Positions 1 through 64,000 of a stretch of 64,000 nucleotides of DNA are shown here, in pieces. The position numbers were made by a program, and so were the translations under genes. The notes under the pieces were generated by a model. That model was given only the letters and a program-made list of their open reading frames with translations. It was not told the origin of the DNA and ran no database searches. Each line of letters starts with the position of its first letter. Position 1 is the stretch's first letter. This stretch comes from Apostichopus japonicus (lineage: Eukaryota; Echinodermata; Holothuroidea; Aspidochirotida; Stichopodidae). The DNA is taken from assembly GCF_037975245.1 (NCBI RefSeq), contig NC_092568.1:4857001-4921000 (forward strand), in the 5' to 3' direction.

Positions 1-1376
1 TAGCATAATTTGTTTTTGCATTTGGGTCATACAGAGGGTGTTTTGAACCCCCGTGGATCCTGATTCAGGACAATTAATGCTTGATCGGCATTAAACAGTC
101 ATAACATGCACACATACATCAATAGAGCACCAAAAGGCATCAAACTTCTGTTGTATCCTAGCTTACTCTAATTTGATAAATGTCTGATATTAAATTAATT
201 AATATGTCACAAATGTTGTATTGGCTCATGTGGTTAAACCTTTTCAGGTTTGGTAGTGAACTGTACAATATAGCGCCAAAATAATGACATACAATCTCCA
301 ATAAAAAAAAATGGAGCCAGTAATCCCATAAACATGTAGGTGTCACAATAAAAGATCATCCAATTAACTCAATGCCTAAGCATAGTTCAGTTGTACACTA
401 TACAGTCTACACTTAACCAATATGGTGAATGTTTATCACCTTTGTAGTGGAGCTTCCACATAAACCTCTCAAGATGATAATTTATTTTATATATGACTTA
501 CAGTGTGGCATTCGCTACTCATCATATTGCTTTCAACTATTGTTTTGCACAGATTTGGTTGTACTGATATCTCATCTCTGACCACCAATGGAGGGAGTAT
601 GTATGAAGTTAACAGAATACATGTCTAGACGATTTTCGTAGCAGTTAACTTGTTACCGACAATAATCTTGTCTTTCACTCTAACATATCATCAGAGAAAA
701 TTTCGTCGGCTGCTACACGATTAAGCAAAGACAGGCCATTGACCTTTCACTGCCAGTCGTTCGGTGGAAATCTATATATTTGCAGTTCAAGTTGAAGGGA
801 TGTGACGCTCGAAATTCTTTATCACTTCATTACTTCATTAAATAACAAATAAGAAGGCGTGTTTCTTAGTTCTGGAAATTGTGTTCAAGATAAGTTCTCA
901 TAGTAAAACATATAACCGACCATATTCGGCTTCCTGTTGTAACTTTTGCTGTTATGGAGTTCTGTGTAAGTCTTAACGAAAAACCCGTTGGATACATGAG
1001 AATCAGCTATTTTATTTGTAATTTACAATCAAGATTAAACTATTGACGGTATCAAGTTACACATTAAAGCATTATATAAGTAATCCTACTGTTTGTGGAA
1101 AGCAGTTCAAGGGGGGAATTCTAATAGGGAAACTTCTGCATGGTTTTATTGAGGTCTTTACAAACTCCAAGGAGGATGTACTTCATCCGGATTATGAGAG
1201 TTTCAAGTACATATTGTTTGAAGAAGAGTGACAGTAGTATATCATTCTAATTAAGCAATACCTCCCTGCTTGAAGGATGCTCTAGAAAGCATGGATTATC
1301 TTTAGTTGCATCAGAGCTACAAAGGGAGAGTCATCATTCCAGTTAAATTTCCCCATGCAGGGGGTAGGAAGTGGGG
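1..1376. other. AT-rich non-coding region
   Basis: No convincing gene, RNA or mobile element is visible here. The longest open frames are about 60 codons, contain no recognisable domain and lack paired splice signals. The composition resembles the other non-coding parts of the window. Confidence 0.5.
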
Positions 1377-1490
1377 GGTGGGCACACAACATCAGAGGGA
1401 CATTTTCTCATTCCACAACCACCACTCGTTATGCTATAAACCGATACACACCGGCCATATCACTTAAATATATATGATGTGTTAGTATGT
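1377..1490 (+). repeat. Dispersed repeat, copy 1
   Basis: A block of about 115 bp containing ACCACCACTCGTTATGCTAT and ending in ATATATATGATGTGTTAGTA. It recurs in the same orientation at about 11585-11697 with few differences. The two copies sit in unrelated flanks, so this is a dispersed repeat or remnant of a mobile element. No terminal structure or coding capacity is seen. Confidence 0.7.
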
Positions 1491-3381
1491 TATCAATACT
1501 ATTGATTGAGATTGTTTATTGTTAACCGTGCTACAAAAATATATGGGATGACATTTTAAAATAGCATGTACAGACAGTGCCCCCCCCCCCGGCTCCCTGA
1601 TCCCATGTATATTCATTTTTCACTCTTTGCCCAGTCTGATATAGATTCAGAATATTGTGTTTGTGCATGACTATCATCCAATTTCATGTTTTGATTTTTA
1701 CTATATTCACTTTCTTTGAACAAACTTTTCTCTACAAAAATGACATATTTAAAGTGTGAGAAACATGATGAGACAAAAAATCTAGCATATTGCATCCTGC
1801 TCTGTCCTATTTGCTTTATTCTTTCCCTTGTTTGGCTTTGTTTTGTTTCCTGTATGTTTGCAGCTCTTTTGAAGAGGATATCGTTCTAAAATATCTTTTC
1901 TAATTTGAACTACTTTTGTCCAATAAGAAACATTCATAATAAGAAACAACGAACCTTTTATCACTGGATTTTCCTGGAATGCCATTTGTCTATACAAATG
2001 AAAATTTGCTTCATGCATGGCCATCACAACGGGACTTAGGGGCAGGGGTGGGGGGAAGGCCCTCCACCTTGTTGAGAGGGAGACCACCCTGACTCAACGA
2101 TTAAGTGACAAAAATAAGGAAGTGTAAAAAAGGAAACAATAAGTAGTAATGAAAGTCAATAAATAGGTGTCAGGCCCGTACGGAGAGGGTTGAGGCAGTG
2201 ATGATATTTTCAAGGTCAGAGAAGTATCTTCCAGCTACTTCATGGTTGTTATTAGCAACAAAAATATTTTGGAACACATCACAGATAGGTACGGACTTAA
2301 GAGGACCCTTTCCAAGGACACAAATCGATAACTTACCATCCCAACTCCTCCCCCTCCCCCATCCTTGCACTCAAAATTATGTGTATGGGCCTGAGTGTTG
2401 TATACAGCTTTGCCAATTTCGTTTAAGATGTAACTTCAAAAATCCTTCGGTTCCCGTCCAATTATGAGCTTTATGCATGAAGGAAATTTCATATTGGCTA
2501 GGCAATTCTCGTAGACCGATGAAGTACAGTTACCATAATTGCCAAATCTTACCCACTGAGTGTTGGGGAAATACGGCTACAATGAAACTGTTAACTCCTT
2601 TAAGTTCGTATTCTTTTACCTCTGCAATTATCATTTTTTGTTGTAGCTGTTGCCTGCCCTATCCCGTAACTGCCCTCCGTTGGGGAGGAAGTTAGGTTTA
2701 TGCGATCTCTCCCTCTGTAGAGATGACTATGAACGCAATTTAGTGGCCGAATACAACATGCAATATAAAATAGCAGCAATCACAACAAAAACATTAACAT
2801 CTTCTACAGATGGAAGACTTGTTTCTTTTTCTTCTTTTTTTACCCCTTCTATTTTTTGTTTTGCAGCAACGCACAACGTCTCATTTATTTCCTGTAACAT
2901 TTAACTATGTGTGCATCTGCCCTAATTATTGATATAATGAACTTAATTGCCCTTTAAATGTCGAAATGCCTAAATTGTATGCGGGACAAAATATGCTATG
3001 AGGTATTTGCGGACATTCTGTACCAGCTGGTACGCTGTGAGGTGGGGACAGAATTTTCAGCAGATAATGTCCGACCGGACTAAATGTGCTGGTACAAAGT
3101 GTCCCCGCGGACCCTCTTTACAGGGGGACACTCTGTACTGTCACACCGGCGTTACCCCACCCCCGCCCACTCGAACTTTTTCCCCTCAGCCACCCTCCCC
3201 GATGAAAAAGTATGGTTTCGCCACCGCTGATTCCGCAGTGTTGCGTTCCGAGGGCTCCTTAGCACGGCCAGGATTACTGTAAGAAGATCTGTACTTAAAA
3301 ATCGTTGCTAGCCTGTATAACAACTACCCGTAGAACTAGAGACCAGGTCAGGTTATAAGCACAATTAGGAAGGCTCTCCGC
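1491..3381. other. Non-coding region
   Basis: Short open frames only, none with a domain or conserved neighbour. A C-rich patch near 3150-3250 contains a segment (GATGAAAAAGTATGGTTTCG, followed by CCACCGCTGA) that resembles one at about 4935-4965. Both look like termini of a hAT-like MITE family. Nothing else is recognised. Confidence 0.4.
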
Positions 3382-3691
3382 ACAGGAATACTTTTTTAAG
3401 AAAAAGTCGCCCAGGAAAGAACCTGGGCACGAAAACCAAACTACTGAACGACGGATCCGCTTCTAACCCCAGTCCCCTTGCATCGGGACTGTGATTGTGT
3501 GATCATCGTCAGGTGTGTATCACCCTTCCCTGAAAAAACAGATACTACACATGATCTTAGCCAAAAGGCCGAGAAGCGAAGGACAGGAATACTTTTTAAG
3601 AAAATTTCGCCCAGAAAAGAACCTGGGCACGAAAACCAAACTACTGAACGACTGATCCGCTTCAAACCCCAGTCCCCTTGCATCGGGGCTG
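3382..3691 (-). mobile_element. U2-snRNA-headed repeat, partial tandem dimer
   Basis: On the minus strand the order is a 109-nt tail (3691-3583), a U2 snRNA 5' segment (3580-3539), a linker of about 48 nt (3538-3491), then a second copy of the tail (3490-3382). The tails are about 90 percent alike and each carries a hairpin built from GCCCAGG and CCTGGGC. The arrangement fits two tandem head-linker-tail units with the first head lost. snRNA-headed SINEs are a described class (SINEU elements of crocodilians), but whether this family is one of them is inference. A decayed duplicated U2 locus is the main alternative. Confidence 0.6.
3539..3580 (-). pseudogene. U2 snRNA 5' domain (partial)
   Basis: Read on the minus strand, TCGCTTCTCGGCCTTTTGGC is followed by TAAGATCATGTGTAGTATCTG. 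This matches the 5' end of metazoan U2 snRNA with one substitution (CAAG to CATG) and keeps the branch-site-pairing GTAGTA. Beyond it the similarity to stem-loop II is faint, and the Sm site and stem-loops III and IV are absent. It therefore cannot be a functional U2 gene as it stands and is better seen as the head of a repeat. Confidence 0.75.
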
Positions 3692-4072
3692 GAATTAAGT
3701 GTATGTAATTGCAAGTCTTTAAAGGATTGCTTTTTTTAGATCATGTAGCTCTGGTTCATATAATGAGCAATAGAACAATACAACATGTGAGGTACAATCC
3801 CTTTAACTATTTATTTAACAACAACAATATTATTCCCCCCCCCCCAAACATATGCAGATATGTCGTAGACATTAAATTCACTGATAATACCGATTTACTA
3901 AAACCATAACTCTCTTAATTAGACTATAAAACACATCAATTAACATTTGACCCTCCAAAATTACATTCCAATAGACTATGAATATTCATGACATGGCTGG
4001 CTATGTAGCTAAGTGCACACCCTCCTACGGAGGAGTATAAAGATCATTTACGTTACAGCATTTTGCTGTATT

Positions 4073-4336
4073 CTACTGTACTGCACTATACCTCACTTCG
4101 AAAAATTTGGCTACCAAACCGAATAGGATAAAGTTGAAGATAACGCTGATGGTAAAGAGGCTAATAACGATCCAGTTATCCACTCTCTATTTACTCATTT
4201 GGTGTTGTTGACGGTGACTGTGAAGGTGCAGTAAACGTGGATGACTCCGTTAAAGGATTCCTATTATCCGATAAAGGATTCCCATTATCCGATGAGGGAT
4301 TCCCATTATCCGATGAAGGATTCCCATTATCTGTCC
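4073..4336 (-). pseudogene. Broken stalk/transmembrane exon of the Ig-receptor family
   Basis: After a splice acceptor (CAG at 4339-4337) the phase-1 frame starts Gly-Thr-Asp-Asn-Gly-Asn-Pro and contains repeats of the 7-residue unit SSDNGNP, from a 21-bp DNA repeat. It then has a Ser/Pro/Thr stalk (APSQSPSTTPN). A stop and a frameshift follow. In the shifted frame the transmembrane part resumes (DNWIVISLFTISVIFNFILF), ending at 4073. It is paralogous to the exons at 5021-5178 and 55592-55860. The break makes a functional membrane anchor unlikely. Confidence 0.65.
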
Positions 4337-4489
4337 CTGGAAATAAACAAATTATTCAATGTCAGAGCCATGTCCTGAGAAAAAAAAACACTTGATAGAA
4401 TGATCGATCGACACATGTTGGTTTCCTACTTCCTATTATGCTATATTATGAGTGACATATAACCTACTTGAAAATTTTGGAACATTTGA

Positions 4490-5460
4490 GTACAATTTTA
4501 AATGGCTAAAGTCTCCGCCGATTGAATCAAATTTGAAAGCTCTGAAGCCTCTAAGGTCTACCATATCGTATAGGGGCTCTATAGCGGGCCCCTGGACCCC
4601 AACTCAGATAGCGCGCAGCGTATTCCTTGACAGGTCAATCAATTGAATCCGCCCCACGCCCTAACATGAAATCCGGGCTACTCGACTTTCGCTGCAATAT
4701 ATCCAGTTCATATTTTAAGTTGAAGGACTATCCCTTAAACAATTTAGAGGACGGAACTCTGGAATAAACTGTTCAATTTTGGTAGAGAAAGATAACAGTA
4801 TATACCGATACCATGAATTCAAGTGTTTGGGAACGGGGCATATTGCAAAAGTACCTCAAATGACCGAACTGGTCGCGTGACAATTTGCCCTCCCCTACTC
4901 GAACTCTTTGCCCCCCCCCTGAGCCCCCCACCTGATGAAAAGTCTGGTTACGCCACTGCTGATTGTGCAGTTTTACTGTACCTTACTCCCGCCTTCTTTC
5001 CTCTTACATGCCTGGCTCCGCTAAGTATCGGCTATTAGGATAAAGCGGATGATCAGGAGGCTGATAACGATCCAATAACTACCGCACTTTCTATTAGCTT
5101 CTTTTGGTGATGTTGACGGTGACTGTGAAGGTACAGGTGACGTGAATGACTCCGATGAAGGATTCACAATATCTGTCCCTGGAAATAAATGAATTATTCA
5201 ATGTCAGAGCCATGTCTTGAGAAAACAAACACTTACCGCATTTGTAATAAAATATCTGAAACTAACATAGAACAATCGATCCGTCCGACGAGTCACCAAA
5301 CATTTCAAAGGCTGGGCCTATTACAGTTTCTATCAAACTTATGCAGAACACTGATATTTTACAACATTAAAGTTCGTGAAGGGTGCAATACTTCTAAACA
5401 TATGACTACGGCTGTTTGTGAACCACACCCTCATAGCAGTTTGTCTTTATAAAACGCTAT
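4490..5460. repeat. Segmental duplication C, left copy
   Basis: This block matches about 55180-56120 over nearly its whole length, including GGAACGGGGCATATTGCAAA and the run around GATAGCGCGCAGCGTATTC. It contains one stalk/TM exon of the Ig-receptor family. The duplication links the two ends of the window and shows that receptor pieces spread with their flanks. Confidence 0.75.
5021..5178 (-). CDS. Stalk/transmembrane exon, Ig-like receptor family (copy 1 region)
   Basis: Last-exon candidate. The acceptor CAG ends at 5179 and the phase-1 frame runs from Gly-Thr-Asp-Ile-Val-Asn-Pro through a Ser/Pro stalk (SFTSPVPSQSPSTSP) and a Cys-containing hinge to a hydrophobic segment (YWIVISLLIIRFILIADT) that ends directly at the stop. 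The phase matches the donor of the truncated Ig exon at 6880-7227, so the two could be spliced. Oddities are an Arg within the membrane segment and no cytoplasmic tail; a hydrophobic C-terminus could act as a GPI-attachment signal. Whether it is transcribed is unknown. Confidence 0.5.
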
Positions 5461-6712
5461 TAATGACTTTAAGACTAGATACCGTAAGATTTGTTTTATT
5501 TTTTAATGTAATGCGGCATGGAATTCCATATTTTAGGACCAATGTATTTATAAAAACGTTGGCTGTTTTGAGACAACAAAAAAGAACGACAGAGAAGGGT
5601 ATCTTTGGATCGTGAATGATAAACTAAATTGAGTTCGATGAAGTAGTTGTTGAAATAATGACGGAGCATATTATGTTCATATTGATAAACAAACGTAGCA
5701 GTAACATTTATTTCGTCAAAGCCACAACTTGAAGTTTTGAGGTTACAGATACACTTCCTAATTTCTTCCTCGTCGGTTGGGATAAGGAATAAAATGGCAG
5801 GATTTGCAGTATGAAGAAAATCGTTAAAGGAGTGATAGCTACCTTGTAGTCGATCATCTATAGAGACGGTCCGATATTGATGAAATAATTATTAAGTATG
5901 GTGCAAATATCAGTGGGATCGTCATATTTGATATAATTATAGTGCATCTTCTAAGGAAAATGGTTGGTGGATTGGTTAAATTCCTTTTATAAATGAATTA
6001 ACGTTTGGTATGATTAAAGTCGCCTAAAAGCGAAAAAATGAAGTCTTTTAGCCGTTCTAATAACAGTATTTAGTCTATTACGAAATCTAACGTAATCGCG
6101 GCGGTTGTTGTCATTTGGATGCTTAACGTAAATTTTGTACAATTTTTGCTTGGAACGACAATAATTAGAAATGACACTGGTGCACTAAAACTTGCTTTTA
6201 CCAGGGTAGTGACGTTCCAACGGAAAGTATAGTGGGTTGAGGAAAATTCTCGAAAAATGAAGAATATACAGAGTCAACATCATTATGGTTTAAGATTTCA
6301 TCCCAATTTTCATTGTTAATTTTATCATAAAAAAGGCTTAGTTTTCACATCAGTTATCGGGCGCAAAATAATGTAGGTCACTATGTCAACCATTTATCCA
6401 CAGAGGAAAATATTATTTCTACAAAGCTGCATTTGAATGAAACCCTACAGGGAACGTTGCCAGCTAAGCGAGCAATCTAAATGTATCATGTTTCAAGGAT
6501 TAAAGAATAAGAATATAGTATAGTAACCTTTAGTAAAGCTTTAAAAACCAAATGTTCTGATGACGTCACATATCACCTACTGCACTGTGGTCCACTTCCT
6601 AGAGTTGGAGGTTTAGCCAGTCAAAATAGGTTACATTCAAGAAACCATATTTAGAGTTAGGGACAAGTAACTGAGATGGGGGTTCTAACTAATAGTGTTG
6701 AATATTTACCCT
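5461..6712. other. Intron-like non-coding region
   Basis: Lies between the copy-1 Ig exon (minus strand, right) and its candidate stalk/TM exons (left). No open frame with a recognisable domain and no clear repeat structure was seen. Confidence 0.4.
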
Positions 6713-6850
6713 TTAGTGTAAGCCGCATATTGTCTGCCATGGGAATATCACTTTAAGGAAGTAGGGAAACTTTCTTAAGGATATACAATCATTAGCATGT
6801 ACAGATAGAAATACTAGGAAGACCAGCACCAAGTTAAATCTTCCTTTTAA
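6713..6850 (-). other. Hydrophobic segment downstream of copy-1 Ig exon
   Basis: If the intron after 6880 is retained, the frame stays open through a hydrophobic stretch (FNLVLVFLVFLSVHANDC) and stops at 6713. A related sequence occurs at 34013-34126 on the plus strand and in fragments at about 33530-33588 and 33880-33940. It may be an alternative hydrophobic C-terminus made by intron retention, or a captured signal-peptide exon. Confidence 0.35.
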
Positions 6851-6879
6851 TCTACTGTCACTCAGTAAGATCATCTTAC

Positions 6880-7227
6880 CATTCAGTTGTAATGTAGCAG
6901 ACGACACGTCACTAAAGCCAGATCCCGGGAGAGTAACAAGACACATTAGACATTGCGGATACTCGATTTGGCCGCTATAGCTGGTAACTTTAACTCGGAT
7001 AGTCACAGATGAATTGCACACATCGAAGATACATGACGAGGAAGCTGATGTGTCAATGATCGTCACATGTTGGTGAAGTACTTTCCATGAGATTTCTGCT
7101 GCAGGACGGGTGTTATTGACAACACATGTCAAGATTGCGTTACCATCGTCAGCAGCAATATTACATGTTTTTTTATTTTGACATTGTTCAACGAATGATA
7201 CACTACTGTCATCCGGTGTTTTGTAAC
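6880..7227 (-). pseudogene. Truncated third-Ig-domain exon (receptor copy 1)
   Basis: The frame encodes an Ig-like domain closely matching the third domain of the 19200-23507 gene: KTPDDSSVSF, then Cys in LTCVVNN, Trp in EISWKVL, and paired Cys in CLMCLVTLPGSGF, ending LQLNG at a good donor (G|GTAAG at 6880). Similarity to the paralogues stops abruptly at about 7227, where unrelated sequence and a TA array begin, so the signal, V and second-Ig exons are gone. The donor phase (1) fits the stalk exon at 5178. Read-through past the donor meets a hydrophobic stretch before stopping at 6713. Confidence 0.7.
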
Positions 7228-7282
7228 TAAGCAACTTAATCCTAGTGGAATGTTTGTAACAAGGGACATCGAAATAAGTCGC

Positions 7283-7322
7283 TATATATATATATATTTA
7301 AATTAATATATATATATATATA
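7283..7322. repeat. (TA)n microsatellite inside an inverted repeat
   Basis: A short TA array flanked by inverted copies of TGTTACAAACATTC-like sequence. The right flank (about 7325-7395) is the reverse complement of about 24424-24530, while the left flank matches 24524-24560 directly. It marks the breakpoint that truncated receptor copy 1. Confidence 0.65.
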
Positions 7323-7399
7323 TGTTACAAACATTCACTTGGGATGCGTCATGTGAATAAGCAACCCATAATTGTGACATTTAGTCCCTGTTTAGCATT

Positions 7400-10300
7400 T
7401 AAATTAGACTTAATTGACGAAACATTACCGGACATTGATGTATCCTATATGTGTGGTTGCAATACACAGCGAAAGAAACATTAAACATGTCTTATTTTGA
7501 GAATACTAAATCAATATAAGAGAGATTTGACACTTCGAATACGTAAAATTCGATACGGGTAAGTCCACTAAAAGAGGTCCCTCCATTGCAGTCACAAACA
7601 TGATTGCGAAGCACTATTCAAGTGTGAATAATCCTGTGCATAAAATTGAAATCAATTGTTCGGTTAGGAAAATAACAACATTTTACCGTCCTGTCCGCTC
7701 ACTGCACAACTGTGATTTAAGAACACATTACAACAAATTTTTAACACTAATTTGAATGCAAATCTCAAACGTCCATATAGTTTATGGTGCTGATAGCTCA
7801 CATTAAATGTTGAAAACATTGCCATGTCCCGATTAAAACTAATGCTTATTTAGCCCAGAAGCATTTAACACTTACAACGAAAAATTTCCGGGAATTGATG
7901 TATCCTTGTGGTTGCCATACACGGCGAAAGAAACATTAAACATATGGAATTTCGCGGATACTAAATCGTAAGAGAGAGATTGTTACACTTCGAATACGCA
8001 TAACTCGATACCGGTAAGTCTACTAAAAGAGGCCCACCCACTTTGTATTATTTCTATGCCTGTACCAACAGTTTACAACAATACGTTGGTCTTGTGTACG
8101 TAGTGCGTCGTGAGTAAACATTTACATGAACTGATAAGTAACTGAAGTGGATAACGCATAATATTCTAAATATAATCGACTTGCAGCCAGCAAACTATTT
8201 CGATGACTATTGCGAAACATATTCCCCACTAAATGTAAGTAGTCTTTGAATAAATGCCATGAATGTCTATTGCAAGTTCCAAATGAACCGTTTTAGTATT
8301 CAGACATGTTAAAATGACTCGATAGTGTTTCTTTGTCGTATTACGTTCACAATCATAGGAGAAAAATAATCTTCACTTTGTTCCCAATGATGAATTTTTC
8401 AGCGTAATTCCTCATTTTTTTCATATATTTATTGATCAATGTATCAGTTTGCTGAAAATTCTTAAATTTATGACGCTTTGATGGAAAATAATTTTCCAGG
8501 ATATGTTGAATTCCTCACATATTAGGTTCAAGCGATCTGTCATTTTGCTACAAATTGTCTGCATATGATTGAAAAATTGATCGTTTTGCTGACAATTGCT
8601 ACTCTCTTCCCCCAACAATCTTAACTTTTTGGCAGCACCTTGCTATGTTTCCTTAGCAAGGTGGAATGGGAGACAGTATCGGGAAAACACGTTTGCTTAT
8701 ATGATAGACTGTTTGTATGCATGGGTAAATTATCTCCCGTAAAATTTCTTTATCTCCTACAAATTAAGCCTGGGTAAACTATCTCGCATAAAATTCTTGA
8801 CTTATCAGAAGTCAAAAATGTACTGTCTGTCGTTGAAAGTTACAACAAATCTAATAGAAACTAGGAAGAAAATATAATTATCAATGTAAAACAAGAACAC
8901 GCGGTCACACACACACACACATTTCTATTGATCAGCAGGTAAGTCCGCCACATATCATTATGTCAATCTGTGGTACCCCCAATGAACTCAGACCAACCAC
9001 CAAGTTTCAGTTCATTACCTCAAGGGTGGTTGGTGCACTAATTCATGTGAAACGCCAAAGGTCACATGATCAAAGGTCAAATGTGTAAGAAAAGCGTTTC
9101 GCAATCTACTCCTTAAACAAAAAGCCGATGGACTTCAAACTTCATAAATATGTGACTGGGCATGGTTTGTAGAGCCTGAGTGACGTATGGAGTCATAGGG
9201 GTAAAATTTCACAGGTCAAATAACCCAACACATCATTTTTGCCATTAAACGTATGTCAAAAGAACAATGTGGCACCAACTTTCATACACAACTTGAATAT
9301 CACAGAATATATGTCTACAGTGCCTAAATTAATATATAACGCCAAATGATAAGACGAACATATATCAGTGAAAGCATTGAAAAATACGCATTCATGAACG
9401 ATAGTAAAGGTTTTCAGCTTGTTCTGCCTAATTTCTTTCACGATAATGCTAGAGAAAAGCCTCAATCACTGTGTGCAAATACGTCTGGGGTAAAGATCAC
9501 ATATTTACTTACCACTGTGTTATCTTTGACAAAGATATTGTTAGAGCAATGTCAATACCGTACACCTATATGATATTTATTTCACTGCTGCCCTTTGTTG
9601 ATCTTTGGTTTCTTGTTTAAGTACGATTCTGCAAGACTTCAAAAGTAGGGGAAATATATGAAGTATACCACGTAATAAATATTAGCATTGTGAACCAACC
9701 TTCGAGACAGAACACGTGGACAACCATGTGGGAGTTAAACACACCAAGGCACCTACATATTGATGGTACAGGAAGATGGAAGATTACAATTTCGTTGCAT
9801 TTTTTTAATAAATCCATTAGAGTACGTTGGCTGATATTCCACAAAATATCCATTTATGCCATAAACCGTACTTTAATTGAGATAATTATTTAATTATAAT
9901 ATGTGTATTTTATGTAGGACTGTATGTGTGTACAAATCTGTGTGTGATATGTGTTTGGTGTTAATTCCATGTAGCTTAAAGCGATTGTGAACGGTTCGTT
10001 GTTGCTGTAGGGTGCGATACAAATAGGTGTGTGGAAAATATCCGGCCAGTCCATACGGTGACACCGCCGTAAAGAGATGTTATCTTGATTTACCTGATCG
10101 CGTTCGGTCACTATCATTGGTTTTGACAGGTATGGAAAAGATAGGTCATACACTTCCATGATCTAAGTCAAATTGTTGCATATATATTTCTTCCTTTTTT
10201 TCGTTACAAGATGTAAGATGCTGTTTAAGGAACTAACTACCCTCATTTTGGTAACTATGCTGTTTCATTGAGACGATTGCGTCATCGTTTCGGTGTGGCT

Positions 10301-10800
10301 TGAGTCATTTGCTTCAATACAGATATGACTCATATAAATAGCTATTGAAACGAAAACAAAGATAAGGACACACAAAGAGACACAGATGCACCGCCACACT
10401 GTCAAACCTAATGTATAGGGATAACTTGTGAAAGTTGAGGCAACTTTCTACGTAGACATAATTAAGTTAATTCAACTAAAAGCTCAATTCAAGTTATTTT
10501 AATTAATTGTGACAGGTCACTATAGTTGAAATAACATGGAAGTGTCTATTCAGTAAGTTACCTTTGGTTTTCAAGTTAAATAAACTGAGCGTTCAAGTTA
10601 TAACAACAAAGCTGATTGAGTTTTATAATGTAATTATTTCTCCCTCAATATATCTACAAAAGAAACCACAACATTGTAGCTTTTCTTGAATTATATGTAC
10701 ATTGATACCCTGGCCCTTCATTAGTAATTATAACCTTCAGTCCAGATGTTGATCGACTATGCATCAACTATTTCTTCTTTGGTAATACTTAACTTGTAAT
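7400..10800. repeat. Segmental duplication block A, copy 1
   Basis: Non-coding block repeated at about 26150-30400, 39225-42350 and 46300-47760. Shared marks include the CGAAACATT..GGCATTGATGTATCC start and the TTGTGAACGGTTCGTTGTTG region. Open frames inside it are short and not conserved in frame between copies, so it is unlikely to be coding. It lies upstream (minus-strand sense) of the receptor genes and helps date insertions found in only some copies. Confidence 0.8.
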
Positions 10801-10859
10801 CATAGCAAAGGATCATTTTTCGCTTACTCGGTCTTGACCTCTGACATTCTAATTGCGAA

Positions 10860-10990
10860 AGCCTGCAAGACACTCGTGCCTATCACAAGACACTTAGATT
10901 AAGGTCTGTGACGCGATGGTCCGGGGTTCGATTTCTACCTTTGCCTGTCCACGAACCGGTCGTGTATGGTAGGCCACAACGGGAAATAAT
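10860..10990 (+). repeat. tRNA-like element within block A
   Basis: Contains a B-box-like GGGGTTCGATTTCTACC preceded by CTGTGACGCGATGGTCC. Related copies lie at about 30440-30560, 30810-30920 and 42370-42500, with a following AAGGACGAAACCGGT-type segment. No intact cloverleaf is formed. It looks like a decayed tRNA-derived SINE carried with the duplication. Confidence 0.45.
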
Positions 10991-11084
10991 TGCTGATTTA
11001 ATGTCCATACGAATTAAAATTATTACCGGTATTTATATTTAATACCGGCATTAATTCTCAGCCAATCATCATGCAGCTTCATAT

Positions 11085-11212
11085 GCCAGTATTAAATATA
11101 ATTAATACGGGCATTATATATAATTAATACGGGCATTATATGTAATTAATACGGGCATTGAATATAATTAATACGGGCATTAAATATAATTAATACGGGC
11201 ATTAAATAGACC
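11085..11212 (+). repeat. Tandem repeat, 22-bp unit
   Basis: About 5.8 copies of a 22-bp unit with core TAATTAATACGGGCATTA. The GGG positions fall at 11109, 11131, 11153, 11175 and 11197, exactly 22 bp apart. A diverged GGTATT/AATACC palindrome precedes it at about 11028-11050. Short minisatellite without coding capacity. Confidence 0.9.
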
Positions 11213-11247
11213 ATATTTGTTTAGTAAGCACTGCAACTTTAGTTGCG

Positions 11248-11538
11248 CTACGTGTAATATGCAATGTTACTAACAAGTTTCCAGCTATTGTGCCGGGCGT
11301 GAAACTTCCCCGTTAGTTCATCCAGAGACACTGATGCGAAATTGTATTCGTCTTCATTCAGGAGTCTTCCAAGCTTTGCATAGCGTAATGCTCTTCGAAG
11401 ATTAACAAACCGGTTTAAAGCATTGCGAACTGGCAAAACATTGGATTGGGAGTCAACATTTGTCAATAACCTACAAGTATCGTTCGCTTCTCGACGAAAA
11501 TCACGGAGATATTGTACTTTGCCTACAATGCGTGCCAT
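11248..11538 (-). CDS. Unrecognised 96-codon open frame
   Basis: A minus-strand frame of 96 residues, rich in Arg, Asn and Leu and probably helical (RNALNRFVNLRRALRYAKLG, then LLNEDEYNFASVSLDELTGK). The composition looks more protein-like than neighbouring frames and it begins with Met-Ala-Arg. I recognise no family, see no splice partner, and find no second copy in the window. It may be a fragment of a retroelement gag-like or host gene. The adjoining right flank is a dispersed repeat. Confidence 0.3.
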   Translation of the reverse strand: MARIVGKVQYLRDFRREANDTCRLLTNVDSQSNVLPVRNALNRFVNLRRALRYAKLGRLLNEDEYNFASVSLDELTGKFHARHNSWKLVSNIAYYT

Positions 11539-11584
11539 TGCGTTGTACTTTGCTTTCTACACAGGAGGAGGAAGCTTCCAAAAA

Positions 11585-11697
11585 GTGGGGGCACAACATC
11601 AGAGGGGCTCTATCTCAATCCACAACCACCACTCGTTATGCTATAAACCGATACACACCGGCCATATCACTTAAATATATATGATGTGTTAGTACGC
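11585..11697 (+). repeat. Dispersed repeat, copy 2
   Basis: Second copy of the block at 1377-1490, in the same orientation and nearly identical over ACCACCACTCGTTATGCTAT and the segment ending GATGTGTTAGTA. Confidence 0.7.
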
Positions 11698-12125
11698 TTG
11701 CCAGTAGGGCACATTTGCTATTTTGCTATTCATTAATTAACTGTAATATATATATGTGAAAGATGTGTAAAATTGAAGTAACTTTCTATTCTCTTCAAAT
11801 TCCATAGCACGTTTTACATATAACTATGATTACTCATGAGTAGTCCTACAAGAAATGTATACTGTGTACATGAACGTACACGAAATCGGCTTTACAAATT
11901 GAAAGAATTGAAATAAATCGTGTTACTGTTGGCAGGTCTCCGATATAGTGATTCACGAATAAACCAATAACAGCTGCTGGGTGTTACAAGGTGCACTTAT
12001 TTTACTATATTATATACAACATAAATAAATAACAAAATAGTACTAGAAGCAATCAGTTCGTAAATTATAATTTGAAAATGAAGTTTGTAGTCATAACCAA
12101 AGTTAACAACATAGATCAGGCGTGG

Positions 12126-12135
12126 CGTATAATAT

Positions 12136-12189
<54 letters not shown>

Positions 12190-12210
12190 ATATATATATA
12201 TACGATTTTC

Positions 12211-12240
<30 letters not shown>
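12126..12240. repeat. (TA)n microsatellite
   Basis: TA-rich array interrupted by TTTATA-type variants. It abuts the left end of the tRNA-like SINE at 12243. The sequence just before it (about 11880-12117) recurs at about 49509-49778. Confidence 0.9.
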
Positions 12241-12242
<2 letters not shown>

Positions 12243-12245
<3 letters not shown>

Positions 12246-12545
12246 GATCCGGCTTTAGGAATCACAAATGATTTTCGAGTTGGTTAGCATCATGTTTGAT
12301 CTCTAGAGTAAGGCAAAATATGCCACCAAATAAAAAGAACTAGTATGGTTCGATACAGGTGTCAAACGCCTACAGTGAAATTACGACCTTCCCTTACCGG
12401 TTTCGAACCTCTGGACATACAATCAGCGTCCATAGTCTAGTTGGTCAAGGTCTCCGCGTACAAGGCGGAAAGCCCGGGTTCGAAACCAGGAGGAGACTGG
12501 AAGTTTTTACTGTTCTGGTTTTTCCTGGTCATTACGTTTTCAATT
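12243..12545 (+). mobile_element. tRNA-like SINE, copy I
   Basis: A module of about 300 bp bounded by TA arrays, running from AGATCCGGCTTTAGGAATCA to CATTACGTTTTCAATT. Near its 3' side a tRNA-like part begins GCGTCCATAGTCTAGTTGG (A-box-like), has the anticodon arm TCCGC-GTACAAG-GCGGA and a B box GGGTTCGAAACC. Copies lie at 23966-24150 (partial) and about 52570-52891 (minus). The loop would give anticodon ACA, unusual for a working tRNA, so a SINE is the better call. Confidence 0.7.
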
Positions 12546-12694
12546 ATATATATGTTTATATATATATATATATATATTGATAAATAGATATAGATAAATA
12601 TATATATATATCTATATCTGTATCTGTATCTATATCTATATATATATCTATATCTCTATCTCCACCCCTCTCTCCCTCTCTCTCTATATAAATA

Positions 12695-12782
<88 letters not shown>
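12546..12782. repeat. Compound (TA)n/(TC)n microsatellite
   Basis: TATATA runs with TATC and TCTC variants, then a pure TA array of about 80 bp (roughly 12700-12782). The open frames over it (Tyr-Ile repeats) are artefacts. Confidence 0.95.
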
Positions 12783-12786
<4 letters not shown>

Positions 12787-12892
12787 CAAAAGTATTAATG
12801 ATTGATATTTATGCTTGGTTCAATTTCTCTAAGCTAGGGTACGCCATACGTAAGACCACTTCAAACCCTACATAATATATTAAAATACTTAC

Positions 12893-12961
12893 AAGCCCAG
12901 CCGTTTTCCTACTTGTCGACTTGACCAGTAGGGAAATTTGCTCATGATAAGAGAAATTCAT
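12893..12961 (-). other. Exon-like block with start and donor
   Basis: Minus-strand ATG at 12961 opens 23 codons (MNFSYHEQISLLVKSTSRKT, then AGL) ending exactly at a donor, CTT|GTAAG, at 12893. A diverged paralogue lies at about 53281-53350. Its donor-side sequence is weaker and its frame is disturbed. No partner exon is identified, so this is only a candidate. Confidence 0.25.
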
Positions 12962-14222
12962 TTTTTCTGCCCTGTCCGGTTTTTATTCATACATACTGTA
13001 AAATTGAGTTACAATGCAAGAAACCATGAAAAAGTACTGGCAACAAGTTTCACACAGTAAATTATGTAAGTTTTGGTTAGTCTGTAAAATTACTTATTAC
13101 ATGTTATAGACTTACCAACAGTTACAAAAAATATGTGTGAAACATTATGTCAGGACCGTTTATTGCAAAAATACAGATTCTTTACTATCAGTGAAAATGT
13201 TCTGTTATTTAACAGAAACTGAAGACAGAATCATGCAGCAGGCTTTTGAAAGATTTATCAAAGGGTTTTTGGTTCAAACAAAATTTTAAGGCCTGCTAAG
13301 AAGGACAAGAAATAGTCATGAGTAGCAAACTGGAAATATTCCAACTGAAATGAACACAGTTTATTCTATAGAAATAGAAGTTGAAATAGAAATAGAACAA
13401 AGCAGTTCTTATTCCTGCAAAGTGCAAGTGACCAGTGGAAGGAAACAGACCATACCTACAAAAATTGACGAAGCGCGCCGTCTGCGTTGGCGAAATAAAA
13501 ATTCATTGCCACACACCCAATTGTTTTTGTAGCTGAATAACCATACCTCGGTCTTTTCTGATGGCACTCCCTACCTCTCTCCACCGCTCTCTCCACCCAC
13601 ATCTCCCTCTCTCTCTATCTAAACATCAATTGATAAAAATAGTCCCTAATAATTTCCAAAAAATCACGGTTTTGTAGTGAAGAAGTTTCATAAAACGTCA
13701 ATGAAATAGATCATGGTTATCCTTTAGAAATTATCGATCAAAGGCAATATGTCATTTTAAAAAATCGAAAATGATTTACACCTTTGCTATTTTGATATTT
13801 GAAGTTTAATAGGGCTACGTGTCTGTGTAATTTCCAAAATTACATGTGGTTAACCTTCTTGGAGGAAACTTATACATGAATCTTAAATTATATTGCAAAA
13901 TAGGACAAAATATTGTATGTATTAGTTATGACCACAAACATTGCCTCTTATGCCAGGTGCAGAATGTAACGTAAGTTAGTAGTTTCCTATATCTTACTTT
14001 GTCTTATTGAGGTCATTTGCTTTACAATAGATCTTTAGAACATTGCATCATTGTTCACGGATCACTTCCATCATGCGAACTGCCTTAAAAGGAAAGGTTG
14101 AGTCGGGAGGGGCAGTGTTGAGTTGGGGCGGCAAAGCCCGGTCGTGTCTGCTTATTATTTCCACTGAACATACACTGCCCAGTATAGGGAACTTGTGTAT
14201 GTATAATCATGTTTGAATTTCG
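12962..14222. other. Non-coding region
   Basis: AT-rich sequence with short pyrimidine-rich patches (about 13560-13620). A 60-codon frame at 13350-13532 is driven by GAAATAGAA repeats and is not credible. No mobile-element ends are recognised. Confidence 0.4.
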
Positions 14223-14272
14223 TTATAACGAGTTTGAAACTCGCAAGTTGACGAGATTCAAACTCGTTATAA
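14223..14272. repeat. Near-perfect hairpin (21-bp arms)
   Basis: Arms TTATAACGAGTTTGAAACTC (plus G) and their reverse complement with one mismatch flank an 8-nt loop at 14244-14251. Weaker related TTCGTTA motifs follow to about 14340. It may be a tiny MITE or a fold-back remnant. Confidence 0.8.
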
Positions 14273-15484
14273 TACAAATGTGGTTCAACAACGGGTTTGA
14301 AAGTCGTTATTACAAATTTCATTTCGTTAGAGAAATTCATTTTCGAACTCATTGTTCTGGAAGAGTTTATTATGTTAAAAACAATTTGTTAACTTGTTTT
14401 TGTTTATAATTGATTGTGAGGGATGATATAAGTGCCTGAACAGAATATAACCCCACACTATAACATGACCTTAGTAATCATATTTTGGTACTAAGATATC
14501 TGTGTAGTTATTGCCTTTAACAGCAAAACTAATAAGCTTAACTAAGATATCATCGCAATAGCATGTACTGTATATAATATTGAACATCCCAGGTTATACC
14601 ACATATTGGTCTAGTATCAGTCACTGTCACATAAGAATAACATACGAACCGTATAGACAGGAGGACTCCGATATCTACATCATCGGCATCACAGTCGGTC
14701 GAAAAGAAATGATGTGTTCACGTAAGTCTGTCATATTATTTCCAACAGCACAAGAGTGATTGAAAACTATTTGCTACTGTATGGCATAACTGAATGTGGA
14801 GTTGTGTGAGGGAGGCTACTGAATTATCCAATCGACGGTGTGAATTTAGTCATCTGGTAATTGTTGATTGATGTTTTACAGAAATTAATATGGTAACGAT
14901 AACATTGGCATTAGTGCTTCATTGTTGTTGTTATTGTAGTTGTTTTCTACGTAGCAATCTCATGTGACCAAGAACTGTTGATGATATAACAAGGTAGACA
15001 CGATATTAATTAAGTCAATATATATATATATATATATATAAATATGTAAATGTATATATATATATATACATTTACATATTTATATTTATAATTGTATCTA
15101 TAACAGATAACTGATTGTTTTCACTGATAACTGAGATTTACAATTAATCCCTACTCATACGGTTGTCTCATCCATACATTGGGACATTGAAACATTATTT
15201 TATTTTCTAGTTAATGTTAAAAATGATACAAAATTAATAGTTCCGAAATGAGGACAAGTGTATGCAATTTAAACAGTCACCAACTTATATTTACAGTTTA
15301 CACCATCACTTATATGCTTCAAGATAAAGAAAGTGGTCTTAAAGCAAAATAAAACAAGCAACATGGTAAAGAAAAGGCAGAAGAGAAAGTGGAAGCTGCA
15401 ATAATCAAACATTAACAAATATACAAATAATTGCGATGGCTTACAGTAATCAAATCTAGCACTACGTTTATAACTATTTAAAGG
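14273..15484. other. Non-coding region with palindromic TA array
   Basis: Includes a TA array at about 15018-15067 flanked by inverted AATATGTAAATGT / ACATTTACATATT. It may contain the 5' flank or remnants of the following gypsy element, but no LTR or primer-binding site could be recognised. Confidence 0.4.
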
Positions 15485-15539
15485 TCATAACTTCATAATG
15501 AAAATACAGGCTTGAAAAAACTTCAAGTGAACCCAACTG

Positions 15540-16331
15540 GCAAGTGGTGAAAGTGTAAATTTGATGAGGGTGCCTCGTCTGCATGAGAATGTAGATGTTG
15601 ATGCATATCTTAGAGGTTTTGAAATATTAGCAGAAACAAAACAAGTGGGATAAATCACAGTGGGCAATATTTTGTATTCCAAAATTATCTGGTAGGGCTA
15701 AGGAAGCCTATATATACCTCCAGATAACAGAGTCTCAGAATTATGATACGATAAAAGCTGCCATACTAGCCAAATACCATGTAAATGCAAAAACCTACAG
15801 AGTTAAATTTAGAACCATCACAAAAAGGATCAAACTGTGTCAGAGTGGGTTAATGACTTGAATCACCATTTAACTGGTTGGGTAACATTTTCAGATGTCG
15901 AAGAAAAGGATGTTGAAGCTGTTAAAGAACTATTAGTTGTCGAGCAGGCAATTAGTTGCATGCCTACTGATTTAGGTATCCACCTGAGAGATAGGCCAAT
16001 TAAGATTATTTTAGATCTGGCCCATGAGGCATAAAGACATATTATAAACAGAGGTGGTGATGAATTTTGGAATCAAGTATTAAAATGGGAGAGGCAAAGA
16101 TATGGAAGGGGACCACAGTTAAATGCCAATGCCACTCCATTCAAACCCAATACAGTATGTTTCAAATGTGGTAAGACAGATCACCTTAGCAAATTTTTTA
16201 GACAAGAGGTAGCATTAACAGAAGTCAGTAGGAGATGCTTTATTTTTGGCCAGACAGGCCATCTTTGTAATGCTTGTCCCCAAAGGGCCCCAAGCCAGGA
16301 CACTAGGCACAGAGATACAGATTCAAGAAGA
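15540..16331 (+). pseudogene. gag: gag remnant with zinc knuckles
   Basis: Frames broken by stops (for example after 16031) encode a helical capsid-like part (SEWVNDLNHHLTGW and DLGIHLRDRPIKIILDLAHE) followed by two knuckle-like motifs: CFKCGKTDHLSKFF, where the last Cys is lost, and CFIFGQTGHLCNAC, where the second Cys is lost. The product would package element RNA. Loss of ligand residues and several stops mark it as a pseudogene. Confidence 0.7.
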
Positions 16332-16985
16332 GTGTATAATTGTGCACCAGATCAGACAGAAGATATAGCTGCCATTAGGCTAGAAAGGTACATGCTTGAT
16401 TGTAGGGTAGAAGGCCAAAACATAAAGATTCTAAGAGGCTCAGCATGCACGCAATCTGCCATAAAAGCCGATTTAGTCCCGGGTAGATGCTATCTAAATG
16501 GTAAATGGATAACAGTATCAGGTGTGGGAGGGACAGTTGAAGTTCCATTGGCCGAAGTGGTACTAAACTGTGAGCTGATAACAGGCAAAGTAAGAGTAGC
16601 TGTTATTGAAAGTTTGCAGAAAGATTTTCTTCTTGGTCATGATTTAGATTCTCATTGTGGGCAAGCCATTAGAAGAGACATTTGTGAATTAACCAGAGCT
16701 CAAGCACGAAATGAAGTAGAAGAGTTTAAACAGGGTGAAAGAGAACTAAGAGAGTATGTTGAGCAACGGTCAAAAGAACATGTTGACAAGGTAAAAGATA
16801 GAATAGAAGAAACAAATGAGATGGAACAAGGAGAAAAACCGGTTGTCTTAGAACCTGTCAGTGCTGGGATAACGAAAATAGTTTCAATTAATAAGGAAAG
16901 GCTAATAGCTATGCAAAACTCAGATGCCTCTCTACCAGGGATAAGAGATAGGATAGTTCAGTCAGAAAAAAGTAGGAACGCATAG
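16332..16985 (+). pseudogene. Protease-linker region of gypsy element
   Basis: An open stretch of 217 codons. Residues about 25-115 resemble a retropepsin-like domain (CRVEGQNIKILRGSACTQS, then KDFLLGHDL), but the catalytic Asp-Thr/Ser-Gly is replaced by Arg-Gly-Ser. The distal half is charged and coiled-coil-like (EQGERELREYVEQRSKEH-type composition) and leads into the integrase zinc-binding region. The lost catalytic Asp suggests no protease activity. Confidence 0.6.
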
Positions 16986-17039
16986 AATTTGCTTCTTTAC
17001 CAAAGATGGGTTAGCACTGAGAATTTGGCAAAGAGCCCA

Positions 17040-18170
17040 GAATAAAGGCCCTGAGGGTGACTTAGATAAGGTACAAGTGACAGAGCAGATTGTAGTACCA
17101 AAAGAATGTAGAACCGATATTCTTGAAATGGCGCATGATAACGCAGGACACATGGGGGTTACTAAAATGAAAGATAGAGTGTTAATGTATTTCTATTAGC
17201 CGGGAATATTTCAAGACGTATCACATTACTGTAAAACATGTAAAGTTTGTCAGAAACTGGATAAAGGCAAACAAATTCGCAAGTACCCATTACTACCTAT
17301 GCCAATAATTGATACACATTTTCAACGTATAGGTATAGACATAGTTGGCCCTATGATAAGGACTATGAAAAGGAATATGTACCTGATCAACATTGTGGAT
17401 CATGCCACCAGGTATCCTGAGGCTATCCCATTGCCCATCATCAGAGCAGAAACAGTTGTGGATGCCCTGATACAGCTTTTCGCTAGGATAGGTTTACCCA
17501 ATTAAATTGTTCATGACCAAGGGACAAATCTCATGTCGAAGGTTATGAAATCGATTTGCAGTAGGCTACATATTACCCAAATCGCAACCTCAGCAAGGCA
17601 CCAACAAACAAATGGTATGACAGAACGTTTTCATGGTACTCTCAAAAACATGATGAGGTCCCTGACGGAGGATGAAATGAAACATTGGGAAGAGTACATA
17701 CCTTCATTTGTGTTCGCTTATAGGGAAGTCCCATGTGCTACCATAGGATATGCTCCCTTTGAATTGCGCTGTATGGTAGACAAATTAGAGGTCCACTGAG
17801 CATTCTTAAAGACACGTGGGTATCATCTGATAGTGATCCCAATGATGTGGTAACACACTTGCTGAGTATGCGCAAACGCATCCCCAAACTATTGCAAGAT
17901 GCTAATGAGAACACAGGGAAAAGTAAGAAGAAAATGAAAAAGAATTATGACAAGAATGCCACTCCCAGGGAATTTAAGGCAGGTGAATGGTATTGGTATT
18001 TCTTTGAGAGGGGCCTTCAAAGTTTGACAACAAGTGGCAGGGACCGTATGTTGTGAAAAGACGGATAAATCGGGTGAATTATGAAATTGAGTTGCCTGAT
18101 AAATGTAAGTCAAAGAGGGTTGTACATGTTAACTTGTCCAAAATTTGGTACAACAGAGAGCAAGAGACTC
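17040..18170 (+). pseudogene. Integrase of gypsy element
   Basis: An HHCC zinc-binding region (AHDNAGHMGVTKMKDR, then CKTCKVC) contains a stop near 17197. The DDE core follows: Asp in RIGIDIVGPM, Asp in HDQGTNLMS and Glu in MTERFHGTLKNMMR, with a stop at about 17503 between the first and second. The C-terminal part has a GPY/F-like stretch (TPREFKAGEWYW, RRINRVNYEIELPDK, RVVHVNLSKIWY), frameshifted near 18056. All catalytic residues are still visible, but the frame is broken at least three times. Confidence 0.8.
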
Positions 18171-18322
18171 AAATCTCTAAATTTGTATATGTAACTGGTG
18201 TGGTACATGAAATCAGTAGTGAAAATTCAGGCATGGTGGACAGTAACAAAACAGATGAAGGTGAAGAATTTGGATGGTTGGATGATAACTTGGGTCCTTC
18301 ATTGGTCCAAACACAATCATGA

Positions 18323-18895
18323 AGAGATGTAGAAATCAATGAAGAGTTGTCACACAAGCAGAGAGGGGAAGTAATGGAAGTAATACATGCTTATAGCAAT
18401 GTATTCTCTGACCTCCCAGGCAGAACACACTTAGTCAAACTTCACATCCAACTTCACACAAAAATACCTATTAGACTACAGGCCTACAGGGTACCACATG
18501 TCCTTAGAGATCGTGTAAAACAGGAACTGGACAGCTTGTTAAAGCTAGGGATAATAGAACCTACCTTTAGCTCATATGCCTCACCAATAGTCATCTTATC
18601 CAAATCAGATGAGACGTTGCGTTTGTGCACAGACTTTAGAAAGCTGAATAGAAATTCAGTCTTTGACCCATATCTTATGCCCAGGATTGATGAAATCCTA
18701 GATGAAATAGCTAGTGCCCCCTATATTAGTACTTTTCATCTGAAAAAGTGTTTACCAGGTCCCAATAGACACAGAGTCGAGGGACAAACTTCCTTTGTGA
18801 CGCCATTTGGCCATTATAGGTACACAGTATTGCCATTTGGTCTTCAAAACAGCAGCAGTGTATTCCAGAGACTGATGCTATATACCTTTCGAGTG
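18323..18895 (+). pseudogene. Reverse transcriptase fragment of gypsy element
   Basis: The N-terminal fingers and palm are clear: VKQELDSLLKLGIIEPTFSS, SPIVILSKSDETLRLCTDFR, KLN, then FVTPFGHYRYTVLPFGLQNS. Motif A is damaged: ISTFHLKKCLPGP stands where a catalytic Asp and KGYWQ-like sequence are expected. The fragment ends after VFQRLM, before the YxDD box. RNase H is absent. Non-functional. Confidence 0.85.
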
Positions 18896-18933
18896 TATTG
18901 TGTATAACTTCATATACTGTGCATATTGTGTAT

Positions 18934-19012
18934 ATCGTGTATTTTGTCTGTATTTTCAAATGTATTTGTAATAGAGGTTGTTTTTGAGTGGATTAATTCT
19001 CACTACATATAT
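18934..19012 (+). repeat. TA-flanked module, copy 1
   Basis: About 80 bp (starting TTGTGTATATCGTGTATTTT and ending GATTAATTCTCACTA) is essentially identical to 23822-23904. In both places it directly adjoins a TA array. Confidence 0.85.
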
Positions 19013-19102
19013 ATATAAATATATATATATATATAATTATATATATATATATATATATAATATATATATATATATAATATTTATATATATATATATATAA
19101 AC
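19003..19102. repeat. (TA)n microsatellite
   Basis: Array of TATATA with AATA and ATTTATA interruptions, about 100 bp, lying just downstream of the 3' end of the receptor gene (minus strand). Confidence 0.9.
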
Positions 19103-19199
19103 ATACATATGAGGATATATTGAGGATGCAATTCTTCCTGATTTATTCTTTGACTTTGTTTCTCTCTCCATCTTCTCATACAAATATCTCAAAATAGAC

Positions 19200-19480
19200 T
19201 TAGCATTTGGTATCCCTCACTCCTTGCACACTCTTGTCTATCATTTGGGCTAAGGCATAACCTTGTTGTCCGTTTTCTCTTGTGCTTCTACAAAAGAAGA
19301 AAGCTGCAACAACTGCTATTGTGATGCTGAAAACGGACAATAGGATGCAGATGACCCAGCAATTTACACAAACTGTTGGTGACGGTGACGATGACGATGA
19401 CGGTGACGATGACGATGACGTTGACGATGACGATGACGGTGACGGTGACGGTGACGGTAGAGGGTTCCCGGTATGGTCCC
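19200..19480 (-). CDS. Exon 4, Ser/Pro stalk, membrane segment and tail (copy 2)
   Basis: Acceptor CTTTCAG, then Gly-Asp-His-Thr-Gly-Asn-Pro and a run of about 30 Ser/Pro residues made by a coding GTCACC/GTCATC-type microsatellite. Next come VCVNCWVICILLSVFSIT and a basic tail starting FFFCRSTRENGQQ, with the stop at 19200. The stalk is expected to vary in length between alleles. Confidence 0.75.
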
Positions 19481-22400
19481 CTGAAAGAAAAACAGATAGC
19501 ATCATGTTATCATGGTTTCATTTATATATTGTCCTAAGTTTCTAAACCTTGTAAGGCAGAATCCATTCCATCCATTCAGTTTGTCTAGGTCGTAGTTGTC
19601 TTTACTTTTTTCTTGTTTGCTGTAAATTAATTGTTGTACTAAAGATAACCATTTGCCAGATTTTTACTAAGATCTAAAATGCCGGAAGTTGGGAGTGTAT
19701 TTGAATCATGTCCTCTCGCTGGTTCTCATTCCTACCCAAAACAAATATGAAGAAATGCACAACAAGGAACAAAAGGAGTTTGCGACAGCTTTCACAACCC
19801 CCCCCCCCCCTCGCCTGTCCCCCTTGAAATATTCCCAGGCTGAATGCATTCGATGTAATCCAGTTCATTAAATCAGTAGTGAAGGGGTCAGAGGCGAGGG
19901 AATGGTGCAATTTTATCATAACAATAGCTGAAAAACGTGTGTAAGAAAACATTTACAATTGAGAAAACCTGAAAATTGCCGATCTCATACCATTCATCTT
20001 TAATGTAGCATACGACACATGACGAAAGTCAGATCCTGGAAGAATGACAACACATTGTAGACATTCCGGATACTCGATATCTTCTTGTTCATCGCTAATG
20101 GTAACTTGGAGTTTAACGGATGAATTGCATCTATCCAAGATACATGACGAGGAAGCTGACATATTGAAGATCGAAATATTACTGTTGAGCACTGTCCAGG
20201 AGATGTCTGCTGCAGGATGAGTGTTATTAACAACACATGTCAAGTCTACGTTTCCGTTGTCAGCAGCAATAATGCAATGGTGTTTACTTTCACAATTTTT
20301 GATGAATGATACACTACTGTCATCTGGTGTTTTGTAACGATGCAACATCATCGAGGTTCTTGTGTAAGTATGATTCACAAGACATATTGAAGTTAGTATC
20401 AGTGGGCCAGGATCATCGTATTTATCTTTCATATTAATGGTCTTGCCAATAGGTTCTGCTGTTTGAATAAACATTGTTTCGCTATCACAACTACTTTGTA
20501 GTACCTCATTATAACTAGTGTCCTCATTAATATCAATGTATTTGGTCCTGTATACATTAGCAAGATTTGTAGGTCCCATCAAAAGAACCGACGCGTTCTT
20601 CGTCCTTTCGGAAACTGATAAACCAGATGGGATACATGTCAGGGTTTGTGTTTTTTCGATATCTATCGTTACACTGATGGAAGAAGAAGTCACAAACATA
20701 TCTGAGGATGGGTCCTTGTAACTGTGTTCAGTGGCGTTTGTCACTGGCGCCTTCGCAGTATCATTGTACCAAGTAAGAGTCACTGCTGGCCGTCCACGCA
20801 TTGTACATTCCAACTTGAGTTTACCATACCAAAACAAACGGCAATCATCACCCTGGCAACCATCTATCGCGGGAAACAACTGTGTTGAAGGTACTAAAAA
20901 GAAAAGAACATTAGAACAAAGTACCTTCGGAAAGTATAAAAAGGTACCTTCGAAAGGGATTTCAGAGGTATTTGTAAACAAATCATTTAGCTGTTCAAAC
21001 ATATAATGACTTTTAGTGTTTTATTTCCAAAATGTTACAAACTGCTTCTGACATAACGTGATGCTTATACAAGGTTGACTGCCATATTTCCAAAATCAGA
21101 TATTTAAACAAGAAGAACATGTTGTCTATGGTATAACCAGGTTAGCTACTGAGTGACACAGTCTCAAACGAGAGTGTGAATGGCACCTCAATAGTCACAC
21201 TATGTATCATCAACATATATTAAGTACTTACCTACAACAAGTATGTCTATGGACGTGGATACATCGCCACCAGCGTCTAAAATAGCGTCAACACGATACC
21301 TCCCTTCATCACTCAGAGAAACGTTGCTAAATATCAGGGAACCGTTCTGAGCAATCGTCAAGTCATTGCTTCTAGGTCCGGCCTGCTTGTCATGTAGTAA
21401 CGTGACAATGGATTGTGAATCATTGTCAAAATACCAGTAGAAGCCATATACCGGCTCACTTACACTGCAGGTGATGATACCAGGTCGATGAAGCTTAAGA
21501 AACAGCGGTGAATCGCAATGGGCTTTAGGTTCTGTCTCTTCTGTAAAGTAAAAATGTGGAATATGTGATTGTAAATAAATAATATCTTTGATGGTTTGGA
21601 ATGATTCGGATTGGCAGACAAAACTACACAATTTGTAAAATCAATAAACAAAGTATACTTTTCTAGTATACAATCTCACGTTCATTATAAATATAATAAT
21701 TAAACAAAAGAATCAATGCTGCAGAAGCTTTCTGAGCAGTTTAGCCATTTGTTTGTGTGAAAAATAAAAGACACATCCGGGATAACGGTGTCATTTCCTT
21801 TCCTCCCTTTTTCCTTGTATTATGCTCCTTCTTAGCAGATATAGTTTGTTATAATGTTAGAAAGTTGTAAATATTTGCTTTGAAAAAAGACATAACGATA
21901 ATTTTTTTAATTGAATTGTGCAATGATAAAAGATTGAAATAAAGTTGAAGAGTTAAAGGGCTATAACTACTGCTAAGTTTCGATCATGAGTACTTAAAAT
22001 GCAGAGCTGCCCTTGTTATATGTTTAAACAGAATGCAATGCTGTAATGAGGTTTGATTGATGACTTCATCGCACTTGGGCATGAGCGAATGTTATCCTTG
22101 TAAGATATCATAAAAAAGTTTTGTTTATATGATATCAGCAGATACTGCTAACCCTTTGATGAATTTTGACCTTCACAATAATCAATACATTTATCATCAA
22201 AATGATACCTTCTCATGGAAGTAGGAGACTAGTCAATGTTACATTTCCTTATCTATGGTGGTCACAACATTTTTCACATTTTGAGCTAGCTGATGTAATG
22301 TTATTGAATATGCATTCAGATGTACGTATGCAAACGATGCACTACATTGTAGAATCTGCACCTGTATGTTAATGAGCTGTGTATTTGCATATTGGTATAT

Positions 22401-23507
22401 AAGTTAAAGCATGCCATCTGCTCGTCCTTGTTTCACCCTGTCTCTCCATCTGTTAACACGTAATCTGGACATGTCGTCCTACATCTGTCCTGTACAGCAT
22501 GACTATGTAACGCAATAAATGATAACATGTTAATACTCAATGTCGACTGTGTTCAACTTGATTGCTTAAAGAACTCAAGTATCTAAGCAAGGAAACATGA
22601 TAGCTGACGTCAAATGACTTTGACCTTATCTAATTTCAAGGGGTTTGTCTAACTCAGAATGGGTACCGTAACCTACATGTTTCCGTTCTTGAGAAACGGT
22701 GGGTAAAAGGTCTTCATTTTTTTTATTCTGTTGATTACACATGACTCTTGATAATATATTCCTCCTGCTTTATCTGCTTAATGTTGTGGATATCAAGTTT
22801 GACACATCTCATCAGACGCCAAGTTACATGTCCCTTCTAAGCTCCCGTACCAACCTATTCTTTCATTTCTGTGAACTAAGACTAGTGGACCAGGAGGTCC
22901 TGGGTCATTTATAGATTAGTCGGAAAGTCCGTAGAATCTACATCAATGAACTCTTATTGTTAAATGATGATGACCGAAGTATAATCATGGAAAAATCACA
23001 TCATCCTTGATACTTTCAAGTATGGAAAAGTTCTGTACAGCTTTTGTGGGACCGTTCCATTAAATTTGACACGGGGGTAGCCAAACTATGAGCTGACCAA
23101 GAGTACATCATAACTGAAATCTTTATGCAGAAGGCCCGGTTTTGGGCCCTCACATGATGGAAGTTATAAAATATGATCACATGTATAAAGAAAACCTTAA
23201 CGCACACAAACCTCTCACGAAATTTCAGCCAAAAATCAAAGCAAAATGACGAAATAGCAGTTTTTCAAACACGATGGCAAAAGTGAGAGAATTTCGGGAG
23301 ATCGCACGATGGCAATAATTCAGCTAAAAGCTTCAGCTGAGCTAAAAATGCAATCACTTTACAACGAATGACTTCGCAATCCTTTTTAAACAAACGTTAC
23401 TTGGAACACTTAAGTAAATGCTTACCTGATTTAGCTCGTAAACTCAACGTTAGTAGGACACCGATTACCAACCAGTAAATATATATATCTGAAACAATGA
23501 CGGACAT
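19200..23507 (-). CDS. Ig-like type I membrane receptor, copy 2 (apparently intact)
   Basis: Four exons: 23507-23426 (signal), 21540-21232 (V-like Ig), 20893-19991 (two Ig domains), 19480-19200 (stalk, membrane, tail). The joined frame is 1575 nt, open for 524 codons. Each intron has GT-AG ends and is in phase 1. Domain signs: V-like ITCSVSEP, FYWYF, DEGRYRV; second Ig LECTMRG, LTWYND, LTCIPSG; third Ig LTCVVNN, ISWTVL, LQCVVILPGSDF. Many N-glycosylation sites are present. After a Ser/Pro stalk comes the membrane segment CWVICILLSVFSITIAVVAA and a tail of about 30 residues without an evident ITAM or ITIM. A surface recognition or adhesion role is inferred; the exact family is not recognised. 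Confidence 0.8.
19991..20893 (-). CDS. Exon 3, second and third Ig domains (copy 2)
   Basis: 903 nt between acceptor TTTTTAG and donor AATG|GTATGAG. Two C2-like domains with canonical Cys-Trp-Cys spacing are joined by a linker of about 90 residues that has its own Cys pair (LQSSCDSE and TSICLVN), possibly a third, degenerate fold. Copy 3 has an 879-nt version lacking eight codons in the linker. Confidence 0.8.
21232..21540 (-). CDS. Exon 2, V-like Ig domain (copy 2)
   Basis: 309 nt between acceptor TTTACAG and donor GTAG|GTAAG. It encodes about 103 residues with the B-strand Cys (GIITC), core Trp (FYWYF) and the D-x-G-x-Y motif (DEGRYRV). The usual F-strand Cys two residues after Tyr is Val here and in the copies whose frame was read, and an extra Cys lies near the N-terminus (HCDSP). 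Confidence 0.8.
23426..23507 (-). CDS. Exon 1, signal peptide (copy 2)
   Basis: ATG at 23507 gives MSVIVSDIYIYWLVIGVLLT followed by LSLRAKS, a typical hydrophobic signal, ending at CAG|GTAAG (23426) after 82 nt (phase 1). The same exon is found at 38344-38424 (1 nt shorter) and 44860-44941 (intact). Confidence 0.75.
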
Positions 23508-23760
23508 GCAGACGTTAATTCGTGATAAAGTAGATTTCGCTAGGTCTATAAGGGTATTGTATAACAAGGTTGGTGATTTTACTTTGAAAGTTAAATAAAA
23601 AGTCGGAACAAGTGCGGTAGGGCTCCACGTGGTTACCTTAAACTTAGGATGTACTCCACGGAAGTGTTTCATCATGCAGCTGGATCCTTAGCATTGGCAG
23701 CAAATTAACCTCCTAAGACAATTAAAGTTAACCCGTATAACCCGTAAAGTTAACACGTAT

Positions 23761-23774
23761 TTTATATATGTATA

Positions 23775-23824
<50 letters not shown>

Positions 23825-23920
23825 GTATATCGTGTATTTTGTCTGTATTTTCAAATGTATTTGTAATAGAGGTTGTTTTTGAGTGGATTAATTCTCACTA
23901 TATATATATATATATGTATG

Positions 23921-23963
<43 letters not shown>
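23761..23963. repeat. Two TA arrays flanking a shared module
   Basis: TA arrays at about 23761-23821 and 23903-23963 (with TATG variants) enclose the 80-bp module also present at 18934-19012. They lie about 250 bp upstream of the copy-2 start codon. Confidence 0.9.
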
Positions 23964-23965
<2 letters not shown>

Positions 23966-24150
23966 TTTCGAGTTGATTAGCATCATGTTTGATCTCTAGA
24001 GTAAGGCAAAATATGTCACCAGAAACAGAACTAGTATTGTTCGACACAGGTGACAAACGCCTACAGTGGAATTACGATCTTCCTTACCGGTTTCGAACCT
24101 CTGGACATACAATTAGCGTCCATAGCCTAGTGCCTAGTGGTTATATATAT
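23966..24150 (+). mobile_element. tRNA-like SINE, copy II (3' truncated)
   Basis: Matches 12270-12445: TTTCGAGTTGATTAGCATCA through CGGTTTCGAACCTCTGGACA to the A-box-like GCGTCCATAGCCTAG, where a TA array cuts it off. The anticodon arm and B box are missing. Confidence 0.75.
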
Positions 24151-24559
24151 ATGTATATATATATATATATATTTACAGACATACTTACTCATCTTCGTCT
24201 GCCTCATGATAAATGAGAGAGGATTATTTTACTTCGGTTTCTGCATGAAATGGTTTTTTCCGGCTTGTACAATTGTTAGATTTCAGTACCTTATCCTTGA
24301 CGTTGCCTTGAAGATTGTATGGCAACATAACAATGGAAAAGAGTCTCTCCAATCTTTTCAATTGATGTATCAATGTAAGAATGATACTCAGAAATCCTGC
24401 AGAACGTGGAGAGACAATTCAGTGTAATTTAAATGCTAAACAGGGACTAAATGTCACAATGATGGGTTGCTTATTATTATGACGCATTCACATGTATTCA
24501 CGTATTCACATGACGCATCCCAAGTGAATGTTTGTAACAATGGATATCAAAATAACTCG

Positions 24560-24595
<36 letters not shown>

Positions 24596-24640
24596 CCTAT
24601 ATATATATATATAGCCTATATATATATATATATATATCGC
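24560..24640. repeat. (TA)n microsatellite with ATCGCC/TAGCC interruptions
   Basis: TA runs separated by CGCC and GCC. The left flank TGAATGTTTGTAACAA is the inverted partner of the sequence at about 7325-7345. Confidence 0.9.
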
Positions 24641-25565
24641 CTACAGAGGAATTACGAAATACATCATTCAAATAAATACTTAGTGAACTCCAAAACTTAT
24701 TGCCAATTCTCATAGATGGTAATTGCTTTTTTAACAAACATGTTTTTTAAATATATATGCCTCATGTAATTTTATGTTTCAGTATATATGATTAGAAGAA
24801 TGTGACCTTCTTACCTTCATAAACTTCAAGGAAAACCACTCATATCGATTCCTTCTGCTGTATAACATGTGCCTCACAGTGTCGTAAGGTGATCCGAGAA
24901 CAAAGAACTTTCGCGCTTCGTTATTTATTAGGTTAGCAGACTTGCAGAGCGCCACGTTCTTCTGTACACCAGATATTGAGTAACGCATCTGACTACCGTT
25001 CAGTGACTGGGACGGTAAAATGCACATCTCTCCAATGCAGACACAAAAATGATAACGAAGTACTATTCATGAGTGTGATGTCACATGCACGCTTTTCCAA
25101 AAGATGACAGAAATCGAAAAATTTGAACACGACTCGTTCAAAACACTACACATACACAACGTTACGATTGCCTGCAGGCCTATACTATTTTCAAATTACT
25201 TGTTATGACCATAGGCTAGGCCTCCTTGATGCAGCAAATGACGATTTTGTTTATTGGTTACCTAATATTTTGCACAAAAATCTTAAGCAGTTGGTTTTAG
25301 AACGATCAATACTAGATCTGCAAGTTTTCTGTTGTGGTAAAACTGGCGTTGTGTAAAACGGGCTAGTCTGTTATAAACCGTCTTATTAGTTAGGTCTAGA
25401 CCCCATGTTACCACTACTAGTACTATAGGGTTGCACTTGTACTGTACAGAATGTCACATTTTGCTTGCACTGTAAGTAACAAAATTGTAGAAGCTTCGCT
25501 ACGAAGTTGAGAAGCAGGATCATCGACATTCGAAATAATTTAAATCATATGATGGTCTTAATAAT

Positions 25566-26222
25566 GGTGGTTTTGTTTATGCTCAACCGACCAATTTCGG
25601 TTCAGGGTAGTCCAACCGTTCTGCTCGGGTACTTCGACCGGCAGCGACGCGTCTCGGCCATCGGGATCGTTTTACAATTCTTTTGCAAGGGGCTCAATTG
25701 ATAGGGAAAAAACATCGATATCTTCATCACCCTCGAAAACTATTTCCTCCTCTTCTTCCTCGACAAAATCATTTTCGTCAAAGCGTACGAATGTCCTGAG
25801 AGATGAAGTCCCATTTCCTCAGAATTGGAAGATTCGGGAGAAGACATTTTCAATTGATGAGAAGAGTGTTGTGGTTACATGTAGTAAACTGTATAACGCC
25901 GTATCGGTAAACAGCGGGGAGTCGGCTTTGGCGGAAATGGTTCCTTTGATGACGTCAGATGAACTGCGGTGGGCAGGTTTGAATTTTTTACAAGCGGCAG
26001 CTCGAGAGGTCTCTAGGGAATATTTTGACAGCGAATATTTCTGGCGTTTGAAACCGCATTTACGGAAAGTTGTGCATGGATGGTGTTGTAGTAATGTAGA
26101 TAAACCATTCCAAGACATGAAAACTCACCACTTCATAACCTCTTTAAACACATCCAACGAAACATTACCGGGCATTGATGTATCCTATATATATGGTTGC
26201 AATACACAGCGAAAGAAACATT
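25566..26222 (+). CDS. Unrecognised open frame of about 218 codons without start Met
   Basis: The frame is open from just after tandem stops near 25560. It begins with a Ser/Thr-rich, Arg-containing stretch (PSKTISSSSSSTKSFSSKR) and continues into a protein-like part: DEVPFPQNWKIREKTFSIDE, EMVPLMTSDELRWAGLNFLQ, EVSREYFDSEYFWRLKPHLR. From about 26155 it runs into block-A sequence, so its natural end is probably lost. A TTCGGTTCAG at about 25606 could be an acceptor. GC content is higher than in the flanks, suggesting a captured gene, retrocopy or element ORF. It is absent from the other block copies and I do not recognise the family. Confidence 0.45.
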
Positions 26223-27897
26223 AAACATATGGTATTTCGAGAGTATAAGAGAGATTTTACACTTCGAATACGTAAAATTTGATACCAGTAAGTCCACTAA
26301 AAGAGGTCCCTCCATTGCAGACACAAACATGATAACGAAGAACTATTCATGTGTGTGAATAATCCTATGCATGAAGTTGAAATCAATAGTTCGGTTAGGA
26401 AGATAACAACATTTTACCATCCTGTCCGCTCAGTGCACAACTGTGAATTAAGAACACATTACAACAAATAACATTCATTTGAATGCAAATCTCAAACGTC
26501 AATATAGTTTATGGTACTGATAGCTTACATTAACTGTTGAAATCATTGCCATGTCCCGATTAAAACTCATCCTGATTTAGCCCAGAAGCATTTAACACAT
26601 CCAACGAAACATTTCTGGGCTTGATGTATCCTTGTGGTTGCCATACACGCGAAAGAAACATTAAAAATATGTTATTTCGAGGATATTAAGTCGCAAGAGA
26701 GAGATGTTTACACTTCGAATACGCATAACTCGATACCGGTAAGTCTACTAAAAGAGGTCCACCCACTTTGTATTATTTCTATGCCTGTGCCTACAGTTTA
26801 CAACAATAAGTTGGTCTTTTGTAAGTAGTGCGTCGTGAGTAAACATTTACATGCACTGATAAATATCTTAAGTGGATAACGCATAATATTCTAAATATAA
26901 TCGACTTGCAGCCAGCAAACTATTTCGATGACTATTGCGAAACATAATCCCCACTAAATGTAAGTAGTCTTTGAATAAATGCAATTGTATGAATGTCTAC
27001 TTCTAGTTCCAAATGAACTGTTCTAGTATTCAGACATGTGAAAATGATTCGATAATGTTTCTTTGTCGTATTACGTTCACAATCATAGGAGAAAAATAAT
27101 CTTCACTTTGTTCCCAATGATGATTTTTTTTAGGCGTAATTCCTCATTTTTTCATATATTTATTGATCAATGTATCAGTTTGCTGAAAATTCTTAAATTT
27201 ATGACGCTTTGATGAAAAATAATTTTTCAGGATATGCTGAATTCCTCACATATTAGGTTTAAGGAATCTGTCATTTTGCTGCAAATTGTCTGCATATGAT
27301 TGAAAATGATCGTTTTGTTGACAATTGCTACTCTCTTCCCCCAGCAATCTTAACATTTTGGCAGCACCTTTCCATACTGCAAGGTGTAATGGGATGCAGT
27401 ATCGGGAAATCACGTTTGCTTATATGATAGACTGTTTGTATGCATGGGTAAAATATCTCCCGTAATTTTCTGTATCTCCTACTAATTAAGTTTGGGTAAA
27501 TTATCTCGCATAAATTTCTTGACTGTCTGTTGTTGAAGGTTACAACAAATAAATATAAACTAGGAAGAAAATATAATTATGAATGGAAAACAAGTGCACG
27601 CGGTCACACGCACTCACACACATTACTTTTGATCAGTAGGTAAATCCGCCACATATATCATTATGTCAATCTGTGGTTCCCCCAAATGAACTCAGACCAA
27701 CCCACCAAGTTTCAGTTCATTACCTCAAGGGTGGTTGGTGCAATATTTAATGTGAAACGCCAAAGGTCACATGATCAAAGGTCAATTGTGTAAGAAAAAG
27801 CGTTTCGCAAATTACTCCTTAAACAAAAAGCCGATGGACTTCAAATTCATAGATATGTGACTGGGCATGTTTGTAGAGCCTGAGTGACGTATGACGT

Positions 27898-28144
27898 TAG
27901 TAGTATATATCTGTCAGGATTACTACCCCCTCATTCCTTTTTTTCTTCTAACATTTTGTAATACAGGTGACGTCATGATCATCCTTTGTTATAAGGGGTG
28001 ACGCCATGGTCATCCTTTTATGTTTAGTTCACCGTCTAGCTGTGATCCTATAAAGATGAACGAACATAAGAGATGACGACAGAGATTATATACAGATTGC
28101 CCTAAGGGATGACGTAATTAGATTTGACAGATATATACTACTAC
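27898..28144. mobile_element. MITE, 247 bp, with TGACGT target duplication
   Basis: Terminal inverted repeats TAGTAGTATATATCTGTCA (left) and its reverse complement (right, first base differing), flanked by TGACGT on both sides (27892-27897 and 28145-28150). Block-A copy 1 has an uninterrupted sequence here (around 9180-9204). No coding capacity. The transposase family is not assigned. Confidence 0.8.
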
Positions 28145-30439
28145 TGACGTCATAGGGTACAATTTCACAGGTCAAATAACCCAACACATCATTTTTGCCA
28201 TTAAACGTATATCAAAAGAACAATGTGGCACCAACTTTCACACACAACTTAAATATTACAGAATATATGTCTACAGTGCTTAAATTAATATATAACGCCA
28301 AAATGATAGGACAAACATATATATCGCTGAAATATTTGAAATATTTGCAATCATGAACTAAAGTAAAGATTTTCAGCTTGTTCTGCCTAATGTCTTTCAC
28401 GATACTGCTAGAGCAAGGCCTCATTCCCTGTGTGCATATACGTCTGGGGGTTAAGACCACATATTTACTTACCACTGTTTTATCTTTGACAAAGATATTG
28501 TTAGAGCAATGTCAATAGCTCCATGCACCTGTATGTTAATTTTCATTGCACTGCTGCCCTTTGTTGGTCTTTGGTTTCTTGTTTGTACGATTCTGCAAGA
28601 CTTCAAAAGTAGGGGAAGTATATGAAGTATACCACGTAATAAATATTAGCATTGTGAACCAACCTTCGAGACAGAACACGTGGCCAACCATGTGGGAGTT
28701 AAACAAATCAAGGCACCTACATATTGATGGTACACGAAGATGAAAAATTACAATTTCATTGCAATTGTTTTTTTTTATAAAATCCATTACAGGACGTTGG
28801 TTTATATACCCCAACTATCCAATTAAGCCATACACAGTACTTTAATTGAGATAAGTATTTAATTATAATATGTGTAATTTACGTAGGACTGTGCCCCTGT
28901 ACAAACCTGTGTGTAGTATTTGTTTGGTGTTAATTCCGTGTAACTTGAAGCGATTGTGAACGGTTCGTTGTTGCTGTAGAGGTGCGATACACATAGGTGT
29001 GTGGAAACTATACCAGTCCATACAGTATCACCGCAGTAAAGAGATGTTAACTTGATTTCCCTTTTCACGTTCAGTCACTATCTTTACTTGTAATAATAAT
29101 GAAAAACGATAGGTCATACTCTTCTATGATCTAAGTCAAGTTGTTGCATATATATTTCTTCCTTTTTTTGTCGTTACGAGATGTGAAACACTGTTTAAAG
29201 AACCAACTTCCCTCATTTTGGTAACTATGCTGTGTCATTGAGACGATTGCGTAAATGGCTTGGCAATGGCTTGAGCCATTTGCTTCAAGAAGCATATATG
29301 ACTCTTATAAATAATTATTGAAACGAAAACAAGATAAGATCACAAAAAGAAACACAGCTGCACAGCCACATGTACTGTAAAACTCAATGTATTGGGATAA
29401 CTTGTTTCTGTGCACAATGGCTCGAGCCATTTGCTTTGAGAAGCAAATATGACTCATACAAATAATTATTTAACCGAAAGCAAGATAAGATCACACGAAG
29501 AGACACAGATGAACCGCCACACTGTCAAACCTAATGTATTGGGATAACTTGTAAAAGTTGAGGCAAATTTCTGCATAGGCATTGCTAAGTTCATTCAACT
29601 TAGCTCATTTCAAGTTATTTCAATTTATTGTGACCGGTGACTAATTGAAATAACACAGAAGTGTATATTCAGCAACAAACCTTTTTTTTTCAAATTAAAT
29701 AACTGAGCGTTCAAGTTATAACAACAAAGCTGTTTGAGTTTTATAATGTAATTATTTTCTCCTTCAATATATTGACAAAAGGGACCTCAATTTTTTTTAA
29801 AACACAACAAAACAGTAATGTGTTAATGTATAGCAATGCAAAGATGCTAAGCCTGTTTACATTTCTTTTGAAATATTTACACCATTTTTCACCAGCAGTT
29901 TCTACAAATTTATTATTGTATTCCAGTAAAGGGTTCACACTTTGTTGACTGAATACTACAGACAGATGATTAGGCAACAGTTGTAACTTTCTGGAAGACC
30001 AAGAAACCTAACGTAAAAGATCATCAGTATTGTACCCTAATTGAAGTGTCCAAATTTGTTAAAATTTATAAAAGTATAGTTTCCTACATAATTTCTATGT
30101 CTGCCCCACAGCCCCCAGATCTGCGTCTGGTCAAAACCTCACTTATTGGGCGGCAGCAGAGCCAAAGTGAAAGTTTCAAATTACCATAGACTAATATACA
30201 TAACCAACCTGCAAACACTGTACCTCTGCCTGAATCATGTTTACATTGATGTTAAAATATTGAATTGGAAGCCACCCGACGTGTAAGTTGTAATCCATAA
30301 GCCATGCTGGTTTCTCCTACATTTGTGGTCGTTTCAGCTTCTTAAAAGTAAATGCTGATTATTAATATTATAATACTTAACTTGTAATTATAGCAAAGAG
30401 TAACTTTTCGCTTCATCGATCTTTGACCTCTGACCTCTA

Positions 30440-30560
30440 AATCTGAATGCTTGCAAGGCAGCTCGTGCCTATCACAGAGCACTAAAGTTCTGTGACACGA
30501 AGGTCCGGGGTTCGATTTCTACATTTGCCTGTCCCAAAAGGACGAAACCGGTTGTGCGGT
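30440..30560 (+). repeat. tRNA-like element within block A, copy 2
   Basis: GGTCCGGGGTTCGATTTCTA with preceding TTCTGTGACACGAA and following AGGACGAAACCGGTTGTG. A second partial copy follows at about 30810-30920. Related to 10860-10990 and 42370-42500. Confidence 0.45.
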
Positions 30561-31564
30561 TTTTCTGGTGCTGATCCTTAATAATACAATTTTTATATCT
30601 GTCATACTCCTTTTTACAACTTCATTCCATAATTACGGATTAGCTTGCCTCTAAAAGTGATCATTCTGTGCACATTGTCAGACTCAACATCATGCACCAG
30701 GTGTGTACTCTGTACAATTGTAACACGTGTGTAATAGGCTTTCATTGACAGTAACAGAAAGCCTTTAAGACCAATTTACAACAGAAGAATCACTTTGTCT
30801 AAGTGGTTCTGAATTTTTCTGTGACACGAAGGTCTGGTGGTTCGATTACTACCTACGCCTGATGAGTCCCAAGAGCAAGAAACCGGTCATGTAGTGACAA
30901 ATTTCTGGTGTGTTGAGAACGAAAATATAGCACTTAACACATCCAGTTTATATGTGAAGGTTGTAATTCAATGTTTCGCTCACAGAGCTATAGCAACTTT
31001 AACTCAGTTTTCAAGTAAGCTACTATGCATATCCATTGATCTCTGTGTCTGCGAGATTCGAGTTCCCATCATTTGGGCACCATCCTATTTAGCTTTAAGT
31101 CAATTCGTTAATACGAATTAGCAATTCGTTATAACGAGTATCAAATATTTTCGTGAAACAAAATCAGCGATTGCGAAATAAAGATCTTTGTAGTTTGGAA
31201 AAATTGAACTTTTGCGCAGATTGCTCTCCACTTCAAGTAAATAAGAAAAAAAAAACATTCTATTCCATTGGAAACATGCCTATATTCGGTTAGCTTTCTA
31301 AACATTGCGATACAGAGTCATGCCATTGCCTTAAATTGTTTGGTGACCAGAATTTTCCAGAGTTCATATATATGTACAAAAACGTTTCAATGAAGAACAC
31401 AAAAAAAAGCTGTGAATCGGTAATTTTATTTATTACAACAGTTCACCACTAAAAGAAATATTATAGCTAACATGCAACTACAATATCAGAATACTTTAAC
31501 ATTAAATCAACATGGATAACACACAATCGGCGATGAACAATGATAACATTAACCAGAACATGTT

Positions 31565-32245
31565 TTGTTATTCTTTGTTCTCTCGTAGAGAATTAAAAGC
31601 ACAAAATAAATGTGAGACGGAGAAATTCGATTCTACCAAATTTACTTGAATCCCCAACAGAGTCGGTCGGTGTAGAGGGGAGGGGGCGAATCCTCCACTA
31701 AGACAATTGTTTTATTTTCAATATAGAATGCGGCCTCACTCATAAAGCAAAAGAAGGTTTTATTGTTTAATTAAATGTAAGAGAATGTATGTATATATTA
31801 AAAGATATATGTAAAACTGAATAAAACTAAAATAAATAAATAAATTGAATTTCAAAACTTTTCAAATTCCATAGCATTATTTGGGCTGATTCCATCAATG
31901 CAACTTACACTTATCTAGCGTCATACTTTCATTGTGTTACATTTTGTACTTTTCATTCGACTGCCAAGTATTGCTGATGAGGGTCACAGGGGGAACGGAA
32001 ATTCCAATATATTTTTAAAACATTACTCCTCATATGTCAATTATGAGTCATATCTTATTTCTCTGGTTTTGTCTATTAATATATGTATATATATTTTAAA
32101 AAATTATTCCTCAAAACATGCGAAGATGACAAGGAGGATGACGAGGAGGATGACGAACATCACCCAGCCTCGGCCACGGAGAATTTCGGATTCAGAAGCT
32201 AAAAGTGCCCACCGCAGATCTAAGAACTGAAGCCGCTCGAGGATG
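31565..32245. other. Non-coding region
   Basis: AT-rich. From about 32120 the sequence becomes GC-richer with GAGGATGACGA repeats, leading into the retroelement fragment. No gene recognised before that point. Confidence 0.4.
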
Positions 32246-32834
32246 ACTCGCTCCGAATGATCGAGACCGTAAAATTAAAAAAGTCAATAACCAATTCCAG
32301 GACACACTCAGAAAAGACGTCAGCAGGATTAGGCAATCCACCAAACTGCTCATCCCGGCCGACAAAACCAGAAACCTATACGAGACAGACACCCGACTAC
32401 ACGAAAAACTCCTAAGGCAACTCATCACAAAGGATTACCAGACGACTACCATGGCATCTGTCAACCGAATCAACGCCGACGCTAAAACCATAGCCGAGAA
32501 ACTAGAGATCGACAACCGCATGGAATCCATGGCCACCAAGCAAGCCGTCATCACCCTGAAAGACCACAAGGACAACTTCGAGTACAACCTCCCATGCAGG
32601 CTCATCAACCCGGCAAAGAGCGAAACTCGACTCATATGCAATGTCATCCTAGACAGGATAAACAACGCCGTAAGGACCGCCACGAAGGTCAACGAATGGA
32701 TGAGCACGTCATCTGTCATAGAATGGTTCAGGAGCATAGTACAGAACAAAGACAAACACACCTTTATTAGCTTTGACATTGTTAAGTTCTACAAAAGGCA
32801 CAACATCATCTGGTTCATCATACACAACAGATAA
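32246..32834 (+). pseudogene. Reverse transcriptase fragment, Penelope-like element
   Basis: An open frame of about 196 codons (first Met at 32451). Motifs include LLIPADKTRNLYE, AVITLKDHKDNFEYNLPCRL, INPAKSE and motif A TFISFDIVKFY. These are familiar from RTs of marine and cnidarian retroelements that I associate with Penelope-like elements; the assignment is from memory. The frame collapses right after motif A, so the catalytic palm is missing. Hammerhead-like motifs about 500 nt downstream support the assignment. GC and CpG content differ sharply from the flanks. Confidence 0.65.
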
Positions 32835-33351
32835 CCCTGTCAACTGAACACCGTTAGGGAGAGAACATCGAAGAAAGTCAATAAACCCCACCAACAGAAC
32901 GGACGCAAAGGAGCAGACGCCGACAGAGGAACAATACACCAATAATCCATAATCCCCGGTAATCCCGACGATGAGTCTTTATATTCCAGGAGTATAACTT
33001 GAAGCTATTAAATAAAAAATAAAGAAATTCCAACATATATAGTAGCAACCACTTCCGACCCAACAATAGAAACCGCACGGTCTCCAAATCCCATTTACTT
33101 AGAAATTCCTCCCTTTAATAAACCTCTACCTAATTAGCTCTTCAGTTCCGACCTCTTGTTTATGTATGGTTTCTACACAATGTAATTGCAAAATACTTCA
33201 CTTCTCAGCATCTCCCTGACTAAATAAAAGACAACTTTCCCTAGAAAAAAAGTGTCCATTCTACAAAAATAAAAATAAAACCCCCCGTAGGACCTCTTGC
33301 GAGGTCGAACAGGGGTAAACTCTTTTCTTTCTTTTTTTTGAAGCTTGAAAC

Positions 33352-33396
33352 AGTTGTCTGATGATCGCTCAACGCGTGAAACTCTGAGTAACAACT
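33352..33396 (+). ncRNA. Hammerhead-like ribozyme motif a
   Basis: Stem I AGTTGT / ACAACT (33352-33357 and 33391-33396) encloses CTGATGA, a short stem II (CGC/GCG), GAAA, and a minimal stem III (ACTC/GAGT with one loop base), with A as the cleavage-site base at 33390. The core fits the CUGANGA..GAAA..UH consensus. A T-T mismatch next to stem II is atypical. Penelope-like elements are known to carry hammerheads with very short stem III. Confidence 0.6.
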
Positions 33397-33429
33397 ACTA
33401 GTGTTCCACTAGTCTCAACTAGTCTCAAC

Positions 33430-33435
33430 TAACCT

Positions 33436-33528
<93 letters not shown>
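33430..33528. repeat. (TA)n microsatellite
   Basis: Pure TA array of about 90 bp immediately after the ACTAGTCTCAAC repeats that follow the first hammerhead-like motif. Confidence 0.95.
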
Positions 33529-33530
<2 letters not shown>

Positions 33531-33580
33531 CAATCGTAAGCAAATGTACAGATAAATACTAGGAAGACCAGCGTCATCAT

Positions 33581-33620
<40 letters not shown>

Positions 33621-33713
33621 TAGGTTGGCGTCTATCTTGGCGCAGAGTGCTCTATGTTCATTGGACAGAGCGGAATATATGTTGATACTAGATGAGACTA
33701 GTGGAGCACTAGT

Positions 33714-33759
33714 AGTTGTAACTCGGAGTTTCACGCGTTATAGCAATCTTCAGACAACT
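33714..33759 (-). ncRNA. Hammerhead-like ribozyme motif b (minus)
   Basis: Minus strand: AGTTGT, CTGAAGA, TTGC..GCGT region, GAAA, minimal stem III ACTC/GAGT, T at the cleavage position, ACAACT. It mirrors motif c across a centre at 33760. Stem II is weaker than in c (TTGC instead of TCGC). Confidence 0.55.
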
Positions 33760-33762
33760 CAG

Positions 33763-33808
33763 AGTTGTCTGAAGATCGCTATAACGCGTGAAACTCCGAG
33801 TTACAACT
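33763..33808 (+). ncRNA. Hammerhead-like ribozyme motif c
   Basis: AGTTGT (33763-33768), CTGAAGA (33769-33775), stem II CGC/GCG, GAAA (33790-33793), stem III ACTC/GAGT with a single loop base, T at 33802, ACAACT (33803-33808). Same architecture as motif a, in tail-to-tail arrangement with motif b. Confidence 0.6.
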
Positions 33809-33930
33809 ACTAGTGTTCCACTAGTCTCATCTAGTATCAACATATATATATATATATATATATATTTATTTATATATAATCAATCGTAAGCAAATGTACA
33901 GATAAATACTAGGAAGACCAGCGTCATCAT

Positions 33931-34012
<82 letters not shown>

Positions 34013-34126
34013 ATGATGACGCTGGTCTTCCTAGTATTTATCTGTACATTTGCTTACGATTGTTTATCTTTAAACAAGTTCTCCGATTTCATTAAAGTGA
34101 TATTAACCTCATGGTTATTCAAATAG
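34013..34126 (+). other. Hydrophobic 37-codon frame, signal-peptide-like
   Basis: ATG-ATG start and [20 protein letters not shown], then a short tail to a stop. It is related to the hydrophobic stretch after the copy-1 Ig exon (6713-6850), including the SLRKFPYF/SLNKFSDF part. Two partial copies on the minus strand lie in the repeats to the left. It may be a captured exon; expression is unknown. Confidence 0.35.
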
Positions 34127-34270
34127 AAATGTGCAAACTAGCCACAGGGTAATACGAGCCAGTCTGTGGCAGATATTCACAATCAAGTTAGCAATTTGTA
34201 TACCTCTTTCCCGGATCCACTGAGTCATAATCGTTTCCATGTTGTCTTCTACTTCAAAAGTAGAAAGCTA

Positions 34271-37200
34271 TTATGTTATTACGATGCTGAAAATGGACAA
34301 TGCGACGCAGATCGCCCAGCAATTTACACAATATGTTGGTGACGGTGAAGATAACGATGGCGGTGACGAGGAGGACGGTGACGAGGAGGACGGTGACGAG
34401 GAGGACGGAGACAGTGGCGGTGGTAGTGGCGGTGGTAGAGGCGGTGACGTTATCGAGTAGGGTAGAGGGTTCCCGTTATGGCTTCCTGACAAAAAGATAA
34501 CATGTTATCATGGCTTCATATATATAAAATCTTAGTATAGTAAACCTTGTAAGACAAAATCCATTCCATCCATGCAGTTTGTTGTCTTGTTGTCTTTACT
34601 TCTTTCTTGTTTGCTGTAAAGTTATTATATACTAATTATACTAATTATTATACTAAAAAGGAATTTGCTTGATTTGTACTAAGCTCCATAATGCCAGAAA
34701 CGGGTCAGTATTGGGACCCTCTAGACTCCCATTGCTTGACATTGCTTGAGGAAAACCAATATGAAGAAAGTCCTAACGATATTCGGCGTTAAACGTAAAT
34801 AGGAAATGAGTAAATGTAATTCAAATGTGGAGATTATTGAGGTAGGGGAAACAGGCAATTCCATTTGTTTCTTACATATTCCAAGCAGCAACGTGTATTG
34901 CAACACTTATGTTCCTTGTATTCAGCAGGAGTCAGAGGCGGAGAAATATGTGCAATGTATATAAAGTCATTTACAAGCGAGAAAGCCTGAACATTGCCAT
35001 TCCCTTACCATTCATCTTCAATGTAGCATACGACTCGTGACGAAATTCAGATCCTGGAAGAATGACAACACATTGTAGACATTCCGGATACTCGATACCT
35101 TCTTGGTCACCGCTAAAGGAAACTTGGATTGTAACGGATGAATTGCATCTATCGAAGATGCATGACGAGGAAGCTGACATATTGATGATCGAAATACTAC
35201 TGTTGAGCACTTTCCATGAGATGTCTTCTGCAGGATAAGTGTTATGAACAACACATGTCAAGTGTACGTTTCTGTTGTCAGCAGCAATAATGCAATTGTG
35301 TTTACTTTGACATTCATTAATGAATGATATACTATTGTCATCTGGTGTTTTGTAACGATGCAACATCATCGAGGTTCTTGTGTAAGTATGATTCACGAAA
35401 CATATTGAAGTTAGTATAAGTGGACCAAGTTCAATGGTATTGCCAGTAGGTTCTGATGTTTGAATAAACATCGTTCCGCTATCACAACTACTTTGTAGCT
35501 CATTATAACTAGTGTCCTCATTATTATCAATGTATTTGATCCTGTATACATTAGCAAGATTTGTAGGTCCCATCAAAAGAACCGACGCGTTCTTCGTCCT
35601 TTCGGAAACTGATAAACCAGATGGGATACATGTCAGGGTTTGTGTTTTTTCGATATCTATCTTTACATTGATTGAAGAAGAAGACACAAACATATCTGAG
35701 GATTGGTCCTTGTTAATGTGTTCAGTGGCGTTCGTCAACGCGGCCTCCGCAGTATCATTATACCAAGTAAGAGTTACTGCTGGTCGTCCAACCATTGTAC
35801 ATGTCAAATTTAGTTCACCATACCAAAACAAACGGCAATCATCACCCTGGCAACCATCTATCGCGGGAAACAACTGTGTTGAAGGTACTAAAAAGAAAAG
35901 AACATTAGAACAAGGTACCTTCGGAAAGTATAAAAAGGTCCCTTCGCAAGGGATTTCAGAGGTATTTTTGAACAAATCATTTAGCTGTTCAAACATATAA
36001 TCAGACTTTTAGTGTTTTATTTCCAACATGATACTAACTGCTTCTGACTTACGTGATGCTTATACAACGTTGACTCCCTTAGTTTCAAAATTAGATATTT
36101 AGAAAAGTAGAATATGTTGTCTTTGGTATATCCAGGTTAGCAACTGAGTGACATAGTCTCTAACGAGAGTATGAATATCACCCCAATGGTCTCACTATGT
36201 ATCATCAACATATAAGTACTTACCTACAACAAGTAGGTCTATGGACGTGGATACATCGCCACCAGCTTCTAAAATAGCGTCAACACGATACCTCCCTTCA
36301 TCACTCAGAGACACGTTGCTAAACATCAGGGAACCGTTCTGAGCAATCGTCAAGTAGTTGTTTCTAGGTCCGGCCTGCCTGTCATCTAGTGACCTGACAA
36401 CGGATTGTGGATAATCGTCAAAATACCAGTAGAAGCTGTAAACAGGTTCACTAACACTACAGTTGATGATACCAGGTCGATGTATATCAAGATACAGCGG
36501 TGAATCGCAATAGACTTTAGCTTCTGTCTTATCTGTAAAGTAAAAATGTGGAATACCGTATTGTAAATAAATGACATCTTTGATGTTTGGAATGATTCAG
36601 ATTGACAGACAAAGATACAAACAAACTAAAAAATCCATACACAAAATAAAGCAAACTTTTCTAGATAAAATCTCACGTCCATGGTAATTATGTTAATCAA
36701 TCAAGAACCTCGAAGTTATAGAAGCTCAGCTAATTTTCCACTTGAGAAATTTGTTGTGTTTGACAATCTTTCTGAGCAGTTTATCCATTTTTTGTGCGAA
36801 AAAGACATGCACGAGATAACGTTGACATTTTATTGAATTGACCAATGAAGAAAGTTTGAAATAAATTCAAAGTCAAAAGGCTGTTATTTTCGCTAAGTTG
36901 TGTTCTTGTCTACTATAAATGCACAGCTGCCTTTGTAGTATCTTTAAACCAGAATGCAAAACTGTATTGCGGTTTGATTGATGACTTCATCGTAACAGGG
37001 CATGAGCCAAAGTCATCCTTGGAAGATATTATGAAAACGTTTGTATTTATATGAATTCTACAGATAATGTTGACCCATCGAAGAATTTTAACCTTCACAA
37101 AAATCAATACATTTATTATCACAATGTTACCTTCTCGTGGAAGTAGGAGACTAGTCAATGTTGCATTTCCTTATTTATGGTGGTAACAACTTTTTCACAT

Positions 37201-38424
37201 TTGAGCTAGTTGACGTCAAATGACTTTGGCCTTAAACATTAAGGGGTTTATACAACTTAGAATGGATATCCTACATCATATCGTTCTTGGAATAAGATAA
37301 GGTAAGGTAGGTACAAGGTTTTTATTGTTTAATAGTCCTGTTGACTTCGGATGGCTCTGGACCACCAATAAAATCATAATGTCCCTATCGAATATGAACA
37401 ACCAATATGCCAAGTATAACGAATGCTAATACGGGTACACTTTTAGAGATGTGCGTGTTACAAGAAGGCAATGCACCCATACACACACACACACACACAA
37501 ATACCACAGCTCATTCACAAAGCCGAATGTATACGGCTTTACATTTACATACTTACACACGCTATCATGAGTTGATAGGTTTGGATTGTCATTGGATCTA
37601 TACTGTCACGAACTTATTTTATGCAATAGATCATTGTACTTATTGCCAGTAATAATTTATGCCCTATTTCGAAAACAAGTTCATTCATGCAACAATTAAA
37701 CGAATACGTACAAAATACGTACAAAATATCCCCTGCTACATCTGCTAAAATATTGTGGATATCATGTCTGACACATGTCATCGAAACCTCAATTTACATG
37801 TCCCTTCTACGCTTCCGTACCAACTATTCTGTCATAACTACACACTAAGGCTAGTGCAACAGGAGGTCATGGGTTACTTATAGAATAGTTGGAAAGTTCT
37901 GTTCAATTTGATTGGGACCGTTCTTTTAAATTTGACACGGTGGTGGTAAACGTATGAGCTTTCCGCCAAAGAGTACGCCCGCCATATATAACTAAATATT
38001 TATACAGAAGGCCCTGTTCTGGGCCCTCAAATGATGACAATGTTTTTGCCATGAACACCTTTGATACACCACCATTGAAACGTTATCCACAACATGTCAG
38101 CAAAAGTTCCAGAAGAGGTAGCATTTTTATGTTTTCAGAGAATAACCTCTTGTGACCTCAAATGACCTTCATATTTACAAAATATGGTGACGAAAAGTGA
38201 CAGAATTTCCGCAAAATTGCATGAAAGCTATACCTCAGCTGAGAGCAGTCAGCTGAGCTTTAGAAATGTAATCACTTCACAATTTATGACTTTGCAGTTT
38301 TTTCTTAACAAACGTTACTTGGAACAATTAAGTAAATGCTTACCTGATTTAGTTCGTAAAATCAACGCTAGTAAGACAGCGCTTACTAACCAGTAAATAT
38401 AAAGATCTGCAAGATGACAGACAT
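34271..38424 (-). pseudogene. Ig-like receptor, copy 3 (two lesions)
   Basis: Same architecture as copy 2: signal exon 38424-38344, V exon 36532-36224 (309 nt), Ig2-Ig3 exon 35887-35009 (879 nt), stalk exon 34485-34271, with the same splice sites and phase-1 joins. Two lesions are seen. The signal exon is 81 nt rather than 82, shifting the ATG out of frame with no other in-frame start. The last exon stops within the membrane segment (CWAICVALSIFSIVIT), so no tail is made. With a short hydrophobic C-terminus it might be GPI-anchored if another start is used. Pseudogene is the cautious call; a base error could explain the deletion. Confidence 0.7.
34546..34970. other. Intron 3 of receptor copy 3
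   Basis: Non-coding sequence between the stalk exon and the Ig2-Ig3 exon. It is alignable with the corresponding copy-2 intron (19481-19990) around ATCCATTCCATCCAT and TCTTGTTTGCTGTAAA. Confidence 0.6.
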
Positions 38425-38499
38425 GCTGACGTTAATTCGTGGTATAGCAGTTTTTCTAGGCTTATAAGGGTATTGTACAATATATATATATATATATAG

Positions 38500-38568
<69 letters not shown>

Positions 38569-39220
38569 TAAATATATATAATTTTAAATATGTATAGAAT
38601 AAATATATAAACCACTGAACTCCATTAAAATAATAGTATTATCGTGTTCGGTAAGAGCCTTGATATTTTCTGGATGACAATTACCTACCTTCCTCAGCCT
38701 TACCCACACAGACACACACGCAGATATACTTACCCATTTTCCGGCTTGTACGATTGTTAGACTTCAGCAACTTATCCTTGCCGTTGTCTTAAACATTGTA
38801 TGGCAAGATACAAAGTGGAAATGTGTTTCTCCAGGTTTGTCAGTTGATGTATCAAATAAAGAATGATACTTGAGAAATATACTCGATTTTCTTCCCGAAA
38901 AACAAATTTCAAAGTGTACAATTTCCTACGGCTACTTACAACACGCACAGTAGTAGTACAGGTTCAAAGGATTACTTCTTTAAATACATTCAAACAAATA
39001 CTGAGTGATCTCCAAAAGTTATTGCCAATTGTCATGGATGATACCTTATTACCTTCATAAACGTCAAGAACAAACACTAAACTCGGTTCCACCTGCTGGG
39101 TCATGTGACCCCCAGTGTCGTTAAACAAAGAGAACAAAGAGAACGAAGAACTTTTGGCGCGTCATTATTTGTTAGTTTATCGCAGTCCTGTAGAGTGCAC
39201 CTTAATTTTTGTACACAAGA
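36535..39220. repeat. Segmental duplication block B, copy 3
   Basis: Closely matches 42920-45810 and, less well, 21545-25060. Contains receptor intron 1, the signal exon, a TA array just upstream of the start codon (38480-38570), and the segment with GGTTCAAAGGATTACTTCTT. A (CA)n run lies at about 37481-37500. Confidence 0.8.
38480..38570. repeat. (TA)n array 56 nt upstream of receptor copy-3 ATG
   Basis: TA array with GATA and AATA interruptions at the promoter position of the minus-strand gene. Copy 4 has an equivalent array (44998-45087) at 55 nt. Confidence 0.85.
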
Positions 39221-40759
39221 CATTGCGTAATGTTTACAATACACAGCGAAAGAAGCATTAAACACATTTTATTTCGGCGATACTAAATCGTAAGAGAACT
39301 TTAACACTTCGAATAACTAAAACTCGATACGGGTAAGTCCAGTAAAAGAGGTCCACTTTGCATTACTTCTATGAGTGTGCCTAGTGCATTTCACCTATTA
39401 CAACAACACGTTGGTCTTGTGTAAGTAGTTCGTCGTGAGTAAACATTACAGACGCTGATAAAAAAAACTGAAGTGGATAACACACAATATTCCAAATAAA
39501 ATCAACTTGGAGCCAGCGAACTATTTCAATGGGTGTAACATACCCCCTCCCCTTTACCTAAATGTGAATAGTATATTAACATATTCCATGGTATAAATGT
39601 ATACTGCGAGTTCCAAATGAACTGTTCTAGTATTCAGACATGTTAAAAATGACTCGATGGTGTATCTTTGTCGTATAACGTCACAATCAGCCTAGAAGGA
39701 AAATAAGATTTACACTGTTGCAATGATGATTTTTTTCACCGTTATTTATAATTTTGATCAATGTATCATATTTACTGGAAATTATTAAATTGACGACGCT
39801 TTTATGAATATTCATTTTTTCAGTTTGCAGGATATGTTGAATTCCTTACTTAATAGGTTTAAGAAATTTGTCATTTTGTTACAAAATGTTTGCAAATGAT
39901 TGAAAAATTGATCGATTTGTTGGAAATTGAACTATAATATAGATTTTCAGCTTGTTCTGCCTAGTTTCATTCACGATACTGCTAGAGAAAAGCCTCAATC
40001 ACTGTCTGAAAATACGTCCGGGGTAAAGATCACATATTCACTTATCACTGTGTGATCCTTGACAAAGATATTATTAGTCAATGTAAATAGAGACCACCTG
40101 TATGTTAATTTTGATTGCACAGCTGCCCTTTGTTGATAGTTGGTTCTTGTATATGTATGATTCTGCAGAACTTTACAAGTAGGGGAAATTTAAGAAGTAT
40201 ACCAAAATAATATAATATTTGGTATTTTGAACCGATCTTCGAGACAGAACAATGTGGGAGTTGAACATATCGAGGCACCTACAAATTGATGGAACGCGGA
40301 GAAAGATTACAACTTCATTGCAAATATTTTAATAAATCCATTACAGTACGTTGGCTTATATTCCACAAAATATCCGATTATACCATAAACCGTACTTTAA
40401 TTGAGATAAGTATTTAATTATAATATGTGTATTTTATGTAGGACTGTGCCCCTGTACAAATCTGTGTGGTATTTGTTTGGTGTTAATTCCGTGTAGCTTA
40501 AAGCGGTTGTGACCGGTTCGCTGTTGCTGTAGAGGTGCGATTCAAATAGGTGTGTACCAGTCCATACGTATCACCGCAGTAAAGAGATGTTAACTTGATT
40601 TCCCTTGTCACGTTCAGTCACTAACTTTAGTTGTAATAATGATGGATGTAAGTTAAGATATATTTCTTCCTTTTTGTCGTGATAAGATGTAAAGCGCTGC
40701 TTAAAGAACCAACTTCCCTCACTTTGATAACTCTGCCGTTTCATTCAGACGATTGCGTC

Positions 40760-41072
40760 TATAGCGGGCCATCAGTCTCAAATCAAGGGAGAGCGACTTA
40801 TACCGATTTAAATCGACATATACCAGTTTCCTTCGAATTATACTAGTTTCTAGCAGCTTAACTTGAATTCTACCGATTTAAATCGACATATACCAGTTTA
40901 ATTCTACATATCATCGATTTAAATCGACATATCATCGATTTAAATCGACATATACCAATTTAAATCGATGATAAGTAAAATAAACTGGTATAAGTCGAAG
41001 GAAATTGGTATATATCGATTTAAATCGGTACAAGTCGATCTCCCACGATTTGAGACTGATGGCCCGCCCATA
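40760..41072. mobile_element. MITE, 313 bp, with long inverted termini
   Basis: Termini start TATAGCGGGCCATCAGTCTC (left) and TATGGGCGGGCCATCAGTCT (right, reverse complement); similarity continues inward for about 50 bp (AAATC..GGGAGA..CGACTT). The interior repeats ATCGATTTAAATCGACATAT. Flanking TGCGTC is duplicated (40754-40759 and 41073-41078), and block-A copy 1 has the empty site around 10274-10285. Open frames inside are incidental. Confidence 0.85.
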
Positions 41073-42002
41073 TGCGTCATCGTTTCGGTGCACAATAAGT
41101 TGAGCGATTTGCTTAAGAAGCATATATGACTCATAATAATAATTATTGAAACGAAAATAAGATAAGAACACAAGGAGACACAGATACACAGCCACACTGT
41201 AGAAACCCAACGTATTGGGATAATTTGTAAAAGTTGAGGCAACTTTCTGCATAGACATTGTTATGTTCATTCAACTAAGCTCATTTCAAGTTATTTCAAT
41301 TAATTTTGACCGGTGACTAATTGAAATAACACAGAAGTGTATATTCAGCAAGAAACCTTTTTTTTTCAAGTTAAATCAACTGAGCGTTTAAGTTATAACA
41401 ACAAAGCTGTTTGAGGTTTATAATATAATTATTTTCTCCCTCAATATATTGACAAAAGGGACCTCAACATTTCTAAAACACAACAAAACAGTAATGTGTT
41501 AAACGTGTAGCACTTCAAAGCAAAAATGCTAAAACCTGTTTACATTTTCCTTTGAAATATTTACACCATCTTCCACCATCAGTTTCGACAAATGTATTAT
41601 TGTATCCCAGTAAAGGGTTCACACTTTGTAGTAGACTTACCACTACAGACATTTTAGATGATTAGGCAAAAGTTTTGTGAAAGACCAAGACACCATATCG
41701 TAAAAGATCATCAGTATTGTCCCCTAATTGAATTAAATTAATTTCTAAATGTAGTTTCCTACATAATAACTATGTCTACCCCAACAGACCCTACATCTGC
41801 GTCTGGTCCAAACCTCACTTATTTGGCGGCAGCAGAGCCAATGTTAAAGTTTTCAAATTACCATAGACTAATATACATAACCAACCTTCAAACACTGTAG
41901 CTCTGTCTGAATAATGTTCACATTGATACCTTGGCACTTAATTAGTAACTCTAACATTCTGTCCAGATGTTGGTCAACTATTTATTAAGTATTTGCTTTC
42001 AT

Positions 42003-42165
42003 AATACTGGTGCTGTTGCCGAGTTGATGAAGGCGGTGGCATTTGAAGCAATCGGGAGGTTCCAGGTTAGATACCCTGCCGAGCCATAGTCAGGTGGGAT
42101 TTTCATCGAAGAGTAATCTACGGTTTTCCCTTCTGAAATGATTTTCTAAATTGAAAAGATTCCAA
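42003..42165 (+). mobile_element. tRNA-Ser-derived SINE
   Basis: Starts GGTGCTGTTGCCGAGTTGAT (A-box region), has a serine-type anticodon loop TTTGAAG (anticodon TGA), a long variable-arm-like segment and B box CCAGGTTAGATACCCTG. The body AGTAATCTACGGTTTTCCC follows. The unit is absent from block-A copy 1 at the equivalent place, supporting insertion in copy 3. Confidence 0.65.
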
Positions 42166-42541
42166 ATTTGAGTTAAAATGTTGAATTGGAAGGCCACCCG
42201 ACGTGTACGTTGTAATCCATAAGCCCTGCTGGTTTCTCCCACATTTGTGGTCGCTTAAGCGTCGTAAAAGTAACTGCTGATTATTAATATCATAATATTA
42301 ATTTGTAATTATACCAAAGGGTTGCTTTTCGCTTCATTCGATCTTTGACCTCTGACCTCTAAATCTGAAAGCTTGCAAGGCACTCGTGCCTATCCAAGGC
42401 ACTTAAGTTCTGTGACACGAAGGTCTGGGTTTCAATTTCTACCTTTGCATGCTGAGTCCCAAAAGGACGAGACTGGTTGTGGGTTTTTTTCTGGTGTGTT
42501 GATCTTTAATAATTCATTATTTGTATCTGTCATTCTACTTT

Positions 42542-44941
42542 TTACAATTTCATTTTATAATTACGGCTTAGCTTGCCTCTTAAAGTGTTCATTCTGTGCA
42601 CATTGTCATACTCAACGACAAGTACGTCTATGGACGTGGATACATAGCCACCAGCTTCTAAAATAGCGTCAACACGATACCTCCCTTCATCACTCAGAGA
42701 CACGTTGCTAAATATCAGGGAACCGTTCTGAGCAATCTTCAAGTAGTTGTTTCTAGGTCCGGCCTGCCTGTCATCTAGTAACGTGACAACGGATTGTGGA
42801 TAATCGTCAAAATACCAGTAAAAGCCATATACAGGCTCACTTACACTACAGTTGATGATACCAGGTCGATGAATATCAAGATACAGCGGTGAATCGCAAT
42901 ATACTTTAGGTTCTGTCTTATCTGTAAAGTAAAAATGTGGAATATCGTATTGTAAATAAATGACATCTTTGATGTTTGGAATGATTCAGATTGACAGACA
43001 AAGGTACAAACAAAATAAAAAATCCATAAACAAAATAACGCAAACTTTTCTAGATTAAATCTCACGTTCATGGTAATTACATTAATCAATCAAGAACATC
43101 GAAGTTATAGAAGCTCAGCTAATTTTCCACTTGAGAAATTTGTTTTGTTTGACAATCTTTCTGAGAGTTTATCCATTTGTTTGTGCGAAAAAGACATGCA
43201 CGAGATTACGTTGTCATTTTATTGAATTGACCAATGAAGAAAGTTTGAAATAAATTCAAAGTCAAAAGGCTGTTATTATCGCTAAGTTTTGTTCTTGTCT
43301 ACCATAAATGCAGAGCTGTCTTTGTAGTATCTTTAAACCAGAAGACAAAACTGTATTGCGGTTTGATGGATGACTTCATCGTAACAGGGTATGAGCCAAT
43401 GTCATCCTTGGAAGATATCATGAAAACGTGTGTATTTATATGAGTTCTACAGATACTGTTGACCGTCAGAAGAATTTTAACCTTCACAAAAATCAATACA
43501 TTTATTATCACAATGTCACCTTCTCGTGGAAGTAGGAGACTAGTCAATGTTATATTTCCTTAGTTATGGTGGTTACAACTTTTTCACATTTGAGCTAGTT
43601 GACGTCAAATGAGTTTGGCCTTAAACATGAAGGGGTTTATACAACTTAGAATGGGTAACCTACATCATATCGCACTTGAGATAAGATAAGGTAAGGTAGG
43701 TACAAGGTTTTATTGTTTGATAGTCCTGTTGACTTCGGATGGCTCTGGACCACCAATTAAATCATAAGGTCCCTATCTAATATGGGCAACCAACATGCCA
43801 AGTATAACGGATGCTAATTCGGGTACTCTTTTAGAAATGTGGGTGTTACAAGAATGCAATGCACCCATACACACACACGCACACACACACACACAAATAC
43901 CATAGTTCATTCACAAAGCCGAATGTATACGGCTCTACATATACATACTTACACACGCTATCATGAGTTGATAGGTTTGGATTGTCATTGGATCTATACT
44001 GTCACGAACTTATTTTATGCAATAGATCATTGTACTTATTATTAGTTTATTACCAGTAATAAACTATTCCCTATTGCAAAAACAAGTAACCAAAGTATGT
44101 ACACTTTGCAGTTTCATTCAAATAATTGAACGAATACGTACAAAATATTCCCCTGCTACATCTGCTAAAATATTGTGGATACCGCGTTTGACACATGTCA
44201 TTGAAACGTCAATTTACATGTCCCTTCTAAGCTTCCGTACCAACTATTCTGTCATAACTACACACTAAGGCTAGTGCAACAGGCGGTCATGGGTTACTTA
44301 TAGAATAGTTGGAAAGTCTGTAGAAACTACATCAATCAGCCCTTATTGTTAAATGTCGGTGTCCGAAGTGTAATCATGGACCAACCTCATCATGCTTGAT
44401 ACTTTCAGGTAAGGAAAAGTTCTGTTCAATTTGATTGGGACCGTTCTTTTAAATTTGACACGGTGGTGGTAAACGTATGAGCTTTCCAAAAAGTACGCCC
44501 GCCATACCTAAATCTTTATACAGAAGGCCCTGTTCTGGGCCCTCAAATGATGACAATGTTTTTGCCGTGAAAAACTTTGGTTCACCACCATTGAAACGTT
44601 ATCCATAACATGTCAGCAAAAGTTCCAGAAGAGGTAGCATTTTTATGTTTCCAGAGAATAACCTCTTGTGACCTCAAATGACCTTCATATTTACAAAATA
44701 TGGTGACGAAAAGTGACAGAATTTCGGCAAAATTGCATGAAAGCTATACCTCAGCTGAAAGCAGTCAGCTGAGCTATAGAAATGTAATCACTTTACAACT
44801 AATGACTTTGCAATTTTTTCTTAACAAACGTTACTTGGAACAATTAAGTAAATGCTTACCTGATTTTGCTTGTAAAATCAAAGCTAGTAGGACACCGATT
44901 ACTAACCAGTAAATATCAATATCTGAAGAAAGGACAGACAT
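42542..44941 (-). CDS. Ig-like protein, copy 4: signal plus single V domain, possibly secreted
   Basis: Signal exon 44941-44860 (82 nt, intact: MSVLSSDIDIYWLVIGVLLA then LILQAKS) and V exon starting at acceptor 42921. The V-exon donor is removed by a breakpoint at about 42616/42617, and the frame continues into block-A sequence, stopping at 42542. Joined coding length is 462 nt, an open 153-residue frame: signal, V-like Ig (GIINC, FYWYF, DEGRYRV) and a novel tail of about 23 residues (VEYDNVHRMNTLRGKLSRNY). Exons for Ig2, Ig3 and the membrane anchor are absent, so a soluble product is predicted if transcribed and polyadenylated. A pseudogene is equally possible. Confidence 0.6.
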
Positions 44942-44993
44942 GCAGACGTTAATTTATGGTAAAGTAGTTTTTCTAGGCTTATAAGGGTATTGT

Positions 44994-45091
<98 letters not shown>

Positions 45092-45810
45092 ATTTTAAAT
45101 ATATATAGAATAAATATAATAAATAAATATAAACCACTGAACTCCATTACAATAATGGTATTATCGTGTTCGGTAAGAGCCCTTGATATTTGCTGGTCAC
45201 CATCTCGTCGATTAAAGTGACCCACCCTCTTCGATGAGAATTATCATACCTTCCTCTGCCTTACCCACACAAACACACACGCAGATATACTTACTCATCT
45301 TCGTCTGCCTCATGAGATTTGAGAGAGAGGATTATTTCCTTCGGTGTCTGAACGAAATTTCCCGGCTTGTACGTTTGTTAGACTTCAGCACCTTATCCTT
45401 GCCGTTGTCTTTAACATTGTATGGCAACAGACAAAATGGAAAAGTGTTTCTCTAGGTTTGTCAGTTGATGTATCAAATAAAGAATGATACTCGAGAAATA
45501 TACTCGAATTTCCTTCCGAATTACAAATTTCAAAGTGTACAGTGTCCTACGGCTACCTACAACACACCCAGTAATAGTACAGGTTCAAAGGATTACTTCT
45601 TCAAATACATTCAAACAAATACTGAGTGATCTCCAAAAGTTATTGCCAATTGTAATGGATGATACCTTCTTTGCTTCATAAACGTTAAGAACAAACACTA
45701 AACTCGGTTACACCTGCTGGGTCATGTGACTCCCAGTGTCGTAAGAACAAAGAGAACAAAGAACAAAGAGGACAAAGAGAACAAAGAGAACCAAGAACTT
45801 TTGGTGCGTC
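42617..45810. repeat. Segmental duplication block B, copy 4
   Basis: Starts inside the receptor V exon and runs through intron 1, the signal exon, the TA array and the downstream segment, closely matching 36228-39200. Includes a (CA)n run at about 43870-43895. Confidence 0.8.
44998..45087. repeat. (TA)n array 55 nt upstream of receptor copy-4 ATG
   Basis: Nearly pure TA array of about 90 bp at the promoter position of copy 4. Confidence 0.9.
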
Positions 45811-46079
45811 ATTATGTATACATAGCAGCGATGGATATCTCAGTGGGGAGTTGTTATGGAACTCCCTGATCTCAGGTCCAGATAGAAGATAACAAGGTAT
45901 CACCTTTCATAACTGTCTGCATTTTGTAGCGACCAGAGGAAAACTTCACGTAAAAGCAACGGAAAGTTAACTTTTTTTCAGAGGGCGGCACGCGGTTTGG
46001 GGCGAGTCTTCAATGCCTTTAAGTGACTGGATAAATAAAGATCCCTCCATTGCATACAGAAACATGCTAAAGAGGTACT

Positions 46080-48640
46080 ATCCATTTGTGTGAATAATCT
46101 TATGCATGAAATTAAAATCAATAGTTCGGATTAAGAATGGCAACATTTTACCGTCCTGTCCGCTTACTTTACAACTGTAGTTTAGGAACACATTACAACA
46201 AATGACATTAATTTTGAATGCAAATCTCCAACGTCCATATTCTTGATGGTACTGATAGCTCAAATTAACTGTTGACAACATTGCAACGTCCCTATTAAAA
46301 CAAACGCTTACTTAGCCCAACAGCATTAAACACATCCAACGAAACATTTCCGGGCATTGATGTATCCATGTGGTTGCAATACACAGCGAAAGAAACATTA
46401 AACGCATTTTATTTCGGCGATACTAAATCGTAAGAAAACTTTAACACTTCGAATACGTAAAACTCGATACGGGTAAGTCCACTAAAAGAGGTCCACTTTG
46501 CATTACTTCTGAGTGTGCCTAGTGCATATACCTATTAAAACAACACGTTGGTCTTGTGTAAGTAGTTCATCGTGAGTAAACATTACAGACGCTGATAAAT
46601 AACTGAAGTGGATAACACACAATATTGTAAATATAATCGACTTGCAGCCAGCGAACTATTTCGAAGGGAGAAACATACCCCCCCCCCTTCCCTTAAATGT
46701 AAATAGTCTTTTGAATATATTCCATGGCATAAATGTCTACCTAGGAGCTATTTACGAAAATAGCTCCATGGTCTACTGCTAATTACAAATGACTTGTGCT
46801 AGTATTCAGACATGTGAACATGACTCGATAGTGTTTCATTGTTGTGTTACGTTCACAATCATAGGAGGAATATAATCTTAACATTGAGGTATTTTTGTCA
46901 GCGAAATTTATCATTTTACTAGAAACTCTTAAATTGAACACTCTTAATGAATATTCATTTTGCCATTTGAATTCCTCACTCGTTAGGTTCAAGGTATTGG
47001 TCTTTGGTCCAATTTTTTTTTCATATGATTGAAAAATTGATCATGTTTTATAAATTGCTACTATCTGCCCCAAAATTCTTAACATTTTGACGGCAGCTTG
47101 CTTATGTTCCATGGCAAGGTGGAATGGGAGCCAGTATCGGGTAAATCACGTTTGCATATATGATTGATTGTTTTGTATCTATGGGTAATTCATCTCCCGT
47201 AAATTTCTGTATCTCCTACAAATTAAGTTTTTGGGTAAAGTGCACACGTTCACACACATTATCTTTACTCTTACCTCAAATAAGTCCGCCACATGTCAAT
47301 CTGTGGTGCCCCTCCATCCCCCCCCCCCCCCCTCTATTAACCCAGACCAACCCACCAAGTTTCAGTTCAGCGCCTCAAGGGGTGGTTGGTGCAATAAAAA
47401 GCCTCAATAACTGTATACAAATACGTCTGTGGTAAAGATCACATATTTATTTATCATGGTATTATCTTTGACAAAGATATTGTTAGAGCCATGTCAATAA
47501 CGCCACCTGGATGTTAATTTTGATTGCACAGCTGCCCTTTGTTCATCTTTGTTTGTTTGTTGTATATGTATGACTCTGCAGAACCTCACAAGTATTATAT
47601 TTTAGTTATGAAGGATACCAAGAAATGGTTTGGTATTTTGAACGGATCTTAGAGACAAAACAAGTTGACAACCATGTGGGAGTTAAATATATCGAGCACC
47701 TACATATTGATGGTTATGCCATAAACCGTACTTTAATTGATATAAGTATTTAATTATAATTATGATTTCAGATGGCCGCACGCGGTTTAGGGCGAGTCTT
47801 CAATGCCTTTAACATATCCGTTTTACATGTGAAAGTTGCAATTCAATGTTTTGCTCCCGGGGTTGTAGCAAAATCTCAGTTTTCAAGCACCTAGTTGGGA
47901 CAATTTTGTCTAAACTCTAGTGCTATGTCCCGCTTCAGAACACTCGTATTTCACGATACCATGTTTCTATCAGATCAAGGTTAGGAACTGTTTTTACTGT
48001 CAACGCCACTGCTTTGAGAGCATGATATTGGTGTACAGTTAAGAGAGAGGTATAAGTATCAGGAAATTGTCTCATCTGGTTGTTTTCAAGTTGGCTTAAC
48101 ATGAATATGCATTGATCTCTGTGTCTGCGAGATTCGAGTTCCCATCAATGGGCACCATCCCTTTTAGCTTTACTTCAATTCGTTAATACGAATTAACAAT
48201 TCGTAATAACGAGTTTCAAATATTTTCGTGTGAAACAAAATCAGCGATTGCGAAATAAAGATGTTTGTAGGGTTGAAAAATTTTTTCGCAGATTGCTCTC
48301 CACTTCAAGTAAATAAGAAAAAAAAACTTTATATTCCATTGGAAACATGCCAATAGTCGGTAAGCTTTCTACATGCACTGCGATACATCGTCATGGACCA
48401 TTGCCTTAAATTTCTTGGTTACCAGAATTTTCCAGAGTTCGTATATATGTACAAAAGCGTTTTCAATAAAAAAAATTTAAAAAAGCTGTCATTCCATGAT
48501 TTTATTCATTACAGTTCACCACCAAGAGGAATATTATAGCTAACATGCAACCACAATAGCAGAACACTTAAACATTAACTCAACATTGAAAACACGAAAT
48601 CACGTTTTAAACGATCAACAATAATAACATTAACCAGATT
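46080..48640. repeat. Segmental duplication block A, copy 4
   Basis: Shares the CATTTCCGGGCATTGATGTA start (about 46345) and AAGTAGTTCATCGTGAGTAA with copies 1-3, and its right part (47820-48600) matches 30940-31560, but large internal pieces are missing. A C-rich run lies at about 47320-47332. No genes. Confidence 0.75.
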
Positions 48641-50150
48641 ATGTTTTGCTATTCTTTGTTCTCTCGTAGAGAATTAGACATATACAAATTACTTGAAGCA
48701 CTTGGTCGGTCGGTGTAGAGGGGGAGGGGGCGAATCTTCCCCAAACTGTATTTTGAGATATCTCTTGTTCCTTCGCATGAGAGACATTAACATACACTGA
48801 AAAGCAAATGTCATATAGACATTTATATAGAAAGTATTCCAAGCCCGGAAGCTACACTGTTTTCAAACAGCTTCTTTTAGCTATTAAACTTACGCACAGA
48901 AATGGATTCCGGAAAAAAAGTAATTTAATTGGAATGTTTTCCAAAGCCCCTGTGTGGGTCAAGGGGGAGAGGCCCCTGGTAGGTGTAGCATTTTGTCCGC
49001 CGAATATTAACCAAATGAAGGAACTTTTCACGAAAGAGAGAGAGAGAGTCAGTTTTCTATACCGCATCTGCATAGGATGGAGTGGGAGGGGGATGGGCAA
49101 ATACGGGGCAGACATCATGATTAGGGGCATATAGGACCACCGGCTATGGGTCACATTTTTAGCTGTAGCTTTAAACACTTTGTGACGCAGTCTTGTGCTA
49201 TGACTGTTTTGAAGTAAATATATATAAATATAAGGTCGGTCAAGAAATATTAGTCAAATATAGTCGAAAAGAACTCTTTCCATTACTTGATATTCTTTCT
49301 TTTATATAGACTAACATGTTTCAACACAAAAGTGCGATGTGAAATAGCGACATATTCCATTTTGTTCCCTTTCCAACATTTCGATGAAAAGGGAAATATT
49401 ATTTCTTTTTTTAAAGACGGGTGCTTTCCTTTTTCTCACACAAAGACTTCTCAAAACAAATTTTCTTTGCTGAAAACATAAAATTGCACTGTATTTCGCA
49501 ATGAAAGTGACAAGAAATCGGCTTTACAAATTATTTTAGACATTGAAAAATTGAAACATTAAAATAAATCTTATTACCGTCGAAATGTCTCCGACAAAGT
49601 GATTGACGAAGAAACCAATAACAATTATTGTTGAGTGTTACAAGGTGCACCATATTAACACATTTAATATAACATAAATATATAGCGAAATAAAGTCAAT
49701 ACTATGAGCACAATTCTCGTAAATTATTATTTGAAAATGAAGTTTGTAGTCATGACCAAAGTTAACAACATAGGCGAAAAGAAATATAACAGAAATCAAC
49801 TTTTTGACAATGACATGTCTTCCATAATCGAGTTTATGTTCATATTCTGCCACTTTGACCGATTACATTTGACCTTTAGTTGACCTTTGTTACCTTGGTA
49901 ACTTAATATTTTGAGAAATCGTGGCACGCACATTAAAACTGTGACGAAATCTCATCATACCTGTGAAAGCTGCCTGTCAATTGAATATTTCCCCTCGAAC
50001 TTTTGACAACATTCAATTTGTACATAATTTGAGCTTTCGTTCTGAAGGCCAGCAAGACCTGGGTTCTTTGCATCAGGTACCCTCCTACCAAGTTGGAGGA
50101 ACATCGATCCAGTTGCATGCTAATTCATGATTTCTCCTTTGAGTTATAAC
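48641..50150. other. Non-coding region; partial repeat of 11.9-12.1 kb
   Basis: About 49509-49778 matches 11880-12117 (TTTGAAAATGAAGTTTGTAG and AAAGTTAACAACATAG). A 108-codon frame at 48808-49134 overlaps an equally long antisense frame, has no domain and is not accepted. Confidence 0.45.
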
Positions 50151-50154
50151 GGAA

Positions 50155-50590
50155 ATAACTTGTTTAACTTATTTGACCCTCTGATCTTCGACCTTTCGTT
50201 CTAATGGTCTGCGAGACACTTGTTCCTAAAGTGTTTCAGGTCTGCATACTATACATGAACAGTAATCTAATTTGGAAAGACCTACATTCATTATTTGCTT
50301 GATGATGCTAGCAATCATATTGGACTTTCAGAACATAGGCTCACATATCATCTTTGGCACAACTACAAAGATACGACAGCCAGCAGAAATTTTATTTATT
50401 ACTGAAATAACTTTTGTCATTAATTTGACCTGTTATCATCGACCTTTCGTTCTAAAGGTCTGCAGTTATACATACTTTATAAGAACAGTGATCTAGTTTG
50501 GCAAGACCTTATGGTATTATTTGCTTTATGAGCAACCATGTTGGACTTTCAGAACATAGGCTCATAGATCATCTTTGGCTCAACTGATTT
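50155..50590 (+). repeat. Local tandem duplication, unit about 250 bp
   Basis: About 50155-50370 is repeated at 50400-50590: CGACCTTTCGTTCTAA, GGTCTGCA, GGACTTTCAGAACATAGGCT and ATCATCTTTGGC recur in order. A third weaker start occurs near 49855. Non-coding. Confidence 0.75.
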
Positions 50591-50594
50591 ACAA

Positions 50595-52440
50595 ATAGAG
50601 CCAACAGAAATATATTCTTTTCATAGGAATATAAGATTCTGCGCCATTCACTGTAATCGAAACTAGGTCAAAATTGAATGTTCAAAGCATGGAATATCTA
50701 CTATAATGTATGAACAGAAGATCGTGCATTGGAAAGTGCATTGCCTTTAGTATGTTGTATACATGATGTGGTCAGTTTCAATTTCCTTGAAAATGACACA
50801 CTACATCGTGTTGCCTAGCAACAAAAGACCACAAGTCTCTATAGTCTCCAAAAAAGTTGCGTTGTTAGGGATTTGTCCATGCTAATGAACAAATCCGTTA
50901 TTGGAAAGCTATCCGTTATTGGAAAGATAAAAGATAGTCAGGAAAAGTTGCATGATGCCAATCAGAGCCTACAATAAAAGAAACTTGTTGTAGAATTATC
51001 GATTACTGTAGTTCACATGAAATACAACCAATTTTCACAATGATAAATCTTTACTGTTCAGCGTTAATATACTTCTCTACTTTCCTTTCTTTCGTTATAT
51101 TTTCACTATCTTTTATTGTCCAACAACCGCATAATGTCGGTACATATAGCTGAAAATTATATACATAATGTATCACACCATTCTGTTTAATATAAGCGAA
51201 CACCATCTGTCGCGTTTGGACTTTGACCATCTTCGTATAACAACGACAAGGAAATAAGAACGATGAATAATCTAAAGTAAGATAACTTAAGGCTGCTTTG
51301 TGTGTTATACTCGGTAAAGTGAAGCAATAGTACTATTCAGGTACATATATGTGCTATTGTATTAGGCAATCTGGGTTCACTCGTCTGAAAATATTAGACA
51401 TTTGATAGTCTGCCTTCCTAATATTAAAATAGAACAAAATGAAAAGTGCTTCTTATCAATGAATATCGATGAAAACAGAACGTATGATCCGTAAGTCTCA
51501 CCTCGTTCGAGAAATTTGGCCTGTTTATGTCATAAATTTATAGTCAACCCTAACCGTGAATCTAGTTATGCATGAAATATGTCGACCAAATCGCGATGTT
51601 TATTGCAACCGTTTTCAAGGTTCACAAGTAAAGAAAAATTCATAGTACCTGGCATTAAATGAGATTAAAATCAAACCTTTTTGGTATCTTTATTGGTAAC
51701 AATGTTGTGCCAAATTCAATCATATATACAATTTGGTCAAAAACATTTTACAAGTAATGATAAGTGCATACAAAAACAATGATGCATCGTAATTAACTGA
51801 ACAGTATAGTGCAATTACTAAATGAGTTTTTTAACTGCTCGTTAGAAATAAATGCTTTGCCTCTTTGCTTGAGTTCTTTCTCAAGTTTAAAAGCAAATTT
51901 TAACTTATATAAAAAATCGCTACATCTCATTTCCGTGTTTGCAATTCTTCTACTGAAGATGAAGTTCTTGAGATGAAAAATTAAGAAATTATATGGGTGA
52001 TACACAGAAAAATTATACAATTGCTCCACATCTAAAATGAAGTTCGATATACCTTGCCGTACGTTTTCAAATGAAAATCGAAAAACAGTTTCCAGAAGTG
52101 ATCGCTACTGTCGTTGTATCTGTTCACTCATGGACACTTAAGACTATGAATAAAATAATTAGTTTGTGTGACTTTTAGTCCACCTAAACTAGTACCAATC
52201 CTAGAGTAACGGCGAATATTTTCGGGTTTCCCACTCCAAATGAAACGAAATATAATAGCATCTTGTTCTTTAATAAAACTTAATGAGCAAATAAATAGTT
52301 CAATTTAGCACAACCTTTGTATACCCTGAAAAACATAAAAGGAAACATAAAAATGAAAAACAAAAGGAATAAAATTGCACTGAAATGTAACCAATAAATA
52401 AACTGAATGACTAGCTCAGGTAAAGAAACAAATACACACA
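50595..52440. other. Non-coding region
   Basis: AT-rich, no convincing frame or repeat. A 78-codon minus-strand frame at 51793-52029 is Lys/Phe-rich, without domain or splice support. Confidence 0.4.
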
Positions 52441-52453
52441 TAGCCTCTATATA

Positions 52454-52454
<1 letters not shown>

Positions 52455-52513
<59 letters not shown>

Positions 52514-52582
52514 TATATATATATATATATATATATAGTTATATATAGTTATATATATATATATAGTTATATATATATATGA
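52455..52582. repeat. (TA)n microsatellite with TAGTTATA interruptions
   Basis: Array next to the third tRNA-like SINE copy, as with the other copies. Confidence 0.95.
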
Positions 52583-52891
52583 AATTGAAAACGTAATGAA
52601 AAGGAAAATCCAGAAGAGTGGAAAAACTTCCAGCCTCCACCGGGATTCGAACCCGGGGCTCCCGCTTTGTACGCGGACACTCTAAAACTAGGCTATGGAC
52701 GCTGATTGTATGTCCAGAGGTTCGAAACCGGTAAGAAAAGTCGTAATTTCAATGTAGGCGTTTGTTCCCTGTATCGAACAATACTAGTTCTGTTTTGGTG
52801 ACATATTTTGCCTTACTCTAGAGATCAAACATGATGCATAATCAACTCGAAATGATTTGTGATTCCTAAAGCCGGATCTCGAAAGAGATAC
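52583..52891 (-). mobile_element. tRNA-like SINE, copy III
   Basis: Best-preserved tRNA-like part of the family (minus strand). GCGTCCA pairs with TGGAGGC apart from one G-G, the anticodon arm is TCCGC-GTACAAA-GCGGG, and the T arm CCGGG-TTCGAAT-CCCGG is perfect. The non-tRNA part extends to AAAGCCGGATCTCGAAAGAG near 52868-52891. Anticodon would be ACA. Same layout as copies I and II. Confidence 0.75.
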
Positions 52892-54246
52892 TTTGAACAG
52901 ACTTTATGTTAATAAAATGGAGGTAAACGACAAAGGCAAATGAATATTTCTGATTTTTTGGCGAATAATAATCCTCATCCTTACAAGCCTAGACACAATT
53001 GCAACATAAAAAAATAAAGGGCTTATAATAAATGATGAGCTATCTTGGGTGAACCATAACAATGATCTTTGTATTTCTCTTGCTAAATATATTGGTATTT
53101 TTTCCTCACGTAAGGAAAGTTCTCTATATGGTGCTACAATGGTTCAAATTGATTTATCGTTTAATTACTCTAAGCTAAGGTACACCTTTGAGATACATGT
53201 TTACAGCTAAAGAATCCATCTTACATTGATACATAGACCAATTAAAATTATGCATATAGACTAATTAAGATACTTACTTATAAACCCAGTCATTATTCTA
53301 CTTGTCGTCTGTACAAGGAGCGCTATTTGCTCATGATCAGAGAATTCATTCTTACTGCATGTGCTGTGAGCCATTTGAGTTGTTCCATCACTACTCGTAA
53401 TAGAAATGTTTTACAGTAACCTACTACAATATACTCAGATATACTAGAAATGTATTTACAGTCACCTGCTACATACTCGAAATGGTAAATTACTTCTCAA
53501 CAACTACTGCTTCAACTTGTGACAGTCCGTTCTTCTTCTCTAAAACTCTCTTTAGAGGAAATTGAATATTTGTAAGGTACTCACATTCCTCTCCGCACGT
53601 TAATGTGTTCCATCTCATGTTGATGTGTTCTTTCTTTTTCCATTAATTCTTTCTTCACTCATCTCTACCCATCCCGTCTTTTCCTTTTCCTTTCCACTCA
53701 TTTCCTGTCCTGTCCCTTTCTTGTCTATAATCTGTCAAGATCTTTGTTGAACTAAAGCCTATTTGGGGTTTTTCTTCTTCTCTTTTCTACTCTGTTTAAT
53801 AGTGTCCTTGTCAGTGCGTTTTTACTACTATATTTTGTCCTGTGGCGTGTTTGATAATGTAATCAACCATTTAAATTTCTTAAGCCACACATTCGGGTCC
53901 TCGTCTTCTTTTCGACTGAATGAATTCGGGCGTAAACTCGAACTGGTCATATAGTGAAACACGTAGTAGACTATGTATCCATAAACCGGTGTTATCTCAT
54001 GATCTGATTGAATCAGTTCTTTCATGTTGCTTAAGTTCACTATAAACCTGGTTTTAGACCGGTGGTAATACGTCATAACTTATCGGGTACTATGACCTTC
54101 AAACGTTCTCCTGAAATCTTCCACAACATGTATAACATTAAAAGTGTGCTGGCTTTAACACTTCCATAAATATTCGTATTCTCGGTGATCCGTATCGACA
54201 AAAGCTCTGCCCCGTTCCTGAACTATTTGTCACGCGTGAAGTCGAA
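52892..54246. other. Mostly non-coding region
   Basis: Contains a diverged paralogue (about 53150-53350) of 12820-12970, including the exon-like block, and a pyrimidine-rich stretch (53620-53770). A minus-strand frame at 53828-54076 (LRPNSFSRKEDEDPNVWLKK) looks somewhat protein-like, but no family or exon boundary is recognised. Confidence 0.35.
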
Positions 54247-54439
54247 CTAAGTGTGACTCTCTGCATTTAGCAATTCGTCTTCTGTGGCATTGTCCTCTTC
54301 GGGTGCCTTTGTTACAACATAAACGGCACAAACAGAACAGATACCAAAGATGAAAAGAGGAAATTTAAAGCATGGACTTAAGTAAGGGCAAGCAAACTGA
54401 TTGAATGTGACAAGGGTTACATAACCTACCATGGATGGG
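54247..54439 (-). CDS. Possible last exon of a membrane transporter-like protein
   Basis: After an acceptor (TGTATCTACAG, ending at 54440) the frame encodes hydrophobic sequence, then FPLFIFGICSVCAVYVVTKA and an acidic tail PEEDNATEDELLNAES to a stop at 54247. The pattern of a final membrane helix starting FPLFIFG and followed by a Pro-Glu acidic tail recalls the C-terminus of major facilitator (SLC22-like) transporters; this is a weak, memory-based resemblance. No upstream exon is identified in the window. Confidence 0.3.
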
Positions 54440-54479
54440 CTGTAGATACAACATGTAACAAAATATATAAAGCGATACA

Positions 54480-55179
54480 CATTTTCTTAATTTAGTTGAA
54501 ATTGATTTATACATTTTACTTGTCTCGATATTTACGCAACAAAAATGTTTATTTTCAACATCATGCTGGAGAGGTGGGGTGGGGTGGGGTGGGGGAGGGG
54601 TTCACTCTACTGTTAATAATATTGCCAGATGCTATAGTCACGTGGTACATTAACGGTATATATATATTGAGGGGAAGCCGTTTAAGTACGTCGCTCATAA
54701 ATTTACAAGCCAGATAGGTTAAGGTTTGTGAATTTTCAGCTGTTTTATGTAATCCTACATTCGCTGACCGAAGTCCGAGCCAAAACCCCACGAATCACGA
54801 AATCGAAAACTTGAAAATAAAGAGAAACAGAAAAATGGGGGACATTAAACGGGATAGAATTTGGAGAAAAACGTAGAGAGATCTGACACAAAGTTTCAGA
54901 AGTGTTGAAATTGGAACATCTCATTCCCTGTAAAAATATATTCCAAAGGCATAGCGGTATGTTTGAACTATCGTTGTAGGCAGCCTACATAGAGGAACCC
55001 TATCGAAAAGGAATGCAAATTAACAAATTGTAGGTTACGTACAGGAGCAGAAATTGAATAAATGTTTTGGCCTTTATTCGCTCGATTTGGCCACCCAATT
55101 TCTTTAAATTTTGACCGATTATGTTACAGAAAAACTGGCAACCCTGCTGTATAGGCTGTAAACGTCAAACGTTTTACAT
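54480..55179. other. Non-coding region
   Basis: Contains a G-rich tandem run (GTGGGGTGGGGTGGGGTGGG at about 54573-54592). No gene recognised. Confidence 0.45.
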
Positions 55180-56120
55180 GGCTAAAGCCTCCGCCGATTG
55201 GATAAAATTTGAAAGCTTTGAAGCCTCTAAAGTCTACCACATTGTATAGGGGCTCTATATAGCGGGCACCTTGACCCCACTCAGATAGCGCGCAGCGTAT
55301 TCATTGACAGGTTAATACATTGAATCCGCCCCTACCCCTAAGATGAAATTCTGGCTACCTGCTTGACTTTCGCTACAAATCTTCATAAGTTCATATTTTT
55401 AGTTGGACTATCCCTTCAACAATTTAGAGGATGGAACTCATGAATAAACTGTTCAACTTTGGTAAAGGAAGATAACAGTACCGTTACCATGATTTCAAGT
55501 GTTTGGGAACGGGGCATATTGCAAAAGTACCTAAAATGACTGAACCGGTCGCGTGCAAATCCCCCCCCCACTAGAACTCTTTGCCCCCCCCTTAACCCCC
55601 TGATTGCGCAGTTTTACTGTACTGTACCTTTTTCCCGCCGCTCTTACACACTTGGCTCCTTGAAATACAGGCTATCACACCGAGTAGGATAACAATTATG
55701 ATACAGCAGATGATGAGGAGGCTGGTAATGATCCAATGACAACCGCACCCTCCATTAACTTTATTTGGTGTTGTTGACGGTGACTGTGAAGGCACAGGTG
55801 ACGTGAATGACGCCGTTGAAGTATTCACATTATCCGATGCAGGATTCACATTATCTGTCCCTGGAAATGAACAAATTATTTAATGTCAGAGCCATGTCCT
55901 GAGAAAACAAACACTTACCGCAGTTGTGTAAAATATCTGAAACTAACATAGAAAAATCGATCCGTCCGAGGAGTCACCAAACATTTCAAAGGCTGGGCCT
56001 ATTACAGTTTCTATCAAACTTATGCAAAGCACTGATATTTTACAACCTTTAAGTTGGTGAAGGTGCAATACTTCTAAACATATGACTACGGCCCTTTGTA
56101 AACCACATCCTCATAGTAAA
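55180..56120. repeat. Segmental duplication C, right copy
   Basis: Matches 4490-5460 (AAGCCTCCGCCGATTG, GATAGCGCGCAGCGTATTC, GGAACGGGGCATATTGCAAA, CATTTCAAAGGCTGGGCCTA). Contains the best-preserved copy of the stalk/TM exon. Confidence 0.8.
55592..55860 (-). CDS. Orphan stalk/transmembrane/tail exon, Ig-receptor family
   Basis: Acceptor CAG ends at 55861. The phase-1 frame of 269 nt runs Gly-Thr-Asp-Asn-Val-Asn-Pro, a Ser/Thr/Pro stalk (TSPVPSQSPSTTPNKVNG), Cys-Gly-Cys, the membrane segment WIITSLLIICCIIIVILLGV and a basic tail ACISRSQVCKSGGKKVQYSK to a stop at 55592. It is the intact relative of 5021-5178 and 4073-4336. No Ig exon lies upstream on the minus strand within the window, so it is an orphan or belongs to a gene whose other exons lie outside. 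Confidence 0.6.
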
Positions 56121-56830
56121 TTGTTTTTAAATTTGGTGATATATTTTATATCTGGCAACAGCAGAATGTAATTGGTTATCAAGGCAATTCGAATGAACTT
56201 GTGTTTGTTAATCTACATAATATTTTGTTTTCCTTATCTTTTATTTGAAAAACTTTATTTCAACCATCTTCGTATAACATAGTAAGTATGAATAGTTATA
56301 CAAAAATGTGAGACAATGTGTTCCTTTAAACAGCTTAAAAGTAAAGAATTGATTAATGTTAATGGAAGAATAATGGGTTGAGGGTATTCAAAGAAGCTAT
56401 AACTTGCTTATGTAAGGTCCCCATGAACAATAGACAAAAACAAGGGAAACGGAAAAGGTAACAACAACAATGAACGAGCATTTAATTATAAAGATGCAAA
56501 TGAAAAATACAAAGGCAAAGATCAAATTAATAACAAATTAGTCGTCGGTATAGTATAGTTTGAAATTAGAAAACGCTTTAAATGACTTTTAAATGAGATA
56601 GGACTTGTTTTATTTTTAATGTAATCCAGCAAGGATCAGGTATCAGGTTAAAAGGATAAAAGAAAAAGATTATATAGTAACCTATAGGTAAAGCTCTGAA
56701 GATCATTTGTCCTGATGACATCACATATCATATATTCATTCATACTTAGTAAAGATTCCTAAATCCTATTGGTCCAGGTCAGCTGACCGTGGTTAATCCT
56801 GTGAGTAACGCACGGTAAAATTACCGGCGG

Positions 56831-57127
56831 ATGAATACAATTGTTACCATGTTACCATGTTTTGTCGTCTGCTTTGAAGAGCTATCGAAATACATCAAAA
56901 ACACAAAATCTTGTTCAAAAGTCTTGCAAGATGCCAACAGAGGTAAAGGACGCGAAAACATGGATCCGCACTCGAGTCTAGGCCAAAGTGTAGGCTGCAC
57001 AGCTGTTGCCTCCAACAATGACATTAACGTTACTGCTGCTGTTAGGGCTGAAACGTCTAACATGTCCAAACTGTTTTCCAAATGTTCTTTCCAAAGTCCT
57101 GTGAATGTTTACTTCCAAAATTCATAG
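56831..57127 (+). CDS. Unrecognised 98-codon frame
   Basis: Starts Met-Asn-Thr and ends LFSKCSFQSPVNVYFQNS. The C-terminal pattern (Cys-x-Phe, PVNVYFQN) looks protein-like, and the frame has moderate GC content. An antisense frame overlaps most of it, so caution is needed. I cannot name a family. It lies between the inverted repeats at 56793 and 57790. Confidence 0.3.
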   Translation: MNTIVTMLPCFVVCFEELSKYIKNTKSCSKVLQDANRGKGRENMDPHSSLGQSVGCTAVASNNDINVTAAVRAETSNMSKLFSKCSFQSPVNVYFQNS

Positions 57128-57299
57128 TTATATCCGTATTAAAACACCAAACAGTTGTGGATGCTTTGAGTTTAAATATATCCAGTATCTGTCCGTAATT
57201 AAATGCTCGCAAGGCGGTTATGTTGCTCATAGTGATATAAATTTAAAGTTAAACGACCGCAGTGCCAAGCACTGTGTAGCGTGTACGTTCAAGTGAGTG

Positions 57300-57335
57300 T
57301 ACGTACGTAGGTACGGTACGTACCGTACGTGTTCA
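57300..57335. repeat. Palindromic ACGT-rich cluster
   Basis: GTACGTACGTAGGTACGGTA is followed by CGTACCGTACGT, forming overlapping perfect palindromes such as ACGGTACGTACCGT. A similar GTACGTGGTACGTCGTACGT run occurs at about 63347-63366. Confidence 0.7.
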
Positions 57336-57815
57336 ATACAAGGCCTACTATGTTATCGTATGACTGTATACCATACGTACATGTTTGTCCCTAGAATGGT
57401 TGCTATGGGAACCAGAAGCTGTAGGGTATTGATATGATGAAGCCAACTAGTAATTGTTTGTAGTTCCTTGTTATTGAGACCTTTCAAAAGTAGTTTTATG
57501 GCCGAAATATTGCCAAACATTAGTTTAAATGTTATTATGGTTCATCTTTTATGAATGACAGCCTTTCAAAGACGTTTCCTTTATAATTATTCACTATCGT
57601 TCAGTATTACTTTATAATTGCACATGTACATTGTTATGCTGGTATTCGACTTACGGGGCACCACTTTAATAAATCTTTGGTTATATGTAACCAAAAATGT
57701 TTTGTTTTATGATTTTTTCCCCACACAAATGGTAGTGTATGAATGAACGGGATTAATCAACGGTCTAGCGTGCGTTACTCACATGATTAATGCACTCCGG
57801 GTGTTAATGCTATCG

Positions 57816-57858
<43 letters not shown>

Positions 57859-57859
57859 G

Positions 57860-58637
57860 CTCAAAGAACGTTCGAAATTAAGGGCGGAACAATATTGTGC
57901 TTTCAATATATACGACTTTTACACGAGTAGCTTTGTAATGATTGTATATATCCATGTAGACTTTGTCCCTCCACCGTAAGTGTCTTTCTTGAACCTTTCT
58001 TTTTTTCGTCTTAATAATAAAGGAAAGGCAATTAGTTTCCCTATCAATGATTAACGCAAACCGTGTGCAGGGCATATAGGCAGATGTTGCTTTTCAGACA
58101 GCCGTGAGCTTTTACATGTGAATGTACTGGATATAATACGAAGAGTTTATTGGAAAAAATATGTTAATATGCCTTCATTGAAATTTGCTGGCAGTCACAG
58201 GGAAATTATTTCCTTTAGCTCAGCAGATGTACTTAGTTTCAATATACCCAATGCGCCTTCTGTGTTAAAAGATCTGATTTTAAGTTGCTTTTAAAATTGT
58301 TGGTTGATATAAATTACATATAATTCATGCAATACGTGGCAGTGGAATGAAACGCATTTTGAAAATGTAACACAATGAGAGTATGACGCTAGATATGTTA
58401 GTGTGAGTGGCACTGATGGAATTAGAACCAAATAAACTATGACTTTACAGGAAGCGGATATAACTTATATCACATAAGGAGTAAAGAATTGGAAGAACGG
58501 ACTTAATATGAGGCCTTGGATTTGAGACTTAATACGTAAGATCCGATCGATTTCTGTTCGTTTACCTGGAGTTAAGGTTTTGAAGTTCAGAGGCAATTGA
58601 AATACATTTTAGGATTTTGAGAGTATGTCACTATAAA
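57860..58637. other. Non-coding region
   Basis: A TA array ends at about 57854. Beyond it, no frame over about 65 codons and no recognised repeat until the hAT-like terminus at 58638. Confidence 0.45.
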
Positions 58638-59322
58638 CAGGCGCGTATCCAGGATTTTCTAACCCGGGGGGCGCGAAATACTATCTAAGCGGAGCGCCAC
58701 CATCGGTTGGCGCGCAGCGTACAAGAAAATTTCTGGTTTTGATACCCCCAGATCACCGGAAACGGCACTTCTCGGGCTTGAAATGACCAACCAGATGTAC
58801 AATTTAGGCCTGAGAACCAAGTATTTCCTAATAGTTTTTTTTCCATCCATAACCTTTTTGAAGATTGTCAACCCGGCACACATCATGTTCGACCTGATCG
58901 CATCTCCTGTGGGTCTTTGCTTTTGTAGGTGATTCTACATGGCGGCCCACAATACCCGTCAGCCCCACTTTTCAAGGTTTTTAGCCCCAAATTTGTTCAG
59001 AATTTGAAAATTCACATTTCTCGTGAATAAACTCACTTCAAAACATACCCATAATGTTGTACAAAATTTTATCTATGGACAACCAATATAGAAAAACTTC
59101 CTTTAACCCCTAACAGACCGGTCAAAATTGCACGAGTAGAGGGACGTGTGATGCAGAATGTTGGTCAGAAATTTTCGAAAATTCAGACACAGTTAATTTA
59201 TTGGTGTAGAAATATTAAACCTCTTATAACGGCTATTATAAAACTTGGTTGAAGGAAATGAAAAAATAGCAGATATTTCCTTCAACCGAACACTACACAC
59301 ATAGGCGTAGGAGGCGCGGCGG

Positions 59323-59699
59323 CAGTGGCGGAGCTAGGGGTATTGGTCAGGAGGGGCGAGAATGGTCTGTAGGGGCGCTTTCGACACTATCTAAGCGGAG
59401 CGCCACCACTGGTTGGCGCGTAGCGCACAGAAAATTTTTGAGTAAAGATACTCCCTAGATCGCCGGAAATGACCCTTTCAGGGCCAAGCTAATTTGCAGA
59501 TAAACGAAGAATAGGGTGTCATCGCCAAATTACACCAACAAAATGTGACAAATGTCAATAAGTAGATAAGAGCGCAATAAAAAGGTCAATAATCGCGAAT
59601 AAGTAAAAAGTGGTAAAGAGCTGAAAAAGGCGCCAGCAGTCCATTTGAGTCCGTCAGGGGGGGCATCCGCCCCCTGACCGTATGGACGCTCCGCCACTG
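59323..59699. mobile_element. hAT-type MITE, 377 bp, perfect 8-bp TSD
   Basis: Begins CAGTGGCGGAGCTAGGGG and ends GTATGGACGCTCCGCCACTG, giving inverted ends sharing CAGTGGCGGAGC. It is flanked by identical octamers CGCGGCGG (59315-59322 and 59700-59707). Eight-bp duplications and CAGTG-type ends are standard for hAT transposons. It is nested in another repeat whose sequence resumes as GGGTGCAGCCCC. Confidence 0.85.
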
Positions 59700-60045
59700 C
59701 GCGGCGGGGGTGCAGCCCCTAATTCGCCATTACTAATGTAAAAGAGAGTTTTGACATAATTGGACCTCCATGCTTTTTATACATCTACATGAGACATGTC
59801 GTTGTTTACATTAGCATCCCGCGGTATACTGCGCAATTTGAACGGACCGTACGGTACATGATAGCATGCGATGTAATAACCGATGCTTGCTTATATGATA
59901 TTGACACGTTGAACGCGCGCTTCGCGCGCGAAAATTTTTGGTTACTTTTTCAGGCAAGTCGGACAGTTTTGAGGATTTTCATCCTGGAACGTCATTTTCA
60001 TGCTCACTGATATGATGTGATATCTGCTGTTTGCGTTACAAATTC

Positions 60046-60290
60046 GAACAGGCGCGTAGCGAGGAATTTGCCAAGGGAGGGGCGAAGCCTGTAGGCAAAT
60101 TATCTAAGCGTAGCGCCACCATAGGTTGCCGCGAAGCGTACAAGAAAATGTTGGCCGAAAATGCCTCCCAGATCGCTGGAAATGGCACTACCCAGGACCA
60201 TTTGTTAGCGCGAAGCGTACAAGCAAATTTTGGCCGAAAATGTCTCCCAGGTCGCTGGAAATGACACTTCCCAGGCCTTGTAAGTTGCAT
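60046..60290 (+). repeat. Hairpin-motif repeat, two tandem units
   Basis: CAGGCGCGTAGCGAGGAATT opens a hAT-like repeat. The unit GCGAAGCGTACAAG..TTTTGGCCGAAAATG..CTCCCAG..CGCTGGAAATG occurs twice (about 60130-60185 and 60210-60265). The overlapping sense and antisense frames here are repeat artefacts. Confidence 0.6.
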
Positions 60291-60644
60291 CTAAGCACTT
60301 TCTATTTTGAAATTACTTAGCGATATCATTTAAAAAAATGCTGAATGGGGGGGGGGCGGTTGCCCCCATCCCAAAATGCGTCATGTTCCCCGACGACACG
60401 GTCGAGTTCGAGACCAGCCACAGTTGGTTTCATAGCACAATTCTACACACGCGTTATGATAGACCATATATAGTATATATATAGATCATTAGTGAGAGAG
60501 GAAAATGGAAACGTCAAAAAATGGAGTTGTCGGTGTAAGGGGTAGGGTGAGGCACACTTTTACGAAATCATTGATCCGTCACTGGCTACCCTTCAGCGCT
60601 GTAATGATGTCACTGTTCCTCTTTCTCTTCCCGGTGTCTTCGCG

Positions 60645-60780
60645 TTTTTCTTTTACTCCCTCCTTTTCTCCTTCTTCTCTCTTTCTTCTTTTTCTTTTCC
60701 CTTCCTTCCTCTCCTCCTCCTCTTTTTCCCCTCTTTTTTTCTTCTTTTCTTCTCTTTTTTTTCCTCTCCTCTTTTTCTTA
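60645..60780 (+). repeat. Polypyrimidine tract
   Basis: About 135 nt almost entirely C and T (CTTCTTCTCTTTC-type), ending at the palindromic GGGGGGCGCGCGCCCCC. The Phe/Ser/Leu-rich 155-codon frame across it is a composition artefact. Confidence 0.9.
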
Positions 60781-60979
60781 CCCGGGGGGCGCGCGCCCCC
60801 AACGCCCCCCCTGGATACGCACCTGATAAATGTCATTGATACAGGGAAGGGGGTCTTAGACCATATTCAACTGGAAACTTTAACCACGGTGCCCGGGGTA
60901 ATATGGGGCATATTTGGCATCGAGGTTTTCCGCAACGAAAATTACCTTGCGGAGGTGAAACTTGGTAATTAAGTCTGGA

Positions 60980-61780
60980 GGAAGTGAATAGAAACGCAAG
61001 GTTAGGGTTGACGAAAATCTAGCATGGGGGAGGGGGATGTGGCGGTGGTAGGTACCTTAAACGATACTCTTACAGACTGATCGTCTTGTAATAAAACAAA
61101 ATCCTGTTTGATAGAGCCCTTAAAGGATTTGATGAGGGGTTGTAATTAGTAACAAAAGGAAAGTGTGTGTTATGATATTTTTAGACTTGTATTTTAATAT
61201 TCCTCGAGACTGAAATTGACGGCCCTAGAAATCCCCTGTCTAATGAAGTGATGGGAGTATCCGGCGTTCAAGAAATAACCAGTTAAAATGGATACCTGGT
61301 GTTCATAATCACGTGGGTCGGAGAAAATGCGAGTCTAATGAGGCATTGGCTGTAAACAAAAGAATTCTTGAGACTATCTGCCACTGGTGAAAAACTACTA
61401 ATATGAATATTAGTAGGTTTACAATAGACCGAAGTGGTTAAGGAATTACTTTACAACTTGACTAGAACATCTAGAAATGATAGTTAGTTTTTCGACACTT
61501 CTACTGAAAATTTAATGCTCTCATGAAAAGAATTTACATGTTTAAAAAGACTTTTATAAATAAAAAAAAAATATTATATTCCACTGCCACGTAATGCTGA
61601 CGAATCGAACGAAATTTCCAATATATTTTCTAAAACAGTATTCCATATTTGTCAATTATGAGTCCTATCTATTTCTCTGCTATTGTCCAATCATTTTTCC
61701 ACTGCTGCATGAGTTCACAATACATAGAATTAGAGCAAATAATATTACATGGTATACCTATACGGTAACGTACAGCATGT
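60980..61780. other. Non-coding region
   Basis: No recognised gene. From about 61590 the sequence resembles 31960-32060 (ATTCCATATTTGTCAATTATGAGTC-type), so a dispersed repeat precedes the Penelope-like termini at both loci. Confidence 0.45.
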
Positions 61781-61890
61781 TGTTACAGTATACTCGAGTT
61801 TCACGCGTGTACGGATCCTCAGACAACAGATGTATTTGTTGTCTGATGATCGCTGTTACTCGAGTAACAACATGCTGTGACGGTATATAA
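61745..61890. repeat. Inverted repeat with degraded hammerhead-like motifs
   Basis: Arms containing ACAGCATGTTGTTAC and GTAACAACATGCTGT face each other. The minus arm keeps CTGAGGA (61822-61816) and GAAAC with a CTCGAG helix; the plus arm keeps CTGATGA (61843-61849) but has lost the GAAA segment. These correspond to the motifs at 33.35-33.81 kb and mark Penelope-like termini. Confidence 0.6.
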
Positions 61891-61893
61891 ACG

Positions 61894-62090
<197 letters not shown>

Positions 62091-62099
62091 GGAATAACG

Positions 62100-62383
62100 G
62101 AAAAACTGTGAAACAACTATGCTGCATTTAGAGAAAGGCTGGATCTCGAGTGAGATACAATAATTAAATTAGGTAAGTGATTGGAAGTAAAACAGCCAAT
62201 GTTTGATTTTTGCAGAGCTTTCGAGCAAAACTAGCTCTTCTTCAGTGCATGATCACCGAAAGTGACAAGGAGTAGCAGGAATTGAAACTATTTTATAGAG
62301 AAGAATGTCGGCATGGTTGTAAAGTCAAAGCGACTTACTGATTTCTGCTGAATTGAGCAGAAGTTTTAGAAATTCGGATTATT
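62100..62383 (-). mobile_element. 3' untranslated tail of the Penelope-like element
   Basis: Minus-strand sequence after the stop includes CACTGAAGAAGAGCTAGTTT, TGCTCGAAAGCTCTGC and then GTATCTCACTCGAGATCCAG (62158-62139), before TA-rich DNA. The last motif resembles the outer end of the tRNA-like SINE at 52868-52891. Confidence 0.55.
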
Positions 62384-62995
62384 TTAATCCGATTCCGTCG
62401 TAATTGAAAAGGAATTGTTTTGGTTTATCTGGGACGGCAAATCGTTTCTGATGTTTAAACCGAATGGTGCCGTGGTCTTTAGGTTTAGTTCCCAGAAATT
62501 GTCTTTTCCTTTCTTAGATTTATCTGTCCAAGATTCGTTCTGGTCAATGGCAATAACACGCAAATTCTCAATTGAATGATTTTGGAGATTGAAGTGATTT
62601 GCAGCAGGTTGGTTGATCGTTTTTGTTTTGATCGCCGATCTATGTTGTGTCATTCTCATTCTAAGAGTGTTTTTTGACTCTCCAATGTATTGTAAGTTAC
62701 AAATATTGCAGTAGATGAGGTAAATTACATTTTTGGATGGGCAGTTAATTTTGTGCCGAACTTGGAACGTGTGTTTGGTTTGGTTGCTCTGAAAGGCCCC
62801 GATCGAATCGACAAGTAAGCACGTTTTGCAGTTTTGTGTACAGGGCGATGGTACTGTAGTTTCTGTTTTGCTTTCCCCGAATGGGGTGTCATCCCGAAAG
62901 GATGCCCAAACTAAGATATCCCGTAGGTTGCTGGGTATTTTAAAAGCGATGACAGGTAATTCTGGGAAAACTGATTTTCGGTGCCTTGAAGTCAT
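62384..62995 (-). pseudogene. Penelope-like element: RT thumb end plus GIY-YIG endonuclease (5' truncated)
   Basis: A 203-codon frame. Residues 1-50 have the RT C-terminal signature (PSNLRDILVWASF). CTQNCKTC forms a Cys cluster, and a GIY-YIG nuclease follows: VIYLIYCNICNLQYIGESKN with Arg in LRMRMTQHRSAIK and the distal Glu in NFWELNLKTTAPFGLNI. Such nucleases nick target DNA for the element's reverse transcription. Similarity ends at about 63000, so most of the RT is missing, the usual 5' truncation. The endonuclease itself looks intact. The 3' tail continues to about 62100 and includes GAAGAAGAGCTAGTTTTGCT. Confidence 0.85.
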
Positions 62996-63233
62996 ATCAC
63001 TGTAAACATTAGTTAGTCACGAATGGCAAAAATCTAGTCACAGTGACTAGAGTTAGCTAGTCATTACCAATTCGTTAGTTGCAGACCAATTTGCATGGTC
63101 GTTCGACTAACATAAATTAGTCACATAAATTTGTATGAACTTTGTTGACACTCACTATGAATGTCATGTATGTAAGCGTGACGAGAATATTCTAGTCTTC
63201 TGTTTGTTTCCTTTCTATAACCTTCAGCTTTGA

Positions 63234-63293
63234 CCAATGACGTCATTATTTTTATCCAATCAACGTACCGTAGAATACCCTGTGCTCAGCTGA
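63234..63293 (+). promoter_or_regulatory. Candidate promoter: CCAAT boxes and CRE
   Basis: CCAAT (63234-63238) overlaps a perfect CRE TGACGTCA (63238-63245); a second CCAAT is at 63256-63260 and an E-box CAGCTG at 63288-63293. They lie about 170-230 nt upstream of a plausible first coding exon. Short motifs can occur by chance. Confidence 0.35.
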
Positions 63294-63466
63294 TCAGAGA
63301 TCAAAAATTCAGACGACGGCCGGCGATTACATGTATACTGTATGCACGTACGTGGTACGTCGTACGTCGTACATTGCGGCCATTACCTAACTGCAGATAG
63401 AACAGGGCCATCAACAAAATAAGAAGATTCTAAATCATTTAACAAATTGTCAGAAGCAGTTTCAAA

Positions 63467-63480
63467 ATGTGGTCAGTTAG
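63467..63480 (+). CDS. Candidate first coding exon (ATG plus strong donor)
   Basis: ATG at 63467 in a good context (A at -3) opens Met-Trp-Ser-Val and ends at TTAG|GTAAGTTC, a near-consensus donor at 63480/63481. Upstream sequence is GC-richer than average, with CRE/CCAAT motifs. The rest of the gene would lie beyond the window. This is inference from signals only. Confidence 0.35.
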
Positions 63481-64000
63481 GTAAGTTCAATCACAACTGA
63501 AATTCTAATAAATAATAATTGACACAATTGACATAATGTTCAAAGAAGGTTTGAATATCCGCGATATGTTTGGCTGGAAAGTATGGGTAAAATTATAACG
63601 TTAGGCCATAGCAAGCAAAACTGTGGCTAACGCTAGGAAGCTAGGCTAGGAGTTTAGTCTACCTAGTGTAGCCCACATGCGCTCGTAGATGTATAGTACT
63701 ATAGAAGCAGTAATACACACTTATATGACATATTTTATATAAATGTGTATTATTAGCTAGTATACTAGGCCTATATTCTATAATGTTACGAGCGCCTGTG
63801 GTGTAGGCTAGCATACGTCAAGTTTCTAGACACTTCGTCGACCACCAACCCAGTCTGCATTTCGTGCACTCTGAACTGAAGATCTTCGGAGTGGTACTTA
63901 CCTTCTGCTCTAGTACATGGTACAAAGTACATGGTACTCGTATTTTAGGTTATTTTTGATAAAGTTGGAAGTACCTGGTGTTTAACTAAGAACAAAAACT
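63481..64000. other. Possible first intron
   Basis: No further exon is recognised to the window end; palindromic bits such as ACATGGTAC repeats near 63915-63935 are present. Confidence 0.3.

Follow-up and report, generated by a model that had tools for sequence, protein, structure and literature searches.

What does a tandem array of immunoglobulin (Ig)-like genes in a sea cucumber produce: a working set of receptors, and if so for the recognition of what? We addressed this question for a stretch of 64,000 nucleotides of Apostichopus japonicus (NC_092568.1, positions 4,857,001 to 4,921,000), referred to here as the window. The chromosome carrying it (NC_092568.1) is labelled C8, and C16 and C12 are other chromosomes of the same genome. 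In our analysis the window probably contains part of a tandem family of receptors that cross the membrane once, related to those of the AjNLRC4 type but lacking NACHT, with a predicted role in recognition.

Exon anatomy of the window copies

Four copies of the Ig gene lie on the minus strand of the window, with their Ig exons where a first-pass annotation, made from the sequence alone, had proposed them. The CD80-like C2-set_2 profile of Pfam matches both full double-Ig exons above its cut-off of 21 (37.6 and 35.8). The V-set profile, with a cut-off of 26 bits, is barely exceeded in the V exon of copy 2 (26.2) and slightly missed in copies 3 and 4 (24.7 and 23.2), and the Ig exons of copy 2 gave Ig matches only, save for one sub-threshold SGL match. 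The Ig blocks of the window copies are ~70-92% identical in DNA, so that the tandem duplication is real. Every junction that was read lies in phase 1 between a canonical donor and a canonical acceptor, and identical exon borders were found again in copies beyond the window, which bears out the phase-1 design described before; all-phase-1 exons are ordinary in Ig genes. Copies 2, 3 and 4 possess an extra upstream exon ending in ATG plus one nucleotide (ATGA/gtaagt or ATGG/gtaagt), hence the protein start likely lies one exon further 5' than the signal exon. Splice-consistent phase-1 models could be built for copies 2 and 3, for genes A and B, and for copy 4 as far as the V exon; TM helices were assigned by eye. 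The features are as follows:

24189..24395, minus: copy 2 exon 1, 5' leader ending ATGA/gtaagt, ATG at 24192-24190 (by homology with copies 3 and 4; 5' limit approximate)
23426..23488, minus: copy 2 signal-peptide exon, 63 nt, phase 1-1
21232..21540, minus: copy 2 V exon, 309 nt, Cys in A and B strands, none in F
19991..20893, minus: copy 2 double C2-type Ig exon, 903 nt (C2-set_2 above cut-off; borders)
19200..19480, minus: copy 2 stalk/TM/tail exon, stop TAA
38734..38878, minus: copy 3 exon 1, ends ATGG/gtaagt (5' limit approximate)
38344..38406, minus: copy 3 signal exon
36224..36532, minus: copy 3 V exon
35009..35887, minus: copy 3 double C2-type Ig exon
34271..34485, minus: copy 3 stalk/TM exon, frame stops early within TM, small deletion
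44860..44922, minus: copy 4 signal exon (copy 4 exon 1 ends ATGA at 45298-45295)
42542..42921, minus: copy 4 V exon, reads through lost donor to a stop (homology with other copies ends at 42615)
6881..7246, minus: copy 1 third-Ig fragment alone, 59% identical to copy 2
4952..5182, minus: copy 1 stalk/TM exon, internal stops
4109..4393, minus: copy 1 second stalk/TM exon, stop ahead of TM
55592..55860, minus: stalk/TM exon, intact, most probably part of gene F, a fifth gene with its V and C2-C2 exons beyond the right edge of the window (C8:4925333-4926979)

The first-pass annotation had counted four receptors of one design. The exons hold, but copy 2 is the only complete signal-V-C2-C2-stalk/TM-tail gene in the window, copies 1 and 4 being fragments and copy 3 having a broken TM. 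The exon at 55592-55860, formerly taken as a stray, most probably belongs to gene F. The receptor layout would accordingly run from a start exon and a signal exon through a V domain with displaced cysteines and a double C2 exon to stalk, TM and a short tail.

What sets the V domain apart is that it carries cysteines in strands A and B and none in F, a pattern seen in 10 of 10 aligned C8 V exons, in the V exon of AjNLRC4 itself and in all 20 V exons sampled elsewhere, two of which (L053 and L054) have an extra Cys. When L037, L034, L064 and L065 are added to these 20, the A/B pattern holds in 23 of the 24 V exons outside C8 whose cysteines were read, the A-strand Cys being missing in L034 (C12), and none of the 24 has a Cys in strand F.

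The V family across the genome and the AjNLRC4 locus

A search for further copies, as suggested by the first-pass annotation, showed that the family extends far beyond the window. The C2-C2 exon has 15 of its 16 genome matches on C8, corresponding to 13 loci. V exons of this type match at least 198 places in the genome, at least 117 of them on one 46-Mb chromosome; these are lower bounds, as 150 of 378 candidates were scored for the C16 V query (150 matching) and 150 of 307 for the C8 V query (124 matching), and 48 of the 198 places rest on the C8 query alone, with E up to 0.001 and one fragment included. C8 and C16 V domains are ~32% identical (best C16 match), and the C2-C2 exon, compared by phmmer with four exons of relatives, reached E 3.4e-10 (L034) and 8e-5 (the C2-V exon of L037).

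On C16 the V exon is found in another context. Two regions are ordered V, C2-V, C2, TM-like, NACHT. Of the 82 NACHT exons scored, 21 have a V exon no more than 20 kb away in the 5' direction and none has one in the 3' direction; 82 of 538 candidates were scored and all 82 matched, again a lower bound. The acceptors observed beside the NACHT frame of the first C16 gene are not phase 1, so a link between TM and NACHT requires another exon or acceptor. Receptors of this order, of the AjNLRC4 type (V, C2-V, C2, TM, NACHT), are probably common on a chromosome other than that of the window.

The publication on AjNLRC4 presents its pairing of Ig with NACHT as unique and, in the available part, reports bacteria, LPS, peptidoglycan and mannan as ligands and phagocytosis as the outcome it drives (PMC8699970). 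Its primer EX-F, the one placed genome-wide, lies at C16:4.497 Mb with 1 mismatch, the sole genome place at up to 2 mismatches, and primers qF and qR match exactly at C16:4.497 Mb in the exon next to that of EX-F. No exact genome match exists for the AjNLRC4 siRNA 19-mer, and this 19-mer, EX-R, IN-F and IN-R are absent from the 3-kb locus L065, which covers part of the gene. By its primers, AjNLRC4 belongs to the family of at least 198 V places. The immune recognition role proposed earlier for the window genes is likely, through their relation to a receptor that, in the accessible text, is bacteria-binding and phagocytic (PMC8699970).

NACHT was not found by tblastn in 164 kb around the window, of which 5 kb are N (best E 5.9), and none of the 82 scored NACHT places is on C8, where the genes that were read stop after a short tail. 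The C8 tails read have no signalling domain; ITIM-like motifs occur in two of five (SDYDSL in gene A, VQYSKI in L026) and in none of B, copy 2 and F. The C8 receptors would sit on coelomocytes, bind microbial or cellular ligands via the V face, and serve the receptors that carry NACHT as partners, co-receptors or decoys with short tails.

Exchange between copies is evident in gene A, a neighbour outside the window, which is a clear mosaic: its V exon and the following intron derive from another subfamily. This agrees with the earlier description of a modular, tandem, exon-exchanging Ig receptor family in an invertebrate. Within one subfamily the V domain shows an excess of amino-acid change, with dN/dS of 1.1-2.1. 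For the V pair L024/L026 we obtained p 4e-5 against introns, 0.12 against synonymous sites and 3e-5 for clustering, values that are descriptive since the pair was picked after inspection. Unequal crossing-over and conversion between copies could alter both copy number and sequence, and the same processes would leave dead copies behind, 1 and 4 among them.

A wider reading, put forward tentatively, would be that more than 100 Ig ectodomains sharing a single non-canonical V type are strung along 46 Mb of one chromosome, many joined via TM to NACHT and AjNLRC4 being one member. The C8 cluster would then be a germline-diversifying, NACHT-less set of partners or decoys in which subfamilies trade V exons and V evolves most rapidly in the C-C'-C'' segment, the part likely to face the ligand. 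If true, this would be a germline Ig recognition repertoire without rearrangement, directly coupled to an inflammasome-type domain.

Adhesion, decay and anchoring

The PDB matches of the V domain would fit another function, cell-cell adhesion or self/allo-recognition, in which V would bind itself or a partner V on another cell, as in nectin, CD2 or CEACAM, and microbes would not be the ligand. The V profile matched 127 PDB chains at E <=0.1, and the best 60 of these include 23 CEACAM chains, two of them named biliary glycoprotein (best 5vst, E 1.5e-7), and five named CD2 (best 1cdb, E 1.6e-4). The first domains of CEACAM and CD2 lack the canonical disulfide as well. Ranked above CEACAM are otk (E 2e-9, matched in part) and contactin-1 (E 4.4e-8); the remainder of the best 60 include chains of RAGE, TCR and neural adhesion proteins. 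The V exon of copy 2 alone has its best PDB sequence match in otk (E 4.4e-5), and the C2-C2 exon gave weak matches only (E 0.024 or worse). AlphaFold2 on window-only alignments yielded poor models (pLDDT 50 and 45) and Foldseek with the V model found no match below E 0.14, so no claim is based on folds. The lack of a signalling domain in the C8 tails also counts toward adhesion. However, the vertebrate adhesion families are matched by domain alone and not by orthology, and the nearest studied relative of the same V type is AjNLRC4, with the microbial ligands reported in the portion of its description open to us (PMC8699970). We consider an adhesion function unlikely, although it is the most serious rival to microbial recognition.

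Less probable still is that the C8 genes form a decaying side branch, split from the NACHT-bearing family, weakly constrained and being lost. The fragmentary copies 1 and 4 and the broken TM of copy 3 would fit this, as would C2-C2 exons elsewhere, two further of which carry a stop and one of which is split. Relaxed constraint would likewise agree with the dN/dS of C2-C2 (median 0.68, range 0.37-0.92, none above 1; 54 of 55 pairs), its upper end counting toward decay. Against this, C2-C2 is open and full-length at nine of the 13 loci, and V dN/dS, taken from 54 of 55 pairs, has a median of 0.29 and exceeds 1 in 5 pairs. Genes A, B and copy 2 retain splice sites and a full TM, and the F-type gene L026 retains TM and tail (L042). 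Although copies 1 and 4 are dead, the family outside the window looks alive.

The first-pass annotation had read the differences between copies as one ectodomain being produced in membrane, possibly GPI-linked and secreted versions. Such a repertoire is very improbable: copy 3 does end hydrophobic and tailless, much as a GPI signal would look, and a secreted protein with a single V could come from copy 4, but nothing beyond the hydrophobic end speaks for GPI, the TM frame of copy 3 ends at 34271-34273 through a small deletion relative to its paralogues, with sequence after the stop still alignable to their coding sequence, copy 4 terminates at a duplication breakpoint where homology and donor are both lost at the V exon end (42615/42616) and the adjacent duplicated block starts, and copy 1 has neither V nor the first C2, consisting of a third-Ig fragment and two stalk/TM exons that are stopped early. 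The supposed repertoire is mostly decay, the copy differences stemming from a deletion, a duplication breakpoint and decay.

Significance and known systems

AjNLRC4, unique according to the available text of its publication (PMC8699970), is now placed in a family of at least 198 V places, one branch of which has the same outer-domain type and lacks NACHT. How echinoderms build Ig recognition diversity becomes testable, through the ligands of members, short-tailed decoys or partners, and the swapping of V exons from one individual to another. For echinoderms, a review of immune diversification from 2026 covers receptors of the Toll-like, NOD-like and scavenger classes as well as complement, lectins and SpTransformer, and names no Ig family in the available portion of its echinoderm part (PMC13428168). 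In the literature covered, which leaves most subscription journals outside, we found no description of a chromosome-wide Ig-V family in sea cucumbers. Vertebrate-type recombination signals, at up to 3 mismatches to the consensus, are not in excess in the window (12-spacer 1 vs 0.68 expected, 23-spacer 0 vs 0.79), and RAG-type rearrangement was rejected. To our knowledge echinoderms have no lymphocyte antigen-receptor rearrangement.

Amphioxus VCBP and snail FREP are, in the available parts of the sources, also diversified invertebrate recognition proteins of Ig type. Unlike these, the complete gene, copy 2, is signal-V-C2-C2-TM, without a chitin-binding or fibrinogen domain. The Alr complex of Hydractinia is a tandem invertebrate IgSF cluster encoding TM receptors with unusual V-like domains; its domain order differs from that of the window genes, and polymorphism is its defining trait. 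CEACAM and CD2/SLAM combine a V-like first domain with C2 domains and a single TM and occur in gene clusters. The window genes resemble them in a V-like first domain without the B-F disulfide and in the PDB sequence matches, but differ in the extra A-strand Cys, in having an ITIM-like motif in only two of five tails and in being echinoderm; the likeness is by domain, not orthology. Closest is AjNLRC4: it has an intracellular NACHT according to its accessible description (PMC8699970), and at its locus a C2-V exon follows V where the window genes have a C2-C2 exon and a short tail, but it shares with them a first Ig of the same V type, a C2-type domain, a TM and, by its primers, the same genome.

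Gene structure and state of the copies in the window

The Ig genes of the window lie on the minus strand and are arranged as tandem duplicated blocks. From the splice sites we read a gene of five exons:

Exon 1: leader, ending in ATG plus one base
Exon 2: signal exon, 63 nt
Exon 3: V exon (first Ig domain), 309 nt
Exon 4: double C2 exon, 903 nt
Exon 5: stalk, transmembrane segment (TM) and tail

This reading bears out the phase-1 junctions described throughout by the first-pass annotation and retains its exons; the ATG leader exon, absent there, is added here. Copies 2-4 all keep it as ATGA/gtaagt or ATGG/gtaagt, and so do the related genes A and B, which lie outside the window on the same contig (C8); gene B has two candidate ATG exons. 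In Pfam searches V-set is barely above cut-off for the V exon of copy 2 and a little below for those of copies 3 and 4, and the CD80-like C2-set_2 is above cut-off in both complete double-Ig exons.

Copy 2 is complete. In copy 3 a small deletion, seen against A, B and copy 2, has cost the gene half of its TM; everything else is kept. In copy 4 homology stops where the V exon ends on its 3' side and the following duplicated block starts, and the donor is lost. Copy 1 is reduced to part of the third Ig and two stalk/TM exons that contain stops. One further exon belongs here:

55592-55860, minus strand, intact stalk/TM exon, fits gene F

Gene F, a fifth gene to the right of the window, has its V and C2-C2 exons at C8:4925333-4926979, ~12.5 kb upstream of this exon. 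The differences in anchoring between copies had been proposed to be a design; given the deletion in copy 3, the breakpoint in copy 4, the remnants of copy 1 and the exon that fits gene F, they are better explained as damage.

A second duplicated sequence accompanies the Ig genes in the blocks (7417-10789, 26157-30688, 39231-42451 and 46039-48676), and an adjoining open frame (25565-26224) has no Pfam match. The window also holds:

3490-3580, minus strand, U2 snRNA-like sequence, 53.1 bits (gathering 46)
12434-12499, plus strand, tRNA-Cys prediction
16035-18907, plus strand, LTR-type element in several frames (CCHC, integrase, reverse transcriptase), Pfam matches mostly under cut-off
52631-52703, minus strand, tRNA-Cys prediction, the only one of the two found by Rfam
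62384-63016, minus strand, open frame with GIY-YIG nuclease domain, 27.7 bits (cut-off 22.6)

The U2-like sequence is flanked by a direct repeat of 110 bp (3382-3491 and 3583-3691). We take the domain order of the LTR-type element to be that of Gmr1-like Ty3/gypsy elements, and presume that the GIY-YIG frame is perhaps of Penelope-like origin. The tRNA-Cys predictions are probably a tRNA-derived repeat, because both lie inside an inverted pair that is 85% identical (12245-12659 / 52463-52879).

Exon exchange and selection on C8

The assembly comprises 671.6 Mb in 35 contigs, the window being C8:4857001-4921000. The C2-C2 exon has 16 genome matches, of which 15 are on C8 and make up 13 loci in three groups (3.44-3.52, 4.69-4.77 and 4.80-4.93 Mb). 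Nine of these loci are open and full length, two carry a stop, one is split and one is a fragment. Two subtypes have the V and C2-C2 core in common; their 5' sequence and signal exons are not alike, and their TM exons are only weakly so. An ITIM-like motif is present in two of five tails read (gene A and locus L026).

Gene A is B-like upstream of V and over its beginning, F-like over the rest of V and the following intron (59 F-like versus 12 B-like sites in the intron), and then B-like again (72 B-like versus 3 F-like sites in the final third of the C2-C2 exon). Judged from these sites, the switch from B-like to F-like and back is a V-exon exchange. Pairwise dN/dS has a median of 0.29 for V (range 0.06-2.08) and 0.68 for C2-C2 (range 0.37-0.92), in 54 of 55 pairs each. 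For V it exceeds 1 in five pairs, all among F and the C8 loci L024, L026 and L027, and the V exons of L024 and L027 are identical. In L024 and L026, a pair selected after inspection, V differs by 6 synonymous and 41 non-synonymous changes, a comparison that by itself is not significant (p 0.12); the B-to-D-strand segment differs at 21/33 alignment columns and the remainder at 12/63.

The V domain and its spread through the genome

In all 10 aligned C8 V exons (of 14 listed C8 places) strands A and B each contain a cysteine and strand F lacks one, from which we infer an A-B disulfide. The same pattern was found in 20 of 20 V exons read out of 150 listed for a C16 query, 14 taken at about every seventh row and six picked to cover further contigs and lower-ranking rows; L034, a relative on C12 outside this sample, lacks the A-strand cysteine. 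Many Ig domains in the PDB match the V profile, led by otk (2e-9, partial match) and contactin-1 (4.4e-8), with CEACAM1 (1.5e-7) and CD2 (1.6e-4) further down.

V places in the genome number at least 124 with the C8 query, at least 150 with the C16 query and at least 198 distinct. Among the matches listed, the 46-Mb contig C16 holds 117 of the 198, extending from 0.31 to 45.84 Mb over 19 of 23 two-megabase bins, with 38 of the 117 at 4-6 Mb. On C21 (5186500-5190500) a V-set gene, perhaps intronless, encodes V, additional Ig domains and a hydrophobic stretch resembling a TM within a single long open frame (559 aa); more V-set matches within long frames occur on C21, C13, C15 and C18.

Ig-TM-NACHT gene regions and known receptors

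One C16 gene has on one strand the order V - [C2-V] - C2 - TM - NACHT (NACHT 45.9 bits, cut-off 26.7), with V domains named by Pfam and C2 domains by eye and by likeness to L034, in which C2-set_2 is above its cut-off. A second C16 locus has the same order, its NACHT coming from a genome-wide NACHT match. In the first gene, phase-1 joins are possible for the exons as far as the TM, but the acceptors seen next to the NACHT frame have a different phase, so that the putative TM-NACHT link would require a further exon or acceptor. Among the best 82 of 538 NACHT candidates, a V exon lies within 20 kb 5' of 21 and 3' of none; 45 are on C16 and 29 on C7, and none of the latter has a V place within 30 kb among the V matches listed. 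Ig-TM-NACHT regions occur along C16, for example L037 with L063, and L064.

AjNLRC4 of A. japonicus is described in PMC8699970 with Ig-like 31-132, Ig 251-353, TM 483-503, NACHT 600-757 and another TM (776-795). According to the same paper, the ectodomain binds both bacteria and polysaccharides, and the receptor mediates phagocytosis of Vibrio. The EX-F primer of AjNLRC4 has one genome match at ≤2 mismatches, with one mismatch, in a V exon at C16:4497304. The exon that follows holds exact matches of the qPCR primers and also contains LRTD, given as a caspase-1 site in PMC11932488. The genome holds no exact match for the siRNA 19-mer. Mitochondrial COX1 can be read without interruption under the echinoderm/flatworm code, and we assign the genome to A. 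japonicus or a very close relative.

The window genes share their V type and C2 modules with the AjNLRC4-type family, but NACHT, the defining feature of those receptors, was found neither in the window exon models nor across 164 kb of DNA around the window (best hit E 5.9; 5 kb of this stretch read N). The window genes are therefore filed, by domain content, as putative NACHT-less relatives of AjNLRC4-type receptors. Their V domain would serve in surface recognition, and the short-tailed receptors might act as partners, co-receptors or decoys. Ig-NACHT receptors are already described in A. japonicus (PMC8699970, PMC13133943), some NLRs of Chiridota heheva are noted to contain an Ig V-set domain (PMC8913654), and PMC13228809 cites an expanded set of NLR-family CARD-containing genes for A. 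japonicus. As far as the literature searched shows, what is new beside these is the non-canonical V type common to the family, its distribution along a whole chromosome and, on C8, a NACHT-less branch in which exons have been exchanged.
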